Below are positions 1-64,000 of a DNA stretch of 64,000 nt, piece by piece. The DNA comes from Prostheceraeus crozeri. Lineage: Eukaryota; Platyhelminthes; Polycladida; Euryleptidae. Position 1 is the stretch's first letter. Every line of letters starts with the position of its first letter. Where the stretch lies: NCBI GenBank assembly GCA_907163375.1, contig CAJQUW010007240.1, positions 62,001-126,000 on the forward strand, read 5' to 3'. The notes beneath the pieces are model-generated. The model saw nothing but the letters and a program-made list of their open reading frames with translations, was not told where the DNA came from and did no database searches. A program made the translations under genes and the position numbers.

Positions 1-20
1 TCAGCTCTAATTTTATCCAT
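1..20 (-). CDS. Start of a gene related to the 276-aa Polinton protein (partial)
   Basis: The minus strand reads ATG followed by codons for D-K-I-R-A, then runs off the window edge. The same residues begin the 276-aa protein (MDKVRADN) and the 57-aa mini-paralog (MDKIRVNN) in the complete Polinton. The position behind the membrane-protein gene matches the second array unit, where a frame-broken copy of the same gene is present. Only six codons are visible, so it cannot be said whether this copy is intact. Confidence 0.4.
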
Positions 21-126
21 TTTTAAAATATAATATTTGAATTTTGTGGTAACATTGGAATACAACAAAAACATTTTACTGAACAAATTATTTTTTTATT
101 GCTTTGTTGTCTGACATCTTTTCGTT

Positions 127-696
127 TTAAGTTTTGTTTAATAAAGTTTTTAGTTCTTCTAAAAAATCTTTATCATCTTCTTCATTAGAAATTTTACCAT
201 CACTAAAAGTTTTACCATCCTGTTTATTCTTGTCATCAACTTTTTCTGTCTGTAATTGAAATGATATTTGATTTACTTCATTAGCTATTTGATCAAATTT
301 TTCAATCTCATCTAACGTAATAACATTATCATCACATACTCTTTGAAAGTAGTAATGTAATTTGTCACAGACTTCTTTATCGTGAGAATGTTTATTTTTT
401 AATGATTTTCGTTTCTTAGTAATTAAAGATTTATCTAAAATTGTAACAAGTGAAGTTGCAAAAACACCCGTACCTGTTAAAGCAGTAGCAACAACAGGAA
501 TTGTAAGAACGCCAGATGAAATGACAATTGTTAAAGCACCTAAACTTATTGTTAACAATATGCCAATTCCTTGTGTTGCATTCTTAGCTTTAGTCCATCT
601 CTTTCTTAATTTTTTATAATGCTCTAATCTTAATAATAATTGAGATTCCCTGTCTTTCATATAACGTACTCTATCCTTGTGTTTTTCTTTATTCAA
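127..696 (-). CDS. Polinton terminal-repeat membrane protein, copy A
   Basis: 189-aa copy of the protein also found at 1674, 37346 and 55322. It has a basic, charged N-terminal region predicted to be helical (around KHKDRVRYMKDRES), a hydrophobic stretch of about 50 residues that could form two membrane helices with a glycine/threonine turn, a basic KKRKSLK segment, and a conserved DDNVITLDEIEKF motif that resembles the exit half of an EF-hand. A longer N-terminus begins at the ATG near 791 but is out of frame by one base before the conserved part, so this copy either starts internally or is mildly damaged. Function unknown; membrane location is inferred from hydrophobicity alone. Confidence 0.6.
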   Translation of the reverse strand: MNKEKHKDRVRYMKDRESQLLLRLEHYKKLRKRWTKAKNATQGIGILLTISLGALTIVISSGVLTIPVVATALTGTGVFATSLVTILDKSLITKKRKSLKNKHSHDKEVCDKLHYYFQRVCDDNVITLDEIEKFDQIANEVNQISFQLQTEKVDDKNKQDGKTFSDGKISNEEDDKDFLEELKTLLNKT

Positions 697-835
697 TTCA
701 CTTATTTTTAACTGTGATAACGAAGGATGTATATTTTTGCGGTTTCTTCCACTTTTGTTTCTTCCATTTTCGTCCCCGTTGAGGTTTCCATTTTTAAAGA
801 AATATTTTGAATAAATATTTTGAAATCAATCTTCT

Positions 836-1075
836 GGTATATTGAGACTACGTGATATTTTGAGACAACTTAAATTTTCGTCTGCCTAAATTTTCAAAAT
901 TCTTAGACCACGTGATATTTTGAGACAACTTAAATTTTTGATTACGTGATATTTTGAGACAACTTAAATTTTCGATTACGTGATATTTTGAGACAACTTA
1001 AATTTTCGGCCACGTGAAATTTGGAGTCTACCTAAATTTTCGAATACGTGAAATTTATAGACTACGTAATTTTTT
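836..1075. repeat. Short terminal repeats of array unit A
   Basis: Degenerate direct repeats of about 30 bp with the core ACGTGATATTTTGAGACAAC followed by TTAAATTTTCG, plus shorter derivatives. They occupy the place of the outer terminal-repeat region beside the membrane-protein gene. The complete Polinton at 36685-56754 has different sequence in the equivalent place, so this array comes from a related but distinct element. Confidence 0.7.
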
Positions 1076-1091
1076 GAAAAACCCCGCAAAA

Positions 1092-1135
1092 GTGTGACAT
1101 CCGGTGCAAGCGAAGCGCCGCGCCGGATGTCACAC
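1092..1135. repeat. GC-rich palindrome, unit A
   Basis: Strong hairpin: GTGTGACATCCGG pairs with CCGGATGTCACAC around a GC-rich centre. It sits in AT-rich DNA exactly at the junction between the two array units. A close copy lies at 2781-2818 at the matching point of unit B. It belongs to the same general class of GC-rich palindromes that stud the complete Polinton, though it forms one long hairpin instead of two short ones. Confidence 0.75.
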
Positions 1136-1144
1136 TATATACTA

Positions 1145-1470
1145 CTATTGCATAGATTTTGGTAATTTCTTATTAATGTTTGATTCTAGTAATCCATAGT
1201 CATCTAATATAGTTTTGTGTTCTGGATCTGTTATATTAATTTGTTTATCATTATTTGTAAGCTCTTTTTCAAGCTTTTTAAGTGGTTCAATAGTTTTTCA
1301 AAATCAGTTTTTACTTGCTCGGTTTGCTGCATTTTTTCAAACATATCAGATTGAATACCAGCTTTTTTTATTCTATGGTGAAGATGATTTTCTTTCATAA
1401 TATTTTTTTGTTTTATTGACTCGTTCAATTGTCTAATTCTTTTTAGATTATTAGCTCTAGTTTTATCAAT
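1145..1470 (-). pseudogene. Broken 5' fragment of the 276-aa Polinton gene
   Basis: Minus-strand codons match the first third of the 276-aa protein at 52484 (shared NIMKENHL and KAGIQSDMF). The start codon position reads ATT, not ATG. After about 65 codons the frame breaks, and a short stretch matching DYGLLE and KKLPKSM follows in another frame before two stops at the unit junction. The 3' two thirds of the gene are absent. This is a relic carried along by the tandem duplication. Confidence 0.75.
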
Positions 1471-1673
1471 TTTTTATATTATATTTTTGTATTATTTTTT
1501 CATATTTTTTTGAATCGTTAATTTTTTGATTTTTTGATTTTTTGATGCTTTTTAATTTTTTATCTATTTTTAAAATATAACATTTGAATTTTGTGGTAAC
1601 ATTGGAATACAACAAAAACATTTTACTGAACAAATTATTTTTATATTGCTTTGGCGTCTGAGATCTTTTCGTT

Positions 1674-2345
1674 TTAAGTTTTGTTCAATAAAGTTTTGTT
1701 TGATAAAGTTTTTAGTTTTTCTAAAAAAAATTTATCATTTTCTTCATTAGAGATTTTACCATCACTAAAAGTTTTACCATCACTGGAATTTTTGTCATCA
1801 ACTTTTTCGGACTTTAAATGAAATGATATTTTATTAGCTTCATTAGCTATTTGATCAAATTTTTCAATTTCATCTAGCGTAATAACATTATCATCACATA
1901 CTCTTTGAAAATAATAATGTAGTTTATCATGAACTTCTTTAGTATGTAAATGTTGATATTTTAATGATTTTCGTTTCTTAGTAATTAAAGATTTATCTAA
2001 CATTGTAACAAGTGAAGTTGTAAAAACACCCGTACCTGTTAAAGCAGTAGCAATAACAGGAATTGAAAGAGCGCAAGAAGATATAACAATTGTTAAAGCA
2101 CCTAAACTTACTGTTAAAAATATTCCAATACCTTGTGTTACATTCTTAACTTTAGACCATCTTTTTCTTAATTGATCATAATGTTCTAATCTTAATAATA
2201 TTTGAGATTCCCTGTCTTTCATATAACGTACTCTATCTTTGTGTTTTTCAATGTTCATCTTTTCAATGTCCATTAAAGTAGAACTACGTTCATTTGTTAA
2301 CGAAAGACATATTCTCGAAGTTTCTTCCATTTTTGAGGTTTCCAT
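1674..2345 (-). CDS. Polinton terminal-repeat membrane protein, copy B
   Basis: 223-aa intact copy of the terminal-repeat protein. The N-terminal about 40 residues are variable and Ser/Thr/Glu-rich (METSKMEETSR). They are followed by the conserved charged helix, a hydrophobic segment of about 50 residues suited to two membrane passes, a KKRKSLK basic stretch, and DDNVITLDEIEKF. A short C-terminal duplication (LSNKTLLNKT) is also seen in the complete element. The start is chosen because ATG follows an A-rich run, as in most genes of the complete Polinton. An open frame in a fragment lacking every core gene is unexpected and could mean recent duplication or selection. No function can be assigned. 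Confidence 0.75.
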   Translation of the reverse strand: METSKMEETSRICLSLTNERSSTLMDIEKMNIEKHKDRVRYMKDRESQILLRLEHYDQLRKRWSKVKNVTQGIGIFLTVSLGALTIVISSCALSIPVIATALTGTGVFTTSLVTMLDKSLITKKRKSLKYQHLHTKEVHDKLHYYFQRVCDDNVITLDEIEKFDQIANEANKISFHLKSEKVDDKNSSDGKTFSDGKISNEENDKFFLEKLKTLSNKTLLNKT

Positions 2346-2379
2346 TTTTTAATAAATATTTTGAATACAATCTTCTGAT

Positions 2380-2765
2380 ATTTTTAGACTATGTGAAAAG
2401 ACTACCTAAATTTTTGGACTACATAAATTTTCGAGTACGTGAAATTCTAGACTACGTAAATTTTTGGACTACGTAAAATTTTTAGACTACCTAAATTTTT
2501 GGACTACCCAAATTTTCGACTACGTGAAATTTTCGACTACGTGATATTTTTAGACTACCTAAATTTTCGACTACGTGAAATTTTTAGACTGCCTGAATTT
2601 TCGACTACGTGAAATTTTTAGACTACCTAAATTTTCGACTACGTGAAATTTTGATATTTTTGGACTACCTAAATTTTCGACTACGTAAAATTTTTAGACT
2701 ACCTAAATTTTTGAAATTTAGAGACTGCCTAAATTTTTCAAATTTATAGACTACGTAAATTTTTG
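2380..2765. repeat. Short terminal repeats of array unit B
   Basis: More than ten degenerate direct repeats with the core GACTACCTAAATTTTCGACT followed by ACGTGAAATTTTTA. They occupy the same place as the repeats at 836-1075 but are longer as a block and diverged in sequence. Copy number therefore changed after the unit was duplicated. Confidence 0.75.
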
Positions 2766-2780
2766 AAATCTCTCAAGGTG

Positions 2781-2818
2781 TGACATCCGGTGCGAGCGAA
2801 GCGATGCGCCGGATGTCA
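2781..2818. repeat. GC-rich palindrome, unit B
   Basis: TGACATCCGG pairs with CCGGATGTCA, with a GC-rich loop region. Near copy of the hairpin at 1092-1135. It marks the outer edge of the array, after which ordinary host sequence begins. Confidence 0.7.
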
Positions 2819-2830
2819 TGCCCTAAACTA

Positions 2831-5367
2831 CTCTTGTCTAGAGATTTCTGGAATATATGATTACCATTTGATTGCTTTTTGAGACTAATAATTCAAACAT
2901 AAGCGGTTAGTCAAATGGATGACAGTCTTGATGAAAAAAATATGAATTTTCAAAGATGACTTAATAGACTTTCGAAGTTTTAGGCGGCCCTAGAAACCAG
3001 TAAGCTGCATGTATTCAAAAGAAAAAAATCTTTTACATGTGTCATGTGCATATTAGAGCAGTTTTTCCATTTCTTTTAATACTGGAAATCAATTATGTTA
3101 TTCAGTTGTTATGTTTTACCCATTCAGTGTATATTGGAATTCATATTTAGCCCATTTAGCGCCAGTGTAACGTTTTCGTTACAGCACTTTTCGGAATCTG
3201 CTGTCTTCTCCAGCTTACGACATATGATACAATATTTTGATTACCATGTATGATTTATCATATATTTTCAGGTAAACAATCGCCAATTCAAAAATTAGCA
3301 CTTTTTATTGCTTATATTTTATCACGAAATTAGACAAAAATGGGCTTAAAATCTGCTTAAATACTGAAAGACTCAGTGTATGAACGTCCACATGTAATTT
3401 ACTATCCGCGTGATTTGCGTGATCTCATTATCCATCAAATATCGAAAATAGCAATCAATACTTCCTCGGATATTCATTCATGACATGGCACGTCATTTTT
3501 TTAAACCGTAACGTTTTAGTTACACTGGCGTAATATGATATACAAATGTTAAATACAACAACAAGTGTAAATGAAGTAAATTGTAGTGAGTACTGTCAAA
3601 TTTCTTCATGACTAATGTTTGTTGAAAACTGAAAACGAACAATTTCATTGGAATATTGCATTCTTAGTGTGTTCTATGAATGTGTAATGCTGGTTGCTAT
3701 TTATAGTCTATGGATTTCCCGTCACAAAACCAACCGAAGTCCATTGCCGTAGTATTTTCCTCAACATTAGACTTGTTAGCTCATGTACGGAAGCAAGTCA
3801 AAGAGAGATCAAATCTCAAGCATTTCCTCTTATAGCTTAATCATAAACATTGCAGGGTGCCAGCTCACCTAGGCATAGAATACAAAGATGCCCTCCGACA
3901 CCAGCAATTTCAATACAAAACTTCTTTGGCCGTAGACGATGCGTCTCTCCGTACAAGGTCACGTCAGCGGCTCGAGATGGCCCAAAGTGTTTTAAAATAT
4001 CTATAGGCTAAACTTGATTATATTAACCTACGTAGCTATCTGAAGACAATACCCAAGCTGTTGCTTACTAAGGACTGAAATATGCAATAGGCCTAATGCC
4101 GACGATGACGGTATGTGACTGTTGCCACAAAACCTCCAGAAGTAAATGCTTCATTAGAGTTCTGAGGATGATAATTTGAAGATGAGTTTATGTGTCTCAG
4201 AGGTATGTCTCTAAAACGAAGTCTCAGAGGTTAGTGACATCGTAAGGCTGTGTGAGATTCCAACAAAAGATGACTTGAATGATCATTTCAGTAAACAGAA
4301 AAAGCAGTCAATAAAATGGCAAATATCGGTGATTCTCATCTTCTCAAATAGGACAAACATTCTCTGGATGCATTTCAGGGCAAGAATTTTTATGAGATGC
4401 CTAATACCCATTCTGATGGTCTTATCGATCTCTTAGTAGCAGAAACCTATGACTACCCGGGACAAAAGAATTGTTTAGGCCTACATAATGTTGAACAATC
4501 TCAAATGCGCTAATTTCTTGGTGTTCTTTATTTGAGTGGATGTTACGAATTACCGAGGCGTCTTCAACTGTAGCGTGACTTTGGAGTCGATGCAGCACTT
4601 GAATCAATTTCTCGATAGGAATTTCGAAATATAAAAACATCTTCTCATTTCAACGATGACAATTTCACAGCAAGCAACAACGACAAGTAGCATAAAGCAG
4701 GCTTTTGATTAAATTTCCTAATTCACAGTTTCGACAAATACCTCTGAAATATGTTGAAGAGCTTTTATGATGAAGCTATGACTCATTGCTTCGGCAGGAA
4801 TTGTTGGAGCAATACATACCGGTAAGCTAAATTTGAAAAAAACATGCTTTTGTATATTTTGACATCATATGACGCCATCGTAACGAAATCGTTGCGGCTT
4901 TAATTTCCAAGAAAGGGTTATTGTAATGAACTGGTCATCATAAATAATTCTTAATTATAACATTCTGAAATGCTTACCACCGTTTTTATAGAAAATTTGC
5001 CGATATTTATATAGGCGGCCTTAAATGGGTTAAGAGCATGGAAGACATTTTGTAATTCTTTTTTAAGACAGTCCAGTTTTCCTGCTTTAGCCCTATTCAT
5101 ACCCAGGGCGATTCAGGCCCTAATCGCACTTTTGATGTGTGTTTTTGTGTGAGTTAACGGAAGACTCAAAGCAAGATTATTATCAACGATTTTTTCGATG
5201 AATTTCGTTGCTTCCCATGAAATTCTTTAAAATAAGCAGCTCTCCGCTATTTCACTCTCTACCGCCATCTTGTCAGTGCCAGCTCTCGTGTCTCTGTGTT
5301 GCCTCTCGTCGTTCTGATGCTTGCTATCATTCCGTCGTTTTGAGTATCCGTTAAATAGTGTAGGCTC
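2831..5367. other. Non-genic host DNA
   Basis: No convincing gene. The open frames are short and lack recognisable motifs. One short inverted-repeat unit (3160-3530) is listed separately. A degenerate sequence like its termini recurs near 4870 (GTAACGAAATCGTTGCGG), which may be another relic of the same family. Confidence 0.6.
3160..3530. repeat. Possible MITE with 12-bp inverted ends
   Basis: The sequence begins CGCCAGTGTAAC and ends with its exact complement GTTACACTGGCG, and both ends also carry an inner CGTTAC box. The unit is 371 bp and has no coding potential. No clean target duplication could be found, so family assignment is left open. Confidence 0.4.
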
Positions 5368-6112
5368 AAAATGTTTCCCACTTCACCAGACATGAATATT
5401 TTTTCAAAACAACTTTTTCTGACGTATTTTGGGGCGCTGAGTCCATTTCTGGACACGGGGAACTTCGATCTCCAAGGGTTTTTCCTGTAGGCCACTTTTT
5501 GTGTTTTTTTGCAAAAAATGCCTTTTTTGAGACGAGATTCACTCTCAGTATTCAATAGCAAGTCAGTTAAGAATTGCTGCTACATAGATTTGAAGTATAT
5601 GTACCCCCTAAATCGACATAGGAGATTTAAGTGATGATATTTTACCCTAGCAACGGTAGGTAAGATACCAACTTTCCATAGCAACGGTTGCTACGGCCAG
5701 CTTTTCCATAGCAACGCGAAAACTACCGTAGATGCGAAGATCTAAACAAGTCCTACCCCCACTAAATCGATATGGGAGAGGTCAGTGATGATGTTATGAC
5801 ATAGCAACGGTTGCTAGGGGACCAACTTTCCATGACAACGGTTGTTAGGACCAACTTTTCCATAGCAGCGCGAAAACTGCCGTAGACGCGAAGATCTAGC
5901 CAAGTCCTACCTCACTACATTGACGCCATCAAATCGATATCGAACCTTTCAGAATATTGCTTGTTTGTACATCATTAGAGGAAAGTGTGCGAGTTTCGAT
6001 GAGAATTAAATTAAATTGAATAAAATATGCATGCATAAGTGCATGAAACAATAATAACAATTCTTGAAACAGTAATCACAATATTGCACACTATGCGGCC
6101 CAAAATTGATCG
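5368..6112. repeat. Left inverted arm (745 bp)
   Basis: Inverted copy of 9411-10155. It contains several CCATAGCAAC/GTTGCTATGG boxes in both directions. The open frames in the two arms are mirror copies of the same sequence and show no gene-like features. Confidence 0.8.
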
Positions 6113-7644
6113 TTGCGATTAATTTTTATGAACATTTAGTGTTCTGCCATTGACAAAGGGTCTGGAACCGAAACGTCTGGCTATATTTTTTATTCTTTAT
6201 TCATTTTACTTCGCATTAAACACATCGGGAGAGAATTGAATCTGTATGGCATCACGTAGTCGCCTGCCATGCACACGAACAAAGTGGCTATTGATACTTG
6301 ACGAACTCCGAGAAATCCAGGGATCAGTATCTCAAGCTCTAGATCAACTAGTGATGAAAATGTTCCTGAAAAGTTTGGAAAATTTTGAAAGTTTTGATTT
6401 TTTTGATAGGCCCAATAATTTGTGCACTTCCGCAGCCGATGAGGCAGCTAGACACCAATAGACTGGTCTAAATCTCTTCATTTCATCATTATTTCAATAA
6501 AACGATCTTAAAAATGGAAAAGTTTGAATTTAAAAAATGAATTTGGAAAAATTTGTGCGTTCACTGCCACGGCCGATGCTGCTATACGTACCAATAGAAA
6601 TGGTCCAAAACTCTTGATTAAATCATTATTTCGATTAAAACGATCGTTGCAATACGAGTCCCGCGTCCACGGATTTTTGAGCATTCCTTTGCCACCAGTG
6701 GCTTGTGATAATTTGCTAATATTTTAATTATCAAATAGACACCTTTTGGGATAATATGAATATTGCTTTACAAGAGAGTTATATTTTCATGCAATGAGAA
6801 AATTCTGGAGCAAGAATAAAGCACTTTATTTTGGAGTTTGCTTATAGCTTGAAAGCTAAAAGCTCTATTGTGCAGAGTTGATTATAGTCATACAAATTTT
6901 CCATCTTCTGATGATCATCTGAAGTATAATACCACAGTCCAGGCAGCATTATGCATGAACGACCATATTGGAAGATGTATATATATATATAGACTGTAAA
7001 CTCGTGAGAGGCCTACTTGGAAGCTAAAGATATATAAACTAAAGAATATCCATGATAGCCTCTAACTTCTGGCGTATTGTCTGATATCTCCGTTGAGGAC
7101 AAACTACACATCTTGCATTTCCATTTTAAATAGCTCCAAATAGATTTCAGATCTAACCAAATGAATTTCAGACACTTCCAGATGAATTGGAGATTCTCCA
7201 GTTGAATTTAGGATCTTTTCAAAGTTGAGCTCCTGACAGATCTGAAATTCAATCAGAGAAATCTGAAATCCATCTGAAATGTCTGAAATTCATTTGGAGA
7301 GATCTGAAATAGATATGGAAAAGGTGCAGTTGGTTCCAAATGTTGACATGCTGGGATAGAGAAGTTTTCGGTCTTTGAATATTACAGTCTTTTTAAGCGA
7401 CTATAAAAAGTCTGCAAAACAATAATTTAATGAGGCATAGCGTCAATTATCGGGGAAAAAATTCCGGAAAATTTTGAAAATTTTGGAAATTTTTTCATTT
7501 GCATCAATAAGATCAACATCAACAAAGAGCATCGGGACACTACAGTGTCGACGATTGTGAACAGCTCAATGACAGAGAAGGTGGTCGACTTCCATTAGTA
7601 GCTGCAATCCCCCCACTCAAAATTCTGAATTCCTCACTACAATT
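6113..7644. other. Non-genic spacer inside the 4.8-kb element
   Basis: No gene recognised. Contains a low-complexity stretch around 7140-7320 in which variants of TCTGAAATTCATCTGAAAT recur on both strands, and a short AT dinucleotide run near 6980. Confidence 0.5.
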
Positions 7645-9245
7645 TTGGCCCTTAAAGTCGCTCCAACCCACGTGGCCGCAACCTTACTGACAGTCAATGA
7701 AAAGGGCAAAGTTGCTCTCCAAAAGTTTGCAGATGAAAGGATTAAATCAGGCTCTCGTAGTCCATGGGATGTTTTTCGGCGTCAACAATTGAAATCATTC
7801 AAGAACCTTTCAAAGAAAATTTCCATAAACGTCAATGGCAAGAAAGTGACTATTTCCACTTCCGCAGACTTCATGAGTCGCCTCCTATTGGCAGCACAAA
7901 CTGATGCTAATCTGGACTTAAAGACTATCATGGCCAACTACGAGCTGTCGCTGCACCCCTTAGCTCTTTTCGACGAACAAGGCGATGTCCGAACGACGAC
8001 AAAACGTGCTCTTCTCAAGATCTTCCAGGGATTTCTCAGTGCTCAGTCAAAGCAATCGCCACTGTCTTCAACGCCACATCGGCGAGTTCTTGTCTTGGAC
8101 GGAATGGCCGAACTCCAGCAGCTTCCAGTTGGTAGAGCAAATAACTTCCGAGAATTGTCAGAGTTGTTTCTGGAATACATCTCTAAGAAGTCTGCAGGAA
8201 ATGACGAGGTACATCTGGTGTTTGACAGGCATGACATCGGACAATCGCTGAAAGATCGAACAAGGAAGTCGAGATCCAAGGGACATTCACCCAGAAACGA
8301 AAATTCCCGCTGGAACTTCGATGAGCAGAATCCTATCAACTAACTCAAACAAGACTGCCTTAACGTCGATCATTACATCGATGACAACATCAATCCGGTG
8401 GACTACTGAATGTGTCTTCTCTTGGCAGGAAAAGATCACTTATTCTCAGGGAATAGACGGCTCTGCCTTCGTTTGCTGCCAAGAAGAAGCGGACATGAAA
8501 ATCGTCCTTCATTTTTCCATGTTGCCGAAGGACGTGGATGTCACTGTTGTCTCGCCTGACATCGACGTCTTAGTTCTACTTTTTCGCCACTTTAACAGCA
8601 TTCCCAACAGAACAAAGCCTCGTCTCCGGAAGAACAGATATTCAATTGCAGCCATTCGGGAAAGTGTCGGACAACGATCGGACGTTATAACCAGCTTCCA
8701 TGTCCTCACCAGATGCGACACGGTGGGGTCTTTCTACAAGAAGGGAAAGAGTATTCATGAAGGCCGACGAGCAAACCTTGTGTGCTCTATCGAACATGCA
8801 GCTTACGGAGGAGCTGCAGATGGAAACCCTTAGCATCATTTGCGACTTCATAGCGCCAGTGTACGGTTTTAAGGGAACGATATCTGAGGCGCGATGGTTT
8901 CCGTTCAGGAGAAACGCTGCTGAATCACTTGCCCCACCCACGGAATCAGCTGCAACACAACCAAACGGGCTCAGCCTCAAGCCACGATTTGGGGGGAAGC
9001 ATTGAATCCCGCTTTACAAACTCTGAAGCCGACTGATTTCAGCTTCCAGGAGGATATCAACCCGATACCAACTACGCTTTCCCTCCCCCCGCTCCTCAGT
9101 TTATCAAGGATGTTCTAAAGTGTGGTTGCAAGACAAACTGTAGCACTGGACGATGCCGCAGTCATCGAATGAATAGTTCATGCAATGAATTATGTGACTG
9201 CTCAAACAGCATGTGTCTCAACGAAGACACTACGCGGGAAGATGC
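7645..9245 (+). pseudogene. Decayed nuclease-like gene of a widespread invertebrate repeat family
   Basis: A 232-aa frame (7645-8343) carries VLVLDGMAELQ and EVHLVFDRHDI. A second frame (8321-8833) carries EEADMKIVLH, SPDIDVLVLLF and RCDTVGSFYKKGK, and a third (to 9005) continues the match. At 9060-9245 a cysteine-rich tail (KCGCKTNCS, CNELCDCSNSMC) follows in yet another frame. I recognise this order, acidic-residue motifs then a Cys-rich tail, from a large uncharacterised protein family repeated in many invertebrate genomes. Its acidic motifs resemble PIN/FEN-type nucleases, which is an inference. At least two frameshifts make it inactive. Confidence 0.6.
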
Positions 9246-9410
9246 TCTATCTGACTCTGAGGATGACTATAAACTATCACTCTTTTGTATGAGGCTGTTA
9301 CTTTTTTAGAGATAGTGATGACGTTATACATCTATGACTGCAAATTAAGAGTGCAGACACCTCTTTAGTTTTATCGAAAATTTGCTACCTGTCATTTCTA
9401 TCAGCCATAG

Positions 9411-10155
9411 CGATCAATTTTGGGCCGCATAGTGTGCAATATTGTGATTACTGTTTCAAGAATTGTTATTATTGTTTCATGCACTTATGCATGCATATTT
9501 TATTCAATTTAATTTAATTCTCATCGAAACTCGCACACTTTCCTCTAATGATGTACAAACAAGCAATATTCTGAAAGGTTCGATATCGATTTGATGGCGT
9601 CAATGTAGTGAGGTAGGACTTGGCTAGATCTTCGCGTCTACGGCAGTTTTCGCGCTGCTATGGAAAAGTTGGTCCTAACAACCGTTGTCATGGAAAGTTG
9701 GTCCCCTAGCAACCGTTGCTATGTCATAACATCATCACTGACCTCTCCCATATCGATTTAGTGGGGGTAGGACTTGTTTAGATCTTCGCATCTACGGTAG
9801 TTTTCGCGTTGCTATGGAAAAGCTGGCCGTAGCAACCGTTGCTATGGAAAGTTGGTATCTTACCTACCGTTGCTAGGGTAAAATATCATCACTTAAATCT
9901 CCTATGTCGATTTAGGGGGTACATATACTTCAAATCTATGTAGCAGCAATTCTTAACTGACTTGCTATTGAATACTGAGAGTGAATCTCGTCTCAAAAAA
10001 GGCATTTTTTGCAAAAAAACACAAAAAGTGGCCTACAGGAAAAACCCTTGGAGATCGAAGTTCCCCGTGTCCAGAAATGGACTCAGCGCCCCAAAATACG
10101 TCAGAAAAAGTTGTTTTGAAAAAATATTCATGTCTGGTGAAGTGGGAAACATTTT
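9411..10155. repeat. Right inverted arm (745 bp)
   Basis: Inverted partner of 5368-6112, matching in length and, by eye, in sequence over the whole arm. Beyond 10155 the two flanks diverge at once. Such identity beside a badly decayed interior gene implies recent arm homogenisation or a recent rearrangement. Confidence 0.8.
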
Positions 10156-10463
10156 TCGACCAAATGTAACTATACACTAAAAGAGGAATTGCCATACCGT
10201 CATGATCGTCGTTTTCTCGTCCATGGTTTGGTGTCGTTCTGCTCCAGTAAATCGGCTTAATTCGTGCTTTAGGGACATTTCCGAGATACTCAAATTCTTG
10301 TTCCGGTCTGCGAATGCGCGCAAACTCATCTGTTGAAAAACATCCAATTTTTATTACCGTGCTATGGAAGATGCACCAAAGAGCCCATCGGATCACATGC
10401 ACACGAGGTTGCAGTTGCGGAGAATGTACTCCACTACTGTGCATTCGATGTCAACTTGCTTGC

Positions 10464-12033
10464 TTAGCCTATAACTCGTGCCACGACGGCGCAGAGCCTG
10501 AACGATGCACCACACTTCTCCATGTCGATCTTTCGGAGGTCAGCAACGGTACTCCCACCAAATATGGAGCTGGGCAAGATCCTTTTTGATGACATTGCAC
10601 CATCTTGTGCGCGGAGCGCCTGGCGGTCGTCTCCATTCAGCGCCACCAGGGTCGAAGGAGAAAACTGCTTTTTAATCAGATGGCTATCGAGGAGGCGGCT
10701 CAGATGACCGAACCATCTAAGGTTGACTTGTGCGGCGACGTATTTCGATGTTGGGGATTCAATCAGTCCATCTTACACGTTCGATCATGCGTAGTGACGT
10801 TGATTCGAGTCTTTGAATTCGTCGAACCGTGGACTGTGAGAGGGGCCAGGTCTCTGTTCCGTATAGAAGGACTGGCAGCACGGCAGCATTGTAGATTCGA
10901 CATTTCGTTTTTCGGGAAATGCATCGTGGACACCACAGCGGATTACAGAGGGCTCCTATCACTCCTGAAGCAAGACCACGACGTCGGCTCACCTCACATA
11001 GAATATCCCCATTGGCGGAGACATTTGAGCCGAGGTAGACGAAAGATGACACCTTTTCAACCGTGGAACCGTTCATATTCAATGCTGGGGAAGTGGATCC
11101 TCGTCTACATGCATGAATTTTGTTTTAGCCCAATTCACCATCAGCCATAACTTAGCGGCCTCAGTTTCGTGATGGCAAAAGCTTGTCGCAGATCATCAAG
11201 GGAAGAGCCTAAGATCACTGTTTCGTCAGCGTGCTCTTCTAAATCAGTTAATCTGTAGCTGCCCAAATTTAATACCAGGCATTCTATTGCAAACAATCTC
11301 CATGAAATAGTCGATGATGCAGTTAAACAGATCTGGGGCTGCAACACATCCCTGGTGCACTATTGATTGAGTTTAACACCCATCGGACAGTTTACCATTG
11401 ACTCGAACACAATTCTAGGATGAATCGTAGATCCTCTTGAACATGTCGCAAAGTTTCGTGGGTTTTCCGAGAAGACTGAGGATTTTTCAAAGGCCTTCTC
11501 TATGGACCGAGTCAAATGCAGACTTCAGAACTATAAATGCGATAAAGAGCTGTCTGTTCTTGAGGAATTATCTATGTTTCTCAATCAAAAGGCGGATACA
11601 TGATTTTTGATCGGTGGTAGAGCTGTTGGGCATAAAGCCTGCTTGCTGAGGACGACGTTGATCTCGGATAGCTGTTATGGCTCTTGATAAGAGGATGCTG
11701 GTAAACAACTGTGCAGGTACCGACGGCAGCTTGTTTCCTCAGTAGTTGTCACACACATGTCTATCGCCTTTGCGCTTCCAACAGGGCAAGATGATACCAT
11801 TTCGCCATTCTTCAGAGAGCTTCGTAGAGCCCTGAAATTGAGACATGATATCTTGTACCTCTTCCTTCTCCCAGACTTCGTTCATGATCGTCGCAACTGG
11901 TCGCAACCCATTCCACCATAGTTTCACCACCATACTTCATCATTTCACTAACGATGTTGCAGACACCTGACGCCTTGTTGGTGCGGAGTTTCGCTAAAAC
12001 GGCTATGACATCGTCTGTTGTGATAGGATCCAT
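10464..12033 (-). pseudogene. Reverse transcriptase pieces of the LINE
   Basis: Fragments in order on the minus strand: KLRTNKASGVCNIVSEMMKYGG and the ILPCWKRKGDRHVCDNY palm entry (12033-11739), a decayed catalytic box EHADETVIL in place of the usual (F/Y)xDD region (11347-11141), and the thumb/C-terminal part with FVYLGS, SRKTKCRIYNA and LLYGTETW (11082-10759). A further tail with LRKIDMEK follows to 10464. Frames change at least three times and the catalytic aspartate pair is altered, so it is dead. Confidence 0.7.
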
Positions 12034-12216
12034 AAGACAGGAAGGGTGATGGAATGCGTTGGCTTCAGCAGCTTCTTGGAGGTCATAGTCTAGGGTAGGT
12101 TGGGGACAATTGAGTAGTCCTTGGAAATACTCTGCCCAGCGTTGTCGACAGTCACTGTTATCGGTCAGAAGAAGGACATTGTGGTCCTTTACAAAGTTTG
12201 GCTTGCGTGTTTGAAC

Positions 12217-13000
12217 CAGGGATGCGGAGTCGGAGTACTATCATTTCGATAGGACTCCGACTCCAGCGGCTGATAGGACTCCGGCTTTTGATAGGACTCC
12301 GACTCCGAGTGGCAAGTAATTAAAGCCTAGTTTTTTGAAAAAAACTGGTAACATGCATCATAGATCAATATAGGCTTACCTGAACCTATCTTTAGTGATC
12401 ATTGTTGCATCAATTATCAATCATTTTCGATAAATGTCGCTTTAAGTTGGATACATGGGACTCGGCTCCTCCCATCTTGTTGATGTGTGCTTCACACAGT
12501 TTTTCTCCAGTCTCTACCAGGCAGGAAAATACCCCATCCTTCTTCAAAAAAAAATAGCACACTTTCGATTTTAATATGCGCTTTGGAGGAGACATCACAT
12601 ACACGATTAACGTGAGGGTAAGAGGTAGTGTTCTCAGACAAACTAGCATTTCATTTTTGTCTCTGATGTGACCTTTGGTGCATAGGTGTGATCGAGGTAA
12701 TAGGCTTGTCTTCTCTACTAAATCACCGAGTGAAAAGACAATCCTTTTTTACTATCACGGTTCATTCCCTCAACTATTACAAGCCGTGCATGCAGCAGTT
12801 TCTCTGTACTTTTGTTTGACGGAGAGACAGTGATGAAGACAGTGACAGCTATGCACGAGGATAAATAATTTGTTTGTATTATATTTCGGGCCTAGTTATA
12901 AGCCGGAGTCCGGAGTCCTATCATTTGATAGGACTCCAACTCCGACTCCAGCAAAAATGATAGGACTCCGGGACTCCGGGACTCCGACTCCGCATCCCTG
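12217..13000. mobile_element. Non-autonomous hAT element with 8-bp target duplication
   Basis: Inverted ends CAGGGATGCGGAGTCGGAGT (left) and the matching complement ending CCGCATCCCTG (right) are flanked by a perfect 8-bp direct repeat GTTTGAAC at 12209-12216 and 13001-13008. The subterminal regions repeat GATAGGACTCCGACTCC in both directions, a likely transposase-binding array. It is inserted into the LINE. Only a zinc-finger relic of the transposase remains. Confidence 0.85.
12410..12649 (-). pseudogene. BED-type zinc-finger relic of a hAT transposase
   Basis: 79 codons with a C-x(n)-C ... H-x(n)-H layout ending VSNLKRHLSKMI, typical of the BED finger at the N-terminus of hAT transposases. 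The catalytic region is missing, which explains why the host element is non-autonomous. Confidence 0.55.
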
Positions 13001-13189
13001 GTTTGAACAACCACATCTCTTAGTAGCTTGTAAATCTCTCCTTGATTGTTTTGAACGGCAGCATTTTCAAGCTGCGTCGCCTACTGGTCCCAAAACTGCT
13101 CACGATCTGCACGGAGAGCTTCGTTGCGGACGCGATCTAAGCGGCGAAACTCTTCCATGAGTCCATTCAAACGGGCGGCTCGTCTCTCC

Positions 13190-13780
13190 TCAATGATTAT
13201 GAGAGTATCGGCGCAGATCCATGGTTAGGATTCGTGGTTGGTACTTGTTCGTAGGGTCAGCTTTCAGTTTCAAACAATGAGTGGCAACCAACATGCGATG
13301 ATCTCTATTTCCGAGTTGAGCCCCACGAAATACACGGCAGTCGGAAACAGATGAACTCCAGCGGCGGCTGACCAAAATGTGATCGACACCGTCATCGTGT
13401 GACACCGTCATTACTGTGCCACGTCCAGGAATGAATGCCATTTCTTTGAAACCATGTATCGATTTGCCGTGATCTGTCAATGCATATAGATCCAGAGGAC
13501 GATCACCATTGTCATTCGTAATATTCTCAACAAAGTTGTTGTCATTGACGTATGACAAGTACAGATTGCGGCAGAGATACTCGTAGTGGCATTGGCATCT
13601 GGAAGGACAATCGAAAGGTCGTGACGTGGAATAGCTGCAACATGAGTACCCAGTTCTGAATAGAAATTTTCTTTTTCTTCTTCAGTGGCAACATTTGTTG
13701 GAGCGTAGCCGACAATTAGACTAAGCTTGCCATGACGATGTTTGAGAAGGGACTTAACGATCAGAGATAGGCCGCCAAGA
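13190..13780 (-). pseudogene. APE-type endonuclease pieces of the LINE
   Basis: The minus strand gives VGYAPTNVATEEEKENFYSE and then LPDANA (about 13730-13590), and in the next frame DHGKSIHGFKEMAF, DGVDHILVSRRW and NRDHRMLVA (13558-13190). The last, with D-H near the C-terminus, matches the catalytic end of apurinic endonuclease-like domains of LINEs. One frame break separates the parts. Confidence 0.7.
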
Positions 13781-14000
13781 GACTAAGCAACGACGTGCAA
13801 TGGGAGAATGTGCGAGAGCGACTCCTCATCTTCCTGAGCCATCCGTTGGTCTGCTCCATAGAACGTGATAGTCTCGAGCAACACACTCACCAGAATCTGC
13901 TCAGCGAACTTCGTATGGCCCTGCAATTGACACATAATACCTTGCTAATTCTCGGAAGAAGGCAAGCTGAGCCAAGTTGCTTAAGGGTCAGAACATTCAT

Positions 14001-15449
14001 GTCGCAATTCGTAGTTTATTCCGCAAATCCATAAATCGTGATCCTTGTACCGTTTCATGAGGTCGATTTCCAGAAGAGACAATCGGTGTGAAATTTCGTG
14101 CAGGATTCATAACAGAAAGGAGTTTACTGAACAGAGTTGTTAGCCCTGCGTCAGCTAGACAGATGATGAGGCTGCCATCTCGAGCTACGATTGAACCGGC
14201 GTCCTGTCCACCCGGGAACAATCGTGCGAACGCCGTTGACCAAAAGGTTCATCCACCTTCCTGGTTAAGACTAGCTGGGCAATCGCGTGCCACTGGGTTT
14301 GAAGAGTTTTCCGTCTCCTGAGGGGGTTGTTTAGTTATTATCGGCATTAGAAGATAGTATCCATGGTGAGCAACCTGCAAGCGGCACCAAGCAGGCTGTC
14401 CAAAAGGGGACTCAGCAAAGCCTGGACCTTGAGCACACGAGGACGTACAACGCCATCCCCCCAAAGTAACACCAAATCGTTAAATTCATCACCAAGATAA
14501 CGAAAGAAGTCGATATTCTCCATGACTTCATGCCACCTCTACTCCGATTCCTGCAAAAACGTTGTGAACCGAATTCAAGATTTAATCGTAGAAGTTTTTT
14601 CTTTGTACCAAGCTGCTATTCAGTGTATTATCGAATGCACGCTCGTTCTCACAATTGCTAACGATGTCTTTCTGTTTTTTACTCAATGCTCTTTCCTTGT
14701 GAACATTCAATTTATGTACCCTATGATTTTTATTTTCTTAATAATAAAGAACAACAACATCACATCGAAAATAAGATAAATTCAAAGCTTTTTGTAATAA
14801 TAGCACTCGGTCAAAAATTGGATAACAATATAGATTCCTTTGTTCGGTTTCACTTAATTGTGGAGGCTTTCCAAAAAAAGAAATAAGGAGTGGAAAAAAG
14901 GCATTGTCCAAATACAAATTAATTCAGTCAATTGTTAATTCTAAATTAGCATTTCCTTAACCCTCTGATGTATGAGTTAATTTTGTAGCGCTCTTCCATA
15001 ACAAGTATCCATTTGACCCTGTGACGAAGATAGGAAAACTTTCTTTTTTTGTGCCATTACAAATTTGTGATGTTTTCAATCGTCTTTATATGGACAAGGT
15101 TGATAGTTTCTCATTTTTCTGTGTAGCTGTAGTTGATAGTGTGCTAAGATTGTTTTGACTATCTTCCACGTATCTCAGATGGCGCAATGTGAGCAATTGT
15201 CATGAAGGGATTACATATTTTCCTTTTGCTCGAATTTTCAAAGTTAGTGCAAAGGTGCCCTCATTTCTCTGAAGAAGATTCCTCTATGACTGCATGATAC
15301 TTTCCGGCCTTATAGTCGGGTTGCCAACATCGAAATACACGAGCACTGTTAAAGAATTCCCAGTTCGAAGGTATTGCACAATCCCAACCATCGGCCTAGT
15401 CCCTTTTCGAAACGAAGTGTAACCATGGACTTCAAATATGCATGCCTTT
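14001..15449. other. Non-genic, probable 5' LINE remnants then unassigned
   Basis: Minus-strand frames at 14221-13997 and 14464-14249 may be degraded 5' sequence of the LINE, but no conserved motif is visible. From about 14500 to 15450 the DNA is AT-rich with no recognisable gene or repeat. Confidence 0.45.
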
Positions 15450-16470
15450 CGTCTAAAGCGTCTGCCGCTTGATGTTCAAGAAGTCCACGAATCCCTATTC
15501 AATGGATTTTAGTTGAAATCTTTATTTTCTTCCGCTAATAGAATAAATTACCATATATTCGTGCATTACCTGAATTTATTGTATTTTTACTCTTTTCCCG
15601 TGGACTGTAGGAAATCGTTGAAATCCCTTCAAAATCAAATGTCAAAGAATTGAAATGATGACTTTCTTGTATTGTTTGGTAATAGTTGATCACGTCAGGA
15701 ATTCCACACGGTTTGATTCTTTGGCTTTTCCTGTATTCCCTTGCCACTAATGATTTTGAAATAAATTCACCTTGTCGTCACCTAATCAAACATGGTGATG
15801 ACACGACTCTCTGTTTCCCTCTGTTCAAATTCCATGATAACCAGAATATAATCGCACACCATGAGATCCTGATTCTTGGTCGAATTTAGAGGAGCTTCAA
15901 CTTAATGTGGCGAAGTGCATGACGTTGACTATGCCGAAATATTCTCAAAAAGTTGCCGCAAATTTCCTCATATTCACGCGGTTGACACACTGTGTGCTTT
16001 AGGCATTCATTTTAACACGAAAGGAACCTGGTCGACGTACGTGGAGCAAATTGTGAAATGTGCTTCTCGTAGGTTTTGTGCTCTTTGCATCCTTCCCCTT
16101 TTCCTCTTGACTCCGAATTTGAAGACTGTTTATTTCAGCTTATTTTAGTCAATTGTCGAGTATTGTGCGTCGCTCTTTGTTGGACATTACATATCGGATT
16201 CGAATCAACTTATGCCACTACAAAGCCACTTCCATAAAATTATGTGTGGGGAAAGCTGCTGAGATACGTGGAAGATAGTATGTTCTATATACCATGTAGT
16301 CCCTCGATGAAGAGCCATTACCATCTGTCCTGAAATGGCACATGCATGTCCGACTGTATTTGGCATCTAGCCTACTAAAAACAGCCTCTGTGCCATTCGG
16401 AATTAGTCAACTTGTCAAAAACGCAACTAAATTGTATATTTCATTTTCATTCAATGAGCGAACAATGTTT
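15450..16470 (+). pseudogene. Second LINE reverse-transcriptase relic
   Basis: Plus-strand frames show SGIPHG then KHGDDTTLCFP (the YxDD-type catalytic box, altered to HGDD), followed in another frame by LGIHFNTKGTWSTYVEQIVK and then VEYCASLFVGHY, the palm, thumb and C-terminal blocks of Jockey/CR1-like reverse transcriptases. Several frameshifts and stops are present. The relic ends where the hAT transposon at 16475 begins, suggesting one inserted into the other. Confidence 0.55.
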
Positions 16471-17339
16471 CATCGCAATCAATGGGAAGGCTGGCTTTGC
16501 AATTTTTTCGCTAATGCCTGAATCCTTGGCGTAGTTTCCGAAAGCGCAAGGCGAACATCACTTGCAGCTTCCAGTCGGTTTCTCTTCTTCGCTTTTATTC
16601 CCATCAAAACGGAGAACCCTTGCTCACAGCGGTACGTCGTTGAAAATGAAACGAGGACACGTTTTGCCAAAGTAGGTGTATCCTGAAGTCTTTCTGTCCA
16701 GAACTCGTCAAGAGCCTTCTCCTTGAATGCGTATTTCAGCGCCTCCTTACTTCTCAATTCGATCTATTCCTCTTTTGCGGGGATGTCATCATCGGATATT
16801 TCGTCCTCCTCACATTGCCAAGGATTCTGAAGCCACTGGAATCCTGAAACGTCCAGATCTGGGAAGTACTGTTGCAGCTTTTCCGACAAGGCATCCAAGT
16901 GGGCTCCAATTTCCACTTTCGCAGCATTCAAAAGCTCCTGGTCAATCTTGGAATCCTCATCCAGAAAGGCGTCCAGCAGTGGGAACTGGGCTACCATGCC
17001 CTTCACAACTCTTCTGCTCCACAGCTTCAGCTTTTTCACGAATGCAGAAACGGTTGTTCGGGCATCAACGATCGTTACATTCTTCCCCTGAAGTGCCAGA
17101 TTTCCAGAATTCAGTTCGTTGAAGATGTCGCCCAAATAACACAATCGCAACATCCATCCTGGATCAGAGAAGTGTTGCGCCAAGTTCGATCCTTTCTGCT
17201 CCAGAAATGCTTTCACGGATTGTCGCAGCTCAATGACACGATTCAAAACCTTTCCACGAGAAAGCCATCTCACTTCGGTGTGGTAAAGCAGCACTTCATA
17301 TTTCTCTCCCATACTCTTGCACAGTTCTTTAAAGACACG

Positions 17340-18283
17340 CAGTGGCGGCTCGTGCAGTCCTGCTCATGTGGGGCGCAATCCAAACGTCTTCATCTTAGCC
17401 CATCATCTACTACGGTCTCTGCTATATTTCATGTACGCCTATGTAAATGCCTGTTTATGACATGATAAGCCTCACTGCAAATATACTACTGTGGTCCTTC
17501 ATAATGACATTATTTTCGGAAGATGTAAAGTCCAGCGATGATCACCACCAAATAGCACACAAGGAAAACAAAATACAGCTTCCAGTTCATCTGATCCACA
17601 AAGCCATTCAAATCTCGAATACCATTCTGTATTAAAATTTCTCTTGTAGTTTCGTCCTCTGTCGCTTGAAATGTGAGCTTGGCTGCCGTTGAGCCGTGGC
17701 CTTGGCGGACCGAGATTTCTAATTTCAATTTTTTCTTGTAGGGAATGTTGAGAAAAGGGCTTTCTTAATAGATATACAATCTGATTCATCTTCAGTCGAC
17801 ACAGTGAGACACAGTTATGATTGAAAGTGCTTCGCCAGTCCAAGGTTTTGTATACACGCATCAGAATAACATGAGTTTGACCAGAATCTGACTTCCCAAC
17901 GCACGCGCGGCGTTACCTAATCAGAATGTACGAAAGCGAGACAGAGGGACTTTTTGAGAGCGCCCCATCCATGCATTGTTTACGCGTGCGAAGCTGCTAA
18001 AAATCTTCGATGTATGCAGATGTATGATCAGCAAAACATGCATGAATCAAGGCGCACAGACTGTGCGCCCCATCCGGTAGAAGAGAGGGAGAGTGACGTC
18101 TGAATGAGTCACTGAACCACGCTTCGAATGTGTTTAGCAGTACAGGTTGAACCATTGATAGTTCAATTCAGTCTATCAGATCAGTTGCGTTTCAGCGCAA
18201 TGCTCTGTGTAAATTTTCTTTGATGTAACTAATTTTTAATGGAGGGCTGCGCCCCAGGCGCCCATATGGACGGGCCGCCACTG
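17340..18283. mobile_element. Non-autonomous hAT element in the ZBED transposase gene
   Basis: Ends CAGTGGCGGCTCGT and ACGGGCCGCCACTG are inverted repeats, flanked by the perfect 8-bp duplication AAGACACG (17332-17339 and 18284-18291). Length 944 bp. A single coding relic (TTF-type zinc finger) is present. Confidence 0.85.
17499..17861 (-). pseudogene. TTF-type zinc-finger relic of a hAT transposase
   Basis: Contains RNLGPPRPRLN, then NTEWYSRFEWLCGS and AVFCFPCVLFGG, the conserved layout of the TTF finger that precedes hAT transposase cores of the ZMYM-like group. The catalytic domain is gone. The upstream part of the frame is unrelated filler. Confidence 0.65.
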
Positions 18284-19546
18284 AAGACACGACTGTTGCA
18301 GTCCTTTGCTTTGATTAAGTTGACGACTTTCACGACCTGGCTGAATGTTGAACTCAGTCCTGCAGGCAGCGTTTTGGATCCAAGCGCAAAGCAGTGAATA
18401 GTACAGTGGTCAACAGTTATATTGGCATTTGCATGATGCACGAACCCCTTGAAGCCGAGATTGCCACCCATCATGGCAGGTGCACCGTCAACAGAAACCT
18501 GTTGAACAATCCCCCACTCTAGCCCGTTATTGACCAAAAAGCCGTCCACCAGATGGTAGACGTCTTCTCCCTTCGTTATCGTGGCCAGAGACTCACAAAG
18601 GAAAAATTCTTCTTTCACACCCGAGAGGTGAACATACCGAACAAATCCAAGCAAGACAGCGCAGCTGCTTACATCCGTGGACTCATCAAACTGCAGAGAG
18701 ATTTTCTGGTATGGACTAGCCTTGACCTCGTCCATGACTTGCAATAGTACATCATCAGCCATGTCGTCAATTCTTCGTCGAACCGTATTATTCGAAAGCG
18801 ATATGGCACTCAGCTTCTTTGCCTGGTCTTCACCCAGAACCAAAGATACCATCACCTTTGCACATGGCATGATGAGAGTTTCGGCAATTGTGTGACTCTT
18901 CTGCTGCTTGGCAACTTTGTAGGCCACCGTATATGAAGCTTCAATAGCGGCGGCAAGACTTTCAGTGGCACCAACGGTATTTCCGAACTGAATTCCTTTG
19001 AGCTGCTTTGCCTTCTTTACAAAAAATGCCCTGTCTTGGTTCTGATGCTCCGAATGACAGTTGTAGAGATGGCTGGACAGTTTCGAGGCTTTCAGACTCT
19101 CGTTGGTCAATACCTTAAAGCAGAGAACGCACTGCAGATGATCTTCTCCCCCTGACGGCAGATTCACAAAACCATGATCAAGGAAGACTTCTTGGTACTT
19201 TCGCTTTGGCATGTTCACGTCAGCACTCCAGCACAGATAAATCTGAAGTGAAGCAAAACTATGAATCCTTGGCATAGTTTCCTTCGCTAAGGAGTGCTCC
19301 AAAGGGCATGACGTCACTCGTCTCTCATTGATTGTCATTTAAGGTGCGTTTACACATGCGAGAAGGCTGTCGCGACTTATCGCCGCGAGAAGTCGCATGG
19401 GGTATTACACAGATGCAATTTCTTTCTATTCGACAGTGTCATCGATTGTGAAATGAACTTAACTTTTATCACATGATTTAGTGACGTAGAAATGGAACGC
19501 GAGCTTCTATACAAGAGCTCTCAAGCCATATTACATTGCTATAGCT

Positions 19547-19870
19547 ATGTTTGATGGTGAAATGGCAGCGGTTGCAGTTATCATTGCTGCAGTTAAAAAG
19601 AAGAAGATGAAGCGAAGAAGAACATGTTGGGTTCGGAAGTGGATTGCGAGGAGGGATGCATTCGGTGCATATACCACGTTAATGGCAGAGCTTGCACTTG
19701 AGGATAGAGGACAATACCGCAATTTTCTAAGGATGACTCCAGAAAACTTAGAAGAGATTCTGTGCAAAATTGGATCAACCATTTCCAGACAAGACACTCA
19801 GATGCGGGCCTTGTTTGATATAGCCAGAAGAGGAAATCTAGACAGTGTCCCATCCCGGTTGTATATCTAG
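19547..19870 (+). pseudogene. N-terminal fragment of the Harbinger nuclease
   Basis: 108 codons with WVRKWIARRDAFGAY, LALEDRGQYRNFLRMTPE and ISRQDTQMR, the conserved N-terminal region of Harbinger nucleases. The protein then leaves the family pattern and stops; the catalytic DDE domain is absent. An internal deletion is the simplest explanation. Confidence 0.7.
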
Positions 19871-20119
19871 GAGTCCATGGTCTAGCCATGATTTTTTGTA
19901 TCTTGAGTTTCCTTCTGTATAATTGTTATCTGCAGATCGGGTGGCATTTCTGTCACCCGTGAAACTTTGAGTAATAACAATATATTGATGATTTGACTCA
20001 AATTGATTCTATTTCAAAATTACATATTTCATATTTGAACCTTTCAATGAAAAACCTGGTGTTGTCAATAGAAAACGAATGACTAATCCAGACGCACTAT
20101 ATTAAGTCAAAAAAAGTTA

Positions 20120-20840
20120 CTAGCTATCTGCCATCATGTCTTGAAAAGGTTTCAAGTTAATGAAGTTAGTGTTGGGCTGCAAGCACTTCATTTTACCTAG
20201 AAATAAAATGTCATTTATTAGCTTCTCAGCAATTGTTCGCTGTGTACCACACTCCATTCCTTGTAGCCCAACTGCAACGTTCTTCCCAAACAGGTCGTGC
20301 TCGTCATCCACCTTCCTCAGTTTCTTTTCTGCAATGGCAACCAATTCATCCATTGAATCATCCCTCTTCTGCTTCATTCGTGGATCGCAGTTTTCCGTTC
20401 CCTCCTGAAAATTAAACAATAAGAGAGTAGAGAATAGACAGTAGAGCTGATACGAATTTTGTTACTATACTCACTTTCGTGTTTTCCATATTTGACTTGC
20501 TAGATCTAGCTTCAACAGTGTCACACAGGAAGCTCATGGATTCAAAATACTGCCACTTTGTTGGGGACTTCGAAGTTGCTCCACTTCCCGATTTGCAATT
20601 CCCCTCTCGTTTTTTCTGGTTCGTGTACTGACTACGAAGATTGTGGATCTTTCGAGAAATCTCCTTCACCGTTGTAGCAAATTCGGTTGCCATTGACATC
20701 AGGGCTTTATCTTTCAGGAGTCTGTTCCTGTACTCCTCTCGAGTCACCTCCCACAGACAGACATTGTCTCTGTACATTTCAATCAACTTTTCTGTTTCCT
20801 GGCAAGTCCAATCTTTCTTCTCATTCTCAAAGTGTGTCAT
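20120..20840 (-). CDS. MADF/Myb-like protein of the Harbinger element (two exons)
   Basis: Exon 1 (20840-20475) starts at MTHFENEKKDW and contains a MADF/SANT-like domain (WTCQETEKLIEMY, SRKIHNLRSQY). It ends with a GTGAGTAT donor. The intron is about 70 bp and ends TTTTCAG; exon 2 (20404-20120) opens with EGTENCDPRMKQKRDD and carries a charged C-terminal region. The two exons join in phase 0 (122 and 94 codons) without any stop. In Harbinger elements this protein partners the nuclease and binds the element ends. It is intact although its nuclease partner is deleted, so it would rely on a nuclease encoded elsewhere. Confidence 0.7.
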
Positions 20841-23128
20841 GCTGTCGATTGAAAGTAGCAAAGGTCTGAAAGCTGAAACTCTGTCGCAGCTTATATTTTG
20901 TGTCAAGTTGATAACACTGCTCGCGTCCAAATTTCGCTCGATGCGACTGATGTCATGCAAGCAGTGTCAAAGGCAATTACATTACGACAGCATTTAACAA
21001 AGAATGTCAAGGTTGCTTCTATGAAAACGACGCTTCTCACAGAACCTATTACACTGATGCAAGTTCTTCCGTGCAACATCTGTCGCATAGCGCAGTGATT
21101 TTTCTCATTTCCTGGATCTTTAAAACATTAGATTGGCTAAATCGCGAACTCGCGACGGTAAAGCTTGCATGTGTAAACGCACCTTTAGGGAAGCTCTCTT
21201 GCCTGCACAGTTAGCCAGTTCATTTGCAAAGCGCAATGCAGTTCAGGCTGCCGACTCGACTGCTGGCTGCGTGACGCGCGCACGCCTGGGGAGCAATAGC
21301 GCCGCAATTGGATTTTTTATTGCGGTTTTTGCAGCGGAAAAGGTGTAAAGCTGGAGAAGGAGGTAGTGAGCTGAGTGAAGAGTGGATGGGAGCGAGTGGG
21401 TTGCGGTCGATTTGGTGGTAGGAGGAGCGGCGCTCGGTGGCGGGCGCCGGACACAGGCGCCGAGAAAAGTTTGTTGTTTAAAATAAAAAAAAAATATTGA
21501 AAATAAAAGAAATAAAAAAATTTCTCGGACGGCATCCCGTTACCCAACTCAAATCCCCAAATTTACCCATAGGTTGGGAACCACTGCCATAAGAGAATCA
21601 AGCAGTTTTTGTGTTTATGTTATCTCTCGTCGGATGTGAGGAGGCGATGCTTTCATAAAGTCGGAAGCTATTCAATTTGAGCTCACCTGATTCCGTTGAT
21701 TATTCTCATAGAGGAGCTCAGCCGTGCGTCAATGTCATTGGAGACGGCAGATTTTCTCCACACGGGTGTGCAATACTAAGTAAGCCACAGAATAACAGAG
21801 CTAATCCTAAAATTCGTAGGGTACCAATGGAGTGTATTTTTCTTAGCTGTGCATATTTTCACACCTGCATATTATAATTTCGCATTGTTCATTCAACGTA
21901 GAGCATGCAGCAACTCGTGTGCAGGTGAGACTTGTCGAACTGAGCGTTCTCGTTAGTTAGTATCTTTCATGATTCCTCGCATGTGTAATTTCACACAGGG
22001 ACAATCAAAAATCAATTGTATTTCAATTAATTGATGTAAATAAATCGATTGCTCAGTAATTCTAATTTCAATCCATTGATTGCTCACAAATACCCATTTC
22101 AATAAAAGCGATTGACATTATCAATCAATTGCAAACGACTTTTGATAATCCTGGATGTAATATAAACATTGTGGTGCAGAAAACAATTTCAGACATCTTA
22201 AGGCAGTTAGGGAAAATTAGTTCAATGAGGAATTTATTAAAAAGCACAGACCGAATGCGCAATCATGCAATGTGTGAGCAGCAACATTTAGATATGAATC
22301 AATTGTAGGTCACAAGAGCTCAAGTTTGGAAGCAAGTGAAGTTCCGGAATAGAGGTTCCGCATCTGCATAAATTTTGGATTTAGAAATGAATCATCCGCT
22401 GATTAAGGAAATGTCAAACTGCCAAATGACTATATAAAAATTGCAAATACAAATTCGAATTGGTGATAATGATGTGCTAAATTCAAGTGCTCGGAAGTAA
22501 ACGACACACTTATTTAACTCCATAAAACGTCCGCATGCATTTAGGTTGAGACATTCGAAACATTCCAGACACATTCGACATGTTGCTTCTTTTCATCATT
22601 GCGGTAAGTCCTATGTAAATAAGACTTATGCGGTAAGTCTTATGCGGAACGGTGGATATTTTCATAAATAAATATCTATAAGTTCATATTACACACTATA
22701 TTCATTTATCAGCATAAGATAAGATAAACTTCAAGTAAGATAAACGTGTTCATATTTATTTCAGTGAAACTGCTGATTTTGCGGAATGGAAAATAAAAGT
22801 CCTCAGAATCTTATTCAACCAAATTATAGGCCCAATAATGCATGTACAAAATATTTGTTTTGCAGCTAAACAAGCTGACATAGAAATAAAATCAGTTCGA
22901 TAGAATTTTCATTTTGCGCCACGAATAGTGATCATTTAACAATCGTGAAAAGGTAGCTTTCATATGAAGCAATCACAGATTGTATAATTATTTACTTTGT
23001 TACGTGGACAGAGAAAAATATGAGTCGGTTGAATTTTAGTCTATGAACAGAGATTTGTTCAACTTTGTATCAACTATATAAAAGAATTTGTTAATATGCT
23101 CTTTTACATAGCTGACATGTTGCTTGCA

Positions 23129-23602
23129 TGCATGCCAAGTCTCCCGCATTTTTAGTCAATCTCCCGCTCACCCGCATAATTGCTTAAATCTCCCGCATCG
23201 TCATTTATTTACGCCGTATTTTAAAGTAGGCCAACAGTTTTTATCCTTCTAGTGTGCTCTTTCCATCATTCAAATGTAACAGCAAGCGTTCGGACTGATT
23301 AGCCACTCACCGCTAGCCTGTTCTTCGATTAGCCCTCCTCCATTCCCTCACAACCAATGAGAAGCATGCAATCATACGTTTATTGAAAAGATAGATCTTC
23401 TTTTGATTCACGAATTCTATCTTTTTTATTGGAAATGTGACAAATCAATTGTTTTCAAAAATAAATATTCTCCATTTATTGAAGGAAATATAGGAAGTTG
23501 ATAGGGCTTTTAAATATGATTTAATCTAATTTTACTATTTTTGTTGTTGGATCATTTGATGTTGGGTCTCCCGCATTTTTTTTTGAAACCTTGGCATCTC
23601 TG
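23129..23602. mobile_element. Possible small hAT-like element
   Basis: Left end TGCATGCCAAGTCTCCCGC and right end complement CAGAGATGCCAAGG share ATGCCAAG. Both subterminal regions carry CTCCCGCATTTTT in the same orientation. Flanks TGCTTGCA (23121-23128) and TGCTTGTA (23603-23610) match at 7 of 8 bases, as expected for a degraded hAT target duplication. No coding content. Confidence 0.4.
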
Positions 23603-25300
23603 TGCTTGTACAATGGTAGATCAATAGAAACTGCCTTTCATACAAAGATATCAGGTCACGCTACACGCCATTTCGTGTTGATGTTTCGAAGCAAGATTTA
23701 TATTGCATGTTGGAAAGACTGAAGATAGGAAGCATTGCAAAATAACTGAAAAGTAATAGTCAATATGTCAAGACTGAAATGACGTCAGAACAAATGCTAT
23801 TTGCAACCATAAAAGGTAACGGCTTGCGAACCCGACCCATCCCGACCTGAATTCGGGTTCGGGTCAAGTTTACGAATTTATTTCAGGTTTTGGTTAGGTT
23901 GATTGCAAAATATTCGGGTGTTTTGGTTCGGGCTATGATTTCATGATGTCTAAAAATTTATATGTATATGCTTTGTAGACATGCATGTATATATTTCATA
24001 ATATGGATGGATACAAATTTTGCACATGTATATCCTTTACATGCGTTGCACTTATTACAGAATGTTGAATAAATTTCCTCAATCCTACATCCATCATCAG
24101 GTGAATATATTTCTTGTTTCATCAAACTGCACCCTAGGTTTTAAAGTGTATGTAGGCCTTACGTCTGAAAAAATAAAATTTGATTAAGCTTGACTCCTTA
24201 CATAGCGAGCGTGGAGTGAAGTTTCGGTTTCAATCAATATTCAATCAATCTAAAACGCCGTTTTAATTAATCAATGCATCCTAGTAATGTCTGATGTTCG
24301 CACTTCACAGATTCAAGGGTACAATCAAGCAGCATAATTATACAAATGGAAATAATGGATATATGTTTCATTAAGGAAAAGAACAATTTCCTTTTCATTT
24401 AACTCCCTTCAAAAAGGCTGAAGCCCAAATATTGGGAAATGCATTCTCCACAGTCGCAGCAATTTTGATTTTTCTATGAAACTTTTTGGGTTGTGCTCGG
24501 GTTTTTAGAATCGGTGAAATTTTCAGAGAGTTCAAATTGTGGTGCGGGTTCGGGTGGAAGGTGGAAGGTGGCCTCAATGTCCTACATTGTTGACCTCAAA
24601 AATCCATGTTAATGTTATATTGTGCGTAATTGAAATGGAGTCGGCACCAATGTTGGAAAAACGCGAGCAGCAATGCTATGAATACAACAATCATGCCTAG
24701 ATTTTGAGAGCATCAATGAATCGTACAGCCGAGGCCGCATAGCGCCTGAGCCCATGGCAGGGACATCTATGATATAAGATATCTAATATATATGATATTG
24801 TACCATGGTTATGAGTTATTCTTTCGCAGGGGATGAAACATGGACTGCAAGCTTTTCAAATTTTTTACGGAAAGTGTACAATTGGCGTATAACTGTCAAT
24901 TTTGGTAATCACGTTTCCAATCTTTCCATCAATTTTCCTGCTCAAACTAGACGATGCCTAATATTTGTTCAGCACTTGATTACAAAAGTATAATGGCAAT
25001 AATGAGGAAGGTCGCAGCATAATACTTCATCGTTTTCCCCGCAATAACAATGAAGTGTAGAGGAAATGGAACATTAATCCATTGAAGGATTTTGTCCTGA
25101 ACAGAGAGCTCCAGAATGTGCTCTCTACACTTTATGGTATCCCAAGAAGCTGTCATAAAGAGCCATAATGCTATTCTCTGTATTTTTCCGGAAGCTCCAT
25201 CTTATTTACGTAGTTGACCAAGCGGCGAGAGAGGTTAGCCATTTTCCAAAGAGTTCAAGACAGAGCAAAAGTATCAGGACTCTCTCGGTAAAACTTTTAT

Positions 25301-25395
25301 TGGTCAATCACTTTGAGTTAAGATCAAAAGAAAGACAGGCCCTGGACGCCGAAGGCCATGTCTTTCTTTTAATCTTAACTCAAAGTGATCGACCA
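25301..25395. repeat. Long near-perfect hairpin, miRNA-precursor-sized
   Basis: The arms start TGGTCAATCACTTTGAGTTA and end with its near complement TAACTCAAAGTGATCGACCA. About 39 of 41 positions pair, with two mismatches, one bulged base and a loop of about 12 nt. There is no tandem neighbour and no transposon end. It could be a young MITE core, an inverted-duplication microRNA precursor, or another small-RNA source. Confidence 0.55.
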
Positions 25396-26515
25396 TCTTA
25401 TTTATCCTTCGCCAATTTTCATCCATGATCGACGTCAACAACTGCAACTGAGCTTCGTGAGCGTTCTGTCAATGAAATAAAAGCCAAATGAGAACATTCC
25501 TAGAAATGAAGAATGTAGGATCTTTACAATACATGACTATGAAATCGAAAGTGACCAACATGCGCATACCATCCGAATTCACGAAATTTTACAATGAATC
25601 AACTGTTCTGAGAGTATGCCTTAGCTGTGCATTATAAATTTCAAAAAAGTGCTGTAAAGGTCAAGTTAATTATATTCATGAAAATACCATAAAAATTTTT
25701 ACAAAATCATCTCGATATATTTCGGGTATCAAAACTATAGTCATTCTCATCGTCTCTCATAACCCCTTGAGAATGAGATTTTGATAGTCAAAATATATTG
25801 AGAAGATTTTGCAAATATTTTTATGAATATAATTGCAACTTGCCTTTTCCATCAATCTTTTGAAGTGAATCAACTGTTCAGCAGCTGTAGGCTACTAAAA
25901 TGTTCACTCCATGAATTGGCGGCTGCATAATTATCAAGAACGATAAGATAGTTGTTGATCTGCAATTATGAATCTATTACTGTGTGACTATGTACATTAC
26001 TGTGAGTTACTACGTCTTCTTCACAAGTATTTATCCTCATGGCAAGAGTGGAACATTATGAATGCGACTAAAATTATGAGAGTCGGAATGATGTGTACAT
26101 GGATAACACCATTGATTCATTCACGAAATTTTGTGAGTTTGAAGAACGGGAGGAGATACGGATGTCGTTGAAGTTAGCACCAACTTCAACACCAACTTTT
26201 TGAATAGAGTTTGTACAGAATAGGAAACCACATGTTTAGGTACTACTGATGATGCAGAGTTTGTACAGCCAAAAAGTTTTCCAAAATTCGAACTCTTTCA
26301 CCTTCAAAATTCAAATTTAAATTCGAAAAATTGGTGCAAGTATTGGTGCTACCTGGTTAGCGAGTTTGTACAGCATTCCGATGGAAAAATTTAGATACAA
26401 GAGCAAAAACCTGAGTTTGTACAGCAACTTGCAGCACTTTCCTTACACGAACAACCGGAAAAAACCGCCAAAAACCGATTTTTTCAAAAAATGATAAGAT
26501 TTTCCAGAAAAGTTC

Positions 26516-27886
26516 TTGGTGCTACATGGAAAATGAGTTTGTACAGTGCTCTAACCGGTGGAAGAGTGTTCTACTAATCCAGTCTGAGTTTGAACACACA
26601 CTTCTCCGACACTCCAACACTCCTACGACCGGTAAATACCGGTTATTGTACAGTAACTACAAGAATACTGCCCATTTATGAACAAATCAATTGGTGCTAC
26701 ATGGAAAATGAGTTTGTACAGTGCTCTAACCGGTGGAAGAGTGTTCTAATAATCCAGTCTGAGTTTGAACACACACTTCTCCGACACTCCAGCACTCCTA
26801 CGACCGGTAAATACCGGTTATTGTACAGTAACTACAAGAATACTGCCCATTTATGAACAAATCAATTGGTGCTACATGGAAAATGAGTTTGTACAGTGCT
26901 CTAACCGGTGGAAGAGTGTTCTACTAATCCAGTCTGAGTTTGAACACACACTTCTCCGACACTACAGCACTCCTACGACCGGTGAATACCGGTTATTGTA
27001 CAGTAACTACAAGAATACTGCCCATTTATGAACAAATCAATTGGTGCTACATGGAAAATGAGTTTGTACAGTGCTCTAACCGATGGAAGAGTGTTCTACT
27101 AATCCAGTCTGAGTTTGAACACACACTTCTCCGACACTCCAGCACTCCTACGACCGGTAAATACCGGTTATTGTACAGTAACTACAAGAATACTGCCCAT
27201 TTATGAACAAATCAATTGGTGCTACATGGAAAATGAGTTTGTACAGTGCTCTAACCGGTGGAAGAGTGTTCTACTAATCCAGTCTGAGTTTGAACACACA
27301 CTTCTCCGACACTCCAGCACTCCTACGACCGGTAAATACCGGTTATTGTACAGTAACTACAAGAATACTGCCCATTTATGAACAAATCAATTGGTGGTAC
27401 ATGGAAAATGAGTTTGTACAGTGCTCTAACCGGTGGAAGAGTGTTCTACTAATCCAGTCTGAGTTTGAACACACACTTCTCCGACACTCCAGCACTCCTA
27501 CGACCGGTAAATACCGATTATTGTACAGTAACTACAAGAATACTGCCCATTTATGAACAAATCAATTGGTGCTACATGGAAAATGAGTTTGTACAGTGCT
27601 CTAACCGGTGGAAGAGTGTTCTACTAATCCAGTCTGAGTTTGAACACACACTTCTCCGACACTCCAGCACTCCTACGACCGGTAAATACCGGTTATTGTA
27701 CAGTAACTACAAGAATACTGCCCATTTATGAACAAATCAATTGGTGCTACATGGAAAATGAGTTTGTACAGTGCTCTAACCGGTGGAAGAGTGTTCTACT
27801 AATCTAGTCTGAGTTTGAACACACACTTCTCCGACACTCCAGCACTCCTACGACCGGTAAATACCGGTTATTGTACAGTAACTACA
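26516..27886. repeat. 175-bp tandem repeats, left arm (about 8 copies)
   Basis: Units begin TTGGTGCTACATGGAAAATG at 26516 and recur every 175 bp (26691, 26866, 27041, 27216, 27391, 27566, 27741); the last is incomplete. Units differ by only a few bases. Each holds GAGTTTGTACAG boxes and a palindromic ACCGGTAAATACCGGT. The 88-codon open frames in every unit result from the repeat length and are not genes. Confidence 0.9.
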
Positions 27887-30800
27887 TCATCGATGCGATG
27901 GTTTTGTTTCAAAATTCAATTGTCGGTTGAATCGCTATCTTCCACCAGTGAAACGAGTTGAAACAATATTCTGTTTCAAGAAATGTTATTGTCCATCAAA
28001 ATATGAACTCTGCTGAGAATGGTGCACAAAACTCTGGAAAAAGCCCGAGTACTTCATAAAGGTCACGGGTGAAAAGCTTGATGTAGGCGGTACTCCAAAA
28101 ATCAATAGCTGCACCAAATTCAAATGCTGACAAGGGAGAAGGACGACAGATGAATATCGAGTTCTCAATTTTTACATACTCTATTACAGTAGGAAGCACA
28201 GCATAGAAAGGTCAGATAGGATAAAAATGACTTGCAACATTTGTGCAATGAAGACCGAATATCTTAGATGCGATGATGATCGGACAGTCCGAGGCGCATA
28301 TAGAAAAACAACTACAAGGTATAGAAAAGAGGAACATCTCTGAAAATGCCTGTACTAAGTTGTGTCAACCAATTGTAGTCAAAACAATTACAAATGCACT
28401 TAAAAATCACCGCAAAAAACAGCAATCTTGATAATTAGTGTTGCTTGTAATTCATCACTAATATCTGGAAAACAATCGAAGGTATAATAAATGTAACAAC
28501 TGGATATACTAGCTGATAGGACGAAACAATGGAAACCGTAGAATACAAAGGGAAAAGGTTTGTCTGCATATGTGAATTTAAGGTACTGCGGTTATGTATA
28601 AGTAAAATCCGGAAAACAATCAAAGGTATTGTTAAGAAGACCGATTGCAGACATAATGTCGTATATTTCATTAACACAGCATTACGTTAAAATCGAGACC
28701 ATCACTCACTACACAAAGGTCTGAACAGCAGTCCACGATCATGTGCATAGCTGAAACACAGTGAATCTCAAGTGTCATGGAAATCTCACGTCACAGGTAT
28801 AAAAGTAAGAATTGTACAGGCTTGCGTATAGCCTATACGATGAACCTTAAATGACCAAAAATGTGACCAAGCGATAAAGTTTTTAAAATACAAAAGGAAA
28901 TGGTCGGGATAAGATTAATTACAACAAATTTCATGAATGCTCATGACAAGCGGAATAAAGTAGTGGTCAAAATATTTCAATTTCGTGTTCACACTCAAAA
29001 AATGTTGAAGACTTATCGCTCAAACATGAGAGCAGGGGAGTCATAATCGTAGTTGTTGAACAGACGCTCTCTGTAATCAGTCACGCATGTTCAGATACAC
29101 TACATGCTCACTAAGTTGATAATTTGAATAATTTCAAATGAAAGAATGTGATCACCAGATGTCTTAACGAGCGGTGTAGAAGGCAACCTACTGATTTTCA
29201 AGTTATGTCGTTATATCGTACAACCCAAAGTATAGCTCCTTCAAATGAAATATGCGTTACATTGCAATAACCGCAATGTAGGTTATAAACCTTGTATGTA
29301 GGTTCAACACAACTGATAGCAATAGGAACTTGATTTTCTGAACCTTAACTGATGATGTTAATCACCGGATGTATCAAAAATTGTATCACAGTCAGGCAGG
29401 CTAGTTAGGCTCTCAGTTCAGTAGCCATAAAATGTTGACATATAAAACTTACGGGATATATTCATTGCTAATCTCATTTTTGTTGATTTGTTCATCGTCA
29501 AATATTTGAACAATTAGATCTTTTCATGTGCTAATACTAATTAAATGATGCTGTATAAATGAGCGTAAACCTAGCAAACTTACATATTACTTCATTTTCC
29601 TATGTGAAAGTTTGTAATTCTATGTGCCATTTAAACATAAACAGCCGCGAATAGATTAAGAAATACAGATACACGCATTTCGCTGCAAAAGATGGAATTT
29701 CGACCTTCAGTCATCCGCCAAATTTTTAAATCAGCATGTGATAGTTAAGTGACCTTGATCGTTGATTGTAGATGAAAATATTGAACATGCAGTGTATAAA
29801 AATATTGCAGGATTATAATTACGATAGGCTGGCTTGGGGAAATGCATCATTAGGTAAATGCGATTAGGTTGTAGCCCAAACCAATAGCTCATAGCCAAGA
29901 AACCGTTAAGTTTGCATCCATATGTGCCTGCATATAGCCAATCTCTTAGATTGGCAGATAGCCAATATCTAAAGCATTTTATTTCGCAAAAGTATTGCAT
30001 GCCACCCTGGCACTTGGTGAAAGATTTGGCAGTTTTTGAAAATTGGGCCTTATTTGCTTTACTCTGCAACAAATTTTGTTTGCTGTCAAGAGAAGCAAGC
30101 TGGAATTAAATATGGGCGACCTTTTATATCACAGTAAGATGTCAAGTTCATCCACACGAAATAGCGGATTCGATCGAATACCTCTTCATTATTCACGTAG
30201 CCCGATCGATTTTGGTAGTGAAAACCAGGTCCGGGGTAAATGCGACAAGGCCCATCGAGATAGGTGCGACAACGTGCAAAATTTTGATTTTTGTCGCTTA
30301 AGTTTTTGATACACTCCTGCATGTGTCAATAAAATCGTCACCAACATATTTTGAAATCATAGATGTCTCAAACGACAATAGGGTGCAATGCTCAAGATCC
30401 AAGCTTGTTTCGAGTTCATGGATTTCGATCGATTAATAACAGCTAGGTGCCATTTCAAGTCAATCAAACGAAAGGATCTACGTCCAGAAAGAACGAGAAA
30501 CCTTTACGATATTTAGGCCTAATTCTGATATTATTTTCTCTAATGCACTCGTATATTTCTAAAATAGGCTAATTCTGTTTTTGAACGTATATCAGTTGTA
30601 GCATTTCATGCATGTATCCTATTTAAAAATAGGCCTATTCAGCTTCAAAATACGCTTACATACTATAAACACTGCCCATTTTTATCTCACATAAACATAA
30701 ATCTACACTAGGTGACATGCCACGCGTTATTCAGGCGCAATTACGGAACACCCCAAACATCCGTGGTTAAGGACATTCTATTCTTCTACCCGCGTATATA

Positions 30801-31481
30801 TGCGCTGCACTAAGAGTCAGAAATCACTTGATCTGATGCTGTTAAAACATGGGAGATGTTTAAGAATACGCGCGGGTGAGCGTTTATAGTTTGCGCGTCG
30901 TCCACGATTGTCTGCGCTGCCACTTGAACCACTAAGCATGTTCTGTCTTCCCTGAACATGAAATTGAGGTCCTATCACATTGTTTAGCCTCTGATACAGG
31001 CAGACACATGAGACGCAAATTCTATATAACAGGACTGCCAACTATACTTACTTATATAACTTATATTGCAGCAATATCCCGCATAGCCACGAATGTTTGG
31101 GGTCATGTGTAATTACGCGTGATTGAGCGTGGCATGTCAACTAGTGTATCGAAATAATGATCTAGATCAATTCTGCAATCACAAATAAACCAAGATCCAC
31201 TTCTATATGTGAAAATGTCTATTCTAGGTAGCGATAAGTTAGCACTTCGGATTTCCTTGTAAAGATCAGTTGCTCTATTACCAAGATAGGAGCGAAACAC
31301 ATCACCGTCATTTCATACAACATTCCCAACACATCATCGGAGTTTAATTCGCAAATCTATATGAAAACGTACTCAGATGCAAAATCACCCAGGCCATGTC
31401 GTATTTGCCCCAATCATGAGGTAAAAGAGACTTTGAAGTCACTTACTTTGACATCAAACTTAGAGAAACTTATCATTCCAT
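27887..31481. other. Unique spacer between the foldback arms
   Basis: No gene recognised in 3.6 kb. A related sequence occurs twice at about 28450-28490 and 28600-28635 (ATCTGGAAAACAATCGAAGG and a variant). A Tc1/mariner-type MITE lies at 30706-31146. The spacer looks like ordinary host DNA, so the two arms may be separate insertions or may have captured it. Confidence 0.5.
30706..31146. mobile_element. Tc1/mariner-type MITE
   Basis: About 65-bp inverted ends, starting CACTAGGTGACATGCCACGC on the left and closing with GCGTGGCATGTCAACTAGTG on the right, flanked by TA on each side. Both inner parts carry CCCCAAACAT or its complement. 441 bp, non-coding. Confidence 0.65.
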
Positions 31482-31821
31482 CATAAATGGGCAGTATTCT
31501 TGTAGTTACTGTACAATAACCGGTATTTACCGGTCGTAGGAGTGCTGGAGTGTCGGAGAAGTGTGTGTTCAAACTCAGACTGGATTAGTAGAACACTCTT
31601 CCACCGGTTAGAGCACTGTACAAACTCATTTTCCATGTAGCACCAATTGATTTGTTCATAAATGGGCAGTATTCTTGTAGTTACTGTACAATAACCGGTA
31701 TTTACCGGTCGTAGGAGTGCTGGAGTGTCGGAGAAGTGTGTGTTCAAACTCAGACTGGATTAGTAGAACACTCTTCCACCGGTTAGAGCACTGTACAAAC
31801 TCATTTTCCATGTAGCACCAA
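31482..31821. repeat. 175-bp tandem repeats, right arm (about 2 copies, inverted)
   Basis: Complement of the left-arm repeat. Unit ends (GTAGCACCAA) fall at 31646 and 31821, again 175 bp apart. The sequence beyond them mirrors 26162-26515 out to 32175. The unequal copy number shows expansion or loss after the arms arose. Confidence 0.85.
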
Positions 31822-32175
31822 GAACTTTTCTGGAAAATCTTATCATTTTTTGAAAAAATCGGTTTTTGGCGGTTTTTTCCGGTTGTTCGTGTAAGGAAAG
31901 TGCTGCAAGTTGCTGTACAAACTCAGGTTTTTGCTCTTGTATCTAAATTTTTCCATCGGAATGCTGTACAAACTCGCTAACCAGGTAGCACCAATACTTG
32001 CACCAATTTTTCGAATTTAAATTTGAATTTTGAAGGTGAAAGAGTTCGAATTTTGGAAAACTTTTTGGCTGTACAAACTCTGCGTCATCAGTAGTACCTA
32101 AACATGTGGTTTCCTATTCTGTACAAACTCTATTCAAAAAGTTGGTGTTGAAGTTGGTGCTAACTTCAACGACAT

Positions 32176-33231
32176 GAGGTACGGTCAAAGTCACATTTCT
32201 TGATTGAACAGATCTAGCTGCTAGATGGGATATACTTGGTCGTCACTATTCTGTGACTATTTTGACATTTACTTATTTGATTTATGCTACTACTTCAACG
32301 GCATAGCCGATATTATAACATCAAGAATTGTGTCTACAACCTGCTGGTACGTTGCAAAAAGTAAACCACAGTCTCCGATAGCCACAAATCTTTCAAGGTG
32401 AACAGAATATTCGCGCCGTTTACTCTGTTTACGTTTTGAAACATTAGCCCTGATGAAATCAATTCAATTACTGATGTTCAGACGTGTAATCCGATGTTGA
32501 GAATGTGGCAGAATGTCTTGCAAATAAAATTGAAATGAAGTGTTTTTCCTCTGAAGGTGATGAAAACATTCTTTCTCTCTGTGCAAAGATGATATGAATT
32601 TCACGTGCGTTGATATCGTAAATCCTGGTGGATTGTTGCGACCAAGTTTGATAACATTTGCATTCAATGTTTTCACATTTTCGAGAAAGCTTTTGCATAT
32701 GAGCAATTTAAATCCTAGCTCTTTCAGTCTTGAAATTCAAACTTCAAAATTGGGAAAACTGTTTTGAGAACCTCTTGGAAGATGATTTTCATTTGAAATA
32801 CAATTTTGACAGAGATCTCTGCACAAGTGGTCACTGCTTGCGCATTATTGCTCTATTTAGTACCCAGATTTTGTAACACTGTGGCTCCAGAAATATTACT
32901 TTTCATCACCAACATTGTAATCTGAAATGAACTTTAGATGCAAATAGCAATATTTCAAGGTGGGAAGTTGAAGTAATGTTGTTGTTTTTTTATACGCCAA
33001 TATATTACAACGACTAAGCGTCGCTATCATCAGGGCACATATTATAAAAAGAAACTAATCAACAACATCAGCTCAAAATTTGAAAATGTGAAGATCCAAA
33101 AATAGATATTTGTAGCACTGGACTGTGTCTTTGGGAAATCATAGTTATGCGATTATATGGCAATAGCACGTGAGTGTTTCTAAAACTAAAAATAAAAAGA
33201 TATAGGATCGGATTTACCACCGATCACGGTC
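32176..33231. other. Non-genic stretch
   Basis: No gene recognised. The segment at about 32980-33060, with GCGTCGCTATCATCAGGG, immediately precedes the Penelope-like relic and may be its upstream part. Confidence 0.45.
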
Positions 33232-33880
33232 ATGAAACAGATAGAATTTCTATGGAAGAACGATTGCAATTCTCTGGTCATAATAAGACATTCCGAGCAG
33301 ATGTTCCGACACATTCTTGAAGATGAAAGGAAGAACGTGCGACCAATGTATCGACCAAAGTCATGGAAATATAGTGAACGGAGAGAAAATAAACAAAAAA
33401 GAAGGAAAACATGGTATCAAAAGGGGAATTGTAGCAGCGTTCTTTTTATAGCAACAACACCGAACTCAGCTATAATAAAAAGAATGTGAGAAACAAGTTA
33501 AGGAATACGGCTTGAGAATATAAGTCATCGAGTAGACTGGAACAGCGTTGAAATCAAAACTACAAAAATCACATCCAATCCGAAAAACAAAATGCCCAAG
33601 AGAATGCTTATTGTGCAAATCAGGAGGAAAAGGAAATTGCGAAACAACAGGAATAACTTGTGAGATAGAGTGTGACAACTGTGAAGAAATATCGACGTCG
33701 AGCAGAAACGCCGAGTAAAGCAGAAGCGTCGAGAAATGCAAGAAAATGAGATAATGAACACATCAAACAATAAAAGGAAAAACAAGAATAATCTGTATTA
33801 TGGAGACACTGCGAAGCCAATATGAAGCAATTGAACAAAACTTCAATATGAACGTTACAGGAGTTCATCATACATAACAA
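33232..33880 (+). pseudogene. Penelope-like element relic with GIY-YIG region
   Basis: The first frame contains KNVRPMYRPKSWKYSERREN and WYQKGNCSSVLFIATTPNSA, blocks that precede the C-terminal nuclease of Penelope-like proteins. After a frameshift come CPRECLLCKSGGKGNC and GITCEIECDNC, the cysteine linker, then a damaged GIY-YIG part (SSRNA...SRSVEKCKKM) and finally NFNMNVTGVH. At least three stops or frameshifts are visible. The reverse transcriptase part upstream is not recognisable. Confidence 0.55.
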
Positions 33881-35046
33881 CGTATCATCCATAACAACAA
33901 AATGGAAGGGCAAATCGCATAAACCACAATTATTTGAAATAAAAATAAACAAAACATGAAACTGATTAATAATTAATAGTTAATGGAGCCAATCAAATTT
34001 ACTTACCAACTACTCTCCACCATTAGGAAGATGCATGAAAGTGTATTGTGGCCAGTCTACAAAGAAATGTGCTATATTGACTTCATTGTCTTTGACTATA
34101 CTTTCCCCATTCACCCATGATATTTCTAATACTATAGACAATTCCAGATTTGATTTTAAAATCAGCCTTTGCTAGACGAGATCACTGTAAATAAAAAATC
34201 TGATTGAGAAGGCGGTTCGCCGAAATAGATTTTGGAATGACAAAAGAAAATTACTATCTGTGCGTCGAAAGATTAATTTAATTTTCCTCAATGAAAATAT
34301 TATTGAAATCTTTCTTTACAAATTTAGTTCATATTGCTAGAAATTGATCTAATTTTGGGAAATGGTCAAATAATATCGTGGAATGACGATTTTTGACAAA
34401 GCTTTTTCATAGGCCAAATGATGAAAATTAGCTGCCGTCTAACAATTTTTCTTGATTGAGTAGGTAACTTAATGCATGCTTCATGGCATCCTTGAGAAAT
34501 AATAGACACTGATTTGCTTGGAAGAATACATGCAAATCTCATAAAGCAGTCACAAAAAATAATAATTTTTTAAGTAATATTAAAACACCATGGGTTATGG
34601 CAAACAAATCTGAAAGTCGCTGTACCTAGATTTTTTGACAGAAACTAATATTTCGCAAATTGTATAGATTTGGACCGATGAGCATGAATTAATGACCCTA
34701 TTGAGCAAAACAATGAATTTGAATTGATAATGCTGTAGCAATATGCATAGGATAATGCATCAAAGCAAAGTTCAGACGAAATTTCAATAGTTGAATGCGA
34801 TCTCTTTCGATCAGTGTGCATAGAAGGTTTGAATTCACACCGTCATCGATGCTGGGATTAATCAAATGTTCACTGACACTAGAAGTAGGCCTACTTTGAG
34901 TTTCTCGGCAATTGTAGATGCTCTGCCGGGTGGTTCGGTGTTGCCCAAACTACCTGATGATATATTTCTAAACTTAGTGCATAATAAAATGCATTGATGC
35001 TGAAATAGCTTGCACAAGTATTATCCTCACTTATTCATCTTTGCAG
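33881..35046. other. Probable intron or upstream region of the IL-17-like gene
   Basis: AT-rich DNA without a recognisable exon. It ends in a polypyrimidine-containing acceptor TCATCTTTGCAG at 35035-35046. An upstream exon with a signal peptide must exist if the gene is functional, but I could not identify one. Confidence 0.45.
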
Positions 35047-35448
35047 GTATACTGTAATGCCTTCTGTACGGGTCAGGATCATGTCTACCTTATGAATATC
35101 TCTGATACAAAGAATATGATGGACAAGATGCTGATAAAGGCAAAAATGACACCATTGAGACCAGTAGATCCTAATTTCCCCACTGGCAAGATTGAGCTGA
35201 GATTGGTAGACAATAATTTCGCTTATGGAGATGTTTCTCAATGTCAGGAGAAATATTGGCTAGACATTAACCGTCAGCGACTACCTCCACTTATTATAAG
35301 GGCAACTTGTGAAGGTTCAAATTGCTTTAATTTATCCAGCAAGAGGTTGGTTGAAGAAGTAAGCAATCCAAATGAGGCCAACAAGGAGTTTTCTCTTATT
35401 CGAAAAGTAGTCATAATTGAACATGGTTGTCAGAATCGACCTATTTGA
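35047..35448 (+). CDS. Terminal exon of an IL-17-like cytokine gene
   Basis: The exon opens in phase 0 directly after the acceptor TTTGCAG and codes 133 residues to a TGA. It has the IL-17 pattern: a conserved tryptophan followed by a basic stretch and RLPPLIIRATCEGSNC, then a spacer, RKVVIIEHGC and a further polar tail. IL-17 proteins are secreted cystine-knot-fold dimers that signal through IL-17 receptors, and invertebrate genomes often carry many copies. The cysteines needed for the two strand-linking bonds appear present (ATC, NC, HGC plus upstream VYCNAFC). The N-terminal exon with the signal peptide was not found. Identity rests on motif recognition; a different cystine-knot protein is possible. 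Confidence 0.55.
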   Translation, partial: VYCNAFCTGQDHVYLMNISDTKNMMDKMLIKAKMTPLRPVDPNFPTGKIELRLVDNNFAYGDVSQCQEKYWLDINRQRLPPLIIRATCEGSNCFNLSSKRLVEEVSNPNEANKEFSLIRKVVIIEHGCQNRPI

Positions 35449-36678
35449 TGCATTGAATGATCATTTCATGAATTTCTTGCATGTATTTGTAATAAAGCTA
35501 CGGTTTAAAAAAGTTAGTCTTTTATTCATCGCAGTGTGCTAAGAGATGATGATTTGAAATGGCGATGCCGCTGAATAAAGTTCATCTGACTGCTTTCTAA
35601 ACATCACATTGAATGTCGAAGCTATGCAGATTCCTGCTGTAGGCCTATGGGCACATATTATGCATGATGCAGTGCAATTACTCTGCACATTGTATGCTCA
35701 TAACCATCCATCTCCACGTTAAAATGCATCGTCTTGTAATTTTGGGCCTGCAGTGAAGGACTTTACTATTAGTAAATCCGTAAAATCAAATGTTAAGTAA
35801 AATTATCAAGATTACAAAAAAATGCAAAAGAAAGCAGGCTGAAATTAAATGTCAATTAAAGTCATCACGATTGCGTGAAAAATGCAATAGATGGCAGGCT
35901 TAAATAAACATGAATTTCTTGCATGTTCGACAGAATTTACGTTTGAGACAATATAATTATACTCTACTCATGTAATAGGTGTATTTGTTGGATTTCTGCA
36001 AGACGATTATCATGCGTCTGTAAACAATTAAGCTTCATCAGTATTTTGAGTCAGGCTTATTACTCCCGTTCAGAGCCATCGCCTGGTCAAGCTTTCTAAT
36101 CTTGATGCACGTGATATTTGTTTAATCATGCATGCTCAGATCAAAAGTAAACTGACAAGTTATTTCTTCTCTTGTTAAATATATAATGAATATTTGTCAG
36201 TCAAAAAAATAAACTGAACGAGAGATAAATTTCCCCGAACTGCACAAAACATGGAGCACTTCGAAGAGTGCCGAGGAGTGTTTTGGATGTCATGATCGTA
36301 GCTGGGAGGAGAGCAGTTCAGCGAAGTTAAGTCGCTGCATAATGGCAACGAAATTCCCGTGAAAAGTCGTAAAGTCAGCTCGTTATTTGAAAGACAGACG
36401 CCATCTTTCCATCCTCACCGATACCTATGCATGCGCAAACAGTGAGTGCTAGTGTTTTGCTCAGATTCTTAATTACACATATTTGAAATGAGGATTTTCT
36501 CGTGACATACCGGCAATTAATGCTACTACAAAGAAAAAGAGGCTATCGTCAAAAAAATTAGTTTGCGAAACAATAGGGCCTATACGAGTGTTCTGGAACG
36601 CATGCAAAATAGAATGCCAAAATTCGAGTCTGCATTCAATGTCATCTTCCATCAGCAATCTGATTTACTTCTGTTATG
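35449..36678. other. Non-genic host DNA left of the Polinton
   Basis: No gene recognised. Ordinary host composition up to the target-site duplication. Short frames near 36473-36754 lack any recognised motif. Confidence 0.5.
35491..35496 (+). promoter_or_regulatory. Polyadenylation signal
   Basis: AATAAA lies 43 bp after the stop codon of the IL-17-like exon, consistent with this being the last exon. Confidence 0.55.
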
Positions 36679-36684
36679 CAGACA
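36679..36684. repeat. Target-site duplication, left
   Basis: CAGACA directly before the Polinton terminus AGTAATGG. Confidence 0.9.
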
Positions 36685-36976
36685 AGTAATGGTCAAAAGA
36701 CCGTTCCAGGACAGGACAAGTCAAAAAAAATTGGTATCTTTAAAAACGACATAAATTCATGAATTTAGTCCCTTTTTCAGGTTTTTAAGACCTGAATTCA
36801 TGAATTTAGTCCATTCAAAAAGTACCATTTTTTCAAAAAATGGTATTTTTAAAAACAACATAAATTCATGAATTTGAACCCTTTTTCAGGTTATGAAGAC
36901 CTAAATTCATAAATTTAAGCGTTTTTAAAAATACCCAGTTTTTCAAATTTTTCAAAATCTCAAATTTGAGAATTAC

Positions 36977-37010
36977 AATCGGGCGAAGCCCTAGAACCTT
37001 CGGTTCGATT
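36977..37010. repeat. Double-hairpin element 1 (left TIR)
   Basis: GGGCGAAGCCC hairpin, spacer TA, then GAACCTTCGGTTC hairpin, framed by AATCG...CGATT. The same element is at 56338-56371 in the right TIR. Confidence 0.75.
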
Positions 37011-37162
37011 TTCACCCTTAAAATCATGACCGTTCCAGGACACCGAAAATCATAAAAGTTGAAAATCTCAAATTTGAGAATTACAATTTTTACCTTGAAA
37101 ATCATGACCGTTCTAGGACACTAAAAATTATAAAAGTTGAGTATCTCAAATTTGAGAATTAC

Positions 37163-37203
37163 AATCGGGCGAAGCGCGAAGCCCTAGAACCTTCGGTTCG
37201 ATT
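37163..37203. repeat. Double-hairpin element 2 (left TIR)
   Basis: As element 1, but the first hairpin is expanded by a GCGAAGC duplication. Counterpart at 56145-56185; a degraded relative is at 47763-47800. Confidence 0.75.
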
Positions 37204-37345
37204 TTCATTGCTTAAATCATGACCGTTCAAGGTCATCTAAAACCGGACACCGAAAATCATAAAAGTTGAGAATTTCAAATTCATGAGTTTAGACGTTTTT
37301 CAGGTTTTTAAAATATATCATGTGACTAATAATATTTCTTTAAAA

Positions 37346-37669
37346 ATGGAAGAAACAAAAATGGAAGGAACTTCAGAAATGAATGAAACAAAAGTGGAAG
37401 GAACCTCAAGAATATATCCTTCGTTATCTCAATTAAAAATAAGTGAATTAAATATTGAAAAACACAAAGATAGAGTACGTTATATGAAAGATAAGGAATC
37501 CCAATTATTATTAAGATTAGAGCATTATAAAAAATTAAGAAAGAGATGGACTAAAGTTAAGAATGTAACACAAGGAATTGGCATATTCTTATCAATAAGT
37601 TTAGGTACGTTAACAATTGTTATATCTTCAGGTGTTTTAGTAATTCCAGTAGTTGCTACAGCTTTGTGA
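37346..37669 (+). pseudogene. Terminal-repeat membrane protein, truncated left copy
   Basis: Same first 107 residues as the right-end gene at 56002-55322, because it lies inside the inverted repeat. The repeat ends inside the second hydrophobic segment, and a TGA follows at once. The product would have the charged N-terminal helix and most of the membrane region but no EF-hand-like tail. ATG at 37346 follows TCTTTAAAA, the usual start context of this element. It may be a by-product of repeat expansion into the gene, or a short regulatory isoform; the sequence cannot tell. Confidence 0.65.
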
Positions 37670-37821
37670 TACAATTAGATTTTAGTTGTACGTTAGGGAA
37701 GTTGTTTTAATTCAAGCACGTCAGCACAATCACATGACGCCAAAGCATCTGGCAGCTGTTTTCAATTCTCTCTCTCCTGTCATTGTTCCGTGTGCGCTAG
37801 AAAGCAAAGTTCTCATTTGAA

Positions 37822-38520
37822 ATGTCTTCCGTCAGCAAACTAGAGAGAGAATTTTGTTGCTTCGTGGATCAAGTTGTGCCTCTTATTTCACCAGACCATA
37901 TGGATTTCTTCAAAACGATAACAGCAAATTTTATCAATGAATCACTAAGAAAAAAACAGAAGACGAGTGGAAACGAAGAAGATAAAAAGAGAGAAGTGTT
38001 TGAAATAATCCGAGATTCATTCAAGGATGTTGACAGCAGCAATTTACCTGTAATTCTCGAGAAAAAGGATATTATAAGTACATCATCGTGCATATCTTCA
38101 TTGAATAAACTCATTGGTTTTGAGAAAATTACACATCGGAATCTTCTACGCTGCTATGTTTTACAAGGAGAAGTGCTTCAGCGACTTAAGTTATTGTCTA
38201 AAATGAATTATACAAAATTCGTGAAAGAGTTGAATGAGACTCATAACATTAAATTTTCACGTTCATATATAACATTATTAATCAAATTGTTCAAAATGTC
38301 AAGACATTATCCAAATTTAGCTAATTCCTCCTTATCGATTCATTTTGTGATGAAGCATTTTACATATCTGGAAGATTTTATTGATCATGAGAAAGAAGAA
38401 GAAAAGCGAAGATTAGCGGAATCCATATTTGATTCACCCAATGTGCAACAAACTGAACAACAACCTACTGGTCTAACGCAGGAATTTGAAGACTTGGAAA
38501 TGTTGGACTCTACTTCATAA
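37822..38520 (+). CDS. Unknown 232-aa accessory protein of the Polinton
   Basis: First gene inside the left repeat. Less AT-rich than its neighbours, as is its 5' flank (37700-37820), which suggests acquisition from another source. Highly charged and helical. The central region has THRNLLRCYVLQGEVLQRLK, then a segment with FVKELNETHNIKFSRSYI and KLFKMSRHYPNLANSSL, which looks like a helix-turn-helix DNA-binding or DUF3102-like arrangement; this is an inference from pattern only. A Glu/Gln-rich C-terminal tail ends in MLDSTS. Its 3' end is part of a 113-bp repeat that continues to the protease start. No confident family match from memory. Confidence 0.6.
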   Translation: MSSVSKLEREFCCFVDQVVPLISPDHMDFFKTITANFINESLRKKQKTSGNEEDKKREVFEIIRDSFKDVDSSNLPVILEKKDIISTSSCISSLNKLIGFEKITHRNLLRCYVLQGEVLQRLKLLSKMNYTKFVKELNETHNIKFSRSYITLLIKLFKMSRHYPNLANSSLSIHFVMKHFTYLEDFIDHEKEEEKRRLAESIFDSPNVQQTEQQPTGLTQEFEDLEMLDSTS

Positions 38521-38831
38521 GTAACAAGTAGTAACATTTATTGCAACTTATTTGACTGGAGACTGAAAAGTGACAACAGTGTTGGCAATTTGGATTTCTG
38601 TTTTTCATATAAATGTTGGACTCTACTTCATAAGTAACAAGTAGTAACATTTATTGCAACTTATTTGACTGGAGACTGAAAAGTGACAACAGTGTTGGCA
38701 ATTTGGATTTCTGTTTTTCATATAAATGTTGGACTCTACTTCATAAGTAACAAGTAGTAACATTTATTGCAACTTATTTGACTGGAGACTGAAAAATGAC
38801 ATTTTCAAATTGGATTTTTGTTTCATTTAAA
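38501..38831. repeat. 113-bp tandem repeat between accessory gene and protease
   Basis: Units start TGTTGGACTCTACTTCATAA at 38501, 38614 and 38727. The first includes the stop codon of the accessory gene; the third diverges near 38797 and runs into the protease start. The duplicated segment is the intergenic spacer with the protease upstream region, so promoter or terminator elements may be present in triplicate. Confidence 0.9.
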
Positions 38832-39254
38832 ATGACTGACCTGATCGAGTTTTTTAAATTATATGGAACAGACACAACAACGAATTTTGATCTAAAGAAA
38901 ATCGCACATCAATTGGGAATAAAGAATTTTCATGTCCTAATGAGAGACGAATTACAATTGATCAAAAATAGGCCAACTGTAAATTTCATAACGAATCTTC
39001 ACACTTCAGACCAAAACGGCGTACATTGGTCAGCAGGTATCTTTAGTAAAAACGGAGATAATTATTATTTTGACTCATACGGGCTTCCACCTACGAATGA
39101 AGTAAGAGCAATACTTGGCAATGGAATTTATAATACATTTCAAATTCAAAAACCGGGAACAACTTATTGTGGTCAATTATGTCTTTATGTTTTATTTAAA
39201 TTGCAAGAAGGAGTGCCATTTCTTGATATTATGTTAGAATTGAACGAACCGTAG
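38832..39254 (+). CDS. Adenain-like cysteine protease
   Basis: 140 aa from the ATG after CATTTAAA. Upstream frame from 38796 belongs to the repeat and is not needed. The fold family is the adenovirus maturation protease (C5/Ulp1-like). Visible catalytic set: His in GVHWSAGIF, Asp in YYFDSYG, and Cys in YCGQLCLYVL with an oxyanion-hole Gln just before it. In adenoviruses and Polintons this enzyme cleaves capsid precursor proteins during virion maturation. It is coded opposite the integrase, converging with it. The stop codon lies inside a double-hairpin element (39246-39270), which may have replaced the original C-terminus. Confidence 0.85.
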   Translation: MTDLIEFFKLYGTDTTTNFDLKKIAHQLGIKNFHVLMRDELQLIKNRPTVNFITNLHTSDQNGVHWSAGIFSKNGDNYYFDSYGLPPTNEVRAILGNGIYNTFQIQKPGTTYCGQLCLYVLFKLQEGVPFLDIMLELNEP

Positions 39255-39270
39255 GTTCTATGGCTAAGCC
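39246..39270. repeat. Double-hairpin element 3 (protease stop)
   Basis: GAACCGTAGGTTC hairpin, TAT spacer, GGCTAAGCC hairpin. The TAG in the first loop is the protease stop codon. Confidence 0.65.
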
Positions 39271-39288
39271 TAATAATAATAATGATAA

Positions 39289-40665
39289 TTAAAAATCAGT
39301 TCGTTGTAATTCATTTTGATAAAAACGGCCTCTGATATCCTCATTATCTAAATCTTTAATTTCATAAGTAAACGGATAACTTTGATTTATTTTACAAATT
39401 TCAAATATCTCTTTCGTCCAGTATCCGACGAAGCCCTTTTCAAATTTGTTCTTATATTTAAATATTCGCACTCTATCTCCAATCTTGAATTTCGGCTTAC
39501 GTTTCTGCAAATTCGGATTACTCTCATTCAAATTATTATTCTCGAATATTTTCTTTCGTATTAAATCAGGGTCGTCAGAAGCATTCTTTGGGGTTTCTTC
39601 AATACCTGAATGAACTTTATTATTGTACTCTTCTACAACTCCTGGTAATATCCTCAACCATTTCTGATTTCCTTGCTGAGTAAACTTTTTGAAAATTTTA
39701 TTTTTTAACGTCCGATTGAATCTTTCTATCACTACAGCTTTTCCTGCGTTTTCAGTTGAATAAACAGTTTCAAATAGTGGCTGAACGTTTCGGTTATAAA
39801 ATTCCGACCCTTTATCAACAAACAATTTCCTTGGCTTTCTATTACTTTCTTTAAAGATTTCTTCAAACGCATATTTAACTGATAGACCACTTTTATTTTT
39901 TAAAGGTTTTACCCAAGCGTATCGTGTATATAAATCTATAACTGTCAATGCGTATTTGTAGTCAGACTTTGTCTTAGAACCTTCGGTTCGGTCCCTTTCA
40001 TTCGGCATATGAATAAGATCAGCACTCCAAATATCATCTTTATTAAATACTTTTACTTTTAATAAATATTTAGGCTTTCTATATTCTTTATGAATTTCAG
40101 ATGCATAAAAGTCTGAATTATGATTTCGAGCGTTGCTCTCAGACAGCTTTGCTGTCGTTTCATTTAAACCCTGACCGAATAATATTTTAGCTTGTAAAGC
40201 TTTCTTAACAAACATTCTTTCAATTTTTTCTCTAAATGTAGGATTTTGAATACTATCTAATTCTTGAATCATTTTCTTATCAGCTGCATGTCGAGAACTT
40301 AGATCATGATTTCGATAAGCTAAATCATGTCTATAAGCGGCGGCATCTACTCTATTTATTGGTTCTTCACCTGGTTTCGGATTATTATTCTCATCTAGTC
40401 TGATATCTAATCGAGTTCCTGGACCGGTATATGAATGACCAGGAAGATGTTTTTCTTTCGAATATTTACTCCAAATAAATCCAGGAAAGTTTTCTAATGT
40501 TTTTTGTATGTCTCCACCGAAGTGGTGTGGAACTTTGTTCTTGTCACCTCCAATATGCTGACAGTTTGAGTTTTTATTTTTGTTTAATAGATAATTTAAT
40601 AAATCTAAATTAGCAATTTTTAATTTAATTAAATTTTCTGAATTTGTGGAATTTGCGGTATCCAT
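39289..40665 (-). CDS. Integrase with an N-terminal phospholipase A2-like domain
   Basis: 458 aa. Residues about 75-135 carry a parvovirus-type phospholipase A2 signature: SYTGPGT (calcium-binding loop), EPINRVDAAAYRHDLAY with the catalytic His-Asp pair (113-114), and an HAADKKMIQ helix. Residues about 205-340 form an RNase H-fold (RVE) integrase with Asp216 in WSADLI, Asp284 in LFVDKGSEFY and Glu314 in VVIERFNRTLKNKIF; only 29 residues separate the last two. The C-terminus (KFKIGDRVRIFKYK...) is an SH3/chromo-like DNA-binding domain. The integrase inserts the linear genome and makes the 6-bp duplication. The phospholipase could breach membranes during entry. Both in one open frame is unusual unless the protein is cleaved by the protease. 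A double-hairpin insertion encodes EGSKTKS near residue 230. Confidence 0.85.
   Translation of the reverse strand: MDTANSTNSENLIKLKIANLDLLNYLLNKNKNSNCQHIGGDKNKVPHHFGGDIQKTLENFPGFIWSKYSKEKHLPGHSYTGPGTRLDIRLDENNNPKPGEEPINRVDAAAYRHDLAYRNHDLSSRHAADKKMIQELDSIQNPTFREKIERMFVKKALQAKILFGQGLNETTAKLSESNARNHNSDFYASEIHKEYRKPKYLLKVKVFNKDDIWSADLIHMPNERDRTEGSKTKSDYKYALTVIDLYTRYAWVKPLKNKSGLSVKYAFEEIFKESNRKPRKLFVDKGSEFYNRNVQPLFETVYSTENAGKAVVIERFNRTLKNKIFKKFTQQGNQKWLRILPGVVEEYNNKVHSGIEETPKNASDDPDLIRKKIFENNNLNESNPNLQKRKPKFKIGDRVRIFKYKNKFEKGFVGYWTKEIFEICKINQSYPFTYEIKDLDNEDIRGRFYQNELQRTDF
39964..39989. repeat. Double-hairpin element 4 (inside integrase)
   Basis: AGACTTTGTCT hairpin, TA, GAACCTTCGGTTC hairpin. In frame; on the minus strand it codes for EGSKTKS, close to the DGSRTKS coded by the element at 50886 in the polymerase. 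Confidence 0.65.
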
Positions 40666-40698
40666 TTTAAAAGATAAAAATAAAAGTTTTACCGAAAA

Positions 40699-40724
40699 GA
40701 ACCAAAGGTTCTGAGGTTATTACC
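40699..40724. repeat. Double-hairpin element 5 (spacer)
   Basis: GAACCAAAGGTTC hairpin, TGA, then GGTTATTACC. Lies between the integrase and the 175-aa gene and overlaps the end of the latter. Confidence 0.6.
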
Positions 40725-41247
40725 TTATCATACTAGGACTTAGATATATTCCAGAACCATCCTTAGTTTCTTTAATTTCAATTAAATCATCAACATTGTG
40801 GAGAATATTTTTAAGAACTCGTTTTCCTTCATCAACTAACTTTAATTTACTAATAAAATTATCTACTACTCCTTTTCCTTCGGGCGAAGCCCTGGAAGAC
40901 ATCTCCGATGTCCCTTCACCCCTAGCAACTTTCTCTAACTCTCTATTATGTCGTTTTTGTTCTTCTAATGCTGCCTTCTCTGATTTATTTTTATTTACTG
41001 CTTGGACAATACCAGCTGTCCCACCTGCAACACTTCCTGCTGCTGCTATGCCACCTATTATTAGTGGAATTAATGGGAGAATCCCGCCATTCTTTTCTTC
41101 TTGTAATTGAATATTCTCTATCATTGGTTTACTTATGTAATACTTTTTTTTATTAATAGTAATAGTTTTAGGGGTATTTTTGTCAACAATATTACGTAAT
41201 TTTAATTCAACAGTTTTATTATTAATATTACTTTTCGCTTGCGACAT
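40720..41247 (-). CDS. Putative minor virion protein with membrane-active segment (175 aa)
   Basis: Lys-rich N-terminus with KTITINKKKYYI. Then a glycine/alanine-rich hydrophobic segment (GGILPLIPLIIGGIAAAGSV and following), a charged coiled region, and a C-terminal GSGIYLSPS. Position between integrase and major capsid gene, and the layout of a basic part plus an amphipathic hydrophobic helix, resemble the pX/pVI-like small core and membrane-lytic proteins of Polintons and adenoviruses. That role is inferred. A double-hairpin insertion encodes GTSEMSSRASPEG around residues 112-124. Confidence 0.6.
   Translation of the reverse strand: MSQAKSNINNKTVELKLRNIVDKNTPKTITINKKKYYISKPMIENIQLQEEKNGGILPLIPLIIGGIAAAGSVAGGTAGIVQAVNKNKSEKAALEEQKRHNRELEKVARGEGTSEMSSRASPEGKGVVDNFISKLKLVDEGKRVLKNILHNVDDLIEIKETKDGSGIYLSPSMIR
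40882..40912. repeat. Double-hairpin element 6 (inside the 175-aa gene)
   Basis: GGGCGAAGCCC hairpin, spacer TGGAA, GACATCTCCGATGTC hairpin. In frame; codes for SEMSSRASP on the minus strand. Confidence 0.75.
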
Positions 41248-41365
41248 TTTTAATAAAAAAATTTTAAGTTATCAAAAAGTTAAATCTATTCTAGTTACCA
41301 AAAAATTTTAAGTTACCAAAAATTTTAATCTATTCTAGTTATGAAAAAATTTTAATTAACCTATC

Positions 41366-41399
41366 GGAGCAAAGCTCCTCTGGCTTTAGCGCTTTAGCC
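41366..41399. repeat. Double-hairpin element 7
   Basis: GGAGCAAAGCTCC hairpin, TCT, then GGCTTTAGCGCTTTAGCC hairpin, framed by ATC...GAT. Same subtype as the two insertions in the right TIR. Located just after the major capsid gene. Confidence 0.75.
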
Positions 41400-41403
41400 G
41401 ATC

Positions 41404-41430
41404 GGACCAAGGGTCCTCAGGTTATTAACC
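41404..41430. repeat. Double-hairpin element 8
   Basis: GGACCAAGGGTCC hairpin, TCA, GGTTATTAACC hairpin. Immediately follows element 7 and includes the 3' end of the major capsid gene (stop codon). Confidence 0.75.
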
Positions 41431-42759
41431 AATCCTAACCATCTTTCCATTAAGAATTTCAATAGAATATTTTGCATCTTCTAGCAATAAACCATAAGCC
41501 ATCAATGAAGTTGTGGAATCTTTCTTTTCAATATTAATTGTTACATCACAACCATTTTTAATAATATCTTCAGATTGTGCACTTAAATCGAAACAGAAAA
41601 TTGGATATAAATGTCTCCAATCTCCAGGAGTTAATTGTGGTTCAACTCCAAATTCTATACAAAGATTTCTATAAGCATCATATCCTTCCATAAATTGATT
41701 ATTGGTATCATCGAATCTTAATGGATCAATTGGATATCGAGTTTGATTTAATGAAACTTGTAAACTTCGAATTGTATTAATATGAAAAATATTATTGTTC
41801 TTATCAAAACTTGGAGAATTATTTCTTTGAAATGTTAGTAATAAATATCTTGGTGTATTCGCAGTTCTAGTAAAATGCCAGTTAAATCTTTGTTCGGAAA
41901 AAGTTACTGAACTAGCAGTTCTCTTTAGAAAATTAACTGGAATTGGTTTGTTAGTATTTAATCTTTTTGCAATAGCTGTTTCAACCTCTAAACTAGGAGT
42001 AATATGCTTAATCCACCATTCAAGTCTATCAATTTTTAAATATGCTTTTTTCCCAGTCTTACCAAAAAAGATTAATTCATTATTTGCTGTACGATGAATT
42101 ATTAATTTAAATTTTAATTGATATGATATTTTATCATAATCTAAATAACCGAATAATGGAGACAATGACCAATTTACTGTCTGTTTACTTTTTTTGTTAA
42201 ATTCACGTCTTTCTTTATATGCTTCATTATTTGTTTTATTTAAATGTTTTGCAATATTTTCTACATCTTTCGCAATTCCTGCGGCATCTGTTCCAGCGTG
42301 AGTTAAATCATCAATAATTATACCATCATTAGTATCAGGAAACCAACCTTCGATTTCATGCTTTTTATTATTTTCACCAATTGTTATAAATCTAAGCATT
42401 GTATCAATTACACCTGGGGAATCACTTATTGTTTCTATATTTTGAGTTGCAACATCTAAACGCATTTGTGTAAATAAACTTGGGAAAAAATTATTCTCTA
42501 GTGTAATATTATCGGTATCTGGTAATGGTGTTGTAAAATTAGCATCAGAATATAGAGAATATTCACAGTGCAAAAATGAATCAGGTAAATATAAATAACT
42601 CTGCTGATTATCAACTTCAAAGATTAAATCTCCTCCAGTGTTTACTCTACTGGAAGATCCGGGATTCATAGCAATTCTTATATAGTCATTCTTTTTTTGA
42701 TTGTAACTGGTGAACGGAGGATCATCTAATCTAAATTTATTTTCGATAAGCGAAGACAT
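41425..42759 (-). CDS. Major capsid protein (double jelly-roll)
   Basis: 444 aa, usual size for Polinton major capsid proteins, although much shorter than adenovirus hexon. The N-terminal block with NPGSSSRVNTGGDLIFEV and the later RYLLLTFQRNN, IHFINTIRSLQVSLNQ-like and WRHLYPIFCFDLSAQ blocks match the conserved pattern of this family. Two jelly-roll barrels are expected, forming trimers that pack as pseudo-hexameric capsomers. It is transcribed leftward with the integrase and small virion genes. Start chosen at the ATG after TTATAAAA. No internal break. The C-terminus overlaps a double-hairpin element by a few codons. Confidence 0.85.
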   Translation of the reverse strand: MSSLIENKFRLDDPPFTSYNQKKNDYIRIAMNPGSSSRVNTGGDLIFEVDNQQSYLYLPDSFLHCEYSLYSDANFTTPLPDTDNITLENNFFPSLFTQMRLDVATQNIETISDSPGVIDTMLRFITIGENNKKHEIEGWFPDTNDGIIIDDLTHAGTDAAGIAKDVENIAKHLNKTNNEAYKERREFNKKSKQTVNWSLSPLFGYLDYDKISYQLKFKLIIHRTANNELIFFGKTGKKAYLKIDRLEWWIKHITPSLEVETAIAKRLNTNKPIPVNFLKRTASSVTFSEQRFNWHFTRTANTPRYLLLTFQRNNSPSFDKNNNIFHINTIRSLQVSLNQTRYPIDPLRFDDTNNQFMEGYDAYRNLCIEFGVEPQLTPGDWRHLYPIFCFDLSAQSEDIIKNGCDVTINIEKKDSTTSLMAYGLLLEDAKYSIEILNGKMVRIG

Positions 42760-42874
42760 TTTTATAAGAAATAATTTGACTTTTTGTTTTTCTCACAGAT
42801 AGAAAAAAAATTTTTATTAAATATAATTTTAGAATTTTACTAAATATAATTTTAGAATTTTACTAAATATAATT

Positions 42875-43366
42875 TTAGAATTTTGCTAGACCAGCTCCGC
42901 TATGAATGCCATTACCTCTTATTTCTTCAATTGTTTTTTCATTTTGTTTACTATTACCCTCTACAGCAATGTTAGCAATTTTGTTTTTTGTTTCATCTGA
43001 AAGTTTTTTTAATTTTTTTAGTTCTTCAGAATCATTCTTGAGTTTACGAATAGCTTCTAGTTGTTTTAATTCGTTTTGTGATTTAACAGCATTTGATATT
43101 GCACTAGCTGTACTACCTATAGCAGCTGCTCCTTTTGCAGCAGATGTAATCAAATCTTTATTATTTTTAATTAAATTAACGATACTACCAATACCAGAAA
43201 AGATGCCATCCCCTTCTTTTTGGACGGCACCTGCGGTGCCTAGGAACTTTTCTGTTCCGACTGTTTCTCTATTATCATAATGATAAACAGGATTCATACG
43301 TGGTTCATGAGAAATTTTTTGATTTGAAGCAAAATGTTTAAGATTGTGTTTATAAATTATAGGCAT
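42875..43366 (-). CDS. Putative minor virion protein, Gly/Ala-rich (163 aa)
   Basis: Begins MPIIYKHNLKHF. A hydrophobic small-residue segment follows (GIFSGIGSIVNLIKNN, then AAKGAAAIGSTASAIS), a Lys/Glu coiled-coil of about 50 residues, and the C-terminus GNGIHSGAGLAKF. Such a glycine-rich amphipathic region ahead of a coiled coil is common in Polinton small virion proteins similar in layout to adenovirus pVI. The gene is beside the major capsid gene, same strand. An in-frame double-hairpin element codes for EKFLGTAGAVQ near residues 38-48. Role inferred. Confidence 0.55.
   Translation of the reverse strand: MPIIYKHNLKHFASNQKISHEPRMNPVYHYDNRETVGTEKFLGTAGAVQKEGDGIFSGIGSIVNLIKNNKDLITSAAKGAAAIGSTASAISNAVKSQNELKQLEAIRKLKNDSEELKKLKKLSDETKNKIANIAVEGNSKQNEKTIEEIRGNGIHSGAGLAKF
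43226..43258. repeat. Double-hairpin element 9 (inside the 163-aa gene)
   Basis: GGCACCTGCGGTGCC hairpin, TA, GGAACTTTTCTGTTCC hairpin; in frame with the gene. Confidence 0.75.
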
Positions 43367-43418
43367 TTTTTAGTAATAAATTTGACTTTTTGGGAAAAAT
43401 ATAAATTATAAAAAATGT

Positions 43419-43592
43419 TTATTTTTTGTTCTTAACTTTTGCAGATTGCGTTTTTGGTTTAACTTTATCAGGAACCAAACCTGCATCAATCATTCTTTTT
43501 ATTCTATGATTTTCTTTCATAATATTTCTTTCTTTTATTAACTCTTCTAATTGTTTAATTCTTTTAAAATTATTAACTCTAATTTTATCCAT
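43419..43592 (-). CDS. 57-aa mini-paralog of the 276-aa protein
   Basis: Starts MDKIRVNNFKRIKQLEELIK and continues with ERNIMKENH, nearly the same as the first 30 residues of the 276-aa protein at 52484, then ends in a short basic tail (KPKTQSAKVKNKK). ATG follows TTTTAAAA. It keeps only the charged helix of the longer protein, so it could compete with or cap the same partner. It may equally be a truncated duplicate; the open frame and clean start favour expression. Confidence 0.6.
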   Translation of the reverse strand: MDKIRVNNFKRIKQLEELIKERNIMKENHRIKRMIDAGLVPDKVKPKTQSAKVKNKK

Positions 43593-43736
43593 TTTTTAAA
43601 ATTATATACTTTTATATACTTTTATATTTTTAAAATTATATTTATATTTTTGTATTTTTTAAATTATATTTATATTTTTTATGATTCTTATTTTTTGTAG
43701 GTAAAAAATATTTAAGTTAATATTTACAATACTCGT

Positions 43737-44624
43737 TTAAGATTTACGTTTGTGAATGGACAACAACTTCGAGATAACTTTATTAATTGACTGTTGCACT
43801 TTATCTATTGCGTCAAGCAGCGTGTGATGTACTTTAATTTCTCTTCTATTAACTTGCATTTTCTGCTGATTAATCTTCAACGCCGTTTTAAGAGCATTTA
43901 ACTTAATTTTAAGAACATCTAATTGTCTTTTAACAGCATCTAACTGTTCTTTATTTTCTTTAGAGTTTTCTTGTAAATTTTTCTTTAATTCATTTTCTAA
44001 ATTGATTTTAAGAGTTTTCATTTTATCAACTTTTTCATTAAGTGAGTTTACTTCATTTATTATTCTATTCATCTTTTTCATTTGTTGAGTAATTTTAGAA
44101 CTTAATTCATCAACACTTTTTTGGAATGTAGTTTGTAACTGTTTTAAATTTTTTTTAATTCTTTCAGGTAGTTTTTCTATTTCATCTTCTAATTGTTCTT
44201 TTAACATTTTTATCTGATGTTTATTTTTAATGACTGCAGATTTTAAATTTAAAGAAAGTAATATTAAAATTTTTGATTGTTCTGAAATCTTTTTAAAAAG
44301 TTTTGCTATATCTGCTTCTAGCTCTCTATCCTTTTTATCAAGTTTTAATAATTTTTCGTTTAATGATTTGTCATTAAGTTTAAGCAACTTTAATTCGTTC
44401 ATCAGCGGAACCAAAACATCGTTTATATATTTTTCTTTTAATTCATTGATTTGCGTATCAACATATTGTTTATTTGTTAACTCTGTATTTTGTTGTGGAA
44501 GAATAGAAAGATGCAATGGACCAGATAAAACGTCTCCAGTTTTCATAATATAATTTTCTATCTCTATTTCTAATTCACGATTATTCGGGATATATGCACC
44601 TCCACCAACATTTGGTAACATCAT
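43737..44624 (-). CDS. Coiled-coil fibre-like protein
   Basis: 295 aa from the ATG after TGTTTAAAA; the extra 21 codons upstream fall in the 17-bp repeat and are not used. N-terminus MMLPNVGGGAYIPNN. Residues about 29-56 read MKTGDVLSGPLHLS ... TELTNKQYVDTQI, which is the G-x-L-x-GPL ... TNKQYVD motif found at the shaft start of many phage tail fibres. Nearly all of the rest is long heptad-like coiled coil rich in Lys, Leu, Glu and Asn, ending HKRKS. A trimeric spike or fibre for attachment is the natural reading, though this is inferred from motif and coiled coil. It is the first gene of the leftward block. Confidence 0.6.
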   Translation of the reverse strand: MMLPNVGGGAYIPNNRELEIEIENYIMKTGDVLSGPLHLSILPQQNTELTNKQYVDTQINELKEKYINDVLVPLMNELKLLKLNDKSLNEKLLKLDKKDRELEADIAKLFKKISEQSKILILLSLNLKSAVIKNKHQIKMLKEQLEDEIEKLPERIKKNLKQLQTTFQKSVDELSSKITQQMKKMNRIINEVNSLNEKVDKMKTLKINLENELKKNLQENSKENKEQLDAVKRQLDVLKIKLNALKTALKINQQKMQVNRREIKVHHTLLDAIDKVQQSINKVISKLLSIHKRKS

Positions 44625-44659
44625 TTTTAAACAATAAAAATAAAATTTTTTCTGATTAT

Positions 44660-44785
44660 AAAAAATACATAAATTATAAAAATACATAAATTATAAAAAT
44701 ACATAAATTATAAAAATACATAAATTATAAAAATACATAAATTATAAAAATACATAAATTATAAAAATACATAAATTATAAAAAA
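44660..44785. repeat. 17-bp tandem repeat in a divergent promoter region
   Basis: About seven copies of AAAAATACATAAATTAT between two divergently transcribed genes (fibre-like and zinc-finger). A bidirectional promoter or origin-like AT tract is plausible. Confidence 0.75.
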
Positions 44786-44813
44786 TAAAATTTTTCCTGA
44801 TAAAAATAAAAAA

Positions 44814-45740
44814 ATGGAAATGACTCAAATTTGTCAAGTTTGCAATATGCGTTTTTTAAATCAAACACTATTATATTCTCATATGAAAAACACACCATGT
44901 GGTATGCATATGAATCAATTACAACCTAATAATAGTATTCAACCTAATAATATTCAACCTAATAATAGTATTCAGAATAATATTAAACCTAATAATAGTA
45001 TTCAGTATAATAATATTCAATCAGAGCAACCATTACAAAGATTAAAGCATTTATTTATTTCAGATAAAGAACAAAATCTTTATACTGCTAGAATAAATAC
45101 ACCTAGGCAAAATACTGCTAGAATAAATACACCTAGGCAAAATACTGCTAGAATAAATACACCTAGGCAAAATAATAATAATTATTTAGCACAAAATAAT
45201 AATGTAGCACAAAATAATAATGTAGCACAAAATAATCCTTTTGTTCAAAATAATCCTTTTGTTCAAAATAATAATGTAGCACAAAATAATTATATTGATA
45301 AAAATCAATTTGTTGAAAGTAATAACAAAAAAATATGTTCCGGATGTAATAAAAATATAACATCAAAAAATTTTGCACGTCATTTAAAATTATGCGAACA
45401 AACAGAAGAGGTTAAAAAAGAAAAAAAAGATAAATTAAAAGATCAGTTATGTCGTAATTGTAATAAATATTTTACAAATCAAGGAATTACTAATCATTAT
45501 AATTCTTGTATAAGTTCTACAAGACAATGTACAAGTTGTCAAAATACTAAACCTAAGACAGAGTTTTATGATAGTAAATATCAGTGTAAGGATTGTTTAA
45601 AGGAAAAAGTAAAATGTAGAGGTTGTCAAAAAATTATATTAAAGAAAAATTTTCAGCGACATGTAACACTATGTCCAAAACTTAATCAACATAATGATCA
45701 ACATAATAATAATTTATGTCAAAATAATAATTTATATTAG
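44814..45740 (+). CDS. Q/N-rich multi-zinc-finger protein
   Basis: 308 aa. An N-terminal C2H2-like finger (CQVCNMRFLNQTLLYSHMKN) is followed by about 110 residues of low-complexity Asn/Gln repeats (QPNNSIQ, then tandem NTARINTPRQ, then AQNNNV and QNNPFV). The C-terminal third has three or more C-x2-C...H-x(3,4)-C fingers (CSGCNKNITSKNFARHLKLC, CRNCNKYF, CRGCQKIILKKNFQRHVTLC) plus a CTSCQNTKPKTEF box. The fingers suggest DNA or RNA binding. The Q/N tract is prion-like and could drive condensate formation; that is an inference. Opens the rightward gene block. Confidence 0.65.
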   Translation: MEMTQICQVCNMRFLNQTLLYSHMKNTPCGMHMNQLQPNNSIQPNNIQPNNSIQNNIKPNNSIQYNNIQSEQPLQRLKHLFISDKEQNLYTARINTPRQNTARINTPRQNTARINTPRQNNNNYLAQNNNVAQNNNVAQNNPFVQNNPFVQNNNVAQNNYIDKNQFVESNNKKICSGCNKNITSKNFARHLKLCEQTEEVKKEKKDKLKDQLCRNCNKYFTNQGITNHYNSCISSTRQCTSCQNTKPKTEFYDSKYQCKDCLKEKVKCRGCQKIILKKNFQRHVTLCPKLNQHNDQHNNNLCQNNNLY

Positions 45741-45955
45741 TATTTCAACTAAAATAGTTGTATTTCAACTAAAATAGTTGTATTTCAACTAAAATAGTTG
45801 TATTTCAACTAAAATAGTTGTATTTCAACTAAAATAGTTGTATTTCAACTAAAATAGTTGTATTTCAACTAAAATAGTTGTATTTCAACTAAAATAGTTG
45901 TATTTCAACTAAAATAGTTGTATTTCAACTAAAATAGTTGTATTTCAACTAAAAT
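45741..45955. repeat. 20-bp palindromic tandem array (11 copies)
   Basis: Ten perfect copies of TATTTCAACTAAAATAGTTG and a diverged eleventh, starting directly after the stop codon of the zinc-finger gene. Each unit contains the hairpin CAACTA-AAA-TAGTTG, so the array is eleven small stem-loops in a row. Confidence 0.95.
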
Positions 45956-46025
45956 AATCTTATATATATTAAAATATTATTTTTTATAAAGAATAAAATA
46001 TTATTTTATTAAAATATTCTTAAGC

Positions 46026-46152
46026 ATTCCGGAAGAGAGGAGAGGTTCGGAACATACTTCTTTTGAGTATAGGAACAAAAAGTCCGACACATTCCGGAGG
46101 TTCTACAGAGGTTAAAAACACTCATAAGAGTGTAAGAATGCGAGTCCGGAAT
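46026..46152 (+). ncRNA. Candidate structured RNA
   Basis: GC-rich island of about 127 nt in AT-rich DNA with no open frame. Nested pairings: ATTCCGGA (46026-46033) with TCCGGAAT (46145-46152) closes it. One branch has TCGGA (46047-46051) with TCCGA (46083-46087) around ATACT/AGTAT. The other has CATTC (46090-46094) with GAATG (46136-46140) around ACACTC/GAGTGT. That is a three-way junction. A GGTTCGGAAC box resembles a pol III B box with one mismatch. It may be a viral noncoding RNA or a cluster of palindromic elements. The strand is assumed. Confidence 0.35.
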
Positions 46153-46196
46153 TAAAAAAATAATAACTCCTAAATTTTTTATTTAAAAAATAATAA

Positions 46197-47747
46197 ATGA
46201 ATAAAAGCGAAAATTTGGAAGATTTATATTCACCGGTTATAATTAAAAGTGATAAAAGTAATAAAAGTAATAAAAGTAATCTAAGTCGTCATAAATCTCT
46301 TAATGCAATAAACGAAATAATAAATAATTATATGAATAACACTGAGTTTCAAGATACACTAACCCCTCAAGATCCGAATCTAAAAGATATTAATAATATT
46401 GTAGATAATCCTATATATAATACTAGATATAATAATAATATAGATAAAAATATATATAATAATATAGATAAAAATATATATAATAATATAGATAAAAAAT
46501 ATTTAGAGACACTACCCCCTAATTCATCTCTTAATAAAAAAATACCACAATCAGATCTTACACGTCTTTGGAATTTTTTAAAATTTCATTGTATAAAAAT
46601 ATTGTTAGCATGTATTTTAATATTTTTTATTTATCATCTTGTTATATGTATTGGAAATCAATGGGGTTACTTTCTAACAGAGGAACAAAAGAGAATAATT
46701 TTTTATAACCAAGAAAAAAAAACTTTTGAAGGATGGAAGACTGAGGAAGATAAGATTAAGGATAAAACTAATAATAAAAATATTAAACAAGGTAAAATGT
46801 ATCAAGAAAATTTACATTTCATTGTTTACGGTAAAACTGGAAGTGGTAAGACTACGTTTATTAAAAAATATATAAACCAATATTATAAGGATGAAACAAA
46901 AGTACATATTTTTTGTTTGCATACTTCTGAATGGCCAACTTTTACAAACGTCTATAATGACAAACAATTAGATGAGTTACAAGATATGGAAAGTTTTGCT
47001 GGTACACCTGAAAATAAATCTTTATTAATTTTAGATGATGTTGCAAGTTTATCAAAACAAAAAAATATGTCAGAAATATTTACAAAAGGAAGACATCAAA
47101 ATATTCAAATAGTTGTATTAGCTCATAAAGCTTGTGATGTAGATAATAAGATTAGAGAAAACATTCAAACATTTTTTACAACTACACAAAATAATGCAGC
47201 ATTCTTTAATGATATTAATAAAAATTATAAAATGAATATGCCTTTATCATATTATACACATCATAAATATGGAATAATACGTGTTGACACCATAAGTGAA
47301 CATATGCAAGTATATGATAAAGACTTGAATATATTAGTAGATACCGAACATGAAATCTATAATAACTCTCAAGATTTTGATATTAGAATATATGCAAATA
47401 CAAAACATTTATCAAATCAAGTTATAGAACAAATAATTATCTTTTTAGAATCCGAAGCAAAAGTACCACTAAAAATTATTCCTGATACATTTTATTTTTA
47501 TTTTGATCATTATTTAAATGCAAAATTTGGTATACCAATACCAAAAAGATTACAAGATAATGAAACATTAAACTATTTAAAAATTGCAATAAATGATGTT
47601 AGAAACGGTTTAAGAAAAGCAACACCAATAATAACTGATGTTAAATCTACATTTTCTGATGCCAAATCTACATTTGATGAAGCCAAAAAAACATATAATG
47701 ATATAAAACCATTAATAAATGGTGTAAGTGAAATACTTAATAATTAA
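46197..47747 (+). CDS. Membrane-anchored second P-loop ATPase
   Basis: 516 aa. The N-terminal about 125 residues are low-complexity Asn/Lys/Ser with short repeats (KSNKSN, DKNIYNNI). A single membrane helix spans about 132-152 (IKILLACILIFFIYHLVICI). The ATPase domain has Walker A GKTGSGKTT (about 212-220), Walker B SLLILDDVA (about 275-283) and TKGRHQNIQIVVLAHKA, the same order as in the A32-like packaging ATPase at 54347. It thus looks like a duplicated and membrane-tethered relative of the packaging ATPase. The C-terminus ends with amphipathic repeats (DVKSTFSDAKSTFDEAKKTY). Possible jobs: genome delivery through a membrane or virion assembly at membranes; neither is proven. Confidence 0.7.
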   Translation: MNKSENLEDLYSPVIIKSDKSNKSNKSNLSRHKSLNAINEIINNYMNNTEFQDTLTPQDPNLKDINNIVDNPIYNTRYNNNIDKNIYNNIDKNIYNNIDKKYLETLPPNSSLNKKIPQSDLTRLWNFLKFHCIKILLACILIFFIYHLVICIGNQWGYFLTEEQKRIIFYNQEKKTFEGWKTEEDKIKDKTNNKNIKQGKMYQENLHFIVYGKTGSGKTTFIKKYINQYYKDETKVHIFCLHTSEWPTFTNVYNDKQLDELQDMESFAGTPENKSLLILDDVASLSKQKNMSEIFTKGRHQNIQIVVLAHKACDVDNKIRENIQTFFTTTQNNAAFFNDINKNYKMNMPLSYYTHHKYGIIRVDTISEHMQVYDKDLNILVDTEHEIYNNSQDFDIRIYANTKHLSNQVIEQIIIFLESEAKVPLKIIPDTFYFYFDHYLNAKFGIPIPKRLQDNETLNYLKIAINDVRNGLRKATPIITDVKSTFSDAKSTFDEAKKTYNDIKPLINGVSEILNN

Positions 47748-47762
47748 ACAAATTTATCATAA

Positions 47763-47800
47763 TCAAACCGAAGGTACTAGGGCTTCGCGCTTCGCACGAT
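47763..47800. repeat. Double-hairpin element 10 (degraded)
   Basis: Aligns with element 2 with about three substitutions (AACCGAAGGTACTAGGGCTT...). Located between the second ATPase gene and the polymerase. An older copy whose stems are starting to fail. Confidence 0.6.
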
Positions 47801-47898
47801 TTTGTAGATATATTAGTATTTTTTTCTCTAAAAATTAAAACAAAAATTTTTTTTTAAAAAAAAACTAAAACACAAATTTTTTCTTTAAAAAATAAAAA

Positions 47899-50800
47899 AT
47901 GAAAAAATTTTATTGTGTCTTATGTGAAAAAAAATTGCAAACAAAAAGAAGTTATCAATCTCATCTACAAAGTAAAATGCATTTACAAAATGTAGAACGA
48001 GTTGATGAAGGAAATATATTAAAATTAAATAGTTATAAAAATTATCTAGAAACATTGCCTACTGATATAAAAGTTAAAAAAATGTTTGATGATTATTCAC
48101 ATTCGGAATATAAAAAAATTTTTAATAGTGAAGATGAAGCCGTAACAGATATAAAATATTTATTTAGCGATACTGATGAATTTAACGAAATAGATGAATT
48201 TGATGAAGCCGTAACAGATATAAAATATTTATTTAATGAATCGGTTGAATCGGTTGAATATAATGAAACCGATAAAACTTTTTCTGATATTCTAACCAAC
48301 TTTTATAATATATTTAAGAAATCTTTCAAATGTTATATGAATGTACAAGTACTTTATACAAAAAATGGACCTGATGGAATTCCTGAAGAAATAATACAAG
48401 GACATTTTACAAATTCGCAAGAAATTCATAATGTAAATGATATACAACCCATATTTGAATCGATGATACTTAAATTAGAAAATTGTATAATTGAAGCCCA
48501 GTTACGTGAATCTGGTTGGAGATTTGTTAAAATAATATCTAAGAAAATAGTAATTGATAAATATAAAAATAATACTGGTGGTAGTTATGTTCCTTTACCT
48601 TTCAGTTCACCTCAATTAATCAACATAAAAAATGAAGATGATTATTGTTTTCTGTGGAGTATTATAGCACATTTACATCCTGCAAAATATCATAAAGAAA
48701 GACTAAGTCATTACAATAAAGAAGAATACATAAGTGAATTTGATCTTTCTGATGGCTTAGATGAATTTCCATATGATTATAATAGGTTACTAAAGTTTCA
48801 TAAAAAGAATAAAAATTTAATTGAAGTAAATGTTTTTGAATTAAATGTGAATTATGTTTCTATTGGTAAAATTACTCCACTTTACTCAGATTCAAAAAAA
48901 TTTTATTTGAATAATAAAAATTTTTGCCAATCAGAAATAGTATATAATGATAGAGGTAATTACATGCATCATAATATTTTTTACCAAGGAAATATAATAT
49001 GTACTGAAAAATTTGAACTTGTTAAAACACTATCACCAATAATGATTAATCATAATAATTATAAAGGACGTACTGATGATTATAATTACAAATATTCATC
49101 TTTATCTTCAGAATACCAACAAAAATTAGAAAATTTAAATAAAAGTTTACAAAAATGTAAAACAGATTATCAACAACAATTAAAAATGTTACTACAAGAA
49201 TATCACCATAAATATCAAAATAAGATAGAAACAATTCAAAAATTAAATGAAGAAAATAATAAAGAATTAGATAATGAAGAAAATGAAACCAAACAAAAAA
49301 TAAATGAATCTTTAAAAAAATGTCTACAACAATATAAAGAACAATATGATAAAGAATATATTTATCAGCTACAAATATTAAATCAAAATTATTATCAAAA
49401 TACATTTAATCTTACAAAAGAAATTAATAAAACACATGAAATATATAAAGATGAATTTGAAAAACTAGAACAGTCAAAACAACCAGCACAAGCGAATATA
49501 TTATATTATCAGGGTCATTTTATATTGTGTAAAGATGTTTCTATATTTACAAAAACTTCAGATAATAAAAATTTTCCTTGTCTTCAATGTATGACAAGTT
49601 TTAGAACTTTAGAAGAAATGAATAGACATTTGGAGAATTGTCAACAAAACGAAGCAGTTCAAAATACTTTTCCAAAAGATGATTATTTAGAATATAATAA
49701 ATGGTATTTTAAAAATAAAGTACCCTTTACTATTTATTGTGATTTTGAAGCATATAATGTTAATATGACACAAAATCGAACGGAAAGTTCCAGGGCTTCA
49801 CCCGATTCTGAAAATTATAATTCTGAAAATTATAATTCTGAAAATTATAATTCTGAAAAAAGTGCGCCTGGAAAAAGTTCAACTGAACAAAGTAAAGAAA
49901 AATATTTATTTGAACAAAAACCATTATGTTGGGGAATGTACATTCATTCGAATTATCCTGAATTATTTAAATCAGAATATTTTCAATACTATGGTGAAGA
50001 TAGTTCAGAAATGTTTACAAAGAAAGTACAAGAATTACAAGGACGTTTTTCACAATTGCTTGAAACAAATAAACCAATGATACCATTAACGGATGAAGAA
50101 AGAAAAGAATTTTATGATGAAATAAATTGTTATTACTGTGGAAAAGGTTTTACAAATAAATATAAAACTGACAGAGGTAGATATATTGATAAAGTAAAAG
50201 ATCATGATCATCTAAATGGATTATATAGAGGTGCAGCACATAATTCTTGTAATCTTAATGCTAACAAATTTAAATATAACTTTGTTCCTTTATATTTCTA
50301 TAATGGTTCTAAATATGATTTCCATCTAGTAATGAAAGATTTATTTTCATCAGAAAAATTACAACAACAAAAAATAAATGTACTATGTAAACAAGAAGAA
50401 GAATATTTTTCAATGCAATTAGGTTGTATTAGAATTTTAGATGCATTTAGATTTTTTACTCCGTATTCATTAGATGTTATGGGAAAAACTTTGAAACCTG
50501 AACAATGTAAAATATTAAATAAATATAATTTAAAACCTTTAAAAGGAATATTTCCGTATGAGTACATAACTGGAGATTTTAATTCTGTGAATAAAATTAT
50601 GGAAGAAGAACAACTTCCTCCAATAAATAAATTTAAATCAACATTAAAACAATCACAATTATCTGAAGAAGATTATGCAGAAGCTGAAAAAAATTGGAGA
50701 GAGTTAAATTGTAAAACAATGTATGATTATACAATGAAATATCTACAGATAGATGTATTAATACTAGCTGATCTTTTTGAAAACTTTCGTGATATGTGTT

Positions 50801-52380
50801 TAGAATATTACGGAATAGATCCATGTTATTGTTATTCTACACCAGGTTTAACATGGCTAGCAGGATTAAAACATACTGGTGTTCAAGCCGATGGCTCTAG
50901 GACAAAGTCCGTTAAACTTAAACATTATAAAGAAAATACATATGATAAATTATTATTTTTTGAATCTGGAATTAGAGGTGGAGTTTCATCAGTTTTAGGT
51001 AATAGATATGTTAAATGTTATAATAAGAAAGTAAATCCACAAGAATATGGAATAATTAAACCTTTATCTCCAGAAGAAAAAGAAAAAATATTAGAAATTT
51101 TTCGAACGAAACGAGAAGGGGTAGAACGTGAAAATGCAATTGATGAATTCATGAGAGAAAACTATTTATTATATTATGATTTTAATAGCTTATATTCTTC
51201 TTGCATGATACAAGAATTACCAACAGGTGAAATGACATGGTGTAATAATCTTGTTTATCAAAGAACATATGATGGTGAAAATAATTTTGGTTATGTATAT
51301 GAAGTTGATTTAGTATATCCTGATTATATAAAAGAAGCAACAAAATATTATCCTTTCTGTCCAGAAAACAAAATTCCCAATATAGAAGATTTTTCAGATT
51401 ATCAAAAATCTATAATTCCGAAAAAATACAGACCAACAAAAAAACTTATGTTAACACAAGGTAATAAAGGAAAGTATGTTGTTGAAGGAAGAATGTTAGA
51501 TTGGTATTTAGATCATGGAATGATTCTCACCAAAATACATCGAAAACTAGAGTATAGAAAATCTAAATGGTTAAAAAATTATATAGAGTTCAATATTGAA
51601 AAACGTAAAATAGCTAAAAGAAATAAAGATGATTTTGGAAACGTTTTCTTCAAATTAATGAATAATGCATTTTATGGTAAGACTTTAGAAAATGTACGTA
51701 ATAGACAAAATATTGAAATAGTTTATGATAGAGATAGATTTCAAAATTTAACAAGGAAACCTACATATAAAAGAACTACTAGATTCAGTGATGAACTTTG
51801 TGCTGTTCATCTAAGAAGAAGCATTGTAAAACATGATAAGTTTAATTTCATTGGTTTCACTATATTAGAATTAGCTAAACTATTTATGTATAGTTTTATA
51901 TATGATTATTTAGCACCTGCTTATGGCAAAAACTATAAATTACACTTTACAGATACCGATTCTATTTTCTTAGAATTAACAGTACCATATGGTTCTTCAC
52001 TAGATAAAGAAATTAATAAAATAAAAGATATTATTCATCCTTCTGATTTATGTAAAGTAAAAGATGAATTAGAAGGAAATGAAGATTTCATAACAGAAGC
52101 TATATTTTTAAAATCTAAATGTTACTGTTATGATACAACTAAAAATATTAAAACACATAAAACATTAAAAGGAATTTCAAAGGCATCAGTGGCTAATCAA
52201 ATAACATTTCAAGATTATAAAAATGCATTATTTAATAATGAAATAAAAACAGCATATAATTATAGACTTAATTCAAAGAAACATAAAATGTATTTAAAAG
52301 AAGAACATAAATTAGCATTAGATCCATTTGATGATAAAAGAAAAATTTTACCTGATGGAATAACTACTGAACCTTTTTAA
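47899..52380 (+). CDS. Protein-primed DNA polymerase B
   Basis: 1493 aa, intact. In order: a U1-like C2H2 finger (residues 4-26), acidic repeats, a domain with NIKNEDDYCFLWSIIAHLHP (about 243-262) frequent ahead of Polinton polymerases, a long coiled coil (about 404-527), a second finger (about 561-581), Exo I CDFEAYN (about 615), an inserted HNH/endonuclease VII-like module (CYYCGKGF at 744 and DHDHLNGLYRGAAH at about 769-782), Exo II YNGSKYDFHL (about 801), Exo III YLQIDVLILAD (about 948), Pol A DFNSLYSSCM (about 1094), Pol B KLMNNAFYGKT (about 1252) and Pol C FTDTDSIF (about 1350). The set means a proofreading, protein-primed replicase for the linear genome. Two double-hairpin insertions are in frame, in the Exo I-II interval and near 996-1003. 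Confidence 0.95.
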   Translation: MKKFYCVLCEKKLQTKRSYQSHLQSKMHLQNVERVDEGNILKLNSYKNYLETLPTDIKVKKMFDDYSHSEYKKIFNSEDEAVTDIKYLFSDTDEFNEIDEFDEAVTDIKYLFNESVESVEYNETDKTFSDILTNFYNIFKKSFKCYMNVQVLYTKNGPDGIPEEIIQGHFTNSQEIHNVNDIQPIFESMILKLENCIIEAQLRESGWRFVKIISKKIVIDKYKNNTGGSYVPLPFSSPQLINIKNEDDYCFLWSIIAHLHPAKYHKERLSHYNKEEYISEFDLSDGLDEFPYDYNRLLKFHKKNKNLIEVNVFELNVNYVSIGKITPLYSDSKKFYLNNKNFCQSEIVYNDRGNYMHHNIFYQGNIICTEKFELVKTLSPIMINHNNYKGRTDDYNYKYSSLSSEYQQKLENLNKSLQKCKTDYQQQLKMLLQEYHHKYQNKIETIQKLNEENNKELDNEENETKQKINESLKKCLQQYKEQYDKEYIYQLQILNQNYYQNTFNLTKEINKTHEIYKDEFEKLEQSKQPAQANILYYQGHFILCKDVSIFTKTSDNKNFPCLQCMTSFRTLEEMNRHLENCQQNEAVQNTFPKDDYLEYNKWYFKNKVPFTIYCDFEAYNVNMTQNRTESSRASPDSENYNSENYNSENYNSEKSAPGKSSTEQSKEKYLFEQKPLCWGMYIHSNYPELFKSEYFQYYGEDSSEMFTKKVQELQGRFSQLLETNKPMIPLTDEERKEFYDEINCYYCGKGFTNKYKTDRGRYIDKVKDHDHLNGLYRGAAHNSCNLNANKFKYNFVPLYFYNGSKYDFHLVMKDLFSSEKLQQQKINVLCKQEEEYFSMQLGCIRILDAFRFFTPYSLDVMGKTLKPEQCKILNKYNLKPLKGIFPYEYITGDFNSVNKIMEEEQLPPINKFKSTLKQSQLSEEDYAEAEKNWRELNCKTMYDYTMKYLQIDVLILADLFENFRDMCLEYYGIDPCYCYSTPGLTWLAGLKHTGVQADGSRTKSVKLKHYKENTYDKLLFFESGIRGGVSSVLGNRYVKCYNKKVNPQEYGIIKPLSPEEKEKILEIFRTKREGVERENAIDEFMRENYLLYYDFNSLYSSCMIQELPTGEMTWCNNLVYQRTYDGENNFGYVYEVDLVYPDYIKEATKYYPFCPENKIPNIEDFSDYQKSIIPKKYRPTKKLMLTQGNKGKYVVEGRMLDWYLDHGMILTKIHRKLEYRKSKWLKNYIEFNIEKRKIAKRNKDDFGNVFFKLMNNAFYGKTLENVRNRQNIEIVYDRDRFQNLTRKPTYKRTTRFSDELCAVHLRRSIVKHDKFNFIGFTILELAKLFMYSFIYDYLAPAYGKNYKLHFTDTDSIFLELTVPYGSSLDKEINKIKDIIHPSDLCKVKDELEGNEDFITEAIFLKSKCYCYDTTKNIKTHKTLKGISKASVANQITFQDYKNALFNNEIKTAYNYRLNSKKHKMYLKEEHKLALDPFDDKRKILPDGITTEPF
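49775..49807. repeat. Double-hairpin element 11 (inside polymerase)
   Basis: GAACGGAAAGTTC hairpin, CA, GGGCTTCACCC hairpin, framed by AATCG...CGATT. Codes RTESSRASPD in frame; followed by a ENYNS peptide repeat. Confidence 0.75.
50886..50910. repeat. Double-hairpin element 12 (inside polymerase)
   Basis: AGCCGATGGCT hairpin, CTA, GGACAAAGTCC hairpin. Codes ADGSRTKS in frame between Exo III and Pol A motifs. Confidence 0.75.
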
Positions 52381-52483
52381 TTTTCTAATTTCTATTTTCT
52401 AAATTTAAAAATATAACAATATAAAATATTATAAAAATAAAATATTATAAAATAAAATAATAATAAAAAATTATCATATAAAA

Positions 52484-53314
52484 ATGGATAAAGTTAGAGC
52501 TGATAATTTTAAAAGAATAAAACAATTAGACGAATTAATAAAACAAAGAAATATTATGAAAGAAAATCATCTTCAACATAGAATGACAAAAGCTGGTATT
52601 CAATCTGATATGTTTGATAAATTAAAAATAACTGAAGAAGTAAAAACTGATTATGAAAAAACTGTCGAACCATTTAAAACTCTTGAAAAGGAACTTAATG
52701 AAAAACGTGTTGATATAGCGGATCCTGTACTTAAAACACTATTAGATGACTATGGTTTATTAGAGGCAAACATAGATAAAAAATTACCAAAATCTATGTT
52801 ATTCGAACATTCTACTTTCCTTTTAGATAAAAAATTATTTGCAAGATTTTATCTTGGTGGTAAAGAAATATTTCCACAACCTTTACGAGGATTAATTTTT
52901 ACTCCAGATAAAAAACCTATTAGTTTAGATAGAAATTTTGTTGATCTTTTAAGAGGAGCAGATTTAAAAAATTATGCTGTAGAAGATCTAATAAAATATA
53001 AAACTATATTAGATAGAGTTGGCACAGTAAAAACTCTTAGACGTTATAAACAATTAGAAAATTTATTATCAACGGGAGTTAAAGTAGGGAAAGGTTTATC
53101 TGAAAAACAGAAAACAAAAAAACAGAAAACAGAAACAACCATATTTTTACCAGATGATCCACAAGAATTACTAAATAGATTAAATATTTTAATATCTGCA
53201 ATAAAAGAAGGACATAATTCTAGTTTCAATGAAATTCATGCTATATTGAAAAGACTGTTAGAAAAAAAGATTCTAAATGAAGAGGATTATAAAAGTGTAG
53301 CTGGACATCTCTGA
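52484..53314 (+). CDS. Conserved Polinton protein of unknown function (276 aa)
   Basis: The N-terminal half is a highly charged helix (MDKVRADNFKRIKQLDELIK, then NIMKENHLQHRM). The centre has a compact region with FARFYLGGKEIFPQPLRGLIF and ISLDRNFVDLLRGADLKNY. After a Lys-rich linker (KQKTKKQKTET) the C-terminal region (DDPQELLNRLNILISAIKEG) is helical. Sits between polymerase and minor capsid gene. Its start is found in three other places: a 57-aa mini-paralog (43592), a frame-broken copy (1470) and the window edge (20). A very short relic also lies at about 55200-55170. Repeated duplication of its 5' end is unexplained. The stop codon lies in a double-hairpin element. Confidence 0.7.
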   Translation: MDKVRADNFKRIKQLDELIKQRNIMKENHLQHRMTKAGIQSDMFDKLKITEEVKTDYEKTVEPFKTLEKELNEKRVDIADPVLKTLLDDYGLLEANIDKKLPKSMLFEHSTFLLDKKLFARFYLGGKEIFPQPLRGLIFTPDKKPISLDRNFVDLLRGADLKNYAVEDLIKYKTILDRVGTVKTLRRYKQLENLLSTGVKVGKGLSEKQKTKKQKTETTIFLPDDPQELLNRLNILISAIKEGHNSSFNEIHAILKRLLEKKILNEEDYKSVAGHL

Positions 53315-53334
53315 TGTCCTCCAGGGCTTCGCCC
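53303..53334. repeat. Double-hairpin element 13 (276-aa gene stop)
   Basis: GGACATCTCTGATGTCC hairpin, TCCA, GGGCTTCGCCC hairpin. It is bounded by the 6-bp direct repeat GTAGCT (53297-53302 and 53335-53340), and its TGA terminates the 276-aa gene. Confidence 0.75.
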
Positions 53335-53398
53335 GTAGCTGAAATATGTTGTTTCTAATTTTTTATAAAAAATATTTATTTAATTTTTTAGTTTAAAA

Positions 53399-54187
53399 AT
53401 GTGTTCAGCAGATTTAGACAAAATTAATAATCATTTACAAAATTTAACAGAGATTTTGGGTTCATCAAAATTTAGTACGACGTTAAAAATTATAACAACT
53501 ACTTCATCACACACTTGTAATTTAGAACCCATTCTACATTTAGAACAGAATAAAAATTATCAAATTGCATTGACTAGTTTCTCTACATTTAACACTATTC
53601 AAAACGTTATCAAAGATGTGAATGATCAATTTAGATATTCTACTGATAAAGGAAAAACATGGAAAATACTAACTTTTCTTCCTGGTTCTTACGAAGTTGA
53701 AACAATATCAAATGAAATTAAGAGACATTTAGGTATACCATTTAAAGATAAGAAACAATTACATTTTGCAGTTGAACCGGCAGTTAATAAATTTTCTCTT
53801 ACTTTAGACGAAAATCATCAAGTTGATTTTAATCATGATAGATCATTGTCAAAGCTATTAGGATTTAATAAACAAACCTATAGTCAAGGTTATCATTTAG
53901 GTGAGAAGATTCCAAAAATAACTGAAATAAATTCAATTGTTGTACATTGTGACATTATTGAAGGAGGATATATAAATGGTAAATTATCAAATTTAATATT
54001 CAGTTTTCCAGCTTTTACTGTACCCATTGGTTATAGATTAAATGTAATTCCACAAACATTAATATATTTTCCTATTACAAGAAAAACTATTAACAACATT
54101 GGCATTAGAATCACTGATGAAAAAGGACGAGAAATAAATTTTGGAGGTGAAGAGATTATGATAGATCTTTTGGTACGGGAGGTATAA
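53399..54187 (+). CDS. Minor capsid (penton-like) protein
   Basis: 262 aa. Pattern of the Polinton minor capsid protein, a single jelly-roll forming capsid vertices: LHLEQNKNYQIALTSFSTFN near the N-terminus, FRYSTDKGKTWKIL and FLPGSYEVETI, then LLGFNKQTYSQGYHLGEK, VHCDIIEGGYINGK, IPQTLIYFPIT and a closing GIRITDEKGREINFGGEE segment. These are typical beta-strand blocks of the family. Gene follows the 276-aa gene and precedes the packaging ATPase on the same strand. ATG after AGTTTAAAA. The last codons lie in a palindromic CGGGAGGTATAAACTCCCG. Confidence 0.8.
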   Translation: MCSADLDKINNHLQNLTEILGSSKFSTTLKIITTTSSHTCNLEPILHLEQNKNYQIALTSFSTFNTIQNVIKDVNDQFRYSTDKGKTWKILTFLPGSYEVETISNEIKRHLGIPFKDKKQLHFAVEPAVNKFSLTLDENHQVDFNHDRSLSKLLGFNKQTYSQGYHLGEKIPKITEINSIVVHCDIIEGGYINGKLSNLIFSFPAFTVPIGYRLNVIPQTLIYFPITRKTINNIGIRITDEKGREINFGGEEIMIDLLVREV

Positions 54188-54194
54188 ACTCCCG
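54176..54194. repeat. Palindrome at the minor capsid gene end (element 14)
   Basis: CGGGA and TCCCG pair around GGTATAAAC, and the GAGGTATAAAC part is repeated once downstream. It supplies the stop codon. The second hairpin is poor, so membership in the double-hairpin family is tentative. Confidence 0.45.
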
Positions 54195-54346
54195 TTCGAG
54201 AGGTATAAACTTTTACGCTACAATAGAGAAGTTTAATTTTTTTATCATTTTTCATTATTAATCTTATTAATCTTATTATTAGAAACAAAAAAATAAACTT
54301 AAATTAAAATTTTTATATTTTTGTTTTTAAAAACACTAATTCAATA

Positions 54347-55135
54347 ATGGATGAATTTATTACTTTAAAAATGAATGAAATGACTTTAAATAAAAAAAAA
54401 CTTAAATTTAATCATCATCCAAATTTATCTAATAAAGTTTTGTCAGTTATTTGTGGAAGATCAGGATGTGGAAAAACATATCTATTATTTAAAATTTTAA
54501 CGACTCCAAATTTTTTGGATTATAACAATCTTATAATTTATACAACAACGGCAGAACAACCCGTCTATCAATTTTTAAAATATGGATTTGAAAATAATCT
54601 TACAAAAACAGCAATTGCTTCTCTATTCGAAGAATACGAAAAATCTGAATATGAAGAAGAAATAAATTTGTGGTGTGAAGAAGCAGCAAAAAATAATCAG
54701 TTAGTTGAATCCAATAAAAATAAGCATATAAAAATACAATTAATAGATGATAGTGGTAATATGCAAGATCCTAGTAAACTAGATAAAACAATGAAACATT
54801 GTGTAATTTTTGATGATTGTGTTAATGATAGAAATCAGTCAGTTCAAAGAAATTATTTCACAAGAGGTAGACATAACAACTGTAGTGTATTTTATTTGAC
54901 ACAAAGTATGTATTCATTAGATGGAAGTGTTATTAGAAAGAATGCAAATATATTTATACTATTTGAAATAAATGCAAGAAACTTAAGTGATTTGTTAAGA
55001 GATTTATGTATAAGAGATAAAGATGAATTTAAACAATCGTGTAATAATGCTTGGTCAAAAGATTATGGATTTATCACAATTAATATTGATAAAAAAATTC
55101 ATGAAAGAGTTATCGAACAATTGTTTACCGAGTAA
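54347..55135 (+). CDS. Genome-packaging ATPase (FtsK/HerA, A32-like)
   Basis: 262 aa. Walker A GRSGCGKT at residues 37-44, Walker B HCVIFDDCV at about 150-158, followed by FTRGRHNNCSVFYLTQSMY, the sensor region conserved in A32-type packaging ATPases of Polintons and large DNA viruses. It would drive the DNA into preformed capsids. Last gene of the rightward block, next to the capsid genes. Compared with the 516-aa ATPase it lacks any membrane segment and low-complexity extension, so it is the likely canonical packaging motor. Confidence 0.85.
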   Translation: MDEFITLKMNEMTLNKKKLKFNHHPNLSNKVLSVICGRSGCGKTYLLFKILTTPNFLDYNNLIIYTTTAEQPVYQFLKYGFENNLTKTAIASLFEEYEKSEYEEEINLWCEEAAKNNQLVESNKNKHIKIQLIDDSGNMQDPSKLDKTMKHCVIFDDCVNDRNQSVQRNYFTRGRHNNCSVFYLTQSMYSLDGSVIRKNANIFILFEINARNLSDLLRDLCIRDKDEFKQSCNNAWSKDYGFITINIDKKIHERVIEQLFTE

Positions 55136-55321
55136 TAAAAATATACAAATATAATGTTTTAATATTTTATTTTTTATTATCAGCTTTAATTTTGTCTATT
55201 TTTTAAAATATAATATTTGAATTTTGTGGTAACATTGGTATACAGCAAAAACATTTTACTGAACAAATTATTTTTTTATTGCTTTGTTGTTTGACATCTT
55301 TTCGTTTAAAATTTTCTCGTA

Positions 55322-56002
55322 TTAAGTTTTGTTTAATAAAGTTTTGTCTAATAAAGTTTTTAGCTCTTCTAAAAAAATTTTATCATCACTAAAAGTTTTA
55401 CCATCACTAGAAATTTTACCATCCTTTTTATTTTTATCATCAACTTTTTCTGTCTGTGATTGAAATGATATTTGATTTACTTCATTAGCTATTTGATCAA
55501 ATTTTTCAATCTCATCTAACGTAATAACATTATCATCACATACTCTTTGAAAGTAGTAATGTAGTTTATCATATACTTCTTTAATATGTAAATGCTTAGT
55601 TTTTAATGATTTTCGTTTCTTAGTTATTAAAGATTTTTCTAACATTGTAGCAAGTGAAGTTGCAAAAACACCCGTACCTGTTAAAGCTGTAGCAACTACT
55701 GGAATTACTAAAACACCTGAAGATATAACAATTGTTAACGTACCTAAACTTATTGATAAGAATATGCCAATTCCTTGTGTTACATTCTTAACTTTAGTCC
55801 ATCTCTTTCTTAATTTTTTATAATGCTCTAATCTTAATAATAATTGGGATTCCTTATCTTTCATATAACGTACTCTATCTTTGTGTTTTTCAATATTTAA
55901 TTCACTTATTTTTAATTGAGATAACGAAGGATATATTCTTGAGGTTCCTTCCACTTTTGTTTCATTCATTTCTGAAGTTCCTTCCATTTTTGTTTCTTCC
56001 AT
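55322..56002 (-). CDS. Terminal-repeat membrane protein, complete copy
   Basis: 226 aa from the ATG after TCTTTAAAA; the 21 codons upstream are not needed. The variable, charged N-terminus has two METK/MNETK-type repeats. A charged helix (KHKDRVRYMKDKESQLLLRL) and a hydrophobic block of about 50 residues follow, starting GIGIFLSISLGTLTIVISSG. Then come KKRKSLK and DDNVITLDEIEKF, and a C-terminus with repeated SDGK and LLDKTLLNKT. The first half lies in the inverted repeat and the second half in unique DNA. Four copies in the window, all with the core conserved, suggest importance to the element. Possible virion membrane, pore or host-interaction protein; unknown. Confidence 0.75.
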   Translation of the reverse strand: MEETKMEGTSEMNETKVEGTSRIYPSLSQLKISELNIEKHKDRVRYMKDKESQLLLRLEHYKKLRKRWTKVKNVTQGIGIFLSISLGTLTIVISSGVLVIPVVATALTGTGVFATSLATMLEKSLITKKRKSLKTKHLHIKEVYDKLHYYFQRVCDDNVITLDEIEKFDQIANEVNQISFQSQTEKVDDKNKKDGKISSDGKTFSDDKIFLEELKTLLDKTLLNKT

Positions 56003-56144
56003 TTTTAAAGAAATATTATTAGTCACATGATATATTTTAAAAACCTGAAAAACGTCTAAACTCATGAATTTGAAATTCTCAACTTTTATGATTTTCGGTG
56101 TCCGGTTTTAGATGACCTTGAACGGTCATGATTTAAGCAATGAA

Positions 56145-56185
56145 AATCGAACCGAAGGTTCTAGGGCTTCGCGCTTCGCCCGATT
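56145..56185. repeat. Double-hairpin element 15 (right TIR)
   Basis: Counterpart of element 2 with the same 41-bp length. Confidence 0.75.
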
Positions 56186-56337
56186 GTAATTCTCAAATTT
56201 GAGATACTCAACTTTTATAATTTTTAGTGTCCTAGAACGGTCATGATTTTCAAGGTAAAAATTGTAATTCTCAAATTTGAGATTTTCAACTTTTATGATT
56301 TTCGGTGTCCTGGAACGGTCATGATTTTAAGGGTGAA

Positions 56338-56371
56338 AATCGAACCGAAGGTTCTAGGGCTTCGCCCGATT
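56338..56371. repeat. Double-hairpin element 16 (right TIR)
   Basis: Counterpart of element 1 with the same 34-bp length. Confidence 0.75.
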
Positions 56372-56434
56372 GTAATTCTCAAATTTGAGATTTTGAAAAA
56401 TTTGAAAATTGGGTATTTTTAAAAACGCCCAAAT

Positions 56435-56470
56435 CGGAGCGAAGCTCCTCTGGCTTTAGCGCTTTAGCCG
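56435..56470. repeat. Double-hairpin element 17, absent from left TIR
   Basis: GGAGCGAAGCTCC hairpin, TCT, GGCTTTAGCGCTTTAGCC hairpin; 36 bp between AT and AT. The left TIR at the matching place (about 36910) has one AT and no insert. Confidence 0.85.
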
Positions 56471-56521
56471 ATTTATGAATTTAGGTCTTCATAACCTGAA
56501 AAAGGGTTCAAATTCATGAAT

Positions 56522-56573
56522 CGGCTTAAGCGCTAAAGCGCTAAAGCGCTAAAGCCAGAGGAGCTTCGCTCCG
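56522..56573. repeat. Double-hairpin element 18, absent from left TIR
   Basis: Opposite orientation to element 17 and 52 bp long because CTAAAGCG is repeated in the second arm. AT on both sides; the left TIR at about 36864 has an uninterrupted site. Confidence 0.85.
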
Positions 56574-56754
56574 ATTTATGTTGTTTTTAAAAGTACCATT
56601 TTTTGAAAAAATGGTACTTTTTGAATGGACTAAATTCATGTATTTAGGTCTTAAAAACCTGAAAAAAGGGACTAAATTCATGAATTTATGTCGTTTTTAA
56701 AAGTACTATTTTTTTGATTTTATGGTGTCCTGGAACGGTCTTTTGTCCATTACT

Positions 56755-56760
56755 CAGACA
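56755..56760. repeat. Target-site duplication, right
   Basis: CAGACA directly after the terminus CCATTACT; identical to 36679-36684. Confidence 0.9.
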
Positions 56761-59167
56761 TTCAACATGTTGCTGAAGCCACTCTCGTACGGTTACTCGA
56801 AAATTAAGTAAAGAAAGTCTGGGATCTTTTTTTTGACCCGGCAATGATAATCTTGCTTCCATTATGTTTGCGCAGCCTATTTTAAGGTCATGATTTCTAT
56901 GGAGGAGTATGAGAAAAGTTTGAGGTCAGAAGAAGTATGTAATGTCAATTGTCAATTCCAAGAAATAAACCCCATGATATATAGAAATCTCTACTCAAGA
57001 AATGATTGATACCATATGAATCCATAAAGGTGGTGTACTAGCAGCATGAGCTAAATATCCTCTCAATTTTTTTGCAAGCCTAGCAAATCCGGGTTGAGTG
57101 TGCGACATTTGACAATCGGTGCACAGCTATGATATTTTTCAGTATTCCCATTTCCTCGCTCTTGAGTACAAGCCATTTTTGCCAATCTCGATATTTAAGT
57201 ACACTAAGTTGTTTCACCGTGATGTAATTCGATCTGTGTTCAAATTAATTGTGCTGCAATGGCCATAGATGATAGTTCAGCATTTTACAACCTGTTGCTT
57301 TCAAAAAGATTCAAGAAATATTATTAGTGTCAGCTTTCTTATTAAGTTAGCTTTTTCCATAAACGACAATGCGCCTTCGTTCAGTATCTGCGATCTTCAT
57401 TGCACAGTATGAGTGAAGTCAACGTCTAGCTCATTATTTTACCTTAGCAAATGGTACATGCATCTTCTGGGGTGGGGTACGTGTCTGTGCCCGCATCCCA
57501 GAGGGCATGTCCGCAAGCTTGTCCGTGTCCGCATTGCCCACAGTTCACTTATTGCTCCTGAGCTTAGTATGCCAAACTTCTGGTTAACATTGCTTTTTTC
57601 CGAGAAACTTGGAAGCTTGTAATGCAGGATGAGAAGACTTACACAGTATAAGAAGACAAAAATACACAATTAGGCCTAAGACCTAACAAATGAGCAAAAA
57701 CAATACGATTGCGATATTAGTAATTACGCCCTTATCAATCTCTCACATTTGCAAACTTTTAGAATAAGAGCTGATGCATTTATGCCAGCATGCACTAACC
57801 GCGCATAAAGTTAAGTCACGACTAGTAATGCAAATCCTCTATTCCTACTCACGGCCCTTAGATATCAAACTTAGATGTGATGCCACCGAATTGCCTTAGA
57901 CTAATGTAATCTGCTTACGTTATTTGGCCTAAAAGCTTTTCCATAGTGTGAATATGCCTACGAGGAAGATATATATTTTATAGGCCTACTCATTGTGGAG
58001 CGAAATTCTAAAAATCCCGTCGTTCACAACACGATAATATGGCCTATATGTAGAATACTAGCATACATGTAGGTCTAGCCTCCAGAATTAGTGACTAAAG
58101 AATACGATATGACTAAATTCGATATTGACTAGATTCAATGATATAATATGCTTGGCCTACATTAGGCCCATGTCATGTATGCTGCCATGAATTCCTACCT
58201 GCATGTCCACTGACCGGGTATAAATTCACAGATTAAGCCATTATTGCACGCGTCCGTGCCCGCAAAAATCGAAATGCTTGCAGCGGACCTCACCCCAGCA
58301 GGACCAACATCTTATCCATGTCGTCGAACGCATACTTTGTACGATAGTACTTTAATAATTATATCAGATCATGCAATTATAATCTTTATCTTCCTCATGA
58401 AGAGATCAACAGATACCAACGAGTCAAGAATGCAAAGATTGCCTTGGAATCATTGAGCTGATGGATAATGCGGAAGTTGCTGCAATCCAACGTAGGAAAT
58501 TCTAACTATCATAGAATTTTTAATTCTCATGAGTAAACAGTTCGGCCAATCGACCAAAAATTGCAATTTGAACTGAAAGAATAGACTTCCCTTCTGAAGC
58601 GAATTCTGAATAGAGATTCTGGTGCGGTCCGCGGTTCATTTTATACCGTCATGTGCGAACCGCGAAGGTCACAGTAGTTTCTTTTGTATAACTGATCGAC
58701 GCAATGATCATTGCTTAGGACTACACACTCGGGTAAACAACTGTTCAGCCGCATTAAATGGGCTAAAAGCAAAATTTGAGCTCAAATCTCCCCTCCCCTT
58801 CAATCGCGTCCTCCAATTCTAGTCTCCTTTACAATCAAGTCTGACGAGTCAAATTGAGTCAATGAATCCTCAGCCTTTGGTTAGGCGAGTCAGCATGGAT
58901 ACCAGTGACTCTTTCAAAAGCTAGTGCTTCTTTTATCCCATGGTGTGTGCATTTCATACTTGGTTTTTTATAGCACCTTCTCGATTGTTATAATCATTTT
59001 GTTCTTAAAAGAGCAATGAAAGACCAACTTTCTTGGTCACTCCTTCAATTTTTTATGATCTCAGTCAAATAAAGCAAGTTTACAAAAACTGCACTAAATA
59101 TTCGGCTGTTGGCCTTCACGTGGTGCGATGTTGTCTACAGGTCAAAAAGCTAGTGCGTTCCTTTTTA
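56761..59167. other. Non-genic host DNA right of the Polinton
   Basis: No gene recognised. Contains GTGCCCGCATCC-type words near 57490 and 58250 and many TAGGCCTA words. The open frame across 59128 runs into the Tc1 end and is spurious. Confidence 0.5.
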
Positions 59168-60887
59168 CAGTAGGCGCCATATTACTTGGGACACCTTCAC
59201 TTTTTAAGTATTTCGGTCATAATTCCTTGGATGCACATGCATTGGAAGCAATTTCAGGCACATTTGTTCTCATGAGTGTTGAATGTATTACCAGCACATG
59301 GGCGCCAAGATATCATGTTTCACAACTTTTTGACGAAGCAAAGTGTGAAATGAGCACGCGACAAATTACTTGGGACAGATATCTATTGCGTTCCTTCTGG
59401 GGCGTCAGACATCATATCTGATTGTTGCAAGTTGTAAAAAGACACGGTCATAGAAATCTATCAAATTTGAGTTTGAATATGAATTTTAATTCATAGATTT
59501 TCACATCTAGACTTGTTCAAACCACATTTCATCATTCAGTGCACTGTGAAGCACAATGCCAGGTCAAGATCTCTCAACAGAAAAGAGAACCGAAGTTATA
59601 ACGTTGCTGAACCTGAAAACAATGTCTATTCGAGAAATAGCGAGAAGAACTGGAGTGAGCAAATCATCTGTGGCACGGTTGAAAACGTCTTCGACAATTA
59701 AATCTCGACGACATGGCAAATGCGGACGCAAATCATCGACAACTAAGAAACAGGACCGCCTTCTCCTTCGAAATTTACGACGAAATCCTCTTGATGACGC
59801 TCATCAACTCCATGGAGAATGGGAGAATGACGGTGTTAAGGTCTCCTTGAGGACTGTGCAAAGACGACTCAAGACATTTTGTCGCTCGGTGGTTCCTAGA
59901 TGTGTGCCAAAGCTTACCCCTTCAATGATGCGCAAACGACTGTCCTTCGCAAAGAAGCATATTGAGTGGACAGTGGAACAATGGAGGCAGGTCTGCTACA
60001 GCGACGAAAGTCTCTTCGAATGTAAAGGAGCGCAACGAAGCAGAGTGTGGCATATACAAGGAACTCCAGTGCCCATCAGACAGACAGTGAAACATCCGAC
60101 GAAAGTGATGGTCTGGGAAGTCATCAGTGCGAAAAGGCCAGGAAAGCTTCATATCGTCGAAGGCAATATGAACGCTTGTCAGTACCAGAAGGTTCTGGAA
60201 TCACGTGCACTTCCTCAACTCCGTGCAGGGTTTCCCAGCGGAAATGTCATCTTTATGCATGATGGGGCACCATGCCACAGAGCAAAGATAATAACTGAGT
60301 TTCTTCGAAGCAACAACATTGTGACATTGGATTGGCCTGGAAACTCTCCGGATTTGAACCCTATAGAGATGTCTGGGGTATCATCAAGCGGCGGATTTCA
60401 TCAAAAACAACAACCACGAAGCAAGAATTAATTTCCTCTATCATGCAACATTGGCACCGCGATGCAACACTGCATAATACTCTTTCAAAACTCATCGACA
60501 GCATGCCCAAGAGAATGCAAGCTGTGATCGACGCTAAGGGTGGACATACGAAGTTTTGATTTGGCTAAATGTCTGAACAGTGAGCCTGATTTGTTTTCTG
60601 TGCATTTTGAAACCATTAATGTTAGATTTCAGCATCAAATACGGGTGTACATTAGAAAATCAAATAGTTCTCATATTGTCCCAAGTAATTTGTCGTTTAG
60701 GAAATACAATGTTATGTTGAATTGATGAACATGACCTTTGAAAACGCTCATTGGACTAAGCATAAATCTAGCTAATGTCCACATCAATAAACTAGAAATA
60801 GCCTCTTTGTAATCGATTGGTGTCCGAGTATATCATATGACAATTTTTGCAAAAATTCAGGTGCCCCAAGTAATGTGGCGCCTACTG
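59168..60887 (+). mobile_element. Tc1-type transposon with TA duplication
   Basis: Inverted ends CAGTAGGCGCCATATTACTT (left) and AAGTAATGTGGCGCCTACTG (right) are flanked by TA on each side. Length 1720 bp with one transposase gene. Ends match at most positions. Confidence 0.85.
59556..60559 (+). pseudogene. Tc1 transposase with a single frameshift
   Basis: Starts MPGQDLSTEKRTEVI. An N-terminal helix-turn-helix pair (MSIREIARRTGVSKSSVARL) is followed by a GRKSSTTKKQDR linker. The catalytic Asp is in CYSDESLFE, the second in FMHDGAPCHRA, and the Glu in SPDLNPIE, 34 residues after the second Asp (DD34E). Directly after that Glu the frame shifts by one base near 60370, and the remaining about 60 codons (VWGIIKRRIS to GGHTKF) continue in another frame to 60559. 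Apart from this shift no damage is visible, so inactivation is recent. Confidence 0.8.
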
Positions 60888-63800
60888 TATACGACTAGTC
60901 ACAAACTCGAGTCATTATATCATTAAAGGTGAAGTCTTTATGGCGCCATACAGCTAGTCACGAACAGTTTGTGCTATCAACGGATAATAATTTAATTCAA
61001 ATTATATTAATTTCTGGTCTTTGTTTTCTGATGTATTTATTCTCTTCTATAGTAATAAAAGTAAAATGTGATCACGTACATATATTATAATCATGCTTAT
61101 ATTCTTTCAATGCTGTCTTTTACGCTATCTCTTACTAAGTTGCTTTTTCTCTGCATTTTGTCATTTCACTGTGTTACTTATATCCTTTCAATTCTGTAAT
61201 CAATCATGCTTTGACTTCTTGCATAAATTTTGTTGGATTTAGTACTTTGTCCGTGCATCTTGAATTGCTTTGTTTAGTACATTTCATCTCTTCTGAGCAT
61301 AATCTATGTGTATGTCGTTAATGGTGGAAATTATAGTTAGGAAGTTATGAACCATTATACACTGTATGACTTCTCCATTAACAGAATTGCGAAATGATTT
61401 TTTCAATATGTTTGTATTGCAATTAAACTTCATTCCTATGCTTCGCGCAATGAATGAATGAATTAGCGCTAATTGAAAAATAACAAAATGGTTGTAGAAG
61501 TAATTATAAAGATTCATTTTGCATTGATTAACTCCTGGCGCGGTTGCGACCCGTGAAGAGGTAAAACTTGATCCAGTGACCGATGGGTTGGTCTAGGTTG
61601 CCGACCCTTGCTCTAGCATAATGGGGGTGGGCGGTGAAGAGTGAATACAGAGCGCTTAGCGTGGCTTACGGCAGATGAGAGAACTCCCATTCTTAAGTCT
61701 TGATGTATGAGGCGAAGTTTGTGTAAAGGCGGATTACATATTTATCACACAGCGATTACATCTTTATGGGATTCGAGGATGAACAGGATCTGTTTACTTG
61801 TGGGAATCGAAAAGGCAAAGATTGATGTACAGGATTTGTTTACATGTGAGGATCGCAAAAGCATACTGTATTTATTGATGGGATGAATTTAATGACAGGA
61901 TCTGTTTACATGTGGGAAACGCAACAATTGAATGATGTCTGATTTATCTTTGTCACATATCTTTCAAGACATATCATTACCTATTCAGTATTTTGTCAGC
62001 CACTATGTGTGGGACCCCGCTCGTCTGGGTTTGAGTGTTCAGGTTAGGGGTCGAAACACAACTAGACGAGTACCTGCTGATGACTGACGGACTGCAGTAT
62101 TATGTTTTATATCCCTTAATCGGTAGCTGAAGTAGTGGTCGATGTATTGTAATTCAAATGAAGAAATGTGGAATTACATGAAGTACTATAGACGGATGAA
62201 GAAACTGGCGATAACAAATTCAAGTGAAGAAATAGTATTTTCCATGTGTAGTCTTAGGTATAGTGTGTATAGTTTCATTGCTTTCGGTGTAGTAGAGTGT
62301 CATTGTAGTTCTATTGTTTACCTCCATTATCCACTTTCCACTTATCCACTTAGTGTAGTGTCAGATATAGTTCACTTGTAATCAGTGTAGTAGCATCGTT
62401 GTACTTCCATATTTTACCTCCACTTTTCCAATTTTTATTCATCGGTTTCCTGTTGTTTTATAATATACATTTTTAATTTCCTTAACCTATGGTGACCATT
62501 GTCTTATTCTATTTCCACTATCAGCATCTGTAGTCGGTACAGTATATTAGACGTCTGTTTTGAACGTGTATACGGCAGTGTTTGGAATCTATGGTATTAG
62601 TATATTAACAGCAAGAATGAGTAGTATTACAAGTCTTAAGATTTCCATTTTTACCAGATATTGGGCCAAAGCTGATCAATTTTAATTCGTTGCCACGAGA
62701 AAGCTACATTGAGTTCTTTTAAGAACTGATTAATCCAATGGTTACAGCAGCATTGCCTTTGTACACTTGCGGATTGGAGAACGCCATCAGTCCTCCTTAG
62801 GACTACTTTAACTAATAATTTAAATTAGTAAGCATTATATTCTATTATAAATGGCTACTGGGATGACTTTCATCATCGTATGAGAATAAGTCTATCCGAT
62901 CAATCCAAGTTGACCAAATCCAGGAAAGCCAATGACTTTCTCTTCACAAAAATCATCCTATGTTTTCTGGGACTGTTTTTTTTTGGGCATGCATGCATCA
63001 AACTGGAAGTTAGACCTACTGTAGAAGCTTTACCATACATTATACTCACTTATACTCACTCATTATTATACATTCACTTATACATTTAGCAACATAGAAG
63101 ACAGGTGCTGGCCTGATGTGCCTCTGGGACACAGTGTTTATCTATTTACTTTTTCTATTCTATCAGAAGCCACGTGTTCAAGTTGCATTCGGCTAGGAGA
63201 ACACAACGATTTGTTATACTCGCAAATTCTCAGCATTTCTTCTCAAATTAGTGGGCTAATAAATAAAAATGCTTTTCTAGTGATTGATAGATGCACAATG
63301 TGCGCCTGTAATTGCAACACAAATTTGTCTCATCACATCGCAACATGCGAGTGTGTGTACCAGTATGTGAAAATCTAGTTCCACCGTGTCATGAAAAGAT
63401 ATATTATTATTTTTATACGAAAAGCGCCTCAATGAAACAATGTATTGTATGTACGGTGTTTCGAAACTGATCACGCACAAATTTTCACACAAGAAGTAAA
63501 AAGAAAATATCAATTCAAGTGGCTGGATATCCCCTATATAGTACTACAATGCGTAGCCTAAACCATTTCAGATTTGACTCTGATTGAATCAGACATTTTT
63601 GTGTACTGAACGTTAATTGCTCTGTGCTTGTGCGTTCATCATGCCAGATTCACTGTATTTGTCGCACATGAAAATATGCATGCATTTCGACTTGAAAATC
63701 GATAAAATTTATTGTATAAAATAATTCTTGCCCAAAATGTCACAAAAATATATATCGATAGTTATCATAAATGAAGGTTATCAAAAGTCTTCCTGTCTTC

Positions 63801-64000
63801 TCTTGCTACTTCCACTGTCGATGACTTCGAAATCAAATCAAGCGTGATCTGAAATAGAAATTAAAGTCCTGAACAAACGTCTGAGCCGCGCAATCAAAAA
63901 TTGGAACAAAAGATATCATTTCATTAACCTAAACCATTAAAGTATGCAATCAATAATTTGTTTTGCACTTAGATCATTAAAATAGCTTCATTCATCAATC
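60888..64000. other. Non-genic host DNA
   Basis: No gene recognised. A segment at 61535-61620 (GGTTGCGACCCG ... GGTTGCCGACCCTTG) looks like a transposon end. TGATTACATATTT/GGATCTGTTTACATGTG words recur at about 61735-61920. The rest is AT-rich DNA with short random frames. Confidence 0.5.

Follow-up and report, generated by a model that had tools for sequence, protein, structure and literature searches.

Short GC-rich double-hairpin units in a flatworm Polinton look like small insertions

The window analyzed here, a 64,000-nt stretch of a Prostheceraeus crozeri contig, contains a Polinton whose terminal inverted repeats (TIRs) begin AGTAATGG and which is bordered by a 6-bp target duplication, CAGACA, at 36679–36684 and 56755–56760. 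The TIRs and the duplication give exact ends to the element that an earlier note on this DNA had recognized at 36685–56754. The carrier displays the features expected of a Polinton, with TIRs, a 6-bp target duplication, a DNA polymerase B, an rve integrase, a packaging ATPase and a double jelly-roll (DJR) capsid protein (Table 1). In searches against solved structures, the integrase profile matched the PFV integrase, in an alignment that places unit E4 (see below) close to its beginning. The polymerase profile produced a zinc-finger match only.

The Polinton carries 17 distinct double-hairpin units of 27–52 nt, together with two mirror copies in the TIRs. Ten of the 17 came from a mechanical scan and seven (E2, E3, E6, E9, E15, E16, and E22) were recognized by reading; candidates near 42640, 42888, 46025–46060, and 54170–54215 were examined and left out of the count. 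The earlier note had reported about 18 units, and its number, size range and plan were about right. Both examples that it quoted are present as written, GGACC-AAG-GGTCC/TCA/GGTT-ATT-AACC at 41404–41430 and GGCACC-TGC-GGTGCC/TA/GGAAC-TTTTCT-GTTCC at 43226–43258.

Table 1. The Polinton, its recognized genes and its double-hairpin units (positions in the window; flanks are the direct repeats on either side)
Feature	Positions	Strand	Description
Polinton	36685..56754	.	both ends exact; length 20,070 nt
Polinton integrase	39289..40665	-	rve, PF00665; N-terminal PF08398 domain
Major capsid protein	41425..42759	-	double jelly-roll, PF21738
Packaging-type ATPase	46197..47747	+	Pox_A32, PF04665
DNA polymerase B	47899..52380	+	PF03175; N-terminal zinc finger
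E1	36980..37007	-	canonical 28 nt, left TIR; flanks AT/AT
E1 mirror copy	56341..56368	+	right TIR
E2	37166..37200	-	35-nt E1 variant, internal 7-nt duplication; flanks AT/AT
E2 mirror copy	56148..56182	+	right TIR
E3	39245..39272	+	28 nt, across stop codon of 152-aa ORF; best flank repeat AA
E4	39963..39990	-	28 nt, within integrase gene; codes RTEGSKTK; net insert 30 nt
E5	40127..40157	-	31 nt, within integrase gene, variable region
E6	40514..40540	-	27 nt, N-terminal part of integrase gene; flanks GACA/GACA
E7	40698..40725	-	at stop codon of 175-aa ORF; sequence-related to E10; flank repeat at most 1 bp
E8	40882..40912	-	31 nt, within 175-aa ORF; flanks GAAGG/GAAGG
E9	41365..41400	-	36 nt; kin of E22 and E23; adjoins E10
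E10	41403..41431	-	29 nt, across stop codon of capsid gene; first example of the earlier note
E13	43226..43258	-	33 nt, within 163-aa ORF; flanks GTC/GTC; second example of the earlier note
E15	47764..47798	+	35 nt, decayed E2 relative, 18 nt past ATPase stop codon; flanks AT/AT
E16	49777..49804	+	28 nt, within DNA polymerase B; codes RTESSRASP; flanks AT/AT
E17	50884..50911	+	28 nt, conserved block of DNA polymerase B; flanks GTT/GTT; net insert 30 nt (10 aa)
E18	53303..53335	+	across stop codon of 276-aa ORF; flanks GTAGCTG/GTAGCTG; sequence-related to E8
E22	56435..56470	-	36 nt, right TIR only; net insert 38 nt
E23	56522..56573	+	52 nt, right TIR only; net insert 54 nt; inverted relative to E22

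The plan of the units is exemplified by E1, which reads C-GAACC-gaa-GGTTC-TA-GGGC-ttc-GCCC-G. Paired cores span 25–50 nt, and a C precedes the core in 11 of the 17 units and a G follows it in 14, the outer C-G pair being absent from every minimum-energy fold. The GC content is 46–66% in all units except E7 (37%), in surroundings of 21–35% GC. A fold of two simple hairpins is obtained for 12 of the 17 units but not for E2 or E15, and E16 has one mispair in each stem. By reading, hairpins have grown by duplication, of 7 nt between E1 and E2 and twice of 8 nt between E22 and E23. The units sort, by our own grouping, into at least four sequence-related groups, and thus sequence is shared and not structure alone. 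The earlier description is borne out as to the plan, though its second stem, said usually to start with GG, does not always do so, and its view that structure is what is kept stands only in part: A-T/G-C changes on both sides of a pair occur at 3 of 10 pairs, but sequence is also kept within groups. These two-sided changes come from the five 28-nt units, a small test in which shuffles equaled the covariation score in 3 of 500 cases, the count of pairs with two-sided change in 25 and the count of pair types in all 500. A covariance model, the kind of search that the earlier note had proposed, was built on five 28-nt units and run on the Polinton and its flanks. Of its 12 matches in the Polinton, six hit training units or a training unit's mirror, two hit E2 and the mirror copy of E2 (35.8 bits), and the remaining four, though weak (13.9–17.2 bits, E 0.04–0.28), all fall on listed elements; the flanks returned a single match (12.8 bits, E 0.53).

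Comparison with shuffled sequence and with the flanks shows that double hairpins are concentrated in the Polinton. The scan required two stems of at least 4 bp with loops of 3–7 nt, separated by no more than 6 nt, and a summed score of at least 14. At this threshold the 20,070-nt Polinton yielded 17 matches, compared with an average of 0.65 (sd 0.75, never above 3) over 60 dinucleotide shuffles in 500-nt blocks. Five of the 17 matches belong to one tandem array (45746 onward), those at 36981 and 56342 are mirror TIR copies, one at 54771 is AT-rich and was dropped, and one at 56537 is part of E23. The flanking segments of 18,000, 18,684, and 7,246 nt gave 2, 7, and 1 matches, where 20 shuffles of each averaged 3.25, 3.20, and 1.20; seven equals the shuffle maximum for the second segment, which is therefore slightly high. 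At a score of at least 16, the Polinton retained 11 (five from the tandem array) against 0.23 in shuffles, and no double hairpin was found in any of the three segments, which at 43.9 kb in all are a small sample of flank. Equal numbers in shuffled sequence, or the same density in host DNA, had been named in the earlier note as outcomes that would speak against the units; the shuffles fell far short of the Polinton and the 43.9 kb of flank held no comparable density.

The units are flanked by direct repeats of 2–3 bp in 12 of 17 cases, often AT, with an overall range of 2 to 7 bp; the weakest are those of E3 (2 bp at best) and E7 (1 bp). The repeat lengths of the 17 elements add up to 49. Permuting the right flanks gives 30.8, with none of 5000 permutations reaching 49, and random positions give 28.3, with 0.17% reaching 49; element ends were given up to 2 nt of slack in the units and controls alike. 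Taken singly, 2-bp AT repeats are weak evidence in AT-rich DNA. A spread of 2 to 7 bp is unlike the work of a single transposase. Within genes the units respect the reading frame: the net insert is divisible by 3 in all seven genic elements and in 2 of 9 others (p = 0.003), a value that becomes 0.02 when E5 is taken as 34 nt, one of the seven genic cases depending on the choice of boundary. A single orientation and reading frame is used in E4, E8, E16, and E17, which have S-[RK]-[AT]-[SK] in common.

Sites that lack a unit but otherwise match were found both in the TIRs and among protein homologues. E22 and E23, each at ATAA^AT in the right TIR, have no counterpart in the closely matching left TIR, an absence that could in principle reflect loss there. 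In the tandem TIR repeat, successive repeat copies are filled, empty and filled, the E1 site being empty in the next copy (37066–37102). Of 120 aligned homologues of DNA polymerase B, 119 have no residue at the E17 position (10 of 10 in a smaller comparison). E4 is missing from the nearest integrase homologue (P0001, 80% identical in the alignment), and its columns, in a loop of variable length, hold no residue in 92 of 120 homologues and 2–10 residues in the other 28. E8 is missing from homologues P0241 (82%) and P0244 (75%) of the 175-aa ORF, a pattern that is clear only against close homologues. The protein regions around E5, E6, and E16 give no clear filled/empty pattern among homologues, that of E16 being a variable part of the polymerase. 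The units, seen in one Polinton only, thus look like insertions, and their mobility, which the earlier note had only implied, is supported.

We consider it probable, at roughly 0.7, that the units are related non-autonomous mobile micro-elements carried by this Polinton. This reading draws together presence and absence at matched sites, direct repeats in excess of controls, tolerance of in-frame insertion and a higher density in the Polinton than in the DNA directly beside it. By analogy, such micro-elements are best read as working like mitochondrial double-hairpin elements, yeast GC clusters and, where in frame, Rickettsia palindromic elements. The mitochondrial double-hairpin elements of Allomyces reportedly consist of two hairpins and a short linker; PMC4478555 and PMC2800124 cite Paquin et al. 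2000 for these elements. The Polinton units, GC-rich in AT-rich DNA, have the same two hairpins and short linker, and like organellar double-hairpin elements they show presence/absence at otherwise matching sites, but their setting is a Polinton with TIRs, PolB, integrase and capsid genes rather than mitochondrial or plastid DNA. Allomyces insertions vary between close species and are reported to lack flanking duplications (PMC2800124), whereas the Polinton units have flanking direct repeats. Yeast GC clusters, of which GC42 is 42 nt long, are short GC-rich hairpins in AT-rich mtDNA with 2–3-bp direct repeats (AG or ACT in abundant clusters), mostly intergenic and described there as of unresolved mechanism (PMC4478555). 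Hairpin form, AT-rich setting and repeat length are all shared with the Polinton units, but the targets of the latter are more varied, with AT, GAC, GTT, GAAGG and other repeats instead of AG or ACT, and seven copies are genic. Rickettsia palindromic elements, of about 150 bp and with a conserved peptide, also lie in frame in unrelated genes (PMC10969869); those in the Polinton genes are 27–36 bp and reside in a eukaryotic virus-like element rather than in bacteria. GC-rich hairpins with 3-nt loops and lineage-specific spread are likewise described for placozoan repeats, a single-hairpin family (GGVBCC-N3-GGVBCC) with some copies within genes (PMC7813641), and for the sponge RHE (PMC2800124), both of them mitochondrial.

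Several alternatives were weighed against this reading. It is unlikely that the units belong to nuclear, MITE- or SINE-like elements of the host genome at large that reached the Polinton as well. With the Polinton integrated in host DNA, mobilization of the units by host enzymes is conceivable, and the one slightly high flank segment has 7 low-scoring double hairpins against 3.2 in shuffles; however, the flank is empty at the higher threshold and its best covariance match is the 12.8-bit one noted above. Among known movers, Tc1/mariner elements, which always target TA, were dropped, as were Helitrons, which insert between A and T without duplication and thus do not fit GAC, GTT, and GTC repeats. 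The Polinton's own integrase was dropped as the mover on account of its 6-bp duplication. A MITE has terminal inverted repeats matching an autonomous transposon; here the units share, beyond their hairpins, only the preceding C and following G in the proportions given above, and no partner transposon was found. Origin by replication template switching or slippage, with hairpins arising de novo and independently at each site and no mobile unit, is very unlikely. It would account for the growth of hairpins by duplication described above, but sequence-related units at distant sites, on both strands and flanked by direct repeats, are unexpected from local events, and E1-type units recur at seven sites.

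That the hairpins are transcript-end signals, directing the formation of mRNA 3' ends like those of Mimivirus and Marseilleviridae, some of them genic by chance, is quite unlikely, although it has placement in its favor. All six non-genic units between the TIRs are no more than 26 nt from a stop codon and four lie across it; random non-genic placement gives 26% per element and 3.3e-4 for six of six if these are independent, E9 and E10 being neighbors. The hairpins of those viruses are enriched at gene ends and described as mRNA-end signals, and 75 of 226 Noumeavirus palindromes lie within coding regions (PMC5413956). Gene-end enrichment is thus common to both, but 7 of the 13 Polinton units between the TIRs lie within genes and others in the TIRs, E17 and E4 sit where most homologues have no residue, and by reading no unit stands at the 3' end of such genes as the polymerase, the 316-aa ORF or the second 262-aa ORF. 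The four units across stop codons may be candidate transcript-end hairpins, a role that can be a later use of the units rather than their origin. Selection of protein-level insertions as flexible linkers, with the DNA hairpins a by-product, is scarcely credible: it has in its favor a small, polar peptide and the single frame shared by four genic copies, but the same units occur as non-coding copies in the TIRs and across stop codons.

How the mobile micro-elements might move can be sketched tentatively. Each unit, two hairpins and a short linker, is set between short direct repeats, as though inserted at a short staggered cut. Protein-primed strand displacement during Polinton replication would expose single strands, and it is possible, though we would not favor it, that the units move at that stage as folded single-stranded double hairpins. 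A folded unit would be excised or copied and joined into a staggered break, fill-in of which would leave the direct repeat, and fold-back synthesis along a hairpin could yield compensated stems and stepwise hairpin growth. Copies that spare gene function would survive within genes, and others would persist in TIRs and at gene 3' ends.

Searches for relatives returned little. Scans of a viral contig collection with the capsid and with the integrase and polymerase alignments found no DNA relative; exact element patterns, a method insensitive to divergent units, had no match in viral or genome contigs; and blastn of one 36-nt stretch containing E1 had none in a phage collection. Scanning genome contigs with the integrase alignment recovered one related Polinton contig (L001; 7,163 nt, filed under a Muriicola MAG), in which the same scan found no double hairpins. 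Fourteen peptide signature patterns gave three incidental short matches and no copy in 240 homologues. A rare-insert scan of 120 integrase, 120 polymerase, and 34 ORF175 homologues listed 34 segments, none convincing; applied to the proteins of the window itself, it also missed E17 and E4, and its negative therefore says little. Rfam had no match at gathering level. Seven matches at E ≤ 1 below that level are taken as structure without homology; the best of them, to a microRNA family, lies on the inverted pair E22/E23 and scores 47.4 bits, where the gathering threshold is 83. The open-licence papers searched gave no account of such elements in Polintons, a scope that does not establish absence in print.

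The units appear to be mini-parasites of a kind known mainly from mitochondria and Rickettsia. For tiny mitochondrial hairpin elements, DNA- and RNA-mediated routes of spread have both been proposed (PMC4478555, PMC2800124). A 20-kb element with an identified polymerase and integrase, with units beside matched empty TIR sites and with readable repeats, opens the mechanism to testing in a nuclear or viral context. The fullest version, in which extremely small virus-borne elements (28 bp and a short direct repeat) are moved as folded ssDNA by the protein-primed replication of the Polinton and are confined to it, is doubtful. If it is true, elements of this kind would be new outside organelles and bacteria, as far as the literature searched shows, and would include in-frame insertion into replication and integration genes. 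The genic units also show viral proteins taking up seemingly selfish DNA without loss of frame, which is a route to new protein segments.

The Polinton that carries the putative double-hairpin elements (labeled E1-E23) is bounded by terminal repeats (TIRs) with a 743-nt arm pair of 99% complementarity, the TIR alignment extending over ~1 kb. Pfam searches identified genes for an rve integrase with an N-terminal PF08398 domain, a double jelly-roll capsid protein, a Pox_A32 ATPase, and a type-B DNA polymerase. The Polinton is AT-rich, with a GC content of 21-26% at 42-56 kb and 30-35% at 36-42 kb (2-kb windows), compared with 34-47% in 20 of 22 flank windows. Among nine flank ORFs scanned, one matched a Tc1-like transposase and one a MADF domain, while seven had no match.

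The mechanical scan for double hairpins (two stems of at least 4 bp, loops of 3-7 nt, a linker of at most 6 nt, score of at least 14) returned 17 in the Polinton, compared with a mean of 0.65 (maximum 3) across 60 block shuffles. The three flank segments gave 2, 7, and 1, compared with 3.25, 3.20, and 1.20 in 20 shuffles of each, and the 7 equals the maximum of that segment's own shuffles. At a stricter score (at least 16) the Polinton retained 11, compared with 0.23 in shuffles, and the flanks none. Thus, the double hairpins described in the earlier note withstood the shuffled-sequence control, and equal density in flank DNA was not seen. One tandem array accounts for five of the 17 scan matches, and for five of the stricter 11, and was excluded from the element count, as was an AT-rich match at 54771. 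Seven imperfect or small-stem units were added by reading the sequence, and candidates near 42640, 42888, 46025, and 54170 were left out; because of such exclusions, the labels have gaps. The resulting census comprises 17 distinct elements and two mirror TIR copies.

Features of the Polinton, its elements, and a related contig

Feature	Position	Remarks
Polinton	36685-56754	exact; ends begin AGTAATGG
Direct repeat CAGACA flanking the Polinton	36679-36684 and 56755-56760	6 bp
ORFs with TIR-encoded start	37283-37669 and 55322-56065	128-aa ORF (left) and 247-aa ORF (right); the TIRs hold a gene's beginning, with the start common to both
113-bp unit, three in tandem	38498-38836	third copy 78% identical; spans 232-aa ORF end and 152-aa ORF start
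Integrase	39289-40665	N-terminal PF08398 (phospholipase A2-like) domain, also in most of best 120 of 917 homologues
Inverted duplication	43466-43596 and 52480-52610	131 nt, 81% complementary; second arm over 276-aa ORF start
20-bp units, about ten, head-to-tail	45746-45955	directly after 308-aa ORF stop codon; each is hairpin CAACTA-aaa-TAGTTG plus tattt
Hairpin ACGGGAG-gtataaa-CTCCCGT	54170-54215	loop holds stop codon of first 262-aa ORF; degenerate second half follows; possible further element, uncounted
E22 and E23	56432-56576	inverted about a short spacer, together one long hairpin to which a microRNA family aligns below its gathering score
L001 (related Polinton contig)	1-7163	codes Polinton integrase; polymerase-like and other genes by reading alone
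AT repeat		E1, E2, E15, E16, E22, E23
3-bp repeats		GAC (E4), GTT (E17), GTC (E13), GAT (E9, E10)
Longer repeats		GAAA (E5), GACA (E6), GAAGG (E8)
E18 repeat		GTAGCT, or GTAGCTG over 7 bp

Folding with DNA energy parameters yields two simple hairpins in 12 of the 17 units. The exceptions are E9 and E22 (one 10-nt loop), E23 (first hairpin longer), and E2 and E15, which adopt other folds; none of the folds includes the outer C-G pair. Relative to mononucleotide shuffles, fold z-scores lie between -0.6 (E15) and -4.8 (E23). In the commonest type, which is 28 nt long, a 13-nt hairpin (GAACC-gaa-GGTTC) preceded by C is joined through TA to an 11-nt hairpin (GGGC-ttc-GCCC) followed by G. E1, E3, E4, E16, and E17 align without gaps across all 28 positions; their relatives E2 and E15 measure 35 nt. 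By our own grouping, E8 is placed with E18, E9 with E22 and E23, and E7 with E10, leaving E5, E6, and E13 ungrouped. Three of 10 pairs in the five 28-nt units differ on both sides (A-T for G-C), and 90% of cells pair, compared with 83% in shuffles (reached by 0 of 500). Their covariation score was matched by 3 of 500 shuffles, the pairs with two-sided change by 25, and the number of pair types by all 500. As five related sequences are few, covariation counts as support, not proof. A covariance-model search of the kind suggested in the earlier note, with a model trained on these five units, covered the window and L001 and returned 13 matches at E up to 10. Of these, 12 lie in the Polinton, namely the training units, the E1 mirror, E2, the E2 mirror, and weak matches of 13.9-17.2 bits on four elements (E8, E7, E15, and E18); the single other match is in the flank (12.8 bits, E 0.53).

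The double-hairpin units look like insertions. Aligned with the right TIR, the left TIR lacks E23 and E22; the two gaps are clean (54 and 38 nt, respectively), and both sites lie at ATAA^AT. Loss from the left TIR is an alternative explanation for these two absences, but the loss would have to be precise. The left-TIR tandem unit ends GAATTACAAT, followed by E1 in the first copy and E2 in the third, while in the middle copy the sequence continues without an element. E17 codes for 10 residues within a conserved DNA polymerase B block; these are absent from all 10 nearest homologues, and among the best 120 of 323 polymerase homologues, 119 have no residue at the site and one has two. The 10 residues of E4 are absent from the nearest integrase homologue, P0001 (80% identical in one alignment, 73% in a local alignment). 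Among the best 120 of 917 integrase homologues, 92 have no residue in the E4 columns and 28 have 2-10, indicating that this loop varies in length. The E8 segment of the 175-aa ORF is absent from its homologues P0241 and P0244; across its 12 columns, 11 of 30 covered homologues have two residues and the others 5-95. For E5, E6, and E16 the homologues point neither way: 14 of 96 covered homologues have no residues (E5), all 25 covered have at least one (E6), and two are covered, with one residue each (E16).

When elements are delimited by their outermost paired bases, with up to 2 nt of slack, flanking direct repeats total 49 nt across the 17 elements and measure 2-3 bp in 12 of them. The total was 30.8 when right flanks were permuted (49 reached by 0 of 5000) and 28.3 at random positions (49 reached by 0.17%). 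The weakest repeats are those of E7 (1 bp) and E3 (AA). Inside genes, the seven elements have net insert lengths (unit plus repeat) of 30, 33, 33, 36, 36, 30, and 30; the lengths are 30, 37, 29, 38, 31, 37, 38, 38, and 54 for the nine others with a defined repeat; E7, having none, was excluded. Multiples of three thus make up 7/7 genic compared with 2/9 other elements (p 0.003 with E5 entered as 33 nt from a chosen 2-bp repeat; its longest repeat gives 34 nt and p 0.02). E4, E8, E16, and E17 share one orientation and frame, coding S-[RK]-[AT]-[SK] peptides. The frame pattern is consistent with random insertion and the subsequent loss of harmful events. Seven of the 13 elements between the TIRs are the genic ones; the other six are all found no more than 26 nt from a stop codon, four of them overlapping one, whereas an element placed randomly outside genes has a 26% chance of such proximity to a stop and a 25% chance for a start. 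The bias could reflect tolerance of hairpins at 3′ ends or, by analogy with Marseilleviridae, their use as transcript ends, a role described in PMC5413956.

Functionally, the Polinton units are nearest to the double-hairpin elements of mitochondria and to yeast GC clusters; the clusters have AG or ACT repeats and a mechanism described as unresolved in PMC4478555. For in-frame gene insertion, they are nearest to Rickettsia palindromic elements, given as ~150 bp in PMC10969869. By location, size, or target, they belong to none of these families, and a search of open-licence papers found no description of such elements in Polintons. Carriers seen amount to one Polinton copy; L001, which is filed under an uncultured Muriicola MAG and is probably misbinned, has no double hairpins by the mechanical scan. 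The element's peptide left no sign in the fetched homologous proteins, and the rare-insert scan of homologues is too blunt to count because it missed E17 and E4 themselves.

Polymerases of the Polinton type belong to a class that carries out protein-primed, strand-displacing replication. Such replication would expose single strands on which the units could fold; a folded unit would be joined into a short staggered break, fill-in would generate the direct repeats, and fold-back synthesis would restore stem pairing after mutation. We give this whole chain, from strand exposure through joining and fill-in to fold-back synthesis, a probability of about 0.35. Repeats of such variable length (2-7 bp) speak against a single dedicated transposase. 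Collectively, the evidence supports the notion that the units are mobile, non-autonomous elements that leave short direct repeats.
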